Positions 1 to 59,756 of a stretch of 59,756 nt of DNA are shown here, one piece after another. The notes beneath the pieces are model-generated. The model was given only the letters and a program-made list of their open reading frames with translations. It was not told where the DNA came from and searched no databases. A program made the position numbers and the translations under genes. The first letter of the stretch is position 1, and every line of letters starts with the position of its first letter. The stretch comes from Candidatus Omnitrophota bacterium (GTDB lineage Bacteria > Omnitrophota > Gorgyraeia > Tantalellales > Tantalellaceae): contig JADGBR010000021.1 of NCBI GenBank assembly GCA_015231405.1, positions 1 through 59,756 of the forward strand, in the 5' to 3' direction.

Positions 1-3000
1 GCGGCCCAACCGACGACCCGGAAATTCATCATTTTCCATAACGTCGATTTTCTCACTCCCAAAGTAAGGGCGGCGCTCCATAATTTTCTTCTTAAAGAGT
101 TCGTGTACTACATCGACGATTCCGGTAACCGTGTGCAGCTGGTGCTCCCGAACGGGGCGCATATAATAATGACCTATTCTTCGGAGAGCGAGGCCGAGAT
201 GGAGAACGCTTTCTTCAACCGCCTGAAAAGGAAGACGCTCCGGCCTCCCGAAGGCGAGAAAAAAAGGTTTTCGGAGTTGGAGGCGTTCCTGGTCGACTCG
301 TACGAAGTGGACCGCTCCGCGGCAAGATATATTATAAACATCATTAACGGGGTAATGGCCATCGACCAGAAAAGGCTTTGGCCGTCGGATACCGTCTATA
401 ACTTTTCCATTAAAGACGCTTTAGCCCTTGCCAGGTATTACAGGACAGCGCTTATGGAGAACAAAAAAAGCGGCAAAGCCGTTTCCGACAATAAGGTGCT
501 GTGCCAGGAAGCGTATAGGCTTTTCGGCGGGGCTTTGCTGGACCAGGTCGTCGCCGGGACCAATGACCGCGAAGTATTCATAGACCTGATACTCAAAAGA
601 TGTTTTCCCAGGAAGGACCTTTCGATACTTGAGCCGATAATGACGATCGATACGAACGGATATCTGAGGGAGATGACTTCCGTCCCGGTAACGCCTTTAA
701 AGGGCGCCCAGCCTATATTCGAGGTCGAGGAGGATTATCGGCTGAATTTCGTGAAGACCCTTATGCGCGTCGCCGGCAGCGTTCTCAGAGCGTGGCAGCC
801 GGCATGGGTCGATATACTTTTAAAAGGGAAGATACCGGTTAGACCCGATATCGTCATAATCACCGGTGAAACGGGCGTGGCCAAGACGACGCTGGCTCTT
901 AACCTGGCTTTGGCCATAGGCGTCAAACCTTATGTTTACTCGACGCATCAGGGCTCGAAACAGTATGACCTGACGGCGGATATAGCCCCGGACGGGAGGG
1001 GGAATTATATTCCGCGCGTCAAGGATTTCGCCATTCTCCTGGAACGGGGATACTGTCTTCTAGTTCTCGACGAAGGGAATATCCGGGCGCAGATAGCGCA
1101 GGTGCTGGCGCCTTTGGCCCGCGGCGAGAACAAGATCACCCTGGTTCTCCCCGGCGAAGGGAGGAGGCTGAAAAAAACGCTTCTGGCCATTGCCGGATCG
1201 GTCTATGAGCGGGAGGCCACCGAGCGCAAGCTCAGGCAGTTCGGCGAGGAACTGTTCGGGAGCTACAAAAAGGCTCGGGTCGGTGATAGGGAAGTGACCT
1301 ATAACGAGCTTCTGGAAGGATATTTAAAGCTTAGTGGCGACGACGAAAGGCAACAATTTCTCCGTAATTTCGCCGATTTTTCCGGAAGTATAAGGGAAAG
1401 CGGACCGATCGAGATAAATATCGGGCCGGGAGTGCTTATCATGGTGACCCAGAACCCGGAATCTTATGCCGGCAGGGACGCTTTTGACCCGGTTTTTGTC
1501 CAGGATTCACGCAAAGTTTACGCTCCGGCCGTCGTGGAGAAGGACGAAAGGGGCTCGATCATAAGGTCCATGATGGGTATCTTGGCGCCGGTACTTTCGA
1601 GTAATTCCGTGGCGGTCTCAGCCGCGGCGTTCGGCATGCCCGGCCCGGGGGAGGTCGCCCTCAGGAATATGCCGGGGTTTGCACGGTTCGGGGCGAAAGG
1701 GTCGATCCTTGACTGGATAAAGACCAAGTGGCACGGCAAAGCCGTCGAGCAGAAGATAGCCCTCATACACCGGAACGTCGCGTTCTTTACGGGTAAGGAT
1801 ATCGCGATAAAACCCGGTGACGGATACACTATGAGAGAGGACGGTTCGGTCATAACGATCCCATACCATGAGCTTGTTTACTCCGAGCCCGACGTCATTA
1901 CCGGGTCTATACTGCACGAAATGAGGCATCAACGGTATACGCCCTCAAATACGGAATTCATGCTTATCGTCGAGGACCTCGAGCGAACCGGCGAAGTCAC
2001 CGCGGAAGAGGCGTCGCGGCTCCGCGATATCTTCAAGGACAGGATGATGAACACTCTTTTCCAGCTCGCCGAGAACGTTCGCACGGACTTTATAGTCGAG
2101 CCGGGGCTGGAAGGCGAGAACGATTATCTCCAGACGTTCAGGAAGGACCAGTTCATGGATAACCGTCTCGATAAACTCGAGGACGAGGAACGCGCGGAAA
2201 TGGAGAAGAAACTCATAGAATGGGCTAAAGATTTTCCGTACCAGGCTTTTATAAGCGAGCTTTCGAATATAGGATATTTCGGCGAGCCTAGCAGACTATT
2301 CGCGAAATATCCGGATTCCCTTAAAAGGGCGGTCACTGGCGCGCGGGATGGTTTTCTTAAAGCGACGAACGACGCCTCCGTGCGCCCGGATTTCAGCCGC
2401 GTCACGTCCGATGAGGAATTCGCCGCCGAAAAGCTGCGATGCGCCAGGGAATATTTCAGGCGCATTGCAAAAGATGTCATACCAGTCTATCTCGAGATGC
2501 TGGAACGGTCGAAAGAGGCTCTGGAGAGGGATAGGAAAAAGGCCGTCGAGGCGGCCGAGGAATACCTGGGCTATGTCGAACCTGTGGTGGAAACTTCCAG
2601 AGGAGAGGACGGCGAGGTCATAATGAAACAGACTAAAGAGGAGGCGAAAAGAGGACAGGAAGCCGTCGCCGGATTCAAGCGGCTGGAAAGGCTTATCGAG
2701 GACGCCGGTAAATTAAGGAAGCTATCCGCCAAGAAAAAGAACAAGTCGTCCGCGGAAGAGTTCAGGGACTTACAGTCCATGGAGACACTCGTTGATGAGG
2801 CGAGGGCATGCGTGAGCGGGCTCGTTAAGATGGGGCTTTCCGAGTCCGGGAGGAACGAGGTATACGCGAGGCGAGATAAGATCATGTCCGAGTTCAACGC
2901 CATGGTGGATTCCTTCCGCAAGAGGTGCCTAGAGGACCTGTCCAAATATCCGGCGGATTCCCCGACAAGGGCGAAACTCAGGGACGGCATAGCGAAAAGG

Positions 3001-6000
3001 ATGTCACAAATAGGAGATCTAAGGAACGATTCAGCCGTCATAATGGAGAAACTTGGACATAACCCCTCAAATTCCGATATTACCATAGCCGTGCAATCGC
3101 TTGTCCGCAAGCAAAGGCGTTTTGACAGTATGGCCGCGGAACTCGCTAACCGCGTGGCGGGCGATAAAGAGATGGATGAGATACGCCAGGCCATGAAAGA
3201 GATCGAGGAGGATATAGATAAGCTCGACCAGATAGCCGGGACCCGTAATAAGACCGCTTCCGAGAGGACGGCTCGCGCCCAGCAGGGCCAGGCTCAGATG
3301 GTCGGGGAACTCGCCGCTATGGACCAGGAGCTTCGGAGTCTCGGTAAGGCGATCGGAGGCAATCTGCTCCCGGACCAGATGACCGAGATACAGAGCCGGA
3401 TGGCCGAGGATATCATGGCTCTCCAGGGTATGATGTCCGCTCTCAGCATTAACGGCGCGCCGCCGGAGATAATGTCTAAAGCCCAGGGTATCCGGGAAAA
3501 AGCGCTCGAGGACCTGTCCGAGCTCGAGGGGATAAAGACCCAGCTTTCCCGGGACAAGAGCAAAACAAAAACGGAGGATACAGAGCTGGCCTTATCAGTT
3601 ATGAATGACGCCCTGGAAACCGTCCAGAGGCTCGGGGACATGTCGCTGGCTAAACAGAATCTGGAAGACCTCGTCAATATACAAAAACTGGCTATGCAGG
3701 AACTCGCGAAAGCCATGGAAGCGAGGATGGCCCTCGCCGAAAGCGGGGCTTCGGAAACAGCTCTTAAAGAAGCGTCCGAGGTGACGAGCCAGATATTGAC
3801 CCAGATGGATATCATTAACGAAAGGATCGGGGCGGCCGCCAGGGAGTCCCAGGGCCAGCCGGGAGCGGCCGGAGAGGTCCCGTTCCTGGAAGAACTTAAC
3901 AAGGTCAGGCAGTCAGCGCTCAGGGCCAGACAGGCATATGAGAGGATAAAGGCGAGACCCGAAACAGAGGAGGACGTTCCGATAAAGGATATAAAGGACC
4001 AGATGGCATATCTTTCCGTTTGTATGAAGGAAATACTGGAATCCATGCACAGGATAGCTTATATGGGTGCGCCGGTAAATGTCCTTGAGGAAGTGTACAA
4101 TGTCTTCGGTTATGTCCGGGGCTGGGCGGATGATCTGGCGCTCATGACGCGCGACAAAATGTCCGACCGCGCCGAAGAGACTAAAGCCGAGGCGGATAAA
4201 GAGTTCGAGGAGCTTAAAGACCGGTACAAAAAGGACGCCGATATAGTCCGCGGCATAACTCCGGATACCACCCTCCTTGTCCTGAACGCGGTCGAGCAGG
4301 AGCTCATGAGGTTCCTCGCCGTCCTTAACGAAAAATGCGCCTTGTTGGCAGGATATGGCATGGACGAAAAACAGCTTCGTTCCGTTCTTGAGATGAGGAC
4401 AAGGGCCTCGGCGGCGTTACTGGACGTTGAGAAAATACTTCGTGAAAGGCGTATGCTCCTTATGAGGGGGACGCCGACCGGACAGCTTGAGGAGAGGATA
4501 TACGCGATAATGAAAAAGGCCGACGAGGCGCTTAAATACGCCGAGCAGAGTATGAGCGATAGAAAAGAGCTTATGAGCCGGCACGCCGAGATAAAACAAT
4601 GTTTCGACGTGATAATGGAAATGCTGATCTCTATGTACTCCATGGGCACTTCGATGGATATCATCAGCGAGACGGTCGCGGTCCGGAACAATATCCTTTT
4701 CATGGCCGACCGGGTAGGTGAGATGGAGATGAATCTCATGGCCGAGCCTGTTCCGCAGATAAACAAGTTGATAAAAGAGCTCAACGATAAGTCGGCCAGG
4801 ACCTGGCACGAGACAAAAAAGAAGTTCGGGAAAATGGACGGGAAGGAAAAACCCAAACATATCGACAGTATCCTGGAGGCATCCAAAGAACTCCTTGAGG
4901 CCGTGGAGAAGCTCATGAATTATAAAGCTTCAAGGGAGGATGTGCAGAAAACCATATTTTCCAGGAACGATCTTTTCAAATTGCTTGACGAGTTTGGCCT
5001 GGCCGTGCGCGATAAGACACTTCAGGATATGAGGACGCGTGACGAGAAGGAGAGTAAGGGGGCTAAGGGGAAAGGCGAGACCGGTCCAAATCCAGAGGAG
5101 GAGCTGGACAAATTTCTGACGGATATCAAGGAAAAGGCCGATAATGACATGAAGCTCCTTCTCGCGAGCCACTCGAGGGAGGATTCCATAAAGGCGATGG
5201 AGAAGCTCTCGGAACATATAAAAAAGATCGACGGAATGATCGTGATGATCAGCATGCAGGGTGGCAGGGAGGATTTCGCGGCGAGGTGCGTCGAAGCCCG
5301 GAATTACGTGTGGGATTATCTCAAAACGGTCTCTCTTGTTGTCAGGAAAAACGCGGACCGGATGTTCGTGACGCCCGATTCGGAGATCCAGAAAGTTTTA
5401 GATGATTTTATCCGGATAACCGGAGAAGTGAGAGAGATAGAGGGCAAGGTAAGCGGGATATCCCCTCCGGCGCAGTTGGCCGGGCTTATGATGAACATGA
5501 CCGAGGCGGTAAACGCCGCGCTTGAGAAATTTCGGGAATGGAACGCGCTTGTCCAGGATGTCCAAGGCGTGAGCGAAATGGACCGTTCCACGGTCGAGGA
5601 GGCAAATAAAGCGTTAGATTCTTTAGGGGCCAAATTGAGGGAAGCCGTACGCGCGTATAACGAGATGCAGCCGCCCGAGCCCGGAGGAGGAGGCCAGGGC
5701 GGGGAAAGCGGACAGGGCGCCTCAGGCGGCGCGCAAATGGGCGGCATGTCCGGGATGTCAGGGATGGCGGGAATGGCCGGGGTGGGGAGCGCCGCGGGCG
5801 GCGCTATGTCCGGGGGGGCGGGGGGAGATTCGGGCGGGTCTGAAAGCGGAGCGGGAGGTGCGGAAGCTTCGCAAGGGGCCCAGGAAAGCGCCGGCGGACA
5901 GGATGAGGCGGGAGGCCGGGACGGTGGGGGAGCTTCCGACGGGTCCGGTAGCGGCGGGATGAAAGGCGGCGGTTCAAAACAAGGCGGTAAAGGGAGATCC

Positions 6001-8004
6001 TCGCCGGTCAAACTTGACCAGCTTCTCTCCCCTCCCGAGGACAGCGGCGTGTTGGAAGGTATGGATGTGGATCGTGATCCTTCCAGAGATAAAGGCGAAG
6101 CGGAGCCTAAGGGCCCTGACGCGGGCGATATCGATACGGGCGATTCGGCCAATAAGTCATTCGCCGACGAAGTCGTTGACAACCTGCTTGATCAGGTGAA
6201 AAACAACGCAGCCGGAAAAGGCGGTATGAGAAAATGGACCAATGAGTCCAAACGCGCGCGCGGCGAAGCCGATAAGATAGTCAGGCGTTTCAAGGAAAAG
6301 GATAAGGAGATGCTTGAGGAAGAAGCCTCTTCCGGCGTAAAAATAAGCCCCCAGCGATACGCGAGAGGGAGCACGACGCCTTTCGATATCGACGAGGAAA
6401 TACTTGGCAACCTTTCGCTGGCTTTCGGGCTTTATGTGGATAATAGCGGAAGTATGGACGCGATAAAAAGATATGTCGCCTGCGCGGCGGCGTATCTTGT
6501 CATCCTTTTTGAGGGGATAAAGGGCACGAAGACCGGTAAAGATAAATACGCTTACGGTATTAAGACTTTCGATACGGGCGCTCATTCTTTCAAGGATTAT
6601 GGGGACAAGCTCAACAAAAGCGAGGCTGAAGCTATCCCGGACGATATTGAAAGAACTCTCGGGCATGGCGGCACGCAGATAGGCATGTGCATAAACCTGG
6701 CGACCAATGATCTTAAGGACCGCAAGGAAAAGACCAAGGTCGCGATAATGATCACCGACGGCCAGGATACGGTCCCTCCGGGCTATGTTGAGGCGGCCGA
6801 GAAAGCCGGGATAATCCTTATCGGCATAGGAGTAGGAGAATATTCCGCCAATGTTCGGAATATATTTAAACGTTACCTGATATTTTCCAATCCCCAGACC
6901 GAGATACCCGACGCTATCACAAGGCTTGCGGGGCTTCTTGCCGTTGGAAAAAAACTGCCTATTGGCGATCTTGCCGGAATATGCGGTCTTAGATCCGGAA
7001 CGGGAATAGTGAGTTCCGCAAGTCCCGACGCCGGTCCCGGATATTCGCGGGGTACAGGCATAAGGGATTCGGAGGACACTTACGGGCGTGAAGCGTTAGC
7101 GTATTTTGACATTTCCGGTTCGCCTTTGGCCATGTTCAGTTACCTTAAACAGCTCGAGCCCTCCGACAGCCATGACGGCATAAGCTGGGACATGATATTG
7201 CCTTACACTACAGGGCGTAAAGGGGACTGCCTTTCTAAAGGGACCGTCCTACGTGACTTGAATACCCTTCATTTTCTGGGTTTGGCGGGGAAAGATGGGA
7301 AAGGGGAGAAAGCCCGTTTTAGGACAAAAGACCTTGACCCCGACGCTGAGGCCACCGTCATGAAGATCCTCGATAAACTAGGCGATAGGCCTAAGAGCGA
7401 AGAGAAAAAAACCGCGAGAATGGAAATAGCGCGGTACCTCGCCGGGTTCGACGCCAATAAATTCGCCGCCGGAATTCTCAACGCTATTGACGAGGCCAGG
7501 GGCTCTAAAGAAGAAAAGATTATCGGCATAGACACGAGCTGGATACCCCATGAACAACTTTCAAGGATACAGCCGCTTCTTAACGGCCTCGCGCGGTTAT
7601 CGAAATATGGCGGGACGAATATAAAATTCATCCGCAGGAACGATCCCGACAGATTAGCCGCGGATATCCTTAAATACGCGAAAGAACAGAACGTAAAACT
7701 CGATAACGTTGTAATTCTCGGCGACAAACGGGGCTTACGGGGTGATGCCGCAGCCTTTAAAGACCTGCGTGAACCCGCTGACGGCTCACTCGGCGCCTTC
7801 TTCGCCGAAGTCACAATGCCCGCTGATTTCCCTGAAACCGGCATGATCGACATCATCTACATGCTAAGAAAAGCTATGCGCGAAGCCGCCAAAAAAGACA
7901 AAACCGCTCGAGCCATAGACTTCTTCCCCGTAGCCGCCCCCCTGGACTTGGAAACCCTTAAAGAACTTTACGCCTCCCAACTCTCTATCCTCCAGTCCGT
8001 ATAA
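1..8004 (+). CDS. Giant AAA+/zincin/coiled-coil/VWA protein, 5' partial (midasin-like C-terminal half)
   Basis: The frame is open from base 1, so the GTG at 103 is internal and the true start lies upstream of the window; 2,667 residues are visible. Counting from base 1, residues 9-80 form a degenerate AAA module (FIIFHNVDF in place of Walker B, followed by a sensor-like ENAFFNRL segment) with no P-loop. An intact AAA+ module follows: Walker A GETGVAKT at 289, Walker B LLVLDEGN around 357, sensor-1 QNPES around 485. A zincin-like HEMRH lies at 639-643. Residues about 790-1880 are charged and coiled-coil-like. A Gly/Ser/Ala/Met-rich linker covers about 1890-2000. A VWA domain has the MIDAS motif DNSGS at 2147 and TDGQD at 2252-2256. 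A C-terminal module ends the protein. The order matches the C-terminal half of the 6,433-residue protein at 36045-55346. MoxR/midasin-type AAA+ and VWA pairs are known remodelling machines; substrate and location are unknown here. Confidence 0.93.
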   Translation, partial: AAQPTTRKFIIFHNVDFLTPKVRAALHNFLLKEFVYYIDDSGNRVQLVLPNGAHIIMTYSSESEAEMENAFFNRLKRKTLRPPEGEKKRFSELEAFLVDSYEVDRSAARYIINIINGVMAIDQKRLWPSDTVYNFSIKDALALARYYRTALMENKKSGKAVSDNKVLCQEAYRLFGGALLDQVVAGTNDREVFIDLILKRCFPRKDLSILEPIMTIDTNGYLREMTSVPVTPLKGAQPIFEVEEDYRLNFVKTLMRVAGSVLRAWQPAWVDILLKGKIPVRPDIVIITGETGVAKTTLALNLALAIGVKPYVYSTHQGSKQYDLTADIAPDGRGNYIPRVKDFAILLERGYCLLVLDEGNIRAQIAQVLAPLARGENKITLVLPGEGRRLKKTLLAIAGSVYEREATERKLRQFGEELFGSYKKARVGDREVTYNELLEGYLKLSGDDERQQFLRNFADFSGSIRESGPIEINIGPGVLIMVTQNPESYAGRDAFDPVFVQDSRKVYAPAVVEKDERGSIIRSMMGILAPVLSSNSVAVSAAAFGMPGPGEVALRNMPGFARFGAKGSILDWIKTKWHGKAVEQKIALIHRNVAFFTGKDIAIKPGDGYTMREDGSVITIPYHELVYSEPDVITGSILHEMRHQRYTPSNTEFMLIVEDLERTGEVTAEEASRLRDIFKDRMMNTLFQLAENVRTDFIVEPGLEGENDYLQTFRKDQFMDNRLDKLEDEERAEMEKKLIEWAKDFPYQAFISELSNIGYFGEPSRLFAKYPDSLKRAVTGARDGFLKATNDASVRPDFSRVTSDEEFAAEKLRCAREYFRRIAKDVIPVYLEMLERSKEALERDRKKAVEAAEEYLGYVEPVVETSRGEDGEVIMKQTKEEAKRGQEAVAGFKRLERLIEDAGKLRKLSAKKKNKSSAEEFRDLQSMETLVDEARACVSGLVKMGLSESGRNEVYARRDKIMSEFNAMVDSFRKRCLEDLSKYPADSPTRAKLRDGIAKRMSQIGDLRNDSAVIMEKLGHNPSNSDITIAVQSLVRKQRRFDSMAAELANRVAGDKEMDEIRQAMKEIEEDIDKLDQIAGTRNKTASERTARAQQGQAQMVGELAAMDQELRSLGKAIGGNLLPDQMTEIQSRMAEDIMALQGMMSALSINGAPPEIMSKAQGIREKALEDLSELEGIKTQLSRDKSKTKTEDTELALSVMNDALETVQRLGDMSLAKQNLEDLVNIQKLAMQELAKAMEARMALAESGASETALKEASEVTSQILTQMDIINERIGAAARESQGQPGAAGEVPFLEELNKVRQSALRARQAYERIKARPETEEDVPIKDIKDQMAYLSVCMKEILESMHRIAYMGAPVNVLEEVYNVFGYVRGWADDLALMTRDKMSDRAEETKAEADKEFEELKDRYKKDADIVRGITPDTTLLVLNAVEQELMRFLAVLNEKCALLAGYGMDEKQLRSVLEMRTRASAALLDVEKILRERRMLLMRGTPTGQLEERIYAIMKKADEALKYAEQSMSDRKELMSRHAEIKQCFDVIMEMLISMYSMGTSMDIISETVAVRNNILFMADRVGEMEMNLMAEPVPQINKLIKELNDKSARTWHETKKKFGKMDGKEKPKHIDSILEASKELLEAVEKLMNYKASREDVQKTIFSRNDLFKLLDEFGLAVRDKTLQDMRTRDEKESKGAKGKGETGPNPEEELDKFLTDIKEKADNDMKLLLASHSREDSIKAMEKLSEHIKKIDGMIVMISMQGGREDFAARCVEARNYVWDYLKTVSLVVRKNADRMFVTPDSEIQKVLDDFIRITGEVREIEGKVSGISPPAQLAGLMMNMTEAVNAALEKFREWNALVQDVQGVSEMDRSTVEEANKALDSLGAKLREAVRAYNEMQPPEPGGGGQGGESGQGASGGAQMGGMSGMSGMAGMAGVGSAAGGAMSGGAGGDSGGSESGAGGAEASQGAQESAGGQDEAGGRDGGGASDGSGSGGMKGGGSKQGGKGRSSPVKLDQLLSPPEDSGVLEGMDVDRDPSRDKGEAEPKGPDAGDIDTGDSANKSFADEVVDNLLDQVKNNAAGKGGMRKWTNESKRARGEADKIVRRFKEKDKEMLEEEASSGVKISPQRYARGSTTPFDIDEEILGNLSLAFGLYVDNSGSMDAIKRYVACAAAYLVILFEGIKGTKTGKDKYAYGIKTFDTGAHSFKDYGDKLNKSEAEAIPDDIERTLGHGGTQIGMCINLATNDLKDRKEKTKVAIMITDGQDTVPPGYVEAAEKAGIILIGIGVGEYSANVRNIFKRYLIFSNPQTEIPDAITRLAGLLAVGKKLPIGDLAGICGLRSGTGIVSSASPDAGPGYSRGTGIRDSEDTYGREALAYFDISGSPLAMFSYLKQLEPSDSHDGISWDMILPYTTGRKGDCLSKGTVLRDLNTLHFLGLAGKDGKGEKARFRTKDLDPDAEATVMKILDKLGDRPKSEEKKTARMEIARYLAGFDANKFAAGILNAIDEARGSKEEKIIGIDTSWIPHEQLSRIQPLLNGLARLSKYGGTNIKFIRRNDPDRLAADILKYAKEQNVKLDNVVILGDKRGLRGDAAAFKDLREPADGSLGAFFAEVTMPADFPETGMIDIIYMLRKAMREAAKKDKTARAIDFFPVAAPLDLETLKELYASQLSILQSV

Positions 8005-8123
8005 TCCAGAAATTCAAATCTGTAACATACCATAATAAATAGAGTTGTAAGTATTAATTCTAATGCCCACCGAAATATGTTAAATAAAAAAAATCAAGAT
8101 AATGAAAGTTGCCATCTTACATT

Positions 8124-8151
8124 TTGTTGGGCATAGTTATATTAGTATAAT
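8124..8151 (+). promoter_or_regulatory. Sigma70-like promoter for the 8275 gene
   Basis: TTGTTG (8124-8129), a 16-nt spacer and a perfect TATAAT (8146-8151) lie in an AT-rich gap after the preceding stop. The predicted start near 8158 gives a leader of about 117 nt before the ATG at 8275. The rest of 8005-8274 holds no other gene or clear terminator hairpin that I can see. Confidence 0.55.
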
Positions 8152-8274
8152 ATTAAAAAAACAAAAAGCGAGTTCGAGCGAGTAATGGCTTCTTTTTGGA
8201 GAATTGGTTTTTTATGCCTATTTTATAAAATAATTTATTATGTATGTGAAGAACTAACAACGAGGGTGATCATA

Positions 8275-11200
8275 ATGTTCGGACATTCGATGAAAAAAAA
8301 GGGATATGTAAGGGTGACGGCGTGTATTACCGTGATGTCCTTTTTATTTTCATTAGTTGACGGGGGAGTTTTCAATACTCCGGCATCGGCATATCCCCAG
8401 AGCGTTGACAGCATGCCCGCAATTACAGGATCTGTTTTGGATCCCTTGACATTTAATTTGCCGGGATATCTCGGTACGGTAAAAGAAGCTTGGGTTCCGG
8501 ATGCTACAGCCCCGGGGAGCTATACCCATCCCGTAATAATCCACATCCAGGATGCCCATTGTAATTATTCCGCACAGTGCCGTATAAGCGAAATAGTGGA
8601 ATTCATCCGCGACAAATACGGTATTTCAACCGTCAATCTCGAAGGAGGTTCAGGAAAGTATGACCTTTCGTTATTTACCGGTATCAAGACCCCTTCCGTC
8701 AGGAAAATAGTTTCGGACCATTTTGTGCAGCAGGGTATCTTGAACGGTTCGGAATATCTCGCCATAAATAACCCGGAAAAAATCGCCCTTTGGGGGGTCG
8801 AGGATGTGGAGTTATATCTCACGAACCTGAAAGTTTACCGCGATTCCCTCCCCGATAAAAAAGATGTTGATAGATACCTCGCGTCCCTGAATTCCGTATT
8901 GGACGAACTTAAAGGCCATATATTTTCGCCGGAACTCGCGGAGATGGACCGGGAATACCGGGAATATAAGAACGGCCTCTCCGATCTCAGAAAATATCTG
9001 AGTTATCTTGTCGGGTTCGCCGGGCGAAAGGGCATAGATATCGGCACATATCGGAACATAGCACTTTTAAGCCGGTCGCTTGACCTTGAGGATGAGATCG
9101 ATTTCAGGAAAGCCGACACCGAGAGGTACGGTCTCATGGAAACGCTGAAAGGGAGGATATCCGAGTATGAGAAAAAAGAGGTCGTCGACAAAAGCATCGA
9201 GTTCAAACAGGAAAAGGTGACGCAGAAAGGATTTTACGACTATCTCGCGGGTAAAGCCGCTTCGGCTAAGATCGATATTAACGCGTACCCGGCGCTAAAA
9301 AAGTACATAGATTACGTTACAGCGTATGATAGCGTGGACAAATCTGCCGTAATGGACGAAATGGACGCGCTCGAGAAGGCTATTAAAGAAGGGCTATATA
9401 CCGGGGAGCGCGATAGAGCGCTTGACATCCTGTCGCGGAACAGCGCCTTTCTATGGAACATATTCACCCTTCATCTATCTAAACGGGATCATGATCATTA
9501 TCTGGCGAACAGGGAGCAATTCCGTTCCGGGAACTTCGTACCGTTCATCGAACGGGGAAGGGCGGAATACAAGATAGAGGCTGCTCTTCCCTCCGATATA
9601 GGGGAACTGGACAAATGCATCGACGGTATATCGCGTTTCTACGAGTATTCTTTCGAGAGGGATAGGGTCTTTATCGATAAGCTTAAATTCGGGGATAACG
9701 GCGCTTCGCCGAAGGCGGCTTTCCTTGTGACGGGCGGGTTCCATTCGGAGAACCTTGTCGAGCTTTTCAAGGCGCGTAAGATAGCGTTCGTTTCGGTGCT
9801 CCCGAAGTTCAGGAATGTAAAGGGATATGAAAGCCCCTATTTTAAATTACTTTCCGGTGCGCGTCCGGACCCAGTCATGAAAGCGCTGGGCCCGGCACTG
9901 GCACGGTCAAATATGCAGATAGCGACCGTGCTCGGTGAAAAGATAAGTAAAGAGGTCTGGGGCGAAGGGGAGCTCGACCGTATCAGGCTCAGCGTATGGG
10001 TCAGGGCGAAAGTACTCTCGGATGGGCCATTGGAAATAGAGTTCGAGGACGGCTCGTCCGTAAAGTTCTCTAAAGGCCAGGGGGATGGCATTGACATAAA
10101 GGAATACGCAGAAGGCTCCGAACGGGGCACGGAGAATAACGAAAAGATCACCGCGAGGGACCTGCTTGCCCGGGCCGGGGTCAGGGAAGAATCGGTAGCT
10201 TTGGCTCCGGGCGGGGAAGCGGTTGCCGCTCTAGATATGCGGGCGGAGGAAGAAATATCGGCTAATGATGAGGAAGCGGCATCGTCGGTCCTCCAGAATA
10301 AGATCTCGGAACTTGTAGGGACATTTGACGCCGAATACCTGGTCAGATTCAGTGATGCTGTGGACGCCGTTATTAAAGCGGCTTTACCGAAGGTGAGCTC
10401 TTTTAGCGCCGAAGAGATAGCTCCTATACGTGATTATGTCGTTTTCGGACGCAAAACGGGAGACTTCTCGAAGCTTATTGCCAGAGAATCGCTGGGGAAG
10501 AACGTCCTTCTGAGTGTCGACGGTATCAGGAAGAAGATCAAGCTGGCGCTTTTCGATTATTCGGGGCATGGCGCCGTCAGCGCGTCGATACAAAAGGATA
10601 TTCTCGAGCAGCTGGAGGATATAAGGATCAAGGTCAGGGCCAGGACTTTCACAGGGACCATAATTGACGCTTTGTCAAAATACGAGCAAAACGGAAACAA
10701 GCGGTCCAGCGCGGAGATCTCGAGGGAGATGGAATGGACACATCACGTCGAGCACCAGAAAATGGAAAAAACTATCGGGTTCATTGAGCCCGTTCCCGGA
10801 GCCGGAGAGAAAATGGGCCTGGCCGAAAAAGAGCTGCGCGAGGCCCATATCGCTTTAGGTGAAGCAGGGACCGAGGAAGAAATAACGCGAAGGGCTCTGG
10901 ATGTGGAAAAGGCGAAGAAGAGACTTGCCGAAGCGGAAAAGGACCGGGATCGGACAGCGATAGTGGGAACTTTGAGGGAGATCCATGGACGGTTGGTGAG
11001 TGAGATACAGAAGGAAGATCCCTCTTTTAGGAGCGATTTCTTTTTTGTCGACGCCGACGAAGAGAACGCTTTCGTCATGGCTGAAGGGACGAACGTCTAT
11101 TTTTACAGGGGACTGGTCGATTATCTGATGGGGAGTTCAATGAAATACCTCAACAGGACCCTGACCGAGGATATTCTCGCTTTCGTCATCGCGCATGAGC

Positions 11201-14200
11201 TCTCGCACGCCGTCCAGCACACTTCGGTGTGGGGGATAGGGATCAAAGCTCTCGAAAAAAGCGAGAGGTTCGATTATATCATACAGATGAGGAAGAACGC
11301 GGAATACGACGCCGATTCGAACGGCATAAGGATCATGACGAAAGCCGGTTACGATCCCGAGGGTGGCGTCGAACTCCTGGAGATGTTAAAGAAAATGGAG
11401 AAAGGAGCCGCTATAGAGCTTCCTATCGATTCGTCGCATCCGTATACCGTCGAAAGGATATACAGGCTGAAGAACTTCCTCCTGGAGCAGAAGACGGAAC
11501 TTTACGGGCGGAGGACCTCGAAGACGATAACCACCGGGCCCGTAAGGTCGGGGAAACATATTGACTTCCGTCTCTTGATCAACGCGACCGAAGAAGAAAT
11601 AACGATAATGGCGAATGAAGCCAGGACATTCGACGAGGCAAAAGAGATACTGATGCTTTATTCCCTGAGGGCCAGGATGAAAGAGCTCCGCGCGAAGAAA
11701 GACGACGTCCAGATGAGGAAGCTGTTCGCGAAAAAGCTGTTCCTCGACGCGGCGTTCAACGCCCTTTTAAGGAAGATAGACCATGACGGCGTTATCAGGA
11801 TCGGTTCGTGGAACGGTGAGTTCCGCCCGATGGACCTTGATAACCTGAAATTCGGGGCGGCTGTATACTCTATGGCTGAGGAAGGCGGCGTCACGAAGGC
11901 CCATCCGGAAGACGTAAAAGCGCTCGCCATGAGGGTCTTCGGCCAGACTTTGCCGGAAGGGATGAAGTTCAATAAAAGCTGTTACGGGGATTTCGGCGAT
12001 ATGTATATCGAAGGAGGCGCGAAGCTGCTCCAGATGGACACCTGGAAACAGAGGATATATCTTCGCCGGCACAAAAAATATTTTGACGAGATACAGCGGA
12101 TGGCCGAGGGGATAGACGAGACCTTTCTTGACCGGATAGCCGGGATAGACCGGGCGGATGTCCCTAGGGATATTTTCGAGGGCTCGGCGACATCTAGCTC
12201 GTCCAGGGTGGAGATGAGCGGAGAGTCTTTCCAAGACATCGGGAAAACCCTTAAGGACCCCGTCGTATTGGCCGCGGCTTTTCTCTACAGGAATTTCATC
12301 GCTCAGGAGAAGTCGGTGGAGATGCACGGAGACCTTGGCGCGATAGCCCAGTCGATGTCGGCACTTCCCGGCGTCGTCTCCGAAGCGGTGAGCGGGCTGG
12401 AAGGGAGCGTCAGGGTCGAAAGGAGGATAGATGATTTCTTTATGGGCGACCCCCGTTACGAAACCTGCGGCACCAGGGGTTCAAGGGAAAGGCTGATAGA
12501 TATCATGCTGATAAATTTCCTGGGGAGCTCGAACCGGGAGTTCGCGGGTACCGGGATTTATCAGATCGGCGGGGAGCTCTCGGGTTTCTCGCCTGATACA
12601 AGCCCTTCCTCTCCCAGTGACGGGATGAAAAAGGAAACAGTGGAGAGCGTTTTTAACGCTCTGGAAAGGACAAGCAGGGAGCTTGACGGTGCCTCCTCCA
12701 AAGAAAGCTGTACTGATATAGCGGCCCGTATGGTGAAACATTATCTGGACGAGGACATAGGTATGGGCCCCGTGGCCATCGCTAAAACCGTTTCGCGGGA
12801 GGTTGGGGACAGCTCGGCCTTACTGGACGACGAATTCACCTCGTATGTATCCGAAATCACAGGAGTTTATTATAACTACGCGAAGGATATGAGAAATGGA
12901 GACGCCGAGAGGGACGAGAAAAAGAACAGTGAGATCGGCCGTAAATTCAAAGATCTTATCAAGGGGCATGATTTTATGAGTAAACGGCTGGCTGAGAAAT
13001 TACGGGAAAGAGGCGTCCCCGCTGTCGATGCCGAGAGGAGAGCGTCGAAACTGAGAGAGGACATGGCGGAGTATATTACGAGGATATTTGAGGATGTGAG
13101 AGTCTGGTATTCCGCGAGGACGAACCATTCTTACAGCAAAACATATCTGGCGTGGAAGATAGCGCAGACATTCTCGAAGAGCGCTAACGGGTTCCTGTTC
13201 TTCGACAAGGAGCTCCTCGAGATAAGTAAACGGCTGGACGGTATCAAGGATCTGGCCCGGGAGACCGGTATGCTGCTCGGGGAGTATAAGGGGGAAGTCG
13301 CGGGGCTGTTGGACGAGGACGCGTTATGGGGATTTCTCAGCCGGAAAGTGGCGGATGAGGGGGCTGTTGCCCGGGCCAGGGAACGGGTCAAGGAAAGAGC
13401 CCTGCCTGTGTCAGAGGAGATGTATTCCGGCGTGATATCTTATGGAAAAGGCCGGGCTACGGCTAAAGGGGCTATAGGCACTTTTTACAAGGGACGCGTG
13501 GACGCGCTGACCGTCTTCCAATGCGAGACGGGCCTTGGTATGCCGAGGGCGGATTATCTCCCTTACGACATAACATCTTTCGCTGAGCTGGAAGGGCTTA
13601 CGGACGCCGAACTCGATGAACTCTCGGGGAACGCGAGGCACAAGATCGTAAATTTCATTTTCGCGCTCGATATCGAAAAGAACCGTCAGGCGATCATAGG
13701 GTTCATGCGGGATAAGTTATCCCATGCCGTGAGGAAGGAGCTCCTTTTCAACCTTCTCGAGAAAGACAGGGCCTTCGTGTATAAGCTTTTCGGTGAAGAC
13801 GCGGACAGCATCATAAAAGGTTTCGACGACCTTTTTATGGGAAAGGATATACCGCGTCTTATCGAGGAATTTCTGAAGACCAGAAAAAAAAAGGCCAAGG
13901 GCGAATGGGATTACAGCGAGCTTGCCGACACAAAGTGGCTCGCGGTGATAAAGTACCTCTTCGCCGCGTGTAAGAATACGAGGGAAGGCGAGAGCGTGTA
14001 CTTCCCCGACGATATGGTCAGCACCCTGTACCTTGAGCTTTCCGGGAAGGACCGGCGCGCGAAAAATATGCCGGTGGATAAGGATTTCACGCGTGAGGTC
14101 CTTAGCGATCTCGCGGAAGTTGGGATAATGAACCTGAATGTCCCTTATCCGGGGAATCTCGTCGAGAACTGGAAAGACCCCGACCATTACGATAAGGTCG

Positions 14201-17200
14201 ACCCCATGAAAAGGGTGGATCTCTATTCCAAACACATAAGAGGCAGAAAAACGGTCAATGCCGGGCTGGTCCCGGTCACATGGAACGAGGCTGTTACGAC
14301 GAAAGGCGAGCTTACGTCACATAGCCCGTTCGTGCTTAACATCCTTGACATGAGCGTCGAGGAGCTTCAGGACCTGATGCTGCTCCGGAAAAAGTATTTC
14401 AGGCGTTTAAAACAGCTGGATATGAACTACAGGGGGTGGGGGACCGAATTCGACGACAGCTTCTCGAATTTTATCCAGCTCGTGATGATGAGGAAGCAGG
14501 CCGAGAAGGCGAACCCCGGGTTAAAGAAGATAAGCGCCTGTCCCGACGGGTTGAACGGGTTTTTAACCGTCACGTTGTTCCCTATGAAGGACCGGGGTAA
14601 GTGGGACTGCAATGTTTTCTGGATCTTTAAGGACCCGGGAAATATGGGTGATATTCCTCCGGATATGATGCTTGGGCTATTCAAAGGGTTCATTAAGCCT
14701 ACCGACTATATGGACAAGTTACTTGAGAGGTATTTCAAGAAAAAAAGGCTTTATTCGCGGTTCCATGAATTCTGCTCGTTTTTTACCGCCGGCACCGATC
14801 CGGTCGGCAAGTTCAACTTCGCGAACGATATGCTCAAGAAAAGGCAGAAGGCCAAATTCGAGAAAAATTATACTCAGGTCATGCTGGATTTTATTCAGCT
14901 GAATTCCCCGCGGACCAGGCTCATGGAGGAATATAATTCCACGCTCGGGAAGAAGGGATTTCTCCGGAAAGGGGCCGATTCGAGCGGAAGTTTCACGATA
15001 GTGAACGAGCTTTTGCCCGAGAATTCGCCTTTCAAGGACCAGATATTCGACATGTGGGAATCATGGAAGATCCCGGAATACGAGAAGTTGACCACAAGCC
15101 TCTCCACGAGGCTGAAGATCAGGGCATATAAATTCCTGAAGGGCATACCGTTAGTAAGGAATCTTCCCGGGATATTACAGCGGAGCTTTCTGGCCGGGTG
15201 GTTCCGGTTCATCGAGAACATGCCGGATATAGTCAATACGCCTCTTGACCTTTTTTCCGTGGCAAAAACGCTCGATAATGATTTCGAAAAACTTAAAATA
15301 CTCAATACGATATCCGTGCCCGAGGAAAGGATAGTAAGCGAACTCCTGCCATTTTATGAGAAAGTGATACCCGAAACATTCCTTCCGCAGCGGGCCTCAC
15401 GGTTCGGGGCTACGGCGTACATATTGTTCTGTAAGACGAAAGAGGGCCGGCGGGCCTCTTTCAGGGAACACCTCGCTAAAGTAGTCCAGTATATGCCGGA
15501 GCCGAGCATTTTGAGGGACCAGATACTCCTCGAGATGGGCGACGCACGGGCGAGGACACAGCCGGAAGCGGCCCTTATACACAATAAACTGTACAGCGAG
15601 AATCTCCTGGTGCCCGAAAAGGATTTCAGGGTGCACGATTTTGTTATCGAGAATGTTTACAAGGTGTTCTCGGTCGCGCCGCGTAAGGACAGGGTGAGTA
15701 TCCTTTTATGGCTCGAAGGCGCCGGCGAAAAACCGGTCTTTGTCAGGCATATAGAGAAGAACAACAAGATAAGCTTCACGACCCTTCCCGAGGACCTTAA
15801 GGAGCTTCCCGAATCCATGAGGGACCTCATGATAGAGGGTTTTATGCTCGGGGACAACGGCGTCCTTGACCCCGACCCGGCTATTAAGGGTGACACGGTC
15901 CTAATGGAAGAGTATCTGAGGAAGATGTTCATCCACATTTTTCCCAAAGGGTCGAAGGAGATAGACGAGGACGAAAGGCTTATGATGACCGGGGTTTTCG
16001 TCGAGGTCATGAAAGCGTTCGAGCCGTACAGGCGCGTCATGGTGATGAAGGTCCTCGCGGCCATGATACTGAGGAAGGATTTCCGGAAGCTGACGACAGG
16101 GAAGAAAATAGCGGTTCTCCTCGGGACATTAGGCCCCGTCGGCATTAAGGTCGCCCAGTACCTTTCGGAGAACGATTATCTGGTCGCTAACGAGAAGCTC
16201 CGGACAAGTCTTGGGTCCCTCCGGAGCGAGGCCCCGCCTTTCAGTAAGCTTGGCGGTTTCGGCATGCTGAACGAGAATATACCCCAAGGGGCGAGGACGG
16301 TCATCAGTCTGGATAAACGCCTTGCCGCGGCATCAATTAAACAGGTGCATAAAGGCAAATGGCTGGACATAGAGGCTATAGCCGGTGATATAGTTTCCGG
16401 AAAGATACAGGTCCCGGGGATCTTATCCGTTGATCGAACGTACGCTATCAGGGACACTCTCGCGGCGTACCGCGCGGCGAAAGACCTCGTAGACCATGGG
16501 ACAGACAGGGACCGAGAAAAGAACAAAAAAAACATCAGGGAAGAGGTAATGGACACTTTCAAGGCTCTCGGCGATTCTATGAACGTGATCCTCGACGATC
16601 CCGGAAAATACGGTATAGATCTTTCCGGATATGAAAGGAAGATAGTGTATAAGATAAAAAGGCCGACTTTGGACAGGCTCACTCCCGAGGATTTCAGGGC
16701 TATGTCGGCCGCGGCGGATTTCATAAAAGCTTATGTAAAGGACAACCAGGTTAAAAAGGATATAGATGTCAACGACCTTCAGGACGCGGTCAGGCAGAAC
16801 GTTGAGCTCGAGATGAATTTCTTCAACGAGATGAATTTCCATAATTCGATGAATAAGCTTAACTATAAAAGCGGCCGGTACGCGAGGGAGGCGGGCATTG
16901 AACTCGCTAACCCCGAAGTGTATTATTTCACCGATTCCCTGATGGTGGAAGACCTGGTGAACGGTATAGTCCTTAAGGACATGTTCCCGATGTCCGAGGA
17001 GAAATTGGAGCTGAAAGACGTCGTTAAGGCCGGTTTCACCGGGAAAGACGCGGACGAGGTCTTTTCGATGCTGAAAAAGAAAGATATGCGGTACAGGAGC
17101 GTTTTCCTTTCCCTTAAGAAAGTCGGGTACGACGACAGAAAAGAGCTTGAGCATAAGACGAACGACATGATGGCCATCGATTACGGGAAGACCAAACGAA

Positions 17201-19467
17201 TGCTGAGGGACCAGATATTGCATCAGCTTTACGTTGACGGGGTCTATCACGCCGATCTACACCAGGGGAATGTGATGCTCACGCCCGACCGGAAAATGTA
17301 CATCATAGACAGGGGTAACGTGGGCAAGTTCGATAACGACGATCAGCGTAACGCGGCGAAGAACGTTATGCTCGGTATGCTTTTAGGGGACGCCCGGAGA
17401 ACGTTCGAGGGCATCAGGGAGATGTTCGGGAAAGCCGATTATCCCGACGGAGACGCCAGGGCGAAAGCCCTGGAAGCGCTGGATAAAAAAGTGAATGTAT
17501 CGGACATAAAAGAGATAATTGACAGGAAGATGGAGGTAAAAGCGACGATAAACTCTATCGCGCTAAAGGTCATGCGCGTGGGGCATAACCCGGGCTCTGA
17601 CCAGTTCTCGAAATACATGAAAGCGCTGACGCAGGCGATGTACCTATTCCCGTCCGACCCGACCGACGGCCCCGAGGCTTTGGGAATGCTCATGGCGTAC
17701 CTACTCCCGGAAGGGGTGAGGGATACGGACCTCCGCGGCATAGTCGAAGAACAGGGAAAGATCTATTTCTCGTATGTAAGGAACTGGTTCAAAGGGAGGT
17801 TTTTCAGGGTGACCGGGATCGAGCGGCTGGTCAATAACTGGAGGGTGCCGCCCGGGATCATAAATCTTGCCCAGAAAGGTTTCGCGATGCTCCATAGGAC
17901 GATCCCTCACATAACGGACCGTTTTGAAAAGATGATAAGCGAGGCCTCGAGGAAAGCGGAAAGGGCCTTAAAAGAGGCCAGAGAAGCCGCGAGCGACAGC
18001 GATATCGCGGTGGGTGCCCAAGAGGCGGTCCCCGAAGAGAAGGCGGCGCCGGAGTCCGATGAGGCTGCCGTCCCGGCGGCTATGAACGACGACCTTTCGA
18101 GCGGCGGCACGATCTCCAGAGGTTTTGACGCGGGCGAGATACGAGCGAAAAGCGCGGAGTTCGCTAGAAGGAGCCGGGATGTCGTAAGAAAGAACCAGGC
18201 GGCAGTGAAAGCCGCGAAAGACGCCGCCGGAGGCGTCCTCGCCAAATTTGAAGGATATGTGCCAGCGATAAGTGAGCGGTTGAGGGATAAAGGGCTCGAT
18301 CAGGGGAACATAGACAGGCGGTTGGGCGAAGTCAGATCGGCCCTTTTGGATCCAGAAAGCGCGTTCGTCTGGTTCAACGCGGTCGTGGACGGAGCGGATA
18401 AGTATATTCTGGGCCTCGACAACGCCCTGGCGGTAAATCTTATAGACTATCTCGTTGGGCTAGAAGACGAGACTTTCCTCGAGGAGTATATCCTCCATGA
18501 GGCTCTGGAGAGGACCAACATCGAAGGGGTCGGGCTGTCGCACCATGATATCATCGGCCTCACAAGCGGGTTTTACGAGAGGGTTGTCCTTGAAGACGGC
18601 ACCACTCCGTTAGGCAAGGCGATGAGAGATTTCATCAGATATTTCGGCATGATAGCGGAAAATGAACTTGACGGCATGAGTGTCGAGGAACTGGCCGGAT
18701 ACGAGGCGGCTACGGATAAAGGGATCCCCCTGGGCTTCAAAAAGGCGGCGGGCGTCAAGCTTCAGGCAAAGCTCGCGAAAGGAGTGTTGGCTAAAGCCCG
18801 GCCCGGCGCCCATCCCAGCGTGGTCCTTGTCGAGGTCTCGCCTGACCGCGGCCTGTTCGATGGCGCGAATTACTTGAAGCTCGACAAGGACGTGACAAGG
18901 ATATTGACCAGGGATTACGGCGTCAACACGAAGATAATATATTTTACCCGGGACACGCTTCCGGACGCCGTGAAACAGGCGAAGGGCCTCGCGGGGTTCG
19001 CCGCCGATGAAGAGGCTAGGGTGTTCGTCATGGCCGATACGAAAGACCACGAAGCCATAACGAGGGAAGTCGCCGGGATGTTCAAGACGGGCGAGACCCC
19101 CGACGGTCAGGATATAACCGATATAAGGCTAGCCGGCGTGGGTAAGGGAGAGCTTATAACCGAGGACGGGAACGAAAGATTTTCCGTCGTACTCCTGGCC
19201 GGCATGGCGCTGGGTTTAATGGAATGGCACCGGTCCGTTAACGCTCATCCGGCTAGAAGCACGATGGACATCGAGAACGACGTACGGGACCTGATCGTCC
19301 GCATGGTGGACAACCCCGAGGAGGTCGAAACAGAGTCCCGTAAAGACATTAACGCTTTCATGAAAAAGGTCCTCGCCGGCGCGTTCGAACTTAAGATCAA
19401 GAAGATCGATTACGAGGAGATCAGGGCATTCGTGGAATCGGAAACCGCGGTTCTGGAGTCGTTGTAA
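8275..19467 (+). CDS. Secreted-type giant protein: TraB/ChaN-like module, M48 peptidase domain, UbiB/ABC1-like kinase domain
   Basis: 3,730 residues. I chose ATG 8275 because GAGGGTG lies just upstream and a signal peptide (basic MKKK, hydrophobic core, PASA cleavage-like end) follows; an in-frame ATG at 8185 lacks this. The module from H90 (HIQDAH) to H490 (TGGFH) resembles the TraB/ChaN/EreA-like fold, by motif only. An M48 domain has HELSH at 974-978, third ligand region EYDAD at 1010 and an SSHPY motif at 1054-1058. A UbiB/ABC1/ADCK-type atypical kinase has GPVGIKVAQ at 2620, the Ala-rich loop AAAS at 2684, YKIKRP with likely catalytic K2793, DLHQGN at 2994 and DRG at 3012. Unusually, about 100 residues separate the Ala-rich loop from the lysine. 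HEALE lies at 3408. The C-terminal 40 residues resemble those of the other giants. An ATP-using domain behind a signal peptide poses a topology problem. Residues 1100-2600 are unrecognised. Confidence 0.9.
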   Translation: MFGHSMKKKGYVRVTACITVMSFLFSLVDGGVFNTPASAYPQSVDSMPAITGSVLDPLTFNLPGYLGTVKEAWVPDATAPGSYTHPVIIHIQDAHCNYSAQCRISEIVEFIRDKYGISTVNLEGGSGKYDLSLFTGIKTPSVRKIVSDHFVQQGILNGSEYLAINNPEKIALWGVEDVELYLTNLKVYRDSLPDKKDVDRYLASLNSVLDELKGHIFSPELAEMDREYREYKNGLSDLRKYLSYLVGFAGRKGIDIGTYRNIALLSRSLDLEDEIDFRKADTERYGLMETLKGRISEYEKKEVVDKSIEFKQEKVTQKGFYDYLAGKAASAKIDINAYPALKKYIDYVTAYDSVDKSAVMDEMDALEKAIKEGLYTGERDRALDILSRNSAFLWNIFTLHLSKRDHDHYLANREQFRSGNFVPFIERGRAEYKIEAALPSDIGELDKCIDGISRFYEYSFERDRVFIDKLKFGDNGASPKAAFLVTGGFHSENLVELFKARKIAFVSVLPKFRNVKGYESPYFKLLSGARPDPVMKALGPALARSNMQIATVLGEKISKEVWGEGELDRIRLSVWVRAKVLSDGPLEIEFEDGSSVKFSKGQGDGIDIKEYAEGSERGTENNEKITARDLLARAGVREESVALAPGGEAVAALDMRAEEEISANDEEAASSVLQNKISELVGTFDAEYLVRFSDAVDAVIKAALPKVSSFSAEEIAPIRDYVVFGRKTGDFSKLIARESLGKNVLLSVDGIRKKIKLALFDYSGHGAVSASIQKDILEQLEDIRIKVRARTFTGTIIDALSKYEQNGNKRSSAEISREMEWTHHVEHQKMEKTIGFIEPVPGAGEKMGLAEKELREAHIALGEAGTEEEITRRALDVEKAKKRLAEAEKDRDRTAIVGTLREIHGRLVSEIQKEDPSFRSDFFFVDADEENAFVMAEGTNVYFYRGLVDYLMGSSMKYLNRTLTEDILAFVIAHELSHAVQHTSVWGIGIKALEKSERFDYIIQMRKNAEYDADSNGIRIMTKAGYDPEGGVELLEMLKKMEKGAAIELPIDSSHPYTVERIYRLKNFLLEQKTELYGRRTSKTITTGPVRSGKHIDFRLLINATEEEITIMANEARTFDEAKEILMLYSLRARMKELRAKKDDVQMRKLFAKKLFLDAAFNALLRKIDHDGVIRIGSWNGEFRPMDLDNLKFGAAVYSMAEEGGVTKAHPEDVKALAMRVFGQTLPEGMKFNKSCYGDFGDMYIEGGAKLLQMDTWKQRIYLRRHKKYFDEIQRMAEGIDETFLDRIAGIDRADVPRDIFEGSATSSSSRVEMSGESFQDIGKTLKDPVVLAAAFLYRNFIAQEKSVEMHGDLGAIAQSMSALPGVVSEAVSGLEGSVRVERRIDDFFMGDPRYETCGTRGSRERLIDIMLINFLGSSNREFAGTGIYQIGGELSGFSPDTSPSSPSDGMKKETVESVFNALERTSRELDGASSKESCTDIAARMVKHYLDEDIGMGPVAIAKTVSREVGDSSALLDDEFTSYVSEITGVYYNYAKDMRNGDAERDEKKNSEIGRKFKDLIKGHDFMSKRLAEKLRERGVPAVDAERRASKLREDMAEYITRIFEDVRVWYSARTNHSYSKTYLAWKIAQTFSKSANGFLFFDKELLEISKRLDGIKDLARETGMLLGEYKGEVAGLLDEDALWGFLSRKVADEGAVARARERVKERALPVSEEMYSGVISYGKGRATAKGAIGTFYKGRVDALTVFQCETGLGMPRADYLPYDITSFAELEGLTDAELDELSGNARHKIVNFIFALDIEKNRQAIIGFMRDKLSHAVRKELLFNLLEKDRAFVYKLFGEDADSIIKGFDDLFMGKDIPRLIEEFLKTRKKKAKGEWDYSELADTKWLAVIKYLFAACKNTREGESVYFPDDMVSTLYLELSGKDRRAKNMPVDKDFTREVLSDLAEVGIMNLNVPYPGNLVENWKDPDHYDKVDPMKRVDLYSKHIRGRKTVNAGLVPVTWNEAVTTKGELTSHSPFVLNILDMSVEELQDLMLLRKKYFRRLKQLDMNYRGWGTEFDDSFSNFIQLVMMRKQAEKANPGLKKISACPDGLNGFLTVTLFPMKDRGKWDCNVFWIFKDPGNMGDIPPDMMLGLFKGFIKPTDYMDKLLERYFKKKRLYSRFHEFCSFFTAGTDPVGKFNFANDMLKKRQKAKFEKNYTQVMLDFIQLNSPRTRLMEEYNSTLGKKGFLRKGADSSGSFTIVNELLPENSPFKDQIFDMWESWKIPEYEKLTTSLSTRLKIRAYKFLKGIPLVRNLPGILQRSFLAGWFRFIENMPDIVNTPLDLFSVAKTLDNDFEKLKILNTISVPEERIVSELLPFYEKVIPETFLPQRASRFGATAYILFCKTKEGRRASFREHLAKVVQYMPEPSILRDQILLEMGDARARTQPEAALIHNKLYSENLLVPEKDFRVHDFVIENVYKVFSVAPRKDRVSILLWLEGAGEKPVFVRHIEKNNKISFTTLPEDLKELPESMRDLMIEGFMLGDNGVLDPDPAIKGDTVLMEEYLRKMFIHIFPKGSKEIDEDERLMMTGVFVEVMKAFEPYRRVMVMKVLAAMILRKDFRKLTTGKKIAVLLGTLGPVGIKVAQYLSENDYLVANEKLRTSLGSLRSEAPPFSKLGGFGMLNENIPQGARTVISLDKRLAAASIKQVHKGKWLDIEAIAGDIVSGKIQVPGILSVDRTYAIRDTLAAYRAAKDLVDHGTDRDREKNKKNIREEVMDTFKALGDSMNVILDDPGKYGIDLSGYERKIVYKIKRPTLDRLTPEDFRAMSAAADFIKAYVKDNQVKKDIDVNDLQDAVRQNVELEMNFFNEMNFHNSMNKLNYKSGRYAREAGIELANPEVYYFTDSLMVEDLVNGIVLKDMFPMSEEKLELKDVVKAGFTGKDADEVFSMLKKKDMRYRSVFLSLKKVGYDDRKELEHKTNDMMAIDYGKTKRMLRDQILHQLYVDGVYHADLHQGNVMLTPDRKMYIIDRGNVGKFDNDDQRNAAKNVMLGMLLGDARRTFEGIREMFGKADYPDGDARAKALEALDKKVNVSDIKEIIDRKMEVKATINSIALKVMRVGHNPGSDQFSKYMKALTQAMYLFPSDPTDGPEALGMLMAYLLPEGVRDTDLRGIVEEQGKIYFSYVRNWFKGRFFRVTGIERLVNNWRVPPGIINLAQKGFAMLHRTIPHITDRFEKMISEASRKAERALKEAREAASDSDIAVGAQEAVPEEKAAPESDEAAVPAAMNDDLSSGGTISRGFDAGEIRAKSAEFARRSRDVVRKNQAAVKAAKDAAGGVLAKFEGYVPAISERLRDKGLDQGNIDRRLGEVRSALLDPESAFVWFNAVVDGADKYILGLDNALAVNLIDYLVGLEDETFLEEYILHEALERTNIEGVGLSHHDIIGLTSGFYERVVLEDGTTPLGKAMRDFIRYFGMIAENELDGMSVEELAGYEAATDKGIPLGFKKAAGVKLQAKLAKGVLAKARPGAHPSVVLVEVSPDRGLFDGANYLKLDKDVTRILTRDYGVNTKIIYFTRDTLPDAVKQAKGLAGFAADEEARVFVMADTKDHEAITREVAGMFKTGETPDGQDITDIRLAGVGKGELITEDGNERFSVVLLAGMALGLMEWHRSVNAHPARSTMDIENDVRDLIVRMVDNPEEVETESRKDINAFMKKVLAGAFELKIKKIDYEEIRAFVESETAVLESL

Positions 19468-19538
19468 AACGCGGAGCAATTTTATCCGATAGTGTATAAA
19501 AATATGCGATTTTCAAAAAGTTTCATGCTTCCCGTGCC

Positions 19539-19698
19539 GATGGCGTGAAGGAGATGGGAACCTTCTACTGGCACCTTGCAAACTCCTATGTCGGCATGTG
19601 GAATTCATTTTAATGTTTGCAAGGTCCACGCACAAGGCGGCTTTGGGTGGTGGGACGGCAAGGTGCCGTACGAAGAACCCCATCTCCTTCACGCCATC
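19539..19698 (+). other. Structured intergenic inverted-repeat element
   Basis: The 416-nt gap 19468-19883 has no convincing gene. Two 41-nt arms, 19539-19579 and 19658-19698, are imperfect reverse complements; the outer 20 nt are exact and about 34 of 41 match. The segment CCTTGCAAAC (19574-19583) can instead pair with GTTTGCAAGG (19615-19624), so two mutually exclusive folds are possible. It could be a non-coding RNA, a cis-acting leader or a miniature mobile element. No transposase or target duplication is visible. Strand is a guess from the neighbouring genes. Confidence 0.5.
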
Positions 19699-19848
19699 GC
19701 CCCTGGCGCAAAGACCTGGAAGTTCCCAGGGATGTTTCATTGCGTTAAGAAATTCGCGGGGGGGAAGGTTTGAAGAGGATGTCCACACCTCGCCGCGCGC
19801 ATGATGAAAGTCAGCATGAATGATCCCACTATCTTTTATCCCTCCGGG

Positions 19849-19877
19849 TTGCTAAACATTTCCCGGGGTGGTAAACT
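19849..19877 (+). promoter_or_regulatory. Sigma70-like promoter placed for a leaderless mRNA
   Basis: TTGCTA (19849-19854), an exact 17-nt spacer and TAAACT (19872-19877) are followed by 6 nt and then ATG 19884. Transcription would begin at or within a base of the start codon. No Shine-Dalgarno sequence is present at a useful distance, which supports leaderless translation. Confidence 0.5.
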
Positions 19878-19883
19878 ATCGGC

Positions 19884-20519
19884 ATGGATATTTTGTCAGG
19901 GCTTGGGGCTATCCTCGGGGTGTCTTGGGCTTCGGGGGTGAGGCTTTATCTTACTGTGGCGGTTTTGGGGGTCGCTTCGCGGCTTGGTATGATCCACCTT
20001 CCCGGATCTTTGAGCGTTCTTGAGAACCCCATCGTTATTCTGGCGGCTTTGGGGCTCCTGGTTGTCGAGTTCCTGGCGGACAAGGTGCCTTATGTGGATT
20101 CGGCGTGGGATTCTGTGCATACTTTCATCCGGCCCGGGGCGGCCGCGGCCATGGGGTATATGGGCTCGAGCGCAGCGAGTGAGCCGGTCCAGGTGGCGCT
20201 GGGGTTATTGTGCGCGGCGGTCGCGCTTGACTCGCATCTCACGAAAGCGACGGCGCGCGTGGCTATCAACACGTCGCCTGAGCCTTTCAGCAATATCATT
20301 ACTAGCTTTTCCGAGGACGGGATGGTTCTGTTGGCTATATATATGGCCGTCAGGCATCCGGTCATCGCCGGTATAGCGGTCATCCTGTTCGTGTTATTCT
20401 CGATATGGTTCATCGGTATGATGTTCAGGTTCGCGGTCAAAATATTCTCTTTTTTATTTAAAAAACAAGAGGGGACGATCAATGGGGAAAAAGCCGAAAG
20501 GGTTCAGGACGCCGGATAA
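19884..20519 (+). CDS. DUF4126-family integral membrane protein
   Basis: 211 residues. The N-terminus (LSGLGAILGVSWASGVRLYL) and the central PYVDSAWDSVHTFIRP segment are typical of the DUF4126 family, whose biochemical role is not established. Several hydrophobic helices span residues 1-30, 45-65, 85-115 and 150-195, and the tail after the last helix is short and basic. The 3' end overlaps the start of the PPK2 gene by 38 bp, so the two are probably co-transcribed. The start ATG sits 6 nt downstream of a -10 box and lacks a ribosome binding site. Confidence 0.85.
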   Translation: MDILSGLGAILGVSWASGVRLYLTVAVLGVASRLGMIHLPGSLSVLENPIVILAALGLLVVEFLADKVPYVDSAWDSVHTFIRPGAAAAMGYMGSSAASEPVQVALGLLCAAVALDSHLTKATARVAINTSPEPFSNIITSFSEDGMVLLAIYMAVRHPVIAGIAVILFVLFSIWFIGMMFRFAVKIFSFLFKKQEGTINGEKAERVQDAG

Positions 20520-21327
20520 AAAAGAACTGGCGAAAGGTACTAAAGAGAACGGGAAGCTTAAGAACGAGTTCTACGAGAAAGAGCTCGCTAAAATGCAGCT
20601 GGAGCTCGTCAAACTCCAGGAATGGGTGAAAGCTAAGGGTCTCAAGATCGTCGTCATCTTCGAAGGCCGCGACGCGGCCGGGAAAGGCGGCGTCATTAAA
20701 CGCATAACGCAGAGGATGAACCCCCGTTTATGCCGGCTGGTCGCGCTCGGCGTACCGACGGAAAAAGAGAAGAAACAGTGGTATTTCCAGAGATATGTCT
20801 ACGAACTCCCGGCGGCGGGGGAGATCGTCCTTTTCGACAGGAGCTGGTATAACCGCGCCGGAGTCGAAAAAGTTATGGGATATTGCACCGAAGACGAGTA
20901 CAAGGAATTCCTGAGGTCGGCCCCCGAGTTCGAGAGGATGCTCATACGTTCCGGGATACTCCTCATAAAATACTGGTTCTCAGTGAGCGACGAGGAACAG
21001 GAAAAACGTTTCCAGTCGAGGATCGAGGACCCGACAAAGAGGTGGAAGCTCTCGCCCATGGACCTGAAATCGAGGGAGTACTGGGTGGAGTATTCCAAAG
21101 CCAAGGACCAGATGTTCGCCTACACCGACATTAAGCAGGCCCCGTGGTTCGTGGTCAACGCCGACGACAAGAAACGCGCGAGGCTGAACTGCATATGCCA
21201 TCTCCTCGGCATGATAGAATACAAGGACCTTACGCCCGAGCCGCTCAAGCTGCCTCCACGGCAGAAAGACAGTAAATATATCCGCCCGCCGATAACGGAC
21301 CAGACGTTCGTGCCGCAGATATATTAG
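20482..21327 (+). CDS. ppk2: PPK2-family polyphosphate kinase / polyphosphate:nucleotide phosphotransferase
   Basis: 281 residues, a normal length for a single-domain class I PPK2. The Walker A region is GRDAAGKGG at 62-70 and the Walker B/lid region contains DRSWYNR at 119-125. The GVP, WYFQRY and downstream KSREYW segments also fit the family. PPK2 enzymes move phosphate between polyphosphate and nucleotides (ADP or GDP) in the cytoplasm, so the gene implies polyphosphate as an energy or phosphate store. The ATG is preceded by GAGGGG about 8 nt upstream and overlaps the DUF4126 gene by 38 bp. Which nucleotide is preferred cannot be read from the sequence. Confidence 0.95.
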   Translation: MGKKPKGFRTPDKKELAKGTKENGKLKNEFYEKELAKMQLELVKLQEWVKAKGLKIVVIFEGRDAAGKGGVIKRITQRMNPRLCRLVALGVPTEKEKKQWYFQRYVYELPAAGEIVLFDRSWYNRAGVEKVMGYCTEDEYKEFLRSAPEFERMLIRSGILLIKYWFSVSDEEQEKRFQSRIEDPTKRWKLSPMDLKSREYWVEYSKAKDQMFAYTDIKQAPWFVVNADDKKRARLNCICHLLGMIEYKDLTPEPLKLPPRQKDSKYIRPPITDQTFVPQIY

Positions 21328-21396
21328 TCTTAATAACAAAAATATTTCCTAATGGTGGTTCCATAAAAAGATTGATGTGATATACTTAGACCTATT

Positions 21397-21753
21397 ATGA
21401 AGAAGCTCCTAATAGTGGACGACGAGCTGGATATCTGCGAATTCATGAAAGGGTTCTTTACCGTCAGGGATTTCGACGTGTCAGTGGCTCATAACGGGGT
21501 AGAAGCGCTGGCGAAAATAGACTCCTTTCATCCGGACGTCATTCTTCTTGACGTCATGATGCCCATTAAGGACGGTTTCGAGACGCTTAAAGAGGCCAAG
21601 GAAAAGAATAAAAGCCTTAAGGTCATTATGGTGACCGCTATTGACGACGAGGCTAAAATAAAAGAGATGCTGAAGTTCAATTCCGTATATTACATTCACA
21701 AGCCTTTGTCCCTGGAAGAGCTCGAACATACGGTCCTTCAGTGCGTGAAATAG
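21397..21753 (+). CDS. Stand-alone CheY-like receiver protein
   Basis: 118 residues with only a receiver domain. The acidic pocket is D8-D9, the phosphoacceptor is D52 in LLDVMMP, the switch threonine is T80 in MVTA, and the conserved lysine is K102 in HKPLS. All residues needed for phosphorylation are present. No output domain and no neighbouring histidine kinase are visible, so partner and output are unknown. A TATACT at 21381-21386 lies 10 nt before the ATG without a clear -35 box. Confidence 0.93.
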   Translation: MKKLLIVDDELDICEFMKGFFTVRDFDVSVAHNGVEALAKIDSFHPDVILLDVMMPIKDGFETLKEAKEKNKSLKVIMVTAIDDEAKIKEMLKFNSVYYIHKPLSLEELEHTVLQCVK

Positions 21754-21797
21754 CCGAGAAAAACGTAGTGAAGAGTAAAGGGCAGTTCGTGAAAGCC

Positions 21798-21820
21798 GTC
21801 ATTCCCGCGAAAGAGGGAAC
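21798..21820. repeat. Short dispersed palindromic repeat
   Basis: The segment CGTCATTCCCGCGAAAG followed by AGGGAAC contains TTCCC/GGGAA arms (21802-21806 and 21815-21819). It resembles a short intergenic repeat familiar from many environmental bacteria. It lies in the gap between the receiver gene and the next promoter. Confidence 0.4.
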
Positions 21821-21886
21821 CACATACAAATAACATTTCAATTTGATCCCCGCGTCCGCAGCGTGATAGCCATAACTAACATTCTA

Positions 21887-21915
21887 TTGACTTAATTTTG
21901 ATTTTGCGCTACAAT
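21887..21915 (+). promoter_or_regulatory. Sigma70-like promoter for the 21947 gene
   Basis: TTGACT (21887-21892), an exact 17-nt spacer and TACAAT (21910-21915) match the consensus well. The expected start near 21922 gives a leader of about 25 nt. No strong Shine-Dalgarno sequence is seen before ATG 21947. Confidence 0.65.
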
Positions 21916-21946
21916 ATAGCCCATTAGGCGAAAACAAGCCCACATT

Positions 21947-24900
21947 ATGAATAAGATAAGTCGAATTTTTATCGCGGTAATCATCTGTTCATCTCAAGTT
22001 ACGGGTATCTCTCTAGGAGATAACCTGGCGCCGGAGCTCAGTCTTTCGGATACGGAATTCAGGGAAAGATTCCTTGCCAAGGAGTTCATGCTTTCGCATC
22101 ATGCCGTTAACATATTCATAAAAGAACAGATAGAAAAGGAGAAAGCGTTCCTTGGGGATGGTTTGTGGAATAAAATAAAGGTCAAAGACCTGGATATTTA
22201 TAACGACCCAGCTTTAAGGGGAAATGTTCTTACGCGGGTTGAGGGGCTAAGCAACGTTAAGCTCGTCAGCGTGGACGGGCTTCTCGCCCATACCGGGCAA
22301 TTCGCACATGTCGGGCTTAGCGGAAAGAATTACGGGGGCGTCCCGGCCATTTACATCGACAGCGATTTTTTCGACTGGAACAAAATAATAATTAAACACG
22401 AGATAGACGAGATAATCCAATGGGAAAATTTAAGGGCGAATGTTCTCGGCTTATCCCGTGAGGGTATGAGGGAGTGGATAAAAAGCCGGACGCGAGCCCC
22501 GGAGCCCGCCATTTCCAACGAACAATGCCGGCGATACGGCCTACCCGGGCTTGAGGGATTGAATTCGATCGGTATAGCCAAAATTATCCATAACGGATCG
22601 TCCAGTCTCGATGAGCTCTTCAGGTTCTTCGACTTCGACGCGGCGAGCACTTATTTCAATTACGATTATATCTCAGACATGTTCCGGAGATACCAGCATC
22701 TTGCCGGCGAGGACGTGAATATAGGCGCCGGGGCGGATGAGGGGGTATTAGGGATATTCAGGGGCATAAATCCCGAAATAGACGCCGCGATAAAAGCGCT
22801 TTTCGAAAAATGGAGCGAGCTCGATGGGAAAGGAACGGATGACGCCGGCGCAGGAGAAAAACGGAGAACTTTCGCCGAAGCGAGGACCGTTCTTAATGCC
22901 CGCTTAATGGACGCGGGACGCTATACGGAAACATATCTGGACGTTACGGGTGGCAAGTTCGGCCTGAACGTCAAGAACTACCGCCTGGTCGCGAGATATG
23001 AATATGACATAGACGGGGAGAGAGTGTATGTAGCCCATTTAAGGGCAATGGGCGGAGGGCATCGGGAGGATCTCAAGGGTGCCAATCCGGTCGCGGCATA
23101 CGTGCGTGAGGAAAAACTGATCAAGATCAAGACCGACAGGATAGACGCCGCCGCGGGGGAAATAACCCGGGTGCTTGAAGGAGGCCTTTGCTTTTTAACT
23201 GAAAAGCTGGATGCGGCGAAAAGGAGCTATACCGCGCAATACGAAGCGCTTTTAACGGGGATATTGACGCAGTGTTTCGGTGGTAAAGAGAAGCCGGTAA
23301 TAAAGGATATTGTTCAGAAGCGTACGGAAATACATGAGTTCAAACACGCTATCGACGATCTTAAAGGGATAGCCGGGAAAAAATACGAGGAGATACTAAG
23401 AGCCCTGCCGGCCGACTACCCCTCGAAAGAAAAGAGGAAACTTGAAAAGACCGTCAGGGAAGTGTCCGCTATCCTTTACGAGATCTCTATGGGACCGTCT
23501 CCAAAATACGCCTTGTGGGAAAGCATTGTCGGGCATATAACGCATATTATCGGGAATGAATGGGACTATTATGACGATGCCTGCCAGAAAGTTTTGAGCG
23601 AGATGTTCCCGGACATAGTAAAGAGTTATACCGGGAAAATGGCTAAAAGGTCCGATTTTATTCTTGATTGCCTGAAAAGGATAGGATCCCTCGGCCAGGA
23701 GGAAATAAGGCTTAAAGCGAAGACCGCATATAAAAAGATATTCGGCCACGAGACAAGCTCTCTGTCCAGTCCCGTTCTCGTAAGTAAAAAAGAATACGTA
23801 GAGAACATAACCGAAGAACAAAGGCCTCCGGAACAAGCAGCCGTCGACGACGTTTTCGCCGCCATGGGAGCCGATAACAAACGAGTTACCGAACCACGCC
23901 TGCCCTCCGTAGCCTTGGCGAAGGAGGGAACCACGCCTGCTCTCCGTAGCCTTGGCGAAGGAGGGAACCACGAACCACGGAGTGTGACCACACTTCCCCC
24001 CGGCCGTTACTCAAATGACGAACTTTATGCCCGTTTCCGAAAATTAAGCCATGAAATATCCGACGCGGTCGACGACATGCTCGGAAAAATATCCGCGATC
24101 GAGGGAAAGATCATACCGTCCGGGTCGGAAAGAGAGAAAGCGCGGCCTGTCGTGGAGTCCAGGATGCGTTTGAACGAACTCTTGATACATAAGGGCTATT
24201 ATGTCGACGCTTATTCAATACCGGGGGAGAACGGTTTCGAGACATATGTTTACTGTTACACGATCCTGAAATACAGGGTTTACGCGATAAACGGCGAAAA
24301 GGTCCGGGCGATCAATATCAGGAATATCGGCGAAAGGGACGCCGCCGAGGATAAGGTAGGGTATAGCGAAGCGTCGTACGATTATGAGCAGAAGATCATC
24401 AAGATCTGGACGGACAATTGTAAAAGGACGACGGTCAAAACCATATTGAATGTCCTGAAAGGCGAGGCGTTTTACACTTTCGATGCGCCTTCCGGCGCGC
24501 CGGGATACAGGGAGATGATGGCCATGGCGCATCTCAGCAACGAGATCGTCAAGGAAACGTTCTCGGGTAGAAAATTCGAGGAGTTGAAAGCGCTTTATCG
24601 CCAGCGGAGGGGAAAGGAGCGGTTCATTTACGGGGAAAAGCTTTTGCCGGATCAAGAGCTGGAGAGGGATATCGCGGGCATATACGCTTTAAGCGTAGAA
24701 GACCATGAGGTGAAACACCGGTCCGACGATATCCAGGGCTTTATAGCGGAACTGGTCCAAAAAGTTCTCCCTCCGGGGACGGAGTTCGAACGCGAAATAA
24801 TGGGCGAACGCCTTTCAAAAGTGATGGACGAAACATCCGCCCATCTTTATAACGCCGCGGTAGGGCTATTGCCTAAGTTCACGCTTTCCCAGCTGATAGG

Positions 24901-26221
24901 GCTTCATGTTGACCATATATTGAATGGAGTACATGACCAGTATGACGGCGCGACAGAACAGATACTTCTAGGGCTTTTCCCCAGGGCTTCCCAGGGGTGG
25001 AAAAGCGGGAAGATGACAAAGTGGCAGTACCTCTTCTTTTGCATGGACGGTATAAAAAAAATGGATGAGAACGTTCTCAGGAAAGGGGTGGAAGCGGTAT
25101 ATAAACAGCTTTTCGGATGTGATATCGTCGATATTAGCTCTCTTAATCTGGAAGAGGAAATAGAATTCCCTATCCCCGGAGAGCACCTGCTCGGATCGCC
25201 GGCCAGATTTCTCAATACCGTCGTAGAGGATCACGATATTTTCGATAAAGCCATGAGTGCGGAAGGTTTTACGGTAAAAGAATTATTGCCGCTAAGGAAA
25301 ACCGACGATGGCGTGAAAAAGAGCTCGGTCTACAAGGAAGTCGAGATACTTCTCGACCTTGGCGTACTTGTAAAGACCGATGGTCATAATAAAAATACTA
25401 ACCCGGCCTACAGGTTCAGCGACTCGGTTTCCCGCGGGAGGGACAAGAAAGAGATCGCGCGGTTACTTAACAACCTTCTGGGCATTGAATACCGGATAGG
25501 AAAGACCCGAAACCCGCTAGGCAGGGGCGATATCCCGAAAGACGATAACCCGTTAAAAAGCGAAAGGGTTTTTGTCCGGGAGCTGGTCAGAAGCTCGACG
25601 GATATGGAAACCTCCGCGTCCCTGGCGGATAAGGTCCTTGCGCCCGTAGGAAGAGGCGCGGGCAATTATTACGTGATCAGGTACGACAAAGAGAGACTGG
25701 ACGAATACGCTAGGAATGCGGGGATAGACGGTTCGTCGCGCTTTACGCCCGAATTCCTGATAAAAAGATACGTTGACCTTCTCCGTTCGAAGTTGGGCAA
25801 CGCTAAAAATGTGAAATTAATAGGCTCCCCGGCCGAAAGGGACGGTAAAAAATGCCTTATTTCGGTCATGTGTTATGAAGGCCCCGGGAAAACGCCCGAG
25901 GAGCGCATAGGCGAGGGCCATGTGGATATTGGCGGGGATATTGATACCGGGGCATTAAGGGTCGCGGGGATGCTGAACCTGGCCCTCGCGTTATCCAATA
26001 TCCCGGAAAAGGGAGTGAAAATGACAGGGATCGATAAATACTCCGCGCTCAAGGATTTCATTAAGTTTCAGTACCGGGAATTGACAGGCGAACCATGTCC
26101 GGAAGTACTGTTCAAATATCCGAATAGCGTAATAGTCCTACCCGCGCCTGTAAAAATGGCCGTTGACAAGATCGAGGAGTACTACAAAATATCCGTCCAG
26201 CAGCTTTATAAGGCGGCGTAG
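21947..26221 (+). CDS. Large signal-peptide protein with a duplicated HExKH module and a winged-helix-like region
   Basis: 1,424 residues. The N-terminus (MNKISRIFIAVIIC) looks like a signal peptide or membrane anchor. A first histidine cluster, HEIDE, lies at 151-155. Two long segments, roughly residues 300-610 and 720-1080, follow the same order of motifs and appear to be an internal duplication: each has a Y-x-D strand region, then HEFKH (463-467) or HEVKH (920-924) followed by a D-D pair, then an E-x-SA-x-LY motif. HExxH plus a downstream Glu is the usual zinc-ligand set of gluzincins, so both copies could be metallopeptidases; that is inference. Around residues 1110-1180 the KSSVYKEVEILLDLGVL stretch resembles a winged helix. 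The last 200 residues look like a lineage-specific tail. An in-frame run of dispersed repeats (23891-23980) separates the two halves. No experimentally known family is recognised. Confidence 0.88.
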   Translation: MNKISRIFIAVIICSSQVTGISLGDNLAPELSLSDTEFRERFLAKEFMLSHHAVNIFIKEQIEKEKAFLGDGLWNKIKVKDLDIYNDPALRGNVLTRVEGLSNVKLVSVDGLLAHTGQFAHVGLSGKNYGGVPAIYIDSDFFDWNKIIIKHEIDEIIQWENLRANVLGLSREGMREWIKSRTRAPEPAISNEQCRRYGLPGLEGLNSIGIAKIIHNGSSSLDELFRFFDFDAASTYFNYDYISDMFRRYQHLAGEDVNIGAGADEGVLGIFRGINPEIDAAIKALFEKWSELDGKGTDDAGAGEKRRTFAEARTVLNARLMDAGRYTETYLDVTGGKFGLNVKNYRLVARYEYDIDGERVYVAHLRAMGGGHREDLKGANPVAAYVREEKLIKIKTDRIDAAAGEITRVLEGGLCFLTEKLDAAKRSYTAQYEALLTGILTQCFGGKEKPVIKDIVQKRTEIHEFKHAIDDLKGIAGKKYEEILRALPADYPSKEKRKLEKTVREVSAILYEISMGPSPKYALWESIVGHITHIIGNEWDYYDDACQKVLSEMFPDIVKSYTGKMAKRSDFILDCLKRIGSLGQEEIRLKAKTAYKKIFGHETSSLSSPVLVSKKEYVENITEEQRPPEQAAVDDVFAAMGADNKRVTEPRLPSVALAKEGTTPALRSLGEGGNHEPRSVTTLPPGRYSNDELYARFRKLSHEISDAVDDMLGKISAIEGKIIPSGSEREKARPVVESRMRLNELLIHKGYYVDAYSIPGENGFETYVYCYTILKYRVYAINGEKVRAINIRNIGERDAAEDKVGYSEASYDYEQKIIKIWTDNCKRTTVKTILNVLKGEAFYTFDAPSGAPGYREMMAMAHLSNEIVKETFSGRKFEELKALYRQRRGKERFIYGEKLLPDQELERDIAGIYALSVEDHEVKHRSDDIQGFIAELVQKVLPPGTEFEREIMGERLSKVMDETSAHLYNAAVGLLPKFTLSQLIGLHVDHILNGVHDQYDGATEQILLGLFPRASQGWKSGKMTKWQYLFFCMDGIKKMDENVLRKGVEAVYKQLFGCDIVDISSLNLEEEIEFPIPGEHLLGSPARFLNTVVEDHDIFDKAMSAEGFTVKELLPLRKTDDGVKKSSVYKEVEILLDLGVLVKTDGHNKNTNPAYRFSDSVSRGRDKKEIARLLNNLLGIEYRIGKTRNPLGRGDIPKDDNPLKSERVFVRELVRSSTDMETSASLADKVLAPVGRGAGNYYVIRYDKERLDEYARNAGIDGSSRFTPEFLIKRYVDLLRSKLGNAKNVKLIGSPAERDGKKCLISVMCYEGPGKTPEERIGEGHVDIGGDIDTGALRVAGMLNLALALSNIPEKGVKMTGIDKYSALKDFIKFQYRELTGEPCPEVLFKYPNSVIVLPAPVKMAVDKIEEYYKISVQQLYKAA
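23891..23980. repeat. Tandem 37-bp palindromic repeat inside a coding region
   Basis: Two near-identical 37-bp units (23891-23927 and 23928-23964, one difference) are followed by a truncated third copy. Each unit carries a CTCCGTAGCCTTGGCGAAGGAG hairpin core split by a GAACCACG spacer. The period is not a multiple of three, yet the surrounding reading frame stays open. It sits between the two duplicated halves of the host protein, where an added linker would be tolerated. Confidence 0.7.
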
Positions 26222-26227
26222 TAAAAC

Positions 26228-26287
26228 GTGGTTCCTGGTTCGTGATTCGTGGATCGGGTTTCGTAGGGGCGGCCTTTATGGCCACCC
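26228..26287. repeat. Degenerate GTGGTTCGTG repeat and GC-rich hairpin between genes
   Basis: Bases 26228-26252 are a degenerate run of GTGGTTC/CGTGATTC units; related sequence appears on the other strand at 54519-54553. Bases 26267-26287 form a hairpin (GGGCGGCC, loop TTTAT, GGCCACCC, one mismatch). There is no T-run, so it is not a classical terminator, although it could slow readthrough from the gene upstream. Confidence 0.45.
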
Positions 26288-26308
26288 TTATAGTATTTGG
26301 GAAAGTTT

Positions 26309-29300
26309 ATGAGGTTGATAAATAAAAACAGATCATTAAGTTATCTTATTATTGCGGCGTTAGTCCTGCAGCCAATTGCTATCGCATCGTCCGTCGATGT
26401 CCATATGTGCGGCGCCACCCGCGGTACCCTCCAGGTCCAATCAATTTTCAAACCTATACTCGACATCATCGGGTATGAATATGAGACCCAGCTCAGGGTC
26501 GAGATAGCGTATATCCTCATGGGGGCGTGGAAAGACGAGGCGCGGCCCTGGCATGATCGTAACGGCGAACTGGACGAATGGATCAGCGCGGTAAAGAATA
26601 CTCCGGGCGGGAAAAAATTTCCTGTGGACCTCCTGTCGGTGGTTTCAAAACCCAGGAAAACCGTCGATAACATCGAAATAGACGTTAAGGCAGGGACAGG
26701 AAACCATACCGATAAGATATTCACGGTCGCCGCAAAGCTTGGGAAAGACGGTATAGATGACCTCGTAAAGAACATACAGGACCCCGGAACGGATAAGATA
26801 GATGTGTTCCTGAAAAAGCCGGACGAGCCTTACCCCGTGAAGATCGATCTCTACGCGAAAAAGAAAGTGCGGAAAGAGGACCTTATCCCTCCCGCGGATT
26901 ACCGCAACTATACATACCAGAAAGACGCGAAAGGGTTGTATCGGGCCGAGCCTATCGGCTACCCCGGTTCATGGGAGCTGGATTTTTCGGAAGGAATGGA
27001 TCTAGTCACGCCGGGCAACTTGAACGCTTCTATTAACCGCTTGATCAAGTCCGTATCGACGGTGGCCGGAGAAAATGGGCTCATAGGGAAAAATACTTCA
27101 GGCCGGATCTATCTTATGTCCGATATGGATAGGTGCGGGGAAAGGCTCGCCGGGGGAAAATACTCGGAATATTCCGGCGATGGGATAAAGATATTCGTTA
27201 AAGAAATCGACGAAGGGAAAGAGATGGGAGTTTTCCTGTCGCCGGGTTATTTCAGTGCCAAGAGGGCGTATCAGCGCCAGCGCTTAGAGGAGGCGCTCGG
27301 TGGGGAAAAGAAGGAGCTGAACATTCCCGTCAAAGAAGAAGTCAAACCTGTCCCGACGGCGGGTTTCGTCGGGAGAAAGCCCAAAGTGCTCCTGTTCAAC
27401 AATATCCAGGGCAAGTCTAAAGATGAAGATATCAAGTTCCCCGCTATCATGCTCGCGTCCGAGCTCAAGAAAAGGGGGATAGACATAACTATATCCGATT
27501 TCCCGGTAGCGCAATACTGCAGCCTGATAGAACAGAACGAACGGGGGGTATGGCCGAAGGGGAAGCCGGAATCGCTCTCGGACCTCGAGGCGGAACTGTC
27601 CGGTATGTTGGGTAAGGAGTATGACTTTATCGGGCTATCAATATACGGCGACACCATGAAGGAGGCCCGGATATTCACGCGGGAACTTAGAAATATCGAC
27701 GAAAAGGCGGTAATAACGGTCGGCGGTCCGGAGGCGTCGTTATTGCCTGAGCATACCCTCGCGCATCTTCCCGACGTGCAATGTCTCGTCAGGGGTGAGG
27801 GGAACCTTATTTTTCCGGATATCGTGAACGCGTTCGTGAATTCCGGGAACCGGTTGATCGGCGAGACCCGAAGAGCCTTAAGCGGATATGAAGGTTTTTA
27901 CCTGAGAGCGGGAGGTAAGGTCATTTCCTCGAACCTCTCTTCGCGGAACATACTGGGAAGGGGCGTATACCATGAGAAGAAAAAGTACAGGTACGAGGAT
28001 ATTGAGATCGATTTCTCGTTCATTAAAGACAAGAGCGACGTGCCGAGGTATCTGCGTTTGTCGACGGGGCTCGGCTGTCCCAGGGACTGTTATTTCTGCG
28101 GGCTGGTGCACGGGGACGCGGTAAGGCAATGGAGCCCGGGGAAGATAATAGCCGTCATGAAAAAATACGAGGAAAGGCTCATCGAGCTCGGGCTGGGTGA
28201 TGACCTGTCGGCAGGGAAGTACGGCCTGTGTTTCGACGACGACGATTTCTTTATTAATAAAGAACGAGCGATGGATTTTCTCAGGATATATTCCGATCTG
28301 TCCCGGGAAAAAGAGATCCACCTCAAATGTCTATCCCTTCAGACCTCTCTTAAGACTTTTTTGAGGACGGGACCTGCCGGGGGATACGCCCCGGATACGC
28401 GGCTCATAGAGGCCATTAAAAAATGCGCCAACGTCTTTTTTATGGACCTCCCGAAATTAAGCATCGGCACGGACGCTTTTAACGATATTGAGATCGAACG
28501 CCTGAATAAAGGGAGGCCCGGCAGGGCTTATACCTTCCGGGATATACAGGGGGTCGTCCAGGAGCTCGATGCCGCCGGGATAGTTTGCAACCATTATCTT
28601 ATTCTGACCCATCCGGAAACGACGAGCGGTGACATAACCCTTACTTTAAAGAATATCCTGGCCCTCATTAAAGATAATAAGACTTTCACGATATCCGACC
28701 TGAATTTCGGAGTGATCCCCCAGCAGTATGACAGGATATACCAGCGCCTGGTGGAAAACGGGGATCAGGCCCGGGCGAAGGGAACCTATTACTGGAAAGG
28801 GGATTTTTGGGAATATGAGCTGTTAGAGGGCGACGCGATCCTTCCCGCGTGGTTATCCCGCACCCCTGGGGCCGATGACCATAAGGAATTGAAAAAGTGC
28901 CTGGGCGATATTTACAGCTATACGCTTAGCTCCCGGCTGGGAGCGCTTACCGCGGTATCTGAAGAAGTGGAATATAAACGGGCCTTGGCCGGCCTTTACG
29001 GCTTTTACGTTAAGTATAGGATGCTCGATAGCTACCAGGCCCTCTGGGGCGTGACGGACGGGGTGCTGGGTCCATCGACCATATTGACCATGGAGAGGAC
29101 ATACCCGGAGTTCCTCAATTTCATGCTTATACAGAATAAGGGTAACGCGCTGGCATATAAGCAGCTCGAATCTGTTTACAATAAGATCGTCTCCGACGGG
29201 AATGAGTTTTCTCCCGAGGAATATGACGAGCTCTTGTGGCTGTTAGAGGTGATCATCGAGGGCAGATTCCTGATCGTGGAAGAAAAGCGGGCGCCTTACA

Positions 29301-30310
29301 TGGAATTCAGAGAATTTCTGGCTGAGGAAAAACATAAAATGAATGAGAGAAGATCTCCTGACACAAAAAAACCAAGCAAAGAGGTCATTGATCCCCGAGA
29401 AAGGGGGCGCGCTACTAACACCGCGCTCTACAAAGAGGCTGATGGTTTAGTGGAAAAAATGAAGTCGGCTCGTGTGAACGGGCTCATGAACCTGCCCGCT
29501 ATTATAGGTAAGTATCTTGAAAGCCTTCCCGGCGAAAAAGGCTTAAGGCCGATCAATATAGATGTGGACATATCTCTCTTTAGGGGAGGGGAGGAAAACC
29601 TGAAAGGGGATATGTCGGCGTGGGCGTCTCTCATGCTTCAATGCGCCCGGCTTTCGAACGTGAGCTTTACTTTCGATGTGCCTAACCCGCTTCATGACGG
29701 CAGCATGCCGGAGGCGATATCCGACATTCGGGAAAAGATCCCTTCAAAAATAAAAATTCTCGAAGAACTGAAGAGTGAAATATACGAACAGGCCGGGCCG
29801 AAAGGGATAGATCCGGAAAAATTCTTTTCCGAAAGGGTCAACGCGGCGAGACCCGGAGGGGTTGATATACCCATCTGCGATGGAATATGGCTTGAATGGC
29901 TGAGCGGGCTAGGGCTGGATAACCCGATAGGGGAAAACCAGTATCCTGTCGTTATAGACGTCGGGGATCCCGGTGATAGCATGAAAGTTCTCAATAACTA
30001 CCAGGCGGCTCTTTCCATCGGCCTTGCCAAGGCGGCCCTTGCCATAGCAGCGGGTGAGAATGAAGGTCCGGGGCTAGGTTTCGAATACCTGGCTACTGAA
30101 GGGAATATCCTTAAAAAGATGAACGAGCTTTACAAACTCATACGGCCCGAGGTAGAAATAACGATGGACACGTTGCGCTACATGGTCAGTAAGAACGTCC
30201 GGACAAGGTTGAACCGCGCGATCGAGCTCTTCATTCCGCCGGTGATCAAGTGGTCCGGGTCCGTTGTCGAGGTTCGGGAGAAGGTGAATTTGTATCTTCA
30301 AGCAGCGTAA
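26309..30310 (+). CDS. B12-binding-domain/radical SAM protein with signal-like N-terminus and lineage-specific tail
   Basis: 1,333 residues from ATG 26309 (a TTG at 26297 is a weaker alternative; GGGAAAG precedes the ATG). Residues 1-32 look like a signal peptide. Residues about 35-340 are unrecognised. Around 357-520 is a B12-binding-type Rossmann domain (KVLLFNN, GLSIYG, TVGGPEASLLPE, VRGEG), but I see no DxHxxG cobalamin ligand motif. The radical SAM cluster motif CPRDCYFC (C590, C594, C597) is intact, followed by FDDDDFF and LTHPETT segments. The family performs radical methylation or rearrangement chemistry in the cytoplasm. A signal peptide on an iron-sulfur radical enzyme is unexpected. 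The final 300 residues form an Omnitrophota-style tail of unknown role. A fragment of this gene is copied in inverse orientation at 30623-30675. Confidence 0.9.
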   Translation: MRLINKNRSLSYLIIAALVLQPIAIASSVDVHMCGATRGTLQVQSIFKPILDIIGYEYETQLRVEIAYILMGAWKDEARPWHDRNGELDEWISAVKNTPGGKKFPVDLLSVVSKPRKTVDNIEIDVKAGTGNHTDKIFTVAAKLGKDGIDDLVKNIQDPGTDKIDVFLKKPDEPYPVKIDLYAKKKVRKEDLIPPADYRNYTYQKDAKGLYRAEPIGYPGSWELDFSEGMDLVTPGNLNASINRLIKSVSTVAGENGLIGKNTSGRIYLMSDMDRCGERLAGGKYSEYSGDGIKIFVKEIDEGKEMGVFLSPGYFSAKRAYQRQRLEEALGGEKKELNIPVKEEVKPVPTAGFVGRKPKVLLFNNIQGKSKDEDIKFPAIMLASELKKRGIDITISDFPVAQYCSLIEQNERGVWPKGKPESLSDLEAELSGMLGKEYDFIGLSIYGDTMKEARIFTRELRNIDEKAVITVGGPEASLLPEHTLAHLPDVQCLVRGEGNLIFPDIVNAFVNSGNRLIGETRRALSGYEGFYLRAGGKVISSNLSSRNILGRGVYHEKKKYRYEDIEIDFSFIKDKSDVPRYLRLSTGLGCPRDCYFCGLVHGDAVRQWSPGKIIAVMKKYEERLIELGLGDDLSAGKYGLCFDDDDFFINKERAMDFLRIYSDLSREKEIHLKCLSLQTSLKTFLRTGPAGGYAPDTRLIEAIKKCANVFFMDLPKLSIGTDAFNDIEIERLNKGRPGRAYTFRDIQGVVQELDAAGIVCNHYLILTHPETTSGDITLTLKNILALIKDNKTFTISDLNFGVIPQQYDRIYQRLVENGDQARAKGTYYWKGDFWEYELLEGDAILPAWLSRTPGADDHKELKKCLGDIYSYTLSSRLGALTAVSEEVEYKRALAGLYGFYVKYRMLDSYQALWGVTDGVLGPSTILTMERTYPEFLNFMLIQNKGNALAYKQLESVYNKIVSDGNEFSPEEYDELLWLLEVIIEGRFLIVEEKRAPYMEFREFLAEEKHKMNERRSPDTKKPSKEVIDPRERGRATNTALYKEADGLVEKMKSARVNGLMNLPAIIGKYLESLPGEKGLRPINIDVDISLFRGGEENLKGDMSAWASLMLQCARLSNVSFTFDVPNPLHDGSMPEAISDIREKIPSKIKILEELKSEIYEQAGPKGIDPEKFFSERVNAARPGGVDIPICDGIWLEWLSGLGLDNPIGENQYPVVIDVGDPGDSMKVLNNYQAALSIGLAKAALAIAAGENEGPGLGFEYLATEGNILKKMNELYKLIRPEVEITMDTLRYMVSKNVRTRLNRAIELFIPPVIKWSGSVVEVREKVNLYLQAA
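27599..27651 (+). repeat. Donor copy of a 53-bp inverted repeat
   Basis: This stretch encodes the LGKEYDFIGLSIYG part of the B12-binding domain. Its exact reverse complement occurs at 30623-30675, and weaker similarity continues a few bases to 27658. Because it is coding here and forms a conserved domain core, this is the original copy. Confidence 0.9.
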
Positions 30311-30475
30311 GGCCGGGAAAGACGCTGTAAAGATTTATTATGCTAACACCAGAAATTTCAGCATATTCTTCATTCCATAAGGCGACAACCGTAATATAAT
30401 AAAAACTGCGACAGTTTGGATCATTGCAAACCTGCGGATGCCCGGAGGATTTAAAAAAAGATATTTCGAAAGATG

Positions 30476-30510
30476 TTGACATCTCGGAATAAGGACACTA
30501 GAATAGTGTC
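30476..30510 (+). promoter_or_regulatory. Sigma70 promoter overlapped by an operator-like palindrome
   Basis: TTGACA (30476-30481), an exact 17-nt spacer and TAGAAT (30499-30504) form a near-consensus promoter. A perfect inverted repeat, GACACTA-GAA-TAGTGTC (30494-30510), lies across the -10 box, the usual place for a repressor site. It would drive the mini-ORF at 30548 and the PKD gene at 30734. The rest of 30311-30475 shows nothing recognisable. Confidence 0.65.
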
Positions 30511-30547
30511 ATTGCGTGTTTGAGCGACAAATAAAAAAGGGGGAGAG

Positions 30548-30679
30548 ATGGGATTGGTAAGTTTAGCGGTCTTAATATTGGACATTGTGGCCATCGTGGA
30601 TGCCGTTAAAAGCTCCATGGATTCGCCGTATATTGATAGCCCGATAAAGTCATACTCCTTACCCAACATACCGGAATGA
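30548..30679 (+). pseudogene. Truncated PLDc_N-like small membrane protein ORF
   Basis: A 43-codon ORF preceded by GGGGGAGAG. The first 22 codons (MGLVSLAVLILDIVAIVDAV and on) resemble the first helix of small PLDc_N-type membrane proteins. The remaining codons come from the 53-bp inverted copy of the upstream radical SAM gene, so the expected second helix is missing. It may be a broken gene, or it may be translated as a short hydrophobic peptide ahead of the PKD gene. Confidence 0.5.
30623..30675 (-). repeat. Inverted 53-bp copy of part of the B12/radical SAM gene
   Basis: Exact reverse complement of 27599-27651, with two mismatches and then five more matches beyond (to 30616). The absence of any point change suggests a recent copying event or an assembly join. 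It interrupts the small membrane-protein ORF. Confidence 0.9.
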
Positions 30680-30733
30680 TACTTTATTTTTTACTCGGGA
30701 AGAAAAAAGCATAACAAAAATGGGAGGAGACGA

Positions 30734-33253
30734 ATGACAAGTTCTAAAATTGGAAAAACGTTCTTAGCGCTATTGTTACTGGTATGCGCCGGCACGTTGT
30801 CTTACGCTTACGAAGTGCCTTATGACGATTCCAATGTCAGGTACTTCTATGTGTTCGGCACGGACGGCGACGTTCTGCAAGGCAAGGAAGACAGCCTTCA
30901 GGAGATCTTTATCGATGTTCCGGCTGACGCTCCCGGAGATGTGGTAATAAGCGTTTTCGATCCCAATACGGGGGGCATGGTAGACTGGAAAGTTCCGGGC
31001 GACGAGTGGGACACGAAATGCGAGTTTGCGGTATCGGGTTCCAAGCTTCTTGATAAAAAGGAATTCGGCGCCGAGCCGGAGTATGATAAACAGTACTATG
31101 ATTTCGGCCCTTATAAGAAAGAAGACGGAGAAAAAATAGCCGCCGGTTACCGTTTTAAAGTCACGGTGAAAGGGTTGAGCGGACGCAACGAGAATCTCTT
31201 CAACCTGAAGATAAAACCCGCGGGAGCCGAGGCTTTCGTTAAGGATATGACTTTCAGGCTTCTCCCTCGCCAGGGTGATAAGATGTATTTCTATCCCGAA
31301 GTTCCGGCGGGTACTACCGGCGTAACGGTCGAGAACTACGACCTCGACGTCGACGGCGGGCATAGCGTGCTGGCGGTTTCCGCGCTGGCAAAGAGATACC
31401 CCATAAACGATTCGGAAAGCGGTCAGTGGAGTTCGACCGAAGTGCCGGTATCCGTTTCCGAAGGAGGGAGGCTGGTATATACCGTTACAAAAGCGACACA
31501 GACCTATGCCAACGCCGGAGTAAGGTTCAAGGACGCCCAAGGGAATGTTCTGCCGATATATTTCAAAAAAGGGAAACCGGCCGTACCGAAAGAAGCGCCT
31601 AAGGCTGAGCCCGTGAAAGCGGCCGCACCAGCGCCCGCTCCGAAAAAAGCGGCTCCGGCTCCCGTAAAGGTACCGGACCTTAAATGCAATAAGTACACCT
31701 TCGACGCGACAAGCTCTTACGACGTCGACAGGCAGAAGCTCTCTTATCTCTGGGATTTCGGCGACGGGCAGACCAGCACCGAGCCCGTAGTGACTCACGT
31801 TTACGCGAAAGGCGGAGAATACAACGTAAGGCTTACCGTCGTAGATGATTCCGGACTCCCGTGCGATTCCGGGTCGACCAGTCAGAAAATAGTGGTGAAC
31901 ACGCCTCCCGCGGCTTCTTTCGCGGCTCCCGAGAAATCATGCGCGGGCGACGCTGTAAGGTTGGACGCCAGCGCGACGACGGACGACAATCCGGCTAATC
32001 TCACATACAACTGGAATTTCGGGGACGGTGAGAAGGGCGAAGGGAAAACGGTGACCCATACTTACGCGAAGGGCGGAAAATATAATGTGTGTCTTACGGT
32101 CAACGACAATTCCGGCACGGAATGCAGCGTAGACGCGGTACAGAAACAGGTACTTGTGAATACGGCTCCCGTGGCGGACGCTGGCGGGGATATTTCGAGA
32201 TGCCTGAGAGCCAATGAGACCGAGTACACGGTTTCATTGAGCGGGTCCGGTTCAAGGGACGCGGACGGCGATACCCTCGAATATATCTGGGATTTCGGCG
32301 ACGGATCTACCGGTAACGGGAAAGACGTGACCCATACATACTCAAGAGGCGGCAACTACACGGCGAGGCTCACGGTCGACGACGGCTCGGGCCTTTCCTG
32401 CTCGAGGAGCATGGACAGCATCAAGATCGATCTCAATAAACAGCCTTTGGCCGCGGCGGGCGACGATATGGATATCTGCACCGGCGAAACGGTCAGTTTT
32501 GACGGCACCAAGTCGGTTGCTGACGGCGGAAGCGCTACCTACCAGTGGTCGTTCGGCGACGGAACAACGGCGACCGGCCCGAAGGTCACCCATACATACG
32601 ATAAGAGCGGGAAATACGTGGTCAACCTTACCGTCGACGACGGAAAGGCGACGGCCTGCTCATCCGCTACGGACTCGCTTCACGTGATGGTGAACGGCAA
32701 GCCGTCGGCCTCTATAGCCGATGTGGAAGATACCTGCGCGGGAAGAAAAGTCTCCTTCGACGCTTCCGCTTCAAAAGACGAGGACGGGGACGGACTAACC
32801 TACAGCTGGGATTTCGGCGACGGCGTCAGGGAATCGACCGGAGCTAAAACCAGCCATGTTTACGAGAAAGGCGGCACGTATTATGTGACCGTTACCGTGG
32901 ATGACGGGAAGAATTCGAAATGTTCGTCTTCGATAGACTCGGTAAGGGTTAAGGTAAATACGCCTCCGAGTGTTGAGTTCCTGCATATACCGGCATGTTG
33001 CGTGGATATGGACCAGAAATTCGACGCTTCCGCGACGAACGACCCCGACGGAGATACGCTGAGCTATAGGTGGGATTTCGGCGACGGCTCGACGGGTGAA
33101 GGCGTGAAGGTATCGCATGCTTATACTGAACCCGGCAAATATAAGGTCGTGCTTACCGTAGACGACGCCTCCGGCGCGGAGTGCAGTCAGAATACCTCAT
33201 GCTCGACTGTGACGGTGTTCGGCAAGCCTGTTCCGGTGATCAAGATAAAGTAG
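30734..33253 (+). CDS. Secreted PKD-repeat surface protein (six PKD domains)
   Basis: 839 residues. The start has a strong ribosome site (GGGAGGAG, 4 nt before the ATG). A signal peptide ends at about residue 26 (LSYA followed by YEV). Residues 27-290 are an unrecognised beta-rich head. A Pro/Ala/Lys linker (about 290-315) precedes six PKD domains, each with a W-x-FGDG core and a THTYxxGGxY motif, spaced about 87 residues apart from about residue 340 to 835. PKD domains are extracellular immunoglobulin-like folds that bind carbohydrate or protein or act as stalks. Cysteines recur at matching places near the domain boundaries, so inter-domain disulfides are likely. There is no obvious anchor at the C-terminus. 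The gene lies behind the palindrome-covered promoter at 30476 and so may be conditionally expressed. Confidence 0.92.
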   Translation: MTSSKIGKTFLALLLLVCAGTLSYAYEVPYDDSNVRYFYVFGTDGDVLQGKEDSLQEIFIDVPADAPGDVVISVFDPNTGGMVDWKVPGDEWDTKCEFAVSGSKLLDKKEFGAEPEYDKQYYDFGPYKKEDGEKIAAGYRFKVTVKGLSGRNENLFNLKIKPAGAEAFVKDMTFRLLPRQGDKMYFYPEVPAGTTGVTVENYDLDVDGGHSVLAVSALAKRYPINDSESGQWSSTEVPVSVSEGGRLVYTVTKATQTYANAGVRFKDAQGNVLPIYFKKGKPAVPKEAPKAEPVKAAAPAPAPKKAAPAPVKVPDLKCNKYTFDATSSYDVDRQKLSYLWDFGDGQTSTEPVVTHVYAKGGEYNVRLTVVDDSGLPCDSGSTSQKIVVNTPPAASFAAPEKSCAGDAVRLDASATTDDNPANLTYNWNFGDGEKGEGKTVTHTYAKGGKYNVCLTVNDNSGTECSVDAVQKQVLVNTAPVADAGGDISRCLRANETEYTVSLSGSGSRDADGDTLEYIWDFGDGSTGNGKDVTHTYSRGGNYTARLTVDDGSGLSCSRSMDSIKIDLNKQPLAAAGDDMDICTGETVSFDGTKSVADGGSATYQWSFGDGTTATGPKVTHTYDKSGKYVVNLTVDDGKATACSSATDSLHVMVNGKPSASIADVEDTCAGRKVSFDASASKDEDGDGLTYSWDFGDGVRESTGAKTSHVYEKGGTYYVTVTVDDGKNSKCSSSIDSVRVKVNTPPSVEFLHIPACCVDMDQKFDASATNDPDGDTLSYRWDFGDGSTGEGVKVSHAYTEPGKYKVVLTVDDASGAECSQNTSCSTVTVFGKPVPVIKIK

Positions 33254-33275
33254 TGGGATAGAAATAGTTAAAACA

Positions 33276-33304
33276 ACAGGGCTCTCCCGTAGGGAGGGCC
33301 CTGT
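33276..33304 (+). terminator. GC-rich hairpin after the PKD gene
   Basis: A 13-nt arm (33276-33288), loop GTA and 13-nt arm (33292-33304) with one mismatch lie 23 nt after the stop codon. The stem is strong but no T-run follows, so factor-independent termination is uncertain. It may protect the mRNA 3' end. Confidence 0.45.
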
Positions 33305-33371
33305 CGCTTAGTGGGGATAATTGTCGCCATTTGCCTGATGAAAACTGGCGCAGAAAAAATAGGAATAGTAG

Positions 33372-33425
33372 GCGCGGACCCCTGTGTCCGCGCGTAAAAT
33401 TTTACCCCGGCGCGGGGGCCGGGGT
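33372..33425. repeat. Pair of GC-rich hairpin repeats
   Basis: GCGCGGAC/GTCCGCGC (33372-33379 and 33386-33393) and ACCCCGGC/GCCGGGGT (33404-33411 and 33418-33425) form two adjacent hairpins in the gap before the DUF1573-like gene. They resemble dispersed intergenic palindromes. Confidence 0.45.
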
Positions 33426-33478
33426 GTACTATTTCTATTTTGTATTTATCCAAAACGGCCAGTAAACAAGGGTACTCT

Positions 33479-33874
33479 ATGCTAATAAAAACAGTTATAT
33501 CGTTTCTGATAATAGTCTTTGCAGGCGATACACTGTCTGTCTCAGAAAACGTGATGAAAGACTCCGCGCTTTCGCCCCTGCCGGCCACATGGTATATGGG
33601 TGCGGTAAAGAAAGGCGGGATGAAGACAAAAACGTTCTATTTGAAGAATACCGGTAAAGAAAAAATAACCGTAACAAATATCCGCACCTGCTGCGGTTAT
33701 TTGATGGACCTGGACCCCTGGGAGCTTGAACCGGGCCGGAGAGCGAAAGCCACGGTCACCTGCGACGCCGGAAGGAAGTCTTTAGGCGAGGACGAGAAGA
33801 AGATAACGATCGTTATCCAGGACCCATCCGAGAGAGAGATACTTATCCCCGTGAGAGCCACTGTCGTAAAGTGA
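33479..33874 (+). CDS. DUF1573/ASH-like secreted protein
   Basis: 131 residues from ATG 33479, chosen over an upstream in-frame TTG at 33440 because AAGGG lies 6 nt before it and the protein then opens with a signal peptide or lipid-anchor-like helix (MLIKTVISFLIIVFAG). The body follows the DUF1573/ASH pattern: a G-x-V strand, FYLKNTG, then V-TNIRTCCGYL with two adjacent cysteines, and the final I-V-I-Q repeated-strand region ending in IPVRATVV. Related Ig-like proteins are exported and often linked to cell-surface assembly. It is followed by a large hairpin repeat. Confidence 0.75.
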   Translation: MLIKTVISFLIIVFAGDTLSVSENVMKDSALSPLPATWYMGAVKKGGMKTKTFYLKNTGKEKITVTNIRTCCGYLMDLDPWELEPGRRAKATVTCDAGRKSLGEDEKKITIVIQDPSEREILIPVRATVVK

Positions 33875-33896
33875 GTATATTTGTTCCGAAGCAAGC

Positions 33897-33980
33897 GGTG
33901 TCAGGCCTCCCCATTAGACAAAATTAGTAAACAATGTCCAATGGGGAGGCCTGACACCTTCTACGTGACACCTTCTACGT
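33897..33980. repeat. Long REP-like hairpin with a tandem 14-bp repeat
   Basis: Arms 33897-33920 and 33935-33958 pair over 24 nt with one mismatch (outer 19 nt exact: GGTGTCAGGCCTCCCCATT) around a 14-nt AT-rich loop. GACACCTTCTACGT is then repeated in tandem at 33953-33966 and 33967-33980. The hairpin resembles palindromes mobilised by REP-associated tyrosine transposases; no transposase is in the window. It may also end transcription after the DUF1573-like gene. Confidence 0.65.
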
Positions 33981-34012
33981 TGCCTGGTCGCCACCAGTTG
34001 TAATTATCTAGT

Positions 34013-34041
34013 TTGCCCGGAACGGCAATATCGGCTATAAT
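34013..34041 (+). promoter_or_regulatory. Sigma70 promoter placed for a leaderless mRNA
   Basis: TTGCCC (34013-34018), an exact 17-nt spacer and a perfect TATAAT (34036-34041) are followed by 6 nt and ATG 34048. No Shine-Dalgarno sequence fits between them, so the glycosyltransferase mRNA probably begins at its start codon. Confidence 0.6.
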
Positions 34042-34047
34042 TGTGCC

Positions 34048-34830
34048 ATGAAGGAAACTCTGTCTGTAGTACTTATCGTGAAGAACGAGGAAGACAAGCT
34101 CGGGCGGTGCCTTGAAAGCGTCAAATGGGCGGACGAGATAGTCGTAGTAGACGACATGAGCACTGACGGGACTCCCGGGATAGCATCTTCGTACGGCGCA
34201 AGGATCATAAGGAACTCATCCGGCGGGAATTTTGACAGGCAGCGGAACCTCGGCATCCAAGGTTCAACCTCGGATTGGATACTCCAGATGGACGCCGACG
34301 AGATAGTCCCTGCCGAACTCAAGGATGAAATAACATCTATTCTTAAAAATAATTCTTCCTACGCGGCGTTTAAGTTAAGGAGGAAGAATTATTTTTTGGG
34401 GCATTTAATGAGGTATGGGGGCTGGTCCAACGAGTATTCCGTTAAGCTATTCAGAAAAGGGAAAGCCGGATATGTGGGGAAGAGCGTTCACGAAACGCTC
34501 AAAGTTGAAGGTGAAACAGGTGTTTTGGCCGCCGCTATCGAACACTATCCATTCAGGAATATTTCAGAGTTCCTAGAGAGGCAGAATTTTTATACTTCAG
34601 TTGAATGCAGGGTAATGCTGGAAGAAAAAGCGAGGATCCCGGATAAGGACATAATGTACAACATAAAGGTAAAACCCGTTAAGCTATTCTGGAAAGCTTA
34701 TGTTAAAAAACAGGGTTTCAGGGAAGGATTTTACGGGTTCGTATTCTCGCTTCTTTTTGCCTGGGTCCATTACCTCAGATGGGTCAAGTACTGGGAAGCC
34801 GTAAATAATGGGCAGGGAGCGTCATGTTGA
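34048..34830 (+). CDS. Family 2 glycosyltransferase (WaaE/KdtX-like)
   Basis: 260 residues with one GT-A domain. The nucleotide-binding VVVDDMSTDGT segment (D35-D36) and the metal-binding MDADE motif (81-85) are intact, and the FDRQRNLG and GGWSNEYSVKLFRKG segments resemble WaaE/KdtX-type enzymes that add sugars to lipid A-core or related surface glycans. A hydrophobic segment near residues 225-245 may bring it to the inner membrane face. Its stop overlaps the start of the next gene by 7 bp, so the two are translationally coupled and probably act in the same surface-modification step. The exact donor and acceptor are unknown. Confidence 0.92.
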   Translation: MKETLSVVLIVKNEEDKLGRCLESVKWADEIVVVDDMSTDGTPGIASSYGARIIRNSSGGNFDRQRNLGIQGSTSDWILQMDADEIVPAELKDEITSILKNNSSYAAFKLRRKNYFLGHLMRYGGWSNEYSVKLFRKGKAGYVGKSVHETLKVEGETGVLAAAIEHYPFRNISEFLERQNFYTSVECRVMLEEKARIPDKDIMYNIKVKPVKLFWKAYVKKQGFREGFYGFVFSLLFAWVHYLRWVKYWEAVNNGQGASC

Positions 34831-35765
34831 GCGTTAAGGATATGGCGAGGATAGCCTGCTACGCCTTTAAGCCCGATATAGTCACCGGAGGATACGTTAA
34901 GCTCGAGGTTTCGGCCAACTGCAACGCCAGGTGCGCCTGGTGCTGGATGTTCAATTCCGATACTAAACCCCACGGGCTTATAAAGGTCGAGGACGTCGAA
35001 AAGTTCGTCGCTTTGAACCGGGCCCACTTTATCGCCCATAAGACAGGCATAATGCCGTTCTTTAACGGGGAGTGCCTGATACACCCGCGCATATTCGATA
35101 TATTGGATATTATCGTCGCCAGCGGTATAAGGCTTAAGGACATCGATACAAATCTTGGGATGAAAATAGATATCCCGAAACTCCTTTCATATCCCTTTAA
35201 GCATATTCGGGTCAATATCGGCGGATTGACAAAAGAAGTGCATGAAAGGATGATGGGGACGGATTTCGGCCTTGTCACGGATAACTTGAGGAAAGCTTTC
35301 AATATAGCACCGCGGCGGATGTTCGTGAAAATGGTGGTAACCAAGGACAATTTCGCCCAGATAGGGGGCATGGACGAATTCATGAAAAGCCTGGGCGGGC
35401 TCCCGGAGAATAAGATAATAGCCGATACCGGTTTTGCCTTGCCCGCTATGGCAAGCGATAAGGATATCAGAGGATTTTTCGATTCGGTAGTTTCTCCTAA
35501 TATTGACAGATACCTCAAATTCGATTATGACCTAAGTAAGGATAGATATGGGATTAAAGCCAGGGAGAAGGGATGCCATTTTATCCTCAACTGTATCACC
35601 TATAACGGCAAACTCACCATATGCTGCCAGGACCAGCTGGGCAAGCTCGATCTCGGCAACGCCTTCCAAACCCCTCTATACGAGCTAATATCGACCGACG
35701 AGTATAAAAATGCGATATTGAAAGCGAAAAGTATGGGTTTTGATTTCTGTGCAGAGTGTAATTAG
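34824..35765 (+). CDS. Radical SAM protein with SPASM-like C-terminus
   Basis: 313 residues. The cluster motif CNARCAWC (C33, C37, C40) is canonical. The C-terminal part has C251, C257, a CC pair and a final C309-x-x-C312, consistent with a SPASM/twitch auxiliary iron-sulfur region; the segment NGKLTICCQD is typical of such enzymes. It overlaps the glycosyltransferase gene by 7 bp. Radical SAM/SPASM proteins encoded beside glycosyltransferases often modify glycans or lipids, but others act on peptides, and no precursor peptide is visible here. Substrate not assigned. Confidence 0.92.
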   Translation: MLSVKDMARIACYAFKPDIVTGGYVKLEVSANCNARCAWCWMFNSDTKPHGLIKVEDVEKFVALNRAHFIAHKTGIMPFFNGECLIHPRIFDILDIIVASGIRLKDIDTNLGMKIDIPKLLSYPFKHIRVNIGGLTKEVHERMMGTDFGLVTDNLRKAFNIAPRRMFVKMVVTKDNFAQIGGMDEFMKSLGGLPENKIIADTGFALPAMASDKDIRGFFDSVVSPNIDRYLKFDYDLSKDRYGIKAREKGCHFILNCITYNGKLTICCQDQLGKLDLGNAFQTPLYELISTDEYKNAILKAKSMGFDFCAECN

Positions 35766-35810
35766 TTCAGACTCAGACTGTGTTGCAATAATATTTTTAA
35801 ACAAACTGGC

Positions 35811-35847
35811 CGTCATTGCGGGGAGCCGAAGGCGACGAAGCAATCTC
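35811..35847. repeat. Dispersed CGTCATTGCG...GACGAAGCAATCTC repeat
   Basis: A 37-nt sequence with ATTGC/GCAAT arms (35815-35819 and 35840-35844). It matches my recollection of a short repeat scattered through intergenic regions of many unrelated bacteria. It lies in the 279-nt gap between the radical SAM gene and the 6,433-residue ORF. No gene is seen in that gap. Confidence 0.6.
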
Positions 35848-35969
35848 TACGCACAGCAGACACTGTTCATAAATACAAGTAAATCAATACCTTATGATAT
35901 AAATCCGGGTGCATTATACCCACCCATTTGTTCCATTGTCAACTCGAATCATGTTAAGCCTCTAAATAT

Positions 35970-36039
35970 TTGATATTTACAAATAATTAGGCATACTAAA
36001 AGTATAATAATAATATATAATTGTCACATTTATAAGGGA
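35970..36039 (+). promoter_or_regulatory. AT-rich upstream region and ribosome site of the 6,433-residue ORF
   Basis: A TATAAT (36003-36008) is present, but the best -35-like hexamers (TTGATA 35970, TTTACA 35976) are badly spaced from it, so the promoter is uncertain. AAGGGA (36034-36039) sits 5 nt before ATG 36045 and clearly sets the start. Confidence 0.4.
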
Positions 36040-36044
36040 TTTTT

Positions 36045-39000
36045 ATGTCTACTTTTTTAAAAAGATTAGTTTCTGTGATTACGCTCACGGCGTTCATTCT
36101 TACGAGCGCCTGGCCTTGGGATCTATTTATTGAGAAGGCACATGCCCAAAGGCCGGGGTTGAATAACTTCAATTACAGCGAACTTGCCGAAAAAACGGGT
36201 ATTATCAGAGAGGTTTTGACCGTCGATGGTTTCGAAATGCCCTCGACTTATTGCGAAATAAAGGATACTTTCGAAACGGCTTCCGCAGCAAAAGAAACGT
36301 TGCATTCCGATGATATAGCCATCATTCACATCCAGGACGCCCATTGCGATTATGCCGCCCAGCTCCGAATAAGTTCAATGCTAGAGTATCTGAACAAAAA
36401 ATACGGGGTGGACAGGGTGTATATGGAAGGGGGAGCGGGTGAGTATGACCTCTCGGTATTCAATACAACGGATAACGGAAAAATAAAACAGGCGGTCGCG
36501 GAGAATTTCATGAAGAACGGCGAGCTTTCGGGGGCCGAATACTACGCCGTCACTAATCCCGGTAAAGTCACACTTAGGGGTATCGAATATCCTGACCTGT
36601 ACATGAAGAACCTCAACGCTTATAGGGACATACTGCCCTATAGAAATGACGCTAGGCGGGCGCTTGACGCTTTCTATGCCGGGCTTGAGGGTATCAAAGA
36701 AGCATTCTTGAACGGGAAGCTGATCGGACTATATGAGAAATACAGGTCGTACCAGTCGGGGAAGATAGGGCTGGAAGAGTATTTCAGGTATTTGCCGGGC
36801 ATAATGGATGACGCGTCACTGGTCGGGCGTTTTCCGAATATGGCAAAACTGCGTGATGTTATAACTCTTGAGGACGGGATAGATTTTAAGAAAGCCGAAG
36901 CCGAAAGGGACATGATAATAAAGGAGCTCGAGAAAAAACTGTCTTTAAAAGAGATAGAGGAGCTATTGGTCAAATTCGCCGATTTCAAGTCCGGGAACAT
37001 AGACGATAAGGATTTCTACGGGTATTTACTCAGGAAGGCGGACTGCATATGCCTGGATCTCGTGGGATATCCGAACATTGAGAAATATTCTGAGTATATC
37101 GCGAAATACCGCGCGATAAACAACCCGGCATTATTCGAAGAGATAGAGAACGCGGCGTCGGATACGTGGAATAGGTGTTCGGAGAAGCCTGGGGAAAAAG
37201 AGTATTTCAGGTGGTTCAAGTGGCTGGGGATGATAGAGAGCGCCGTTAACGCCAAGCTCACTAAAAAAGACCATGACAGCATAATGTCGAGTAAAAAGGA
37301 TATGGACCTCACGGGCCTCGACGGGTTCATAGCGCTCCATGGCGGGAAGGGAGTAGAGGCCGGGGATATCGCGAACCTGCAAAAGTATCTGGCCGGCATG
37401 GAAAAGTTCTACGCATGCTCATTCGAGCGCGATAAAGCTTTCATATACAACCTCGAGTCCGATATCGAGGGTATTAGCGACGAGAAGAGGCGTGAAACAA
37501 AGGCCGTTGTGCTCATAACCGGAGGGTTCCACGCGGATAATCTAGCGAGCCTCATGAGGGAGAAAGGCATCCCGTACATAAGCCTAATGCCCAAGTTCAC
37601 GAGCGACCCCGATATCCCGAACCCGTATTACGAGATATTGGGCGGAGGATTTTCGGACGAGTTCATGAAATTCGCGAAGGTTTTGGGGATGGGAACGTCG
37701 ACGATAGCGATTGCCGACTTCGGCTCGAGCCTGGCGCGGGCGGCGAGGGGGAACGAGGCGGACCTGCTTGAGATAAAAGCGTGGCTGGAAATAAGGTCCC
37801 GCGAGCTTGGCGGGGTAAGGGTCGCTTCTGGCGGGAGGGACTGGTATTTCGATATCGGCGGCAGCGGGGATGTTGAGACAGTGGACCCGGCGGCGCGGGA
37901 TGTTTCAGGTTTTGTCGAGATCGACGCTACCTCTCTCTCTACGGCTCTGCTTGCTAAGGCAGAAACCGGCAAAGCCACTCCCGGAGTGGGACATGGTCAG
38001 GCGGCGCGGTCGGTGGCGGCGAATTGGGATGTGCTGTTCGATAACCCGTCATTGGGATGGACGAATAAAATTTCGCGGTTGATATTTCTCCCATCGACGG
38101 TTTTTCACGAGCTGGGGCATTTCTTCGCCGCAATAGCGGTATGGGTGTTTTCACCTATATTGGAACGGATGGGTATGATAAGAGTGAATATAGAGGACAA
38201 GCCAGGCTTTATGAACCCGATCAAACGGCTGGGGTATGGGAATGATCTGGCTCAATTCCTTCTTGATATACTCTATCGCGGTAATTTGTTCGGAGTTACA
38301 GGGGTAGCGAAGGAATTGGGTGGTGTAGCTGGAAACTGGGCGGCTGTTGGGGTATTCGGAGCCATCGCCATAGTCAGAGCGGTGTGGGGCTCTTCATGTC
38401 TCGATCCGTGGGTTATAATTACGGGCTATATAGGAATTATCAATGTGCTGTCGATAGGGTTTGAAGAATACGCTAAGGAAAAAGGGACGGGAGACCTGGC
38501 GTATTTTGGCGAACATGAGGTCTATAAAAGATTAAGGCCGGAGTTCGTTTCAGGGATGGTCAAAAGTCAAAAAGGTATCGTAATAGAAAGGATAAAAAGA
38601 ATTTTCCATGGTTACGGGTATTCGTCAAAAACGCTGGTTGAGTTCATTAATAAATTAGATGGCGCATGTTCCGACCACAATGAGGCCTTTAAAAGGATCG
38701 GAACGCTCAATAACATGATGGTTGAGACCGTTGAGGTTTTAGCGGGATCCGGCGTTTACTGGAAAAGGTCGGTAGACTTTTTTTTGAGCGCGGCGCTGGA
38801 CGTTGGTAAAATTCAAGACCTGGAACAATTCTGTAGAATAGCCGGATGGCTTGCAAGGGCTGGCGTACCGTTCGAAGTGATGGAGCGGTATTTCAGGGAA
38901 GAGATCGAGTCGCCGCGAGATATAATTATGGCATGGAAAGTATTTGATGAACTTGAGAAGAACGCCTCTCGGCCTTTCCAGGTCTTTCATGATCCGAGGG

Positions 39001-42000
39001 ATATCGGATGTGCCGAGGAGAGGACCAAATATATATTTTTAGAACTGCCCGGAATAATGCACCTGTCCAGGCAAAATGTGATTGAGGCGCTAGAACCTGC
39101 AAAAACCAGGGCTGAGGACGTAATCATGGGCCTTGAAGAATTGAAAAGATTCAGGAAACAGCACGAGGACCGGTTCTTCGATAGCCCGGGTCCGGATTTC
39201 ATGAAAAAAGTGGCGAAGGAGGTAAAAAGAGGATCTACTAGAGAAAAATATTTTCTCATGCAGATGTTCAACGGGCTGTGGGATAAGGCGGATGAATTGT
39301 CCGGTGACCCGGCAAAGTTAAGGGCGCTGCTTGATGGGGTCTTCAATGTTTATGGCTCTATGGGTGAAAAGATAAGGTTTGATCGTAACATGTATTTCTT
39401 AAATCATTTCTTCAGCCAGCTGGAAAAAGGCTATGGGCAAGCGTCGGATGATGAGGTAAAGCTGAGAGCGAAAGTAGAGAGGATGATAAAGACCCTGGCA
39501 GGAAGAGGATATTTCGATCCGGGCTCGGCGAAATTCTTTCCGGAAGTGTTCAATATACAGATCATCTCCGAGATCATCCTGGATTTTGGCAAGCACGCCC
39601 CCGAAGCGCTCGACATCTACATGTTCTTTATAGAGAAGGGCATGGTCGATACCGTGCCTCACCAACAGAGCATCCTCCCCTTGATGCGCCGTCTGGCCTT
39701 TGTTACGCCTATGGACGACATTAATGCCGGGGCCCTCACTAAGCTCCGTGAATTTCTTGAATCCTGGGTGGGGCTTGACAAGGCAAGGGCCGATGGCACT
39801 TACTATATGGAGCTCCTGGAGAGGCTTTTTGGGTCATGCCGGATGAGCTATATCTATATGCTTGAAAAGGCGGCTAGGGCCATGGGAAACGAGTTCAATA
39901 TAAATACCTGGTTAGATCTTAAGGAGATAGATGAAGTCTATTATAACTTAGGCCCGGTATTTCGGGAGACTAGGGAGCGTGTCAGTGAAACCGTCGAGTA
40001 TCTGGTCGGTAACGGATGCGTGAGAACAGATGAAGGCCTTAAAGAGCTGGTCTTGTTGCTTAAGCCCATAACCTTCGAAACGAAGATGGAAACTATTCCA
40101 AGGGATATCTTCAACGAGATCGTTTTTGGATATATCCGCGCTCTGGCGGTAAATCCCGATAATTACGGGAAGTTCATAGAGCTGATGAAGTCGGTGAAAA
40201 TGGGCCATAAGGTAAGCGCGGGTTTAAAGGAGGCCTTAACCGTCTGCATCGATGATGTTATTGAGCGGGAAGCGGATCCTGTATGTCTGGATCCGGGTAC
40301 CGTCATGTATATTGAGCGGGCACTGGTGGGTAAGACATCCGATCTGCTCAAGCTGGACTGGCAAGAGCAGAAACGCCTCGAAGAAAAATATAAGATCATG
40401 CTTAAACTCCACGTCCTTATGGTCGCCATGAAAGGGGAGGCTTTAACTGAAGACGAACTTATAATATTTTGCGCGGCAGGAAAAGCCTTCATGTATAAAG
40501 GAGGGACTATCCACATGGTCTTCAATGCGCTGAAACAGGCCCAAGGTCCTGGAAAACTGGCTAAATTGATCTTTGACCGTGAAATGGGTATGCCGAGTTA
40601 TCGGGCATATGTCCATATGAAAAAGCGTTTCAAAGGAACTGAGCTCGAAAATGAATTCGACGACTGTTTTATACAAAAAATGGATAATATCAAGAATCTG
40701 GCGTTAAGAAAAATTGTCTATAAGGAAGCGATGTCCGTTCTGGTGAAAAGCTTTGATATCGGATTTATGGCCAAAGGGAATTGCGAGGAATTAAGGGAGC
40801 TCATAAACTGCGTCATCGATAAGATCTCCGGCGATCCCGATATGGGTAAAGTAAAACAAGACATGGAAGCGAAAATTAAACAAATGTTCGGGAACTCATT
40901 TGAGAATATAACCCTGGCTAAGAACGCCATCGACAGTTTTACGGCTTTACCGCCGAATTATGTGACCATGTTAATGGCAACGAAAAATGAGGTATTCGGG
41001 TCCTATTTGGATGTTTTGAGAAAAGCCTATGAAAAAGGGTACTACACGGAAGGGCAGTTCGGAGCATGGGGGACGTTGATAATTGAAATTCTTGACGGCG
41101 CCATCGCGGGTGTGCTTGATCATGAGTTAAAGAAAAATCGGATCGGGAAAGCCGCGGACGCTTTAATGGGTATTTACGCGTGCAATAAAGAAATGTTCCG
41201 GGAGCCCGAGAAGTACGCGGAGCTCAGGGACCGGATCAAGGCACTGTTCGGGAAATTATCCGGATCGGGTGAGTATGATCTGATCACGGCTTTGGGCCAG
41301 GCGGGGTTCATGTCCGCGGAGAACATAACGTTCCTCATCGATAATTTTTCGGATATAAATAAATGCAAGGAAAAAATAGAGCAAAGGATCATGACCATGA
41401 AAGCCGGCGGCGAGATCCGGGAGAATATAACCAACGAAATAATGGAGCATCTCTTTAGCCGGTTCCCGGGGAAGATGGGGATGACGATCACGCGGATCTT
41501 AAAGGATCTCGATGATGACAATAGCTTCAGGGAAAAGTTCGATATCTTGTATGACAGTTACCTCGAAGACGAACTGTACGAGAGGCTTAAAGCCTCGCCG
41601 GGGTCGAGTGTTTATGATCACGCGCGCGCGGTGGAAAAACTGGCTTTAATAAAATCCGGCGCGAAATTGAGTGCGGGCGGGTATATATGCGATATGTTCT
41701 CAGTGATATTGGATAAGATCAACGAGGATAAGAGCGGAGAGCTAGCCCGTAAAATACTGGGCGTCAGCTTCGACGGTGAAAACGTGATATTTATCGATAG
41801 CGGCCTCGAAAGGCTTGAGGAGCTGATCAAAATGTGCGAGAGATCCTCGGATAGTACGTTCAAGACATTTAGTATAGGCTTAACGGAAGTGATATACAGG
41901 TATTTGGCAAATACGGTCAATGTTGAAGACGCCGGAAGCCTCGGGCAACTCAACGTCGACCTTTTATGCTCCGCGATATGTTTCCGGGACAGGATGTGGG

Positions 42001-45000
42001 ACGATACCCTTGACACCCTATTCCCGGCGATATTCTCTTCGGGGTATATGGCCGAAGATCAGATCCCCGCCATAAAGAGGTTTGTCAGGACATTGAGCTA
42101 TAACCGTGAAAACGCGGCAAGCCGTTTGGAGGTCTCGAAAGCTATCGGGGAATTATCCGGTACCCCCATCGGCCGGAAGATGCTGGACTATGACCTCTTT
42201 TCGCGCATGGCCGTGTCGGCGGAAGAAACGGTGATCGGCGAGGGAAGGTTAGGCGCGGTGAGGGTCTATTTAGAAATATTCAAGGCGATATCGGCGGGGA
42301 AAGCTCCCGAGGAGCTGGCTGACCCTGAATTATACAGATGCCTTACAGACGATGCGGATCAGATATCCGAGCTCGGGACGCCGCTCGTGACCTTGAACTT
42401 TATGGCGCTTGCTAAAGCTTTTGAAAGGGGTCTGGTGGATGAGAATAACTTCGGGGTTTTCATGGATGTCATAAAGTTGGCGTCTGATCTATTTAAGCAT
42501 GCCCCCTCTGTTAAGGATGGCTCCCCAGATGACAAGGGCCTGTTTCATAAGATCATCAATGATCTTATCGATAAAGCCGGGAAAGATGACATCGAAAAAA
42601 TACGGGCCTTGGTCGTGAAAACCTCGGTGCTCGTGGAAGCGCTGAGTTTTAAGGCGAACGATGGAAGGGACGCAATAGGCACCTTAAAAGACGCAGTGGA
42701 AGTTGGATCGCTTACTTTCGAGAATATCGGGGAATGGACGGACCTTGTCGGGGCGATAACCGGGAACAATGAAAAACGAGTGGAAATATTGGAGACGTTA
42801 CGAAAATTCGCCGTAGCCGTGAAAAACCGGGTCGAAGAGGCCGACCAAACGCTCAAGGTCTCGCCGCGAGTCCTTTCTCCGGTCCTCATTAAAGCTATAG
42901 TGGAAAAACACTCCGCGACATCGGATAAGCGATCGTTAAGCATGGCCTTTAAAGCGCTCATGGTCCTCAATGGCGACGGTGGGAACGAAGATAAGGAGAA
43001 GGAGATTGCCGCAGATTTCGAAAGGAAATACGAGAGCTCGAAAGGTTTCCAAGAGTCAGTCGGGCCAGGCGGGGCTTTTCTCGCCGCGTCCCAAAAATAT
43101 TTTCCGGTTAGTATGAGCCGCCCGGACGGAATGACTATGATACTCCAGCGGTGCGGTTATAGAACTCTCGGCGGTTTGAGGTTGTATCGGGAGATAAGAG
43201 AGGCTCTCAGGCTGGCTGGTCGAACGGACCTCGAGAAAATGATAGGAGATGAGTTCCTGTTGGACCTGGCGGATAAAGCCAAGGGGCATATTTCTCATCC
43301 GTTGAAGTTCATCCTGCATCTCGCTTACCGGCCTTTAAATGAAGGACTGGAGGAAAAAGATATGGTTAAATTCATATCTTTGGCCGGGACTGTCACCAAA
43401 ATGGCGCTTAAGGGCGAGAACGATATCAAGCGATCGGAAAAAAGCATTGAATACGGTTTTTGGATTTTGTACAGAATGCTTACGAATAATGTGATCAACC
43501 GCGATAACCTGGACCTGGTGAACGATCTGTTCACGGCCGCGGACAATAATAAGTTGAGCAGGGATTCGTTCCCGGTCATTGATAACATGGTCGAACGGAA
43601 AATGCTCGGAGCCGATAATGTCGGGACTATGGCGAAACTCTTCGGGATGAATAGCGGTGTTCTGTCAAAAGTCAACTTGACGACCATGAGAGCCGGCCTG
43701 GACGGGTCCAAGATGGGGATGTTCAGCCAGGAATTCATGGGTATTCTGATAGACAAGTTCCCGGATAAATTCGAAGAGATATGGAAACAAACTGAGGCCA
43801 TAATTGACTCCGCCCATGGGGTGAACGCCGAGGCGGGAAAGAACATGGACCCGAGCCTCGGGGATATGGATTTTATCCTGGGGATATTAAAAAAAATGTC
43901 GGTTATCGCGGACATGAAGCCTTCAAACACAGTGGGATCCAAGGCGGGCGAGATGGCGTTAATGATGCTGGAGACTATGTCTGCTCTGGGGAGGACCGGA
44001 GCCCTGAACAACGGGAATATAGAGTATTTCGGCAAGATCATCGAAAACCTGATGCGGGTAGGCGATAAGAACGCTATGATACAGAGCTTTAACTCACTGG
44101 CATTATATGTGAAGACGGTCGAAGCGGCTTGTACCCCGGGGGGAAGCGCCAAGGCTATGATATCGCCTGAGGGGTTGGCGGGTTTTACGGGTCGCGACGA
44201 CTTTAACCAGCCTGGATATCTTGATATTCTAACCAAAATATTCAACGAGTGGAAAGGTGAGTTCCCGGCCAATATCCTGGGCCAGCTTACCGGTAATGTT
44301 AATCTGGTGAGCAACTACTATAATGGGAAAAGACCCGTAAAGCCCAGAGTGGATGACTATATACAAATCGTGATCGAAAGGAGTTCGGACGGATATGTTC
44401 TGGACGCTATTAAATATCTTACCGAGACAGAAAGAGATCTTGACGATTCGGTATATGGCGATTATTTACGTCCGGAAGAGGTTCCAACTATCCATCAGGT
44501 AAAAGAGGAATTACGGTCAAAAGGGATAGAAGCCTTATGCGACGGTATTACATGCTCACGTGAAAAACCTCTCTCCTGGATGAATTCCGTCTACGCTTAT
44601 CTCAAGCTTATGAAAGAAGTGCCAAAGGCGAGGGGAATAACTTTCACCGAGTTCTGGAAGGTCGTCGCGAACAAGGACGCTAAGAGCCCGTCGAGAGAGC
44701 TTATCGAGACTTTCATCTTCGAAAAATTCTATATAGCGGAGGATGAAACCCCGCCTGATATACAGGAACAGATCATGGCTCTCAGTATCAACCTGAAGAA
44801 CGAGATGCAGCGGCTTTACAAGAAAATAAACCGCAAGGAACTCCCGCCGACGACTTTCAGGGAAATACGCATGTTCAATGTGCACTTTTCAGAGCATTAT
44901 CCCCGGGAAAAGGAAAAAGGGAACATAGTGAGGTTGTTTGTTCTCACGGCCCATAACATTTACGGAAGGCTTATCGTGGACAAAGAGACGAGAGAGGCCT

Positions 45001-48000
45001 TCCTTGACGGGCTCCTCAGGGCGATAAACCAGGGCGATACCCTTTTGGGTATAGCCCAGATGCAGGTTGAATCCGAGATCTTCAAGGACCCGGGGAGGTT
45101 CAGGGAACTTGTCGATAAAACCATATCGTACGCCCATTATAAGGACATAAATCCCGCTCTGCCTGGGCCGGGCGAGGATGTGCCCGCAAAAAGGAAAATA
45201 AGGGCTCTTATCGAACGGGCCAGCCAGGTATCAAATTCGCTGCTACTTATGCTCGGCGGGAACAGGGTGATGTTCCGTGACGTGATAAACGATATGTACG
45301 GAGAAAAGGATAAAGAGGTTATAGAACTTTCGATGAACGGGTTCACGAGGAGAAGGGAGCTATTCGGAATGTACGTGCCTAGCCAGAAGATGGATGAGGA
45401 GGAGATCTCGCGGTACGTAGATCATGCTCCGGATGAAAAGATCGAAGAAGCCTTAAAAGCGGTATGCGATATAGACGCGCGGATAGCGGCGCTTGATCTC
45501 GAGATCTCGAAAGTCGACGCCATGGATCCCGAGCGGGAGACAATAGTGGACCGCCTGAATGAGGAGAAGAGGATACTCAACCGTTTTCACGACGACTGGG
45601 ATAAGGATGGCGGCGCTAAGGAGCGCTCCACGGCAAGGTGGGCGGTAGCCATGTACCTGAAACACGGGGATAAATGGAGAGATTTCTTCAAGTGGGAGGA
45701 CGGAGTGATCTCGAAACTTGCCCGTAAGGCCAAAGCGGATCCGGGGCGGAAATTCTTCATAGTGTTCAACAACATCGAGGTATGCCCGCCATGGGTAAGG
45801 GTGCTCCTGAACCCGGTCCTTTGGGAAAAGAGTGTTGCTGTTCCCGTAACCGGCGAGGAGCTCGGGATACCCCAAAACCTGAACATGATATTCACCATGG
45901 ATAAAGACGCTGACCTCAAAGACCCGTCTTTCATGGACAGGCATCTCGTGCATGTGCCGGAAGGCGTCGACGATATAGACGAGCTCGGTTACCTGGCCTC
46001 TAAAGCTGTCGATCCCGCCGGTATATCCGGATTGAGCCCTCAGGCGGTCGCTAAACTGAAAGAGAAATTCGATAAGGTGAGAAAACTCGAGTTGTCCGAA
46101 GACGCCGGTGTGGGGCTTATCGACTTGATCGAGATAGCCAAGAGGGTAAAGGGGCTCATGAACGACGGGGCGAAACTCGGCGAGGACGAACTTATAGAGC
46201 GGGAAACCTACAATTATTTCCACTTGAGGCTTAAGAACAGGCACGACAGGGAAAAACTGAAAGAAGCGGTGATCCCGGGCGCGGATATCAATTCGCCTTT
46301 AATGAAACCCGCCCTGTCCATAGATATGCAAACGAGGACGATAGATTTTGACGGTGCCAGGGTCAATATGTCAGGTAAGTTCTATGAGTTCTGCCGGAGC
46401 CGGACCGATCTAAAAACTGATGACGCCCGGATACACGGGTTCTCGGGCTACATAGTGCAGGAACTCGAGAAAAGGATGTTCGCGCAGATAGCGCGCGCGT
46501 ACAAGTACGCCAATAAAGCCATGCAGATAGAAGGCCCTTCGGGTGAAGGTAAGACAGAGATCGGAAAAATATTCGCGCTTGTCACGGAGATAGATAACAA
46601 AGTCAATGAGAAGCTTGTTTCCGTCGAGACGGACCTCTCTGAATTCCGGGGGCAGGTGAGGCCTACCCGGAGGGGCGGCCAGTATTATCTCTACGAGCCG
46701 GAATATGTAAGGGACTTCCAGACCCCTGGGCATCTCTTCCTCATGAATGAGATAAACACGAACGCCGACAGCGCTTTGTATCACTGGTTATACCCTGAAA
46801 TATCGGGAAGCCGTTATAAGTGTCTTGCCGAATACGCCGGGGAAGGCGATGTTATAGCCAAAAGGCTGGCCATAGACCAGAATAACCTGTGGCTTTTTAC
46901 GGTCAACCCGGACACTATGGACGGACGCGTACCCCTTCCGCGAAGCATAGCGTGTCACCTCCCCGTATTTTACATGGCTACCGACGACGAAGACATACCG
47001 GCGTTCACCGAAAAGATCCTCGCCGGCGAGATCAAGGATATATCCCGCCTCGCCCATGACATGAAGAGTTACGTGGAGATATTGAGCAGCCTTTACATAG
47101 CGGTAAGGTCCGAGAAATTGAAGAACAATATGGAGTCGCCGCAGGATATAACTAAAAGAAGCATAATCGACGCCGCTAACGAGATGAACGAACTGCTTAA
47201 AAATAAGAGGAAGCTGTCCGGACGGGCAGTATTCAGGATGGCTGTCGAGAAATGTTTTATCAATAAATGGAAATCGGATAAGGATAAGTTTATCGTGAGG
47301 GAACTTGCCGAAAAAATAACGAAAGAGATGCTGGAAGAGGAAAAGGTCTTCGAGCGTGAGATAAAACCTGAGGAATATGACGAGATGGTTAAAGACGGCG
47401 TTAAAAGCCCCGCTGACGGCCGTTTCAGGCCAAGGATGTTCTTTGTGGATACGGCCACGAGGGATAGCGTCTCTTTCGAGAGAGAGATAGCGGGCCTCGC
47501 GGAAGGGGCGAAAACCCACGATATCATAATAAGTTTCGCGCACGGTAAAAGGCGGCTTATCGGCGGGTTCGTCCCTTCGGATGAGGATGAGATTTTCGAG
47601 GAGGCTTTAAAGCCTTTGAACGCTATCTCGCGGAAATTCCGAGGGGGTTTGGGTATTATTCCCGAGCTCATATTCGAGGCGAGGATGGACCCCTGGCGGA
47701 AGCATTGCGGCGTTTTCCATAATTACAACGACCTGAACCCCAAAGTCGCGCCTATGCTGAACGGGTTCCTTCAGACAGGCAAACTGGAGACCATAGAGAA
47801 CTATGTCGACGAAGGAGCGGCTGAAGAGCTTTTAAAGTCGTTCCGGGACAGCTGGGAAACTCTTTTAAGCCAGAGGGATATCCCCCGATGGATAAAGAAC
47901 GCGCTTCCATCGGAATATCCGCTCGAAGAAGGAGCCTTTAACAAAACTCTTTCGGATATAGGAGTGGACCTGGCCAAATGGTTCTATTCGAGCGCTCCGG

Positions 48001-51000
48001 CAAACCTCGACATAATCGCCGTATGCTCGTCGGTCGATGACGTGAACATCGGGTCCAGGCTGGGAGCGGCGGAATTCGACAGGTTCAGGGCTACGAACAT
48101 ATCGAGGGCTCTTGACGATAAGATCGTCATGGAGTACATCGATAAAAATATCCCGGTATCCCAGAGATCCGCGAAAGAACTTATCCTCGGCCGCGCCCTC
48201 GAGTGTTTCACGCTGCATAACGATCCGGAAATGCTGTCGAAATATGACGACCGGCCGATCATGTCGATAAAAGACCTGGAAGCGTACGTCAACGTGTTGA
48301 AGGATATAGCCGGAGGCGGGCTAAGAGGGGATGAGTTCGAAAAAGCGGTCAACGACGCCGCGTATTATACAATGGGTATAAGTCTCCGTCCCGAACAGCG
48401 TGGAAAACTTAAGTTCGTATACGATAAGGAAGGCCTCCGAAAAGAGATACCGTCCCGGGGCGGGGCGTTAAGCCTTACGGAAAACCTCGCGCTGCAGCTC
48501 AAGTTGATGGGGCTGGCGCGCGCTAATAATAAAGCCGATAATTTCATGCCGGTCATATTCGAAGGCGAGCCCGGTGGAGGTAAGACCGCCGCCTGCGAGG
48601 AGTTCGCGAAGCGGGAAGGCTTACCGATATATAAGGCCCTCATGTACCAGGATATAGATATAGGGGAGTTCCTGGGGAGAACCTCTAAAAAAGGCGAGAA
48701 GTTCGTGCTGACGACTACCGAGAAAGAGAAAATGGGAGACAAGCAAAGTTTTATACTGGATTTCCTCCGGGCCTATACGGAAGGAGGGGTGTTCCTTCTG
48801 GACGAAGGGGCCATGGGTTACGGGGCGCTTAAGATCATCAACTATCTGGTCGAGATATCCAAGCGAAAGACCTTCGACCTCGGGACATACCAGCCCGGGA
48901 TGGGCCTTGGGAGGCCTGAAGGTGTGATCACAAGGAGCAAGGACTTCATTCTGGTCATAGCCCAGAACCCCGCGGACAGCAACGAGGGAAGGATGAATTT
49001 GAGCCATGAAGTCGTTACTTCTTCCTTAAAGATGTGGGTAGACAATGTGCTCGGCAAGGATGACGCGGTGATGATAATAGACCACTATTTAGGCGGCGAG
49101 AAGGATAAAGTGGATATAAAGGTTAAGGAAAAGATAGCGCTTTTACACAATGAGTTCGTGAAAAGCCATCCTTTCCGTTATGAGCTCAGCCCGCGCCAGC
49201 TCATAAGAATAGCGAAAATAGCCGCCCGGGCAAGCGCATGCGGCGCCGATCTGAATAAGGCTATATTCGCCGGGGTAATGTTATCGTATATGTCGAGACT
49301 GCCCGAGGCGGAATTCCGGGATGAATGGGCGAAGGTCGAGAAGATAATGGGCGGCGAATACAGCTCGTATCTGGGGGATTGGGGTTCGAGGGTCAAACTT
49401 GGCGCCAATAGAGCGGACAGTTTCCTGGACTGGCTGGTCATCAATCCTTCAGCAACGTCCGGGAATATAGGCCGGAAAGACATGAGAATATTCGAGAGCA
49501 TGCCATCCGAGTCGAAGGCCCTCCGGCAGATAATACTTTCGATGCAGTTGGCCGAGCCGGTAGCGTTACTCGCGGAGGACGGCGCGGACAGCTATGACAT
49601 TGTAAAAAAAGCGTCGTATATAACCGGATATGAACTGGAGACCATGTGGGCGCATGAGCAGACGACCAGGAACCACATACTCTACAGTGTACTCCCGAAA
49701 TTCAAGAGCGCGTTCAATGACTTCGGGATAAAGGAGCAGGCATCCGGCGAGGAGTTCAAGCTGCGAGCCGGTTTTCTCTTAAGCAATATGATGACAAAAG
49801 AGGAATACGACAGGGAGAGCGCCCGCGGCGAACCGCATAAACACAAAATACTTTATTTCAGCATGATGGATTCCGTCCCCGAAAGGCAGAGGGTCCTCCT
49901 CAACGACATATTGACGAGAGGGGAGATAACAATACAGGATGAGACCGGCAGGCAGGTATTATATAAACTCCCGGAATGGATACATGTCGTCGTTTCGGCC
50001 GCGGAGGACCACAAATTTTCCTCGGCTTTTATTAACAGGTTCGTGCCGGTCAGGGTGAGTTCGATCATGAGCTATAAGCCCAGGGAGATAGAAGGGCTTA
50101 TAAGGTCCAGGTATAACCTCGTCCGGGACGACGAGCGTTCATGGCTATGGCAGGTATGCGCTTCGGTGAAAAATGACGATCTTAACAAAAAATTCGGTTT
50201 TAAATACGGGTTCTCCTCCCAGGATATATTGAAACTCGCCGAAACGCTGCACCTCGAGAAAGCCAGGGACATTAAGAACGGCAGTTACGCGGCGAGACCC
50301 TACAAAGAGATCTATTATTTTCTGAAGGCGGTATACCTCGTCTATTACGCGGGCATGGCCCCCGAAGACAGGGAGAAATTCGAGGCCGATATCTTCAAGG
50401 ACCTGGTCGAGGGGGTTTTAGGAAAGGAATATAAAGCCGAGGCTTTCAAGAGGATAATGACGAAGGCCATGGATGATATTACCAGAAGCCTGGAGGATGA
50501 GGGCGATGTATATTTCAATCGCGTCGAGCTGGATATGGATAAGCTGGATAGCGTCGGAGGTTATATTCTTCCCAGTGGAATTATGGTGAAGAGGCGGGAA
50601 GGCATGTTATTTGTCACGACTCCGGCTAAAAAATACGAAGGGATCGGAGAAGCCGCTTTAGCCGGAGCGCCGGTAAATGGGATCAGGTTATCCGAAGGGG
50701 TGTCGCTCCGGAATGACGCCGCGTCGGGGAAAACATATCTCGACCTTAAGCTTATCGGGTCTATGGGCGGAGTCAATATCCCCAGGGATAAATGGAACGC
50801 CGATTCCGCTCTCCCGGAAAGCGAGGTCGGGACGGATAAATTCATAAAATATGTCTCGCAGATAAGGCGCCTGGCGTCGGTCATACTCAGGTCATGGCAG
50901 AGGGTGGAAGTGTTTGACGGCCAGGTACGGCCCCCGAGGACGGTCTTTATTAACGGCGAGACCGGTACGGCTAAGACGTCGTTCATAAGGAACCTCGCGG

Positions 51001-54000
51001 TCGTATGGGGTGTTCCGCTATATACGATCAACGCGGATTCAGAATTGAAAGTGAGCGATATGACGGTGGGTATGAAGATGGAAGCGGGGAAGTTCGAGCT
51101 GGGGATAAAGGAGTTCCTCGCCAGATGCGGCACGATCAACGGAAAAAGGATAAAGATACCCAATAAGAGCGATTCCAACAGGAAAATACTCCTTATAGAC
51201 GAGGCCAACGCCACCAAGGAGATCCTTGGCGCGCTCATGCCGATAATGAGGGGTGAAAAGAGGTTCTCCATATATTATGCCGGCGAGAAGCTTGACGTCG
51301 AGCTTGACAGCGAGGTGCTCCTCGTTTTCACTTTCAACCCCGCGGAGAAATACTCGGCGCGCGCCGAGATCCCCAGAGAAGTGAGCGCCTATGCGGATAA
51401 GATATGGGCTCCCGACCCTATGGATTATTCGGACCCCGAGCTTATGGAGATACTCAGGGTTCTGTACGCGCGCGGGATAAACCGCGCCCAAAGGGATAAG
51501 AAAGGGGAGAAGGAGGAGGCAGTCGAGGTGAAGATCGCCGCGGAAGGCGAGTACCATGAGGTAGAGTCCGTGCCGGTCAGAGTGGCGACGGAGCTTCAGC
51601 ATCCGCCGGTCGAGATGACGATAACGGAGCTGTTGGAGAAGGAGATCACGGACGGTGAGATTGAGAAAGAGGCAGTTGAGGGCATGGGGCCCTCCTCCGC
51701 CGAGGCTTCGGAGGGCGAGCATGGGGCAGGAGGCATGGGGCAGGGAGGCGAGAAAACAGTGAAAGAGGTTGATTATGACAAACAAAAAATAGAGGATTCG
51801 GCGAGGGCTATTGTCGAAGGGCGGGAATCGGGGGCTTTGTATTTCGCCAGGAATGTCATGCATGATTATCTTTTGGCGCTTACCAACGGACTAAAGGATA
51901 AGAAGTATGTCGATCTGGTGAATGAGGCCGCGAGGAAGATAGATCCGGAGATAGAGGCGGTCGTGGATAAGATACGAAAGATCTACTCTGAAAGGCAAGT
52001 CATGTCAACCGATCTAAAGGAAGCGTTATTCGAGTTAAGGCGCACTTTCGTCAAACATGATGTTTATGTATTCATGTTCCTCCTGAAAAAACCGCGCCGG
52101 GCTTTTGTGGAGACTTTTGCCGAGAAGATAGAGAGGGATAAGGAATTCTCTATGAGAAAAGAGCATTTCGAGAAGATAGGCCTGGTTTCGGACGGCAAGG
52201 AAAGATTGTATCTTGAACCGGACGGTTCGGTGAGAGACATAAGAGCTTTTATACTTGAAGGGAATGAGTATACTGAGGAAGGGTCGCTCGCTTATTTTGA
52301 GGGTGAATACGCGGTAGTTTTTCGAAGCAGTATCGAAAAAAGCGTAGCCCCTCCGGGAGTCGATAAGCTCGAACCGACGAGATGGGCGGCCTGGCATGAG
52401 ATGGGGCATGTGGTGGACCAGATGAGGAATAGGAGAGCGAGGATGAACCCCGACCCGGATCCTTTCACTATCCCGAATAACGGGGAACAGAACTCGATGT
52501 TGTTCCCGCTCATTTTCAGCGAATACTCGAGAGAATACCTCAAATACGAATTGTTCAGGCGTTTGACCGCCGCGCCTAACCCGGAAGATAAGTACTGGCA
52601 GGCGTGTAAGGGGATATTTAACGGGATCATTAAGATATCCGGACTTGAAGGCGAGCTGGGAGGGTATATAGAAGACAGTTTTGATCCTGTGATCCGCGCG
52701 CGGGCCTTGGCTTTGCTCCAAATAATAACGGATAACAGGGATGGCATATTCACATCAGGGTATCTTAACGATATAGCCGCCGTGATGTACAAAGATCCCG
52801 TGAATTATTTATGGTCGGTCGGTAAAGGGAAAATACGCGGTAAATGCGTTAGAGGAGAGGACGGCTACGAATCGATCCTCCAGGGCGTCGATGGTTCGTC
52901 CGAGATAGAGATGGAATATGTCGACGGGGAAGACGGACTCGAAGTGAAGGCGCCTGAGCCGGAAGATGAGGACGGGACTCCCGAGTATATCGACGAACCC
53001 GCCGAAGGAGGTTGGGGAGAGGGCGGGGAGGAGGAAGGGGAGGAGCATGGGGAAGAGGGCATGGAGCATGGAGCAGGGGGCATGGAGAAGGGGGGAGAGG
53101 AAGAGGGGAAGGCTGGACAGCCTCCCGTAAAGCCTCCGAAGCGGCGGAAGGCGGGTGATCCGAAGATAGGGAAGGTTATCGTAAGTAAACCGGATGTCAC
53201 CGGACCCCTGGCCCGGATTGACAGGATGACGAGGAGCCAGGTCGAAAAATGGCTCGAGATCTTCACCGGCCGGCCGATCATCGTGCCTATACCTTCCGAG
53301 GAGGGAGACGAGCCTGTAATAGAGAAGGTCGCCGAGCAGGACCCGGAGTGTTTTAAGAGGGAAGTCACGGTAAGGCCCAAGGCGTCCATCAGTTGCGGGA
53401 TAACCGTTGATATAAGCGGCAGTACAGGATACCGCGATGAGGAAGGACGGTGCCTGCTTGACAGGTTCATGGAGATGACGACATTGTATACAAGCCTTCT
53501 CTATGGCGCCGCTAAATCCAATAATGAGGTCGAGTTCTCGCTGGGCGCGGTAGGCGATCATTATTACAACATACTGGATTTCAAAAGATCGAGGGATGAA
53601 AAAGCTGTCAGGGCGGCCGTAAAAGAGGTCGAGAGTAAAAGCAAGGTCGACGGGGGAGGTATAAACACTCTTTCGGTGCTCGACGGGATAAGGGATAAAT
53701 ACAAATCTCAGAGGTCGAAGAAGAATAAACTGGAGATCATATTCACTGACGGCGGTGAATGCTGCGGTATGGCTCCGGATGATCTTAGGAAAGAGATAAG
53801 GAAGGTCGAATCGGAGCTGGGGATAAGCATAGTATTTGTTGGGATAGGCGTGTCGGCGGCGGATGTGAAGGAATACCCGACTTATCTGCATCTCCAAAAG
53901 GAGTACGGTGACAAACCCCCGGACCCTGCCGAGATGTTGAGGGTGATAATGGGGATATCCAGGCTGAAAGTGAGAGGCCGGCTTTCCAGGGAAAGGGACA

Positions 54001-55346
54001 TAGGGCCGCTCCTCGGATACGAGCGGTCCGCGCCCGAGGTGAAACACGTTACCGATCGAGTCAGGTCATATTATGCCTCATATCTCGCTATGGCGACTTC
54101 GTCCCTTATGAAAGTAGGTATAGCGAATAAATATTTACGCGGGGCGTGGTGGGCATTGAACCTTTCACAGCTCGTATTTCACGAGCCGGGACATTTGATG
54201 TCAGGGGCGGTGAAAAATATTAAGGCGATCATGACCGGAGAAGAAAAATTGAGTTTAAGGTCAGCGGCCGTAAATACCGCGAGGGCCATTTGGCGGGGTG
54301 AGATCGATAAACCCCTCCCGGCTTTCGCCGATAAGTACGGAGGGATCATCGGTAATATTACGGGCTTACTGATCGGCGGAGGCTTAGTAGTAAGCCTTTC
54401 GTATCTTGCCCCCGGTGCGCTGACGATCTTTTTCGTTAAAGCCATATCCTCCTGGATCATGATAATGAACACCCTGGAACTATCCGCCCAACTGGTTTCT
54501 CCTGGATCAGATCTCAATCGTCCACGAACCACTAATCACGAACCGCGAACCACAAGCGCCGCGCCTCATCGCTTTGATCCGGAGACAACCGCGAAATCAA
54601 CCCAAACAGCATCCGGAACAAATATTATCGAAACACAAATCCCCATCGGTGAAAAGCCCGAAAAGGAGGAGACAGTCGTCGATAAAGCCGCCGGCATTCT
54701 AAGGAACATCCTCTCGATGGTCAGGTTTCCGTCCGAAAAGACCGTTATCTATCTGCCATCGGTGAAAGACGGCACTTTCGGGGAAGAAGAGGCAAATAAA
54801 AGACTGATGGGAGTGTACAAAAAATTGAGGGACAAGGCCAGGGACGGGTACGATATGCGCAATATCACCGTTAGGTTCTATGATGACGGGTACTTTGAGA
54901 CATCAAGGAAGGGGGAAGGCCTTGTTCTTGCCGAGAAGATCCGGGAAGATACGCGTGATCCGGGTTCAAGGGTGTTCATCTATTCAAGGGAGGAGCGATA
55001 TGACGCCGTTAAGGGCGCTATCCCCGAAGCTCTTACGGAAAGGGTAACGGCCGTCAGGGAAAAAGTAACGAACGAGCTCTCGCTCACTATGGTCCATACC
55101 CGCGTAGCTCTCGCGGTGGCGCTACTCACGATAAAACGGAATGACAAAGATACGGGGGACCTTACGAACAACATCCTTAGCTTGTTCGAACTGCTCGGCG
55201 GGGAGGATACCGCCCGGGCGATCAGGGAAGACAAGGACGCCTTAAAGAAGATCCTCTCGGGAGCACTCCTTATCGAACTGAAACCGTTCTCCGAAGAGAT
55301 CGGTGAACAGATGGAAGCGATAGAGGCCGTCGCGACGTCGCTTTAA
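36045..55346 (+). CDS. 6,433-residue midasin-like giant: TraB-like, six AAA modules, zincin, VWA
   Basis: AAGGGA precedes the ATG. A signal peptide ends around residue 35 (EKAHA-QRP). A TraB/ChaN-like module runs from H95 (HIQDAH) to H496 (TGGFH). HELGH at 688-692, followed by hydrophobic segments (about 765-806), resembles a membrane zincin. Residues 900-3200 are helical and unrecognised. Six AAA modules alternate: degenerate (FFIVFNNIE, 3237), intact (GPSGEGKT 3497; FLMNEIN), degenerate (GVFHNYND, 3889), intact (GEPGGGKT 4174; FLLDEGA), degenerate (ILYFSMMD, 4602), intact (GETGTAKT 4971; LLIDEAN). HEMGH follows at 5451-5455, then an acidic Gly/Glu linker and a VWA domain (DISGS 5789, TDGG 5901). 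HEPGH at 6046 with hydrophobic helices and a C-terminal tail finish it. Six AAA modules, acidic linker and MIDAS are the plan of midasin; the signal peptide and zincin-like sites are not. ATP supply and topology are unresolved. Confidence 0.93.
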   Translation: MSTFLKRLVSVITLTAFILTSAWPWDLFIEKAHAQRPGLNNFNYSELAEKTGIIREVLTVDGFEMPSTYCEIKDTFETASAAKETLHSDDIAIIHIQDAHCDYAAQLRISSMLEYLNKKYGVDRVYMEGGAGEYDLSVFNTTDNGKIKQAVAENFMKNGELSGAEYYAVTNPGKVTLRGIEYPDLYMKNLNAYRDILPYRNDARRALDAFYAGLEGIKEAFLNGKLIGLYEKYRSYQSGKIGLEEYFRYLPGIMDDASLVGRFPNMAKLRDVITLEDGIDFKKAEAERDMIIKELEKKLSLKEIEELLVKFADFKSGNIDDKDFYGYLLRKADCICLDLVGYPNIEKYSEYIAKYRAINNPALFEEIENAASDTWNRCSEKPGEKEYFRWFKWLGMIESAVNAKLTKKDHDSIMSSKKDMDLTGLDGFIALHGGKGVEAGDIANLQKYLAGMEKFYACSFERDKAFIYNLESDIEGISDEKRRETKAVVLITGGFHADNLASLMREKGIPYISLMPKFTSDPDIPNPYYEILGGGFSDEFMKFAKVLGMGTSTIAIADFGSSLARAARGNEADLLEIKAWLEIRSRELGGVRVASGGRDWYFDIGGSGDVETVDPAARDVSGFVEIDATSLSTALLAKAETGKATPGVGHGQAARSVAANWDVLFDNPSLGWTNKISRLIFLPSTVFHELGHFFAAIAVWVFSPILERMGMIRVNIEDKPGFMNPIKRLGYGNDLAQFLLDILYRGNLFGVTGVAKELGGVAGNWAAVGVFGAIAIVRAVWGSSCLDPWVIITGYIGIINVLSIGFEEYAKEKGTGDLAYFGEHEVYKRLRPEFVSGMVKSQKGIVIERIKRIFHGYGYSSKTLVEFINKLDGACSDHNEAFKRIGTLNNMMVETVEVLAGSGVYWKRSVDFFLSAALDVGKIQDLEQFCRIAGWLARAGVPFEVMERYFREEIESPRDIIMAWKVFDELEKNASRPFQVFHDPRDIGCAEERTKYIFLELPGIMHLSRQNVIEALEPAKTRAEDVIMGLEELKRFRKQHEDRFFDSPGPDFMKKVAKEVKRGSTREKYFLMQMFNGLWDKADELSGDPAKLRALLDGVFNVYGSMGEKIRFDRNMYFLNHFFSQLEKGYGQASDDEVKLRAKVERMIKTLAGRGYFDPGSAKFFPEVFNIQIISEIILDFGKHAPEALDIYMFFIEKGMVDTVPHQQSILPLMRRLAFVTPMDDINAGALTKLREFLESWVGLDKARADGTYYMELLERLFGSCRMSYIYMLEKAARAMGNEFNINTWLDLKEIDEVYYNLGPVFRETRERVSETVEYLVGNGCVRTDEGLKELVLLLKPITFETKMETIPRDIFNEIVFGYIRALAVNPDNYGKFIELMKSVKMGHKVSAGLKEALTVCIDDVIEREADPVCLDPGTVMYIERALVGKTSDLLKLDWQEQKRLEEKYKIMLKLHVLMVAMKGEALTEDELIIFCAAGKAFMYKGGTIHMVFNALKQAQGPGKLAKLIFDREMGMPSYRAYVHMKKRFKGTELENEFDDCFIQKMDNIKNLALRKIVYKEAMSVLVKSFDIGFMAKGNCEELRELINCVIDKISGDPDMGKVKQDMEAKIKQMFGNSFENITLAKNAIDSFTALPPNYVTMLMATKNEVFGSYLDVLRKAYEKGYYTEGQFGAWGTLIIEILDGAIAGVLDHELKKNRIGKAADALMGIYACNKEMFREPEKYAELRDRIKALFGKLSGSGEYDLITALGQAGFMSAENITFLIDNFSDINKCKEKIEQRIMTMKAGGEIRENITNEIMEHLFSRFPGKMGMTITRILKDLDDDNSFREKFDILYDSYLEDELYERLKASPGSSVYDHARAVEKLALIKSGAKLSAGGYICDMFSVILDKINEDKSGELARKILGVSFDGENVIFIDSGLERLEELIKMCERSSDSTFKTFSIGLTEVIYRYLANTVNVEDAGSLGQLNVDLLCSAICFRDRMWDDTLDTLFPAIFSSGYMAEDQIPAIKRFVRTLSYNRENAASRLEVSKAIGELSGTPIGRKMLDYDLFSRMAVSAEETVIGEGRLGAVRVYLEIFKAISAGKAPEELADPELYRCLTDDADQISELGTPLVTLNFMALAKAFERGLVDENNFGVFMDVIKLASDLFKHAPSVKDGSPDDKGLFHKIINDLIDKAGKDDIEKIRALVVKTSVLVEALSFKANDGRDAIGTLKDAVEVGSLTFENIGEWTDLVGAITGNNEKRVEILETLRKFAVAVKNRVEEADQTLKVSPRVLSPVLIKAIVEKHSATSDKRSLSMAFKALMVLNGDGGNEDKEKEIAADFERKYESSKGFQESVGPGGAFLAASQKYFPVSMSRPDGMTMILQRCGYRTLGGLRLYREIREALRLAGRTDLEKMIGDEFLLDLADKAKGHISHPLKFILHLAYRPLNEGLEEKDMVKFISLAGTVTKMALKGENDIKRSEKSIEYGFWILYRMLTNNVINRDNLDLVNDLFTAADNNKLSRDSFPVIDNMVERKMLGADNVGTMAKLFGMNSGVLSKVNLTTMRAGLDGSKMGMFSQEFMGILIDKFPDKFEEIWKQTEAIIDSAHGVNAEAGKNMDPSLGDMDFILGILKKMSVIADMKPSNTVGSKAGEMALMMLETMSALGRTGALNNGNIEYFGKIIENLMRVGDKNAMIQSFNSLALYVKTVEAACTPGGSAKAMISPEGLAGFTGRDDFNQPGYLDILTKIFNEWKGEFPANILGQLTGNVNLVSNYYNGKRPVKPRVDDYIQIVIERSSDGYVLDAIKYLTETERDLDDSVYGDYLRPEEVPTIHQVKEELRSKGIEALCDGITCSREKPLSWMNSVYAYLKLMKEVPKARGITFTEFWKVVANKDAKSPSRELIETFIFEKFYIAEDETPPDIQEQIMALSINLKNEMQRLYKKINRKELPPTTFREIRMFNVHFSEHYPREKEKGNIVRLFVLTAHNIYGRLIVDKETREAFLDGLLRAINQGDTLLGIAQMQVESEIFKDPGRFRELVDKTISYAHYKDINPALPGPGEDVPAKRKIRALIERASQVSNSLLLMLGGNRVMFRDVINDMYGEKDKEVIELSMNGFTRRRELFGMYVPSQKMDEEEISRYVDHAPDEKIEEALKAVCDIDARIAALDLEISKVDAMDPERETIVDRLNEEKRILNRFHDDWDKDGGAKERSTARWAVAMYLKHGDKWRDFFKWEDGVISKLARKAKADPGRKFFIVFNNIEVCPPWVRVLLNPVLWEKSVAVPVTGEELGIPQNLNMIFTMDKDADLKDPSFMDRHLVHVPEGVDDIDELGYLASKAVDPAGISGLSPQAVAKLKEKFDKVRKLELSEDAGVGLIDLIEIAKRVKGLMNDGAKLGEDELIERETYNYFHLRLKNRHDREKLKEAVIPGADINSPLMKPALSIDMQTRTIDFDGARVNMSGKFYEFCRSRTDLKTDDARIHGFSGYIVQELEKRMFAQIARAYKYANKAMQIEGPSGEGKTEIGKIFALVTEIDNKVNEKLVSVETDLSEFRGQVRPTRRGGQYYLYEPEYVRDFQTPGHLFLMNEINTNADSALYHWLYPEISGSRYKCLAEYAGEGDVIAKRLAIDQNNLWLFTVNPDTMDGRVPLPRSIACHLPVFYMATDDEDIPAFTEKILAGEIKDISRLAHDMKSYVEILSSLYIAVRSEKLKNNMESPQDITKRSIIDAANEMNELLKNKRKLSGRAVFRMAVEKCFINKWKSDKDKFIVRELAEKITKEMLEEEKVFEREIKPEEYDEMVKDGVKSPADGRFRPRMFFVDTATRDSVSFEREIAGLAEGAKTHDIIISFAHGKRRLIGGFVPSDEDEIFEEALKPLNAISRKFRGGLGIIPELIFEARMDPWRKHCGVFHNYNDLNPKVAPMLNGFLQTGKLETIENYVDEGAAEELLKSFRDSWETLLSQRDIPRWIKNALPSEYPLEEGAFNKTLSDIGVDLAKWFYSSAPANLDIIAVCSSVDDVNIGSRLGAAEFDRFRATNISRALDDKIVMEYIDKNIPVSQRSAKELILGRALECFTLHNDPEMLSKYDDRPIMSIKDLEAYVNVLKDIAGGGLRGDEFEKAVNDAAYYTMGISLRPEQRGKLKFVYDKEGLRKEIPSRGGALSLTENLALQLKLMGLARANNKADNFMPVIFEGEPGGGKTAACEEFAKREGLPIYKALMYQDIDIGEFLGRTSKKGEKFVLTTTEKEKMGDKQSFILDFLRAYTEGGVFLLDEGAMGYGALKIINYLVEISKRKTFDLGTYQPGMGLGRPEGVITRSKDFILVIAQNPADSNEGRMNLSHEVVTSSLKMWVDNVLGKDDAVMIIDHYLGGEKDKVDIKVKEKIALLHNEFVKSHPFRYELSPRQLIRIAKIAARASACGADLNKAIFAGVMLSYMSRLPEAEFRDEWAKVEKIMGGEYSSYLGDWGSRVKLGANRADSFLDWLVINPSATSGNIGRKDMRIFESMPSESKALRQIILSMQLAEPVALLAEDGADSYDIVKKASYITGYELETMWAHEQTTRNHILYSVLPKFKSAFNDFGIKEQASGEEFKLRAGFLLSNMMTKEEYDRESARGEPHKHKILYFSMMDSVPERQRVLLNDILTRGEITIQDETGRQVLYKLPEWIHVVVSAAEDHKFSSAFINRFVPVRVSSIMSYKPREIEGLIRSRYNLVRDDERSWLWQVCASVKNDDLNKKFGFKYGFSSQDILKLAETLHLEKARDIKNGSYAARPYKEIYYFLKAVYLVYYAGMAPEDREKFEADIFKDLVEGVLGKEYKAEAFKRIMTKAMDDITRSLEDEGDVYFNRVELDMDKLDSVGGYILPSGIMVKRREGMLFVTTPAKKYEGIGEAALAGAPVNGIRLSEGVSLRNDAASGKTYLDLKLIGSMGGVNIPRDKWNADSALPESEVGTDKFIKYVSQIRRLASVILRSWQRVEVFDGQVRPPRTVFINGETGTAKTSFIRNLAVVWGVPLYTINADSELKVSDMTVGMKMEAGKFELGIKEFLARCGTINGKRIKIPNKSDSNRKILLIDEANATKEILGALMPIMRGEKRFSIYYAGEKLDVELDSEVLLVFTFNPAEKYSARAEIPREVSAYADKIWAPDPMDYSDPELMEILRVLYARGINRAQRDKKGEKEEAVEVKIAAEGEYHEVESVPVRVATELQHPPVEMTITELLEKEITDGEIEKEAVEGMGPSSAEASEGEHGAGGMGQGGEKTVKEVDYDKQKIEDSARAIVEGRESGALYFARNVMHDYLLALTNGLKDKKYVDLVNEAARKIDPEIEAVVDKIRKIYSERQVMSTDLKEALFELRRTFVKHDVYVFMFLLKKPRRAFVETFAEKIERDKEFSMRKEHFEKIGLVSDGKERLYLEPDGSVRDIRAFILEGNEYTEEGSLAYFEGEYAVVFRSSIEKSVAPPGVDKLEPTRWAAWHEMGHVVDQMRNRRARMNPDPDPFTIPNNGEQNSMLFPLIFSEYSREYLKYELFRRLTAAPNPEDKYWQACKGIFNGIIKISGLEGELGGYIEDSFDPVIRARALALLQIITDNRDGIFTSGYLNDIAAVMYKDPVNYLWSVGKGKIRGKCVRGEDGYESILQGVDGSSEIEMEYVDGEDGLEVKAPEPEDEDGTPEYIDEPAEGGWGEGGEEEGEEHGEEGMEHGAGGMEKGGEEEGKAGQPPVKPPKRRKAGDPKIGKVIVSKPDVTGPLARIDRMTRSQVEKWLEIFTGRPIIVPIPSEEGDEPVIEKVAEQDPECFKREVTVRPKASISCGITVDISGSTGYRDEEGRCLLDRFMEMTTLYTSLLYGAAKSNNEVEFSLGAVGDHYYNILDFKRSRDEKAVRAAVKEVESKSKVDGGGINTLSVLDGIRDKYKSQRSKKNKLEIIFTDGGECCGMAPDDLRKEIRKVESELGISIVFVGIGVSAADVKEYPTYLHLQKEYGDKPPDPAEMLRVIMGISRLKVRGRLSRERDIGPLLGYERSAPEVKHVTDRVRSYYASYLAMATSSLMKVGIANKYLRGAWWALNLSQLVFHEPGHLMSGAVKNIKAIMTGEEKLSLRSAAVNTARAIWRGEIDKPLPAFADKYGGIIGNITGLLIGGGLVVSLSYLAPGALTIFFVKAISSWIMIMNTLELSAQLVSPGSDLNRPRTTNHEPRTTSAAPHRFDPETTAKSTQTASGTNIIETQIPIGEKPEKEETVVDKAAGILRNILSMVRFPSEKTVIYLPSVKDGTFGEEEANKRLMGVYKKLRDKARDGYDMRNITVRFYDDGYFETSRKGEGLVLAEKIREDTRDPGSRVFIYSREERYDAVKGAIPEALTERVTAVREKVTNELSLTMVHTRVALAVALLTIKRNDKDTGDLTNNILSLFELLGGEDTARAIREDKDALKKILSGALLIELKPFSEEIGEQMEAIEAVATSL
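51690..51715. repeat. In-frame palindromic repeat in the AAA-zincin linker
   Basis: CCCTCC and GGAGGG ends enclose TCCGCCGAGGCTTC. The encoded PSSAEASEG sits in a Glu/Gly-rich stretch next to GCATGGGG repeats, between AAA module six and the HEMGH domain. It belongs to the same kind of dispersed repeat as 23891-23980. Confidence 0.55.
53011..53112. repeat. GGCATGGAG/GGGGAGGAG low-complexity tract encoding the acidic linker
   Basis: Degenerate tandem units built on GCATGG(A/G)G and GAGGAGG encode a Gly-Glu-His-Met linker just before the VWA domain. The low-complexity DNA appears to have been used to lengthen the acidic linker. Confidence 0.6.
54519..54553. repeat. In-frame ACGAACCAC repeat near the C-terminus
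   Basis: Degenerate ACGAACC(A/G)C units, complementary in type to 26228-26252, encode a PRTTNHEPRTT peptide between the last hydrophobic segment and the C-terminal module. It looks like an inserted dispersed repeat tolerated as a linker. Confidence 0.6.
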
Positions 55347-55413
55347 CTAAGTAGGGGGGTGTGAATGTGTTTCTGTAATATCAAAAATAACCCAGCGCTT
55401 TGTTACTTCGATA

Positions 55414-55442
55414 TTGTTTCGCATTTATACTCATGATATAAT
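55414..55442 (+). promoter_or_regulatory. Sigma70 promoter placed for a leaderless mntA mRNA
   Basis: TTGTTT (55414-55419), an exact 17-nt spacer and a perfect TATAAT (55437-55442) are followed by 6 nt and ATG 55449. No Shine-Dalgarno sequence precedes the ATG. Confidence 0.6.
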
Positions 55443-55448
55443 CACGAA

Positions 55449-55742
55449 ATGGTAGATAAATACCTGCTTATGTTGAAGGAACTCGTTCTCGATGAATTCA
55501 AACGTGACGCTGTCAAAATAGTCCTGTTCGGTTCCAGGGCCAGGAAGGACAACTCGTTCAGGTCAGATATCGACATCGGGCTTATTCCCGCGGGTGATTT
55601 CGATGCTATACGGATATCGGTTTTAAGAGAAAAAGTAGAGGGTTTGAATATCCCGTATAAAATAGATATCGTCAACCTGAATGAAACATCCGAGGATTTC
55701 AGAAAACAGGCTCTAAAAGGAGCTCTCATATGGAAAGATTAA
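55449..55742 (+). CDS. mntA: MntA-like minimal nucleotidyltransferase (antitoxin)
   Basis: 97 residues. The signature GS-x10-D-x-D is intact: G28-S29, D40, D42; a third acidic residue is likely in YKIDIVNL. This is a minimal nucleotidyltransferase of the HI0073/MntA type. Characterised MntA proteins transfer AMP groups to a tyrosine of the partner HEPN toxin and so neutralise it. The downstream gene overlaps by 13 bp and encodes such a partner. The two are wedged between two giant paralogues. In the best-studied HepT-MntA locus the toxin gene comes first; here the antitoxin does. Confidence 0.88.
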   Translation: MVDKYLLMLKELVLDEFKRDAVKIVLFGSRARKDNSFRSDIDIGLIPAGDFDAIRISVLREKVEGLNIPYKIDIVNLNETSEDFRKQALKGALIWKD

Positions 55743-56113
55743 AAATGAAATACGAGGATGCCGTAAAGGCATGCATGACCCTTCGTGAGATCGTCCAGGA
55801 ACCTTATTCGGTGATCGTGCGAGACGCGGCCATACAGCGGTTCGAGTACACTTTTGAAGCGGTTTGGAAGTTCGCGAAGGAATACCTTAAGGAAACCGAA
55901 GGGGTAGTATGCAATTCTCCAAAATCATGTTTCAGGGAACTTTTTTCATTGGGATACCTGGAAGAGTCGGAAACGGAGAAGTTCCTGTTCATGACGGACA
56001 GGCGTAACGATACAGTACATACTTATAAGCAGGAATTCGCCGAAAAGATCTATAATGAGATAAAAGGTTTCTACAAATCCCTGCAGGATCTAGTCGAAAA
56101 ATTCAAATTCTGA
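55730..56113 (+). CDS. hepT: HepT/HI0074-like HEPN protein (toxin or nucleotidyltransferase partner)
   Basis: 127 residues, all-helical. It carries the RX4HXY motif as RNDTVHTY (R92, H97, Y99), which in HepT is the RNase active site and contains the AMPylated tyrosine. AAGGAG 7 nt before ATG 55730 is a strong ribosome site inside the mntA gene, and the 13-bp overlap suggests coupled translation. With mntA this forms a probable type VII toxin-antitoxin pair; the older annotation would be nucleotidyltransferase substrate-binding protein. Toxicity cannot be shown from sequence. Confidence 0.87.
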   Translation: MERLKMKYEDAVKACMTLREIVQEPYSVIVRDAAIQRFEYTFEAVWKFAKEYLKETEGVVCNSPKSCFRELFSLGYLEESETEKFLFMTDRRNDTVHTYKQEFAEKIYNEIKGFYKSLQDLVEKFKF

Positions 56114-56146
56114 AATTTCCGAAGGTTCGCCTAGAAAACGCTTTCC

Positions 56147-56158
56147 ATAACATGTTAT
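56147..56158. other. Perfect 12-bp palindrome downstream of hepT
   Basis: ATAACATGTTAT is a perfect palindrome, with a related AACATGCTAT nearby at about 56173. It could be a protein binding site but is short enough to occur by chance. Confidence 0.25.
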
Positions 56159-56267
56159 AAATATGCAACATGCTATAGTTTTCCCACCCTAATTAAACAA
56201 CTCCAGTTAATCCATGAAATACTTGCATTCTGCCAAAAACCGGGCAGATTAGATGTATATTAATAAT

Positions 56268-56304
56268 AATCCGATTGTGTTCCGTATCCTTTTCGGATTA
56301 TAAC
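56268..56304 (+). promoter_or_regulatory. Possible promoter with flanking inverted repeat for the 56337 gene
   Basis: TTGTGT (56275-56280), an 18-nt spacer and TATAAC (56299-56304) lie 32 nt before the start. AATCCGA (56268-56274) and TCGGATT (56293-56299) are inverted repeats bracketing the -35 and spacer, a possible operator. GGGGAT precedes ATG 56337 as a moderate ribosome site. Confidence 0.4.
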
Positions 56305-56336
56305 ACAGCTTGACTGTTAATTTTACGGGGATCATT

Positions 56337-59300
56337 ATGCCCACTTATTTTAAAAGATTAGTATCTTTCATTACTCTTGTCGCCTTTATTGTTACCGGCG
56401 CCTGGCCTGGGGATCTTTATATTGGGAAGGCCCATGCTGAAAGGCCTGGGTTGAACAACTTCAATTACCGCGAACTCGCAGAAAAAACCGGCATTATCAG
56501 GGAGACTTTAACCGTCAAGGGGTTCGATATGCCCTCGACTTACTGTGAAATAAAGGATACTTTCGAAACGGCTTCAGAGGCAAAAGATGTGTCGCCGACA
56601 GAGGATATAGCCATAATTCACATCCAGGACGCACATTGCGACTATGCGGCCCAGCTCAGAATAAGTTCAATGCTCGAGTATCTGAACAAAAAATACGGCG
56701 TGGACAGGGTGTATATGGAAGGGGGAGCGGGGGAGTATGACCTCTCGGTATTCGATACCACGGATAACGGCAAAATAAAACAGGCGGTCGCGGAGAATTT
56801 CATGAAGAACGGCGAGCTTTCGGGAGCGGAATACTACGCCGTCACTAACCCCGGGAAAGTCACCCTTATGGGTATCGAATATCCTGACCTGTACATAAAG
56901 AACCTTGACGCCTACAGGGACATACTCCCCTATAGGAGCGGCGCGAGGAAGGCGCTTGAGGATTTATATGCCGGGCTTGACAGTATCAAAGAAGCATCGT
57001 TGAACGGGAAGCTTCTCGGGCTATATGAGAAATACAAGTCGTACCAGTCGGGTAATATAGGGCTGGAAGAGTATTTCAGGTATCTTGATGAGCGGAAGGG
57101 TCCTCCTTCGCCCTTAGACGAGGGAACTCAGGTGGGGCTTCGGAGAGACTGGTTTCCCAATATGACAAAACTGCGCGAGGTTGTATCATTGGAGAACCAG
57201 ATAGATTTCAAGAAAGCCGAAGTCGAAAGGGACATGATAATAAAGGAGCTTGAGAAGAAACTGTCTTTAAAGGAAATAGAGGAATTGTTAGTCAAATTCG
57301 CCGACTTTAAAACCGGCAACATAGACGATAGGGATTTTTACTCGTATTTGCTGGGGAAGGCGGATTGTATATGCCTGGACCTGGGGGTTTACCCGAATAT
57401 CGGTAAATATTCGGGGTATATCGCTAAATACCGTTCGATAAATAACCCGGCATTATTTGACGAGATAGAGAACGCGGCGCGGGAGGTGTGGGATAGGTGT
57501 TCGGAGAACCCGCTCGAGAAAGAATATTTCAGATGGTTCAAGCGGCTGGGAGTTATAGACAGTGCCGTTAACGCCAAGCTCACTAAAAAAGACCATGACA
57601 GTATCATGTCCGGGAAAAAGGAGATGGACCTCGCGGGTCTAGCAGGGTTCATAGCGCTCCATGGCGGAAAGGTAATGGAGACAGGTGATATTGACAACCT
57701 GAAGGGATATCTGGACGGGATGGAAAAGTTCTACGCCTCGTCGTTCGAGCGCGATAGATCTTTCTTATACAACCTCAAGGCCGATATCGATGGAATGAAC
57801 GAAGAGAAGAGGCGTGATACGAAGGCTGTTGTCCTCATAACCGGAGGGTTCCATACGGATAATCTTGCGAGCCTCATGAGGGAGAAGGGTATCGCATACA
57901 TAAGTCTCATGCCAAAGTTCACGAGCGACCCCGATATCCCGAACCCGTATTACGAGATATTGGACGGAGGTTTTTCGGACGAGTTCATGAAATTCGTGAA
58001 AGCGCTGGGAATAGGCGCGTCGCTTATAGCAATAGCCGACTTCGGCTCGAGTCTCGCTCGGGCGGCAAGGGGAGACACGGCGGACATGCTCGAAATAAAA
58101 GCGTGGCTGGAAATAAAATGCCGTGAGCTTGGCGGGATAAAAGTGGATGCGGGCGGGAAGACATGGTTCTTTAATATGGGCTCGGGCGGGAATGTCGAGC
58201 TTGTTGATCCGGCGGGACGGGATGTCTCGGGCTTTGCCGAGTGCGATGCCACGGAAATGGCCGAGGGGATACTTGCTAAAGCTGAAACAGACAAAGACGC
58301 TCGAGCCATGGGGCACGGGCGGGGAGACATCGCGCATTCGGCGGCGGCGAACTGGGATGTGCTGTTCGACAGGCAGTCTTTGCGGTGGACAAAGTTCATA
58401 TCAAGGACCATTTTCTTAGGTTCAACCGTTTTTCATGAGATAGGGCATATCGCGTCGTATTTGTTCTTGACCGGTGACGGTATTACCGAAAAGGGGAAAA
58501 AACTTAAATTCGATCCGTCAAAGATCAAAAACATGTTCAGGGACCTGGGGTATGCGGATAGTGACGGGATGACGCGGATCCCCGGCATGGTGAGTTTTTT
58601 CGCCGATGTCCTGTACCGAGGTAATGTCCGGGGGATCACAGGCGATGCCCGTCTGGACGGAGGTGTGGCAGGGAACCGGATGGGGGCATTCTTTTCTTTG
58701 ACCGCGCTTCTCCTTATAGCCGTAAAGGCTTTCACGGGGCAGGATGTCGGCGTGTTTTTGCCCGCGATGTTCTGTTATGTTTTTGCGGCAAATCTGGCGT
58801 CGCTCGTCATGGAATATATAGCGTATGAGCGCGGGACCGGCGACCGTTCGTATTACGGGGGATTCACCGCGGTCAAGGAGCTTGGTGACGGCGTCTGTAA
58901 GGAGATAAGTAAAAGCGCAATATTAGGAGATGTCGGCTGGGGGCATAAGTCCGAGAGCATAAAAAAGCTGGCCGAGTATTTCCATGAGTACGGGTATTCC
59001 ACTAAAAAAATGGTGGGGGTCATTAAAAAAATGTTCGAAGAACTCAAAAATGACGCGGCGCTCCAAAGGCTCGAGGTCATATATACGAACCTGATCCCAA
59101 CCATAAAAATATTGGATGAAACCAGCACCGACAGGAAAGAAGTGATGGACCTCATCATATGGGGGGCGCTTACCGCGCCCGAAAGAGTCCCGGATATGCG
59201 GTCGTTCTTCGATATTATAGAACATCTCATAAGTTCAGGTGTGCCGTCCCCCGAAATAGAACGGTATTTCAAGGTGGATCTGTCAGGAACGGTGGACCCC

Positions 59301-59756
59301 GGAGAGAATACGAACAGGCTATGGGGTATATTAAGCGGTTTCGAGCATAACGATCTTGACATGAGATGGAAAGAGAGAACGAGATATCTCTTCATGGAAC
59401 TTCCAAAAGTTCTTGGCATACCCAGGACAAAAGCTATCGAAAGAATAGCGTATACCGACAAGGGATTGCTAATGACCGAGGCGTCGTTAAGGGCCGTTAT
59501 CGTTCTCGGCGGGCTGGCGGATATAGAGAAGTACCGTGACAAAGTCTCGTCCGAAATGCCATATTCTAATTTCAAAGAGAATGAGATCAATAAAGCTACC
59601 CGGAAAGTCACGTTGGACGAGAGATACTCCGTAAGGGACGCCTATAACGAACTCTGGCAATGGGTGCCGAGCTTGATAGATCAAGATAAGGATAAAAGGC
59701 TGATCGAAGCTATCTTCGGGGTATATGACGCCGAAGGCGATCTTCTGGGCCTCGAT
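56337..59756 (+). CDS. N-terminal part of a second midasin-like giant, 3' partial
   Basis: The frame is open from ATG 56337 to the last base: 1,140 codons and no stop. The N-terminus (MPTYFKRLVSFITLVAF, then KAHA-ERPGLNNFNY) is a signal peptide closely matching the protein at 36045. The TraB/ChaN-like module runs from H95 (HIQDAH) to H506 (TGGFH) and is nearly collinear with the paralogue except for a 10-residue net gain at 57087-57152. HEIGH lies at 700-704, followed by hydrophobic segments, again as in the paralogue; after that the two diverge faster. By analogy the rest of the gene should encode AAA modules and a VWA domain to the right of the window. Function unknown. Confidence 0.93.
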   Translation, partial: MPTYFKRLVSFITLVAFIVTGAWPGDLYIGKAHAERPGLNNFNYRELAEKTGIIRETLTVKGFDMPSTYCEIKDTFETASEAKDVSPTEDIAIIHIQDAHCDYAAQLRISSMLEYLNKKYGVDRVYMEGGAGEYDLSVFDTTDNGKIKQAVAENFMKNGELSGAEYYAVTNPGKVTLMGIEYPDLYIKNLDAYRDILPYRSGARKALEDLYAGLDSIKEASLNGKLLGLYEKYKSYQSGNIGLEEYFRYLDERKGPPSPLDEGTQVGLRRDWFPNMTKLREVVSLENQIDFKKAEVERDMIIKELEKKLSLKEIEELLVKFADFKTGNIDDRDFYSYLLGKADCICLDLGVYPNIGKYSGYIAKYRSINNPALFDEIENAAREVWDRCSENPLEKEYFRWFKRLGVIDSAVNAKLTKKDHDSIMSGKKEMDLAGLAGFIALHGGKVMETGDIDNLKGYLDGMEKFYASSFERDRSFLYNLKADIDGMNEEKRRDTKAVVLITGGFHTDNLASLMREKGIAYISLMPKFTSDPDIPNPYYEILDGGFSDEFMKFVKALGIGASLIAIADFGSSLARAARGDTADMLEIKAWLEIKCRELGGIKVDAGGKTWFFNMGSGGNVELVDPAGRDVSGFAECDATEMAEGILAKAETDKDARAMGHGRGDIAHSAAANWDVLFDRQSLRWTKFISRTIFLGSTVFHEIGHIASYLFLTGDGITEKGKKLKFDPSKIKNMFRDLGYADSDGMTRIPGMVSFFADVLYRGNVRGITGDARLDGGVAGNRMGAFFSLTALLLIAVKAFTGQDVGVFLPAMFCYVFAANLASLVMEYIAYERGTGDRSYYGGFTAVKELGDGVCKEISKSAILGDVGWGHKSESIKKLAEYFHEYGYSTKKMVGVIKKMFEELKNDAALQRLEVIYTNLIPTIKILDETSTDRKEVMDLIIWGALTAPERVPDMRSFFDIIEHLISSGVPSPEIERYFKVDLSGTVDPGENTNRLWGILSGFEHNDLDMRWKERTRYLFMELPKVLGIPRTKAIERIAYTDKGLLMTEASLRAVIVLGGLADIEKYRDKVSSEMPYSNFKENEINKATRKVTLDERYSVRDAYNELWQWVPSLIDQDKDKRLIEAIFGVYDAEGDLLGLD
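57087..57152 (+). other. In-frame insertion relative to the paralogue
   Basis: Between the conserved EYFRYL and FPNM segments this gene has 22 codons where the gene at 36045 has 12. The extra DNA contains CCTCCTTCGCCCTTAGACGAGGG, which resembles the CCTCC...GGAGG dispersed repeats elsewhere in the window. Confidence 0.55.

What the first reader, a model, noticed from the sequence alone, without database searches (positions are those of the whole stretch)
36045..55346. A bacterial protein with the midasin plan: six AAA modules, acidic linker, VWA MIDAS
Seen: six AAA modules in one chain between residues about 3100 and 5150, then an acidic linker and a VWA domain with DISGS. Known: this order is the hallmark of eukaryotic midasin (Rea1/MDN1), while bacterial MoxR/CobS/NorQ ATPases normally have one AAA module and a separate VWA partner. 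Inference: this is either an independent bacterial route to a single-chain six-AAA ring or a relative of the midasin ancestor. Its signal peptide and zincin-like sites suggest work at the cell envelope rather than on ribosomes.
Basis: partly seen in the sequence, partly recalled or inferred. Interest (0 to 1): 0.92.

Follow-up and report, generated by a model that had tools for sequence, protein, structure and literature searches.

The report
Bacterial single-chain six-AAA ring protease-VWA giant
A 6,433-residue protein of an uncultured Omnitrophota bacterium carries six linked AAA motor modules in a strict on/off alternation (three bind ATP, the other three supply the arginine finger), followed by a zinc-protease-like site and a MIDAS domain: a layout otherwise known only from eukaryotic midasin and dynein, here apparently invented separately and fitted with an export signal.

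Summary
The ORF at 36045-55346 (6,433 aa) encodes six AAA modules (residues 3046-5163), then a VWA domain with an intact MIDAS. The three degenerate segments are real AAA folds: profile alignments relate them to each other and weakly to the canonical modules, and AlphaFold models of modules 1-3 and 4-6 both match three consecutive dynein AAA modules (E 1.7e-22, 6e-21). The architecture is conserved in about 20 chains, all from Omnitrophota. It is a triplicated pair. Modules 2/4/6 always keep Walker A (59/59) but have mostly lost the arginine finger (4/57). Modules 1/3/5 have no Walker A but always keep the arginine finger (60/60). That implies a closed ring with three composite ATP sites, unlike midasin. 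Modules 2/4/6 form a clade excluding all sampled midasin modules (98/97), so the array looks independently built, although midasin is the nearest solved relative. The acidic linker is short; the main element between ring and VWA is a conserved HExxH zincin-like domain. All 11 complete N-termini start with a signal-like segment, leaving the ATP source unexplained. Most likely an envelope or secreted ATP-driven remodeller/protease; function and location are inferred. Its N-terminal domain heads many Omnitrophota giants.

The parts
36045..55346 (+). Whole ORF, 6,433 aa: signal segment, N-terminal domain, helical middle, six-AAA ring, zincin-like domain, VWA, C-terminal membrane-like segment
36045..36149 (+). 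Signal-peptide-like N-terminus (residues 1-35; KR, hydrophobic core, AHA before Q36)
   Evidence: sequence and simple n/h/c scoring; seen in 11 of 11 family members with a complete N-terminus
36165..37868 (+). N-terminal domain (residues 41-608) shared by dozens of giant proteins of this genome; conserved H/E/H motifs
   Evidence: no Pfam or PDB relative
38070..38519 (+). Membrane-like HELGH segment (residues 676-825), resembles a site-2-protease-type core (inference)
   Evidence: HELGH, GGVAGN, GTGD kept (as HEIGH) in the downstream paralogue; hydrophobic peaks
45180..46241 (+). M1: degenerate AAA module, no Walker A, arginine finger R3299
46413..47306 (+). M2: canonical AAA module, Walker A GPSGEGKT, Walker B ends NE instead of DE
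47367..48374 (+). M3: degenerate AAA module, arginine finger R4013 (GLAEGAKT at about 3817 lies off the P-loop position and is not conserved)
48447..49397 (+). M4: canonical AAA module, GEPGGGKT, FLLDE
49500..50399 (+). M5: degenerate AAA module, arginine finger R4665
50787..51533 (+). M6: canonical AAA module, GETGTAKT, LLIDE
51762..52964 (+). Zincin-like domain, HEMGH at 52395-52409 (residues 5451-5455), downstream conserved NxExxS
   Evidence: H, E, H and the downstream E invariant in the 6-sequence alignment; HExxH after M6 also in divergent paralogues; no Pfam family
52962..53114 (+). Short acidic, glycine-rich linker
   Evidence: sequence
53352..53954 (+). VWA domain with MIDAS; VDISGS at 53406-53423, T in GGGINT, D in TDGG
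54132..54494 (+). Second membrane-like HExxH segment (HEPGH, GGIIGN, PGSD)
   Evidence: no relative found outside this protein
56310..59756 (+). Tandem paralogue, N-terminal part, runs off the contig (57% identical to residues 1-1113)
1..8004 (+). C-terminal part of a further family member: M5, M6, HEMRH, two DxSGS sites; 5' end cut by the contig

Best explanation
The protein is an envelope-located or secreted ATP-driven remodelling machine built on one chain. Six AAA modules fold into a closed pseudo-hexameric ring made of three copies of a pair (arginine-finger donor + ATP binder). ATP is bound only by M2, M4 and M6, each completed by the arginine finger of the next module (M3, M5, M1). The C-terminal arm carries a zincin-like protease domain and a VWA domain whose MIDAS captures a substrate or docks on the ring, as in midasin and NorQ-NorD; ring motion strains or unfolds the captured partner and the zincin cuts it. 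Shown: six AAA folds (by prediction and profiles), the alternation, conservation, HExxH and MIDAS motifs, signal-like N-termini. Inferred: ring closure, ATPase and protease activity, VWA-ring docking, location, substrate. Likelihood: ring with three composite sites about 0.85; remodeller coupled to proteolysis about 0.45; work outside the cytoplasm about 0.55.
For: Alternation across the family: Walker lysine 20/20, 19/19, 20/20 in M2/M4/M6; arginine finger 19/19, 20/20, 21/21 in M1/M3/M5 against 0/20, 4/19, 0/18 in M2/M4/M6. M1 keeps its finger in every member, which would have no partner unless M6 and M1 meet. Two module classes by profile and by tree. AAA fold of all six. Order M1-M6, then HExxH, then VWA in own-genome paralogues and relatives. 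MIDAS and zinc motifs conserved. A VWA finger in the AAA pore is reported for NorQ-NorD and midasin (PMC13036017).
Against: No ATP is normally found outside the cytoplasm, so signal peptide and ATPase conflict unless membrane segments return the ring to the cytoplasm or it acts in a host cell. C11a has lost the HExxH at the M6-VWA position, so proteolysis is not universal. M2 lacks the first Walker B aspartate in the core set, so one site may bind without efficient hydrolysis. The whole ring was not modelled in one job, and the models are of moderate confidence.
Confidence: 0.5

Rival explanations
1. A cytoplasm-facing machine anchored by membrane segments: the membrane-like HELGH segment after the N-terminal domain puts the ring in the cytoplasm, the second one anchors the C-terminus, and the protein assembles or quality-controls envelope complexes like a membrane AAA protease.
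For: Two membrane-like HExxH segments flank the ring in this protein, the first with three hydrophobic peaks; ATP would be available.
Against: The segments are only marginally hydrophobic and are missing from relatives such as L064, which have a signal segment but no other hydrophobic stretch above threshold.
Confidence: 0.25
2. A secreted effector used on host or prey cells, powered by the target's ATP; the protein is one payload variant of a genome-wide family of giant exported proteins with a shared leader domain.
For: The leader domain occurs in about 36 ORFs of this genome and in 103 of 193 phylum genomes; Omnitrophota are proposed to be predatory or host-dependent and giant ORFs to act in symbiosis (PMC10066038).
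Against: No delivery system or host was identified here; some six-AAA relatives lack the leader domain (L064, C11a).
Confidence: 0.2
3. A true bacterial midasin homologue, i.e. direct descendant of the six-module ancestor of midasin.
For: Midasin is by far the best PDB match of the canonical modules (4e-83) and shares the VWA C-terminus.
Against: M2/M4/M6 exclude all sampled midasin modules (98/97); midasin's AAA2-5 keep both P-loop and arginine finger; no long linker; no midasin lid families.
Confidence: 0.08
4. A non-motor scaffold or adhesin in which AAA modules serve only structurally.
For: Giant size, export signal, VWA domain.
Against: Walker A lysine and arginine fingers invariant at complementary positions in about 20 diverged members, which selection on structure alone does not explain.
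Confidence: 0.07

Closest known systems
Midasin (Rea1/Mdn1)
   Same: Six AAA modules of the MoxR/dynein/midasin type in one chain, followed by a C-terminal VWA with MIDAS; best PDB sequence match
   Different: Midasin needs AAA2-5 and its AAA1 lacks the arginine finger (PMC6920918); here 2/4/6 bind and 1/3/5 give fingers. No 1,700-residue linker or large D/E region; zincin in between; signal segment; modules not orthologous
Dynein motor domain
   Same: Six AAA modules in one chain; best fold matches for both triplets
   Different: No dynein linker, stalk or microtubule-binding families found by Pfam; VWA present; different set of active modules
NorQ-NorD, CbbQ, RavA-ViaA and other MoxR-VWA pairs
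   Same: AAA_5-type ATPase working with a VWA/MIDAS partner
   Different: Those are homo-hexamers of single-module subunits with a separate VWA protein; here everything is fused and diversified
FtsH-type AAA proteases
   Same: AAA ring and HExxH metalloprotease site in one chain
   Different: Different AAA clade; no Pfam peptidase family hit; protease precedes a VWA
Omnitrophota giant proteins (e.g. Velamenicoccus archaeovorus 39,678 aa)
   Same: Phylum, giant size; described as having few annotated domains (PMC10066038)
   Different: Six-AAA/VWA architecture not found described in the papers searched

Membership tests
Midasin | Six AAA modules in one chain | tested here: met
Midasin | Nucleotide sites in AAA2-AAA5 | tested here: not met
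   Walker A only in M2, M4, M6; midasin pattern from PMC6920918
Midasin | Midasin AAA lid families (AAA_lid_5, AAA_lid_7; names from memory) | tested here: not met
   No hit at E<=1 in the window protein; none among the families listed for the relatives
Midasin | Long linker (about 1,700 residues) with D/E-rich region between ring and VWA | tested here: not met
   About 610 residues from M6 to VWA, mostly a zincin-like domain; acidic part about 50 residues
Midasin | C-terminal VWA with MIDAS | tested here: met
Midasin | Modules group one-to-one with midasin modules | tested here: not met
   M2+M4+M6 one clade excluding midasin AAA2-6, 98/97
Midasin | Acts on pre-60S ribosomal particles | not testable with these tools
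   Function in a living cell cannot be tested here; a bacterium has no pre-60S particle
Dynein | Six AAA modules with dynein-type fold | tested here: met
Dynein | Dynein-specific families (AAA_6/AAA_7 above cut-off, linker, stalk) | tested here: not met
   AAA_6 at most 15 bits against a cut-off of 25 in the window protein, no linker or stalk family
MoxR-VWA systems | AAA_5-type ATPase with MIDAS-bearing VWA | tested here: met
MoxR-VWA systems | Single-module subunits forming homo-hexamers, VWA on a separate protein | tested here: not met
   six modules and VWA in one ORF
AAA metalloproteases (FtsH/M41) | HExxH peptidase of the M41 family | tested here: not met
   HExGH conserved but no Pfam family

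The most novel reading that the evidence does not exclude
A bacterial lineage independently evolved a single-chain AAA ring by triplicating a catalytic/non-catalytic pair, giving an F1-like alternation of three active and three finger-donating modules, and uses it outside the cytoplasm (or inside another cell) as an ATP-driven unfoldase with built-in metalloprotease and MIDAS substrate capture.
Probability: 0.3. Interest if true: 0.95.

Novelty: new variant of a known kind. Interest (0 to 1): 0.86.

Why it matters
Single-chain six-AAA rings have been treated as a eukaryotic peculiarity of midasin and dynein. A bacterial family with its own triplicated-pair origin gives a second, simpler case for how hexameric motors become hetero-hexameric on one chain: Walker A and arginine finger have been divided between alternating modules. 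It also gives a first catalytic reading to some of the unexplained giant proteins of Omnitrophota, raises the question of ATP use by an apparently exported motor, and, through its N-terminal domain, ties many of those giants into one family.

Tried and rejected
A 4,282-column alignment was too long for a genome search; the AAA4-6 part was used. The GLAEGAKT string in M3 looks like a P-loop but lies between alpha-1 and beta-2 in the model and is not conserved, so it was rejected. Correspondence of bacterial even modules with midasin even or odd modules was tested: neither is shown (support 41/41 for odd; p-AU 0.14 for even); a weak grouping of midasin AAA3 with M1/M3/M5 (82/70) was not relied on. 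Viral, phage and plasmid collections gave no relative. PADLOC and NCBIfam gave only weak P-loop hits. No known family was found for the zincin-like domain, the N-terminal domain or the helical middle. No conserved gene neighbour was pursued in depth.

Full report
Observation. The ORF at 36045-55346 encodes 6,433 residues without interruption. The window is a whole contig (C13) of a 3.66 Mb, 96% complete genome. The named relatives are all Omnitrophota, and the genome shares a family with G008, whose 9,275-base contig matches the one of Ca. Omnitrophus magneticus SKK-01. Pfam finds AAA_5 three times and a VWA. Homologous chains of about 3,000-6,400 aa were collected from the same genome and from other Omnitrophota.

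Are the degenerate segments AAA? Yes. Profile-profile comparison of alignments of each module gives two classes: M1/M3/M5 (E 1.4e-9 to 1.8e-12) and M2/M4/M6 (3e-16 to 1.5e-21), with weak cross-links (M5-M6 1.4e-6, M4-M5 1.7e-4) and nothing for control segments. HMM scores show the same. M5 alone finds only midasin in the PDB with significance (3.6e-11); M1 alone finds nothing significant. AlphaFold models show the alpha-beta core and helical lid for the modules, and Foldseek aligns each three-module model with dynein motors over more than 1,000 columns (TM-score 0.4-0.5, so relative module positions are not exact).

The alternation. Across up to 21 sequences per module, including divergent paralogues and relatives, the Walker A lysine is present in M2 20/20, M4 19/19 and M6 20/20, and no Walker A motif occurs at that place in M1, M3 or M5. 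The arginine at the end of the helix before strand 5 (arginine-finger position, identified by alignment with midasin's NRF) is present in M1 19/19, M3 20/20 and M5 21/21, but in M2 0/20, M4 4/19 and M6 0/18. A site in one module is completed by the finger of its neighbour (PMC4047620), so three composite sites 2/3, 4/5 and 6/1 follow; the last implies that the ring closes. The direction (site n with finger n+1) is taken from general knowledge of dynein. Midasin differs: AAA2-5 are needed, AAA1 lacks the finger (PMC6920918), and its printed AAA2-5 segments keep both features.

Origin. The best PDB sequence match of the canonical modules is midasin (4e-83 summed; best single module 63.6 bits), ahead of NorQ (40.9 bits) and dynein; own-genome single-module MoxR-type proteins tested score at most 26 bits. 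Yet M2, M4 and M6 form one clade against yeast and fission-yeast midasin AAA2-6 and a MoxR (96/96; 95/97; 98/97), and M1/M3/M5 another (100/99). The simplest history is a pair (finger donor + ATP binder) triplicated within this family. Limits: one outgroup, midasin segments taken from printed alignments, long branches.

After the ring. Residues 5240-5640 hold a domain with HExGH and a downstream NxExxS, in which H, E, H and E are invariant in the alignment. HExxH recurs between M6 and VWA in nearly all members, as HExRH in the divergent ones; C11a lacks it and L069 has an insertion. It is in no Pfam family. A short acidic linker and a VWA with complete MIDAS follow. Two further HExxH segments (688, 6046) with GG(V/I)xGN and G(T/S)D motifs look like membrane metalloprotease cores; this is inference, supported only by the tandem paralogue for the first.

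Location. All 11 members with a complete N-terminus begin with a positively charged, hydrophobic, signal-like segment; no dedicated predictor was available. An exported ATPase lacks an obvious ATP source; this remains unresolved, and two rival placements are given.

Distribution. 12 of 384 phylum genomes carry a strong match to M4-M6, all in the same class. None was found in viral, phage or plasmid collections. The genome itself holds about eight copies or part-copies.

Literature. [quoted passage not shown] Omnitrophota giants are said to have few annotated domains (PMC10066038). No paper in the library was found that describes a bacterial six-AAA/VWA chain.

Verdict. Real, conserved, and unlikely to be ordinary. 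Structure-level claims are strong (about 0.9); ring closure with three sites about 0.85; mechanism and location are inferences.

Noticed in passing
window 36165-37868; loci L088-L122: The N-terminal domain (about 530 aa; motifs IQDAHCNY..Q, EGG.G.YD, GAE, G.ED..LY..NL, TGGFH) heads about 36 ORFs of this genome, up to 8,035 aa (summed open frames about 100,000 aa, roughly 8% of the genome), and occurs in 103 of 193 Omnitrophota genomes, in ORFs up to 35,113 aa as well as in stand-alone proteins of about 530 aa. No Pfam or PDB relative; H/E/H pattern recalls ChaN/EreA/TraB (memory lead). It may be the common leader of the phylum's giant proteins.
   Followed up: partly
window 8185-19467: 3,760-aa giant with the same N-terminal domain, then M48 peptidase and ABC1 kinase-like matches.
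   Followed up: no
window 56310-59756; L012 (contig C64): Tandem paralogue cut by the contig end; the 6,017-base contig C64, open at both ends, is 69% identical to residues 2889-4858 and may be the missing middle of that copy.
   Followed up: partly
L055 (G000 C2 50109-67911): A family member split into two overlapping frames between M4 and M5: frameshift, assembly error or real split.
   Followed up: no
L051-L054 (G000 C33 51552-72410; C55 106055-121666): Two further giants (6,951 and 5,197 aa) with strong AAA_5 matches that the six module profiles do not recognise: perhaps another multi-AAA family.
   Followed up: no
L049, L050, L126: In some members about 900-2,300 residues are inserted between M4 and M5.
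   Followed up: no
window 26297-30310 and 30734-33253: B12-binding/radical SAM protein with a signal-like N-terminus, and a PKD-repeat protein.
   Followed up: no
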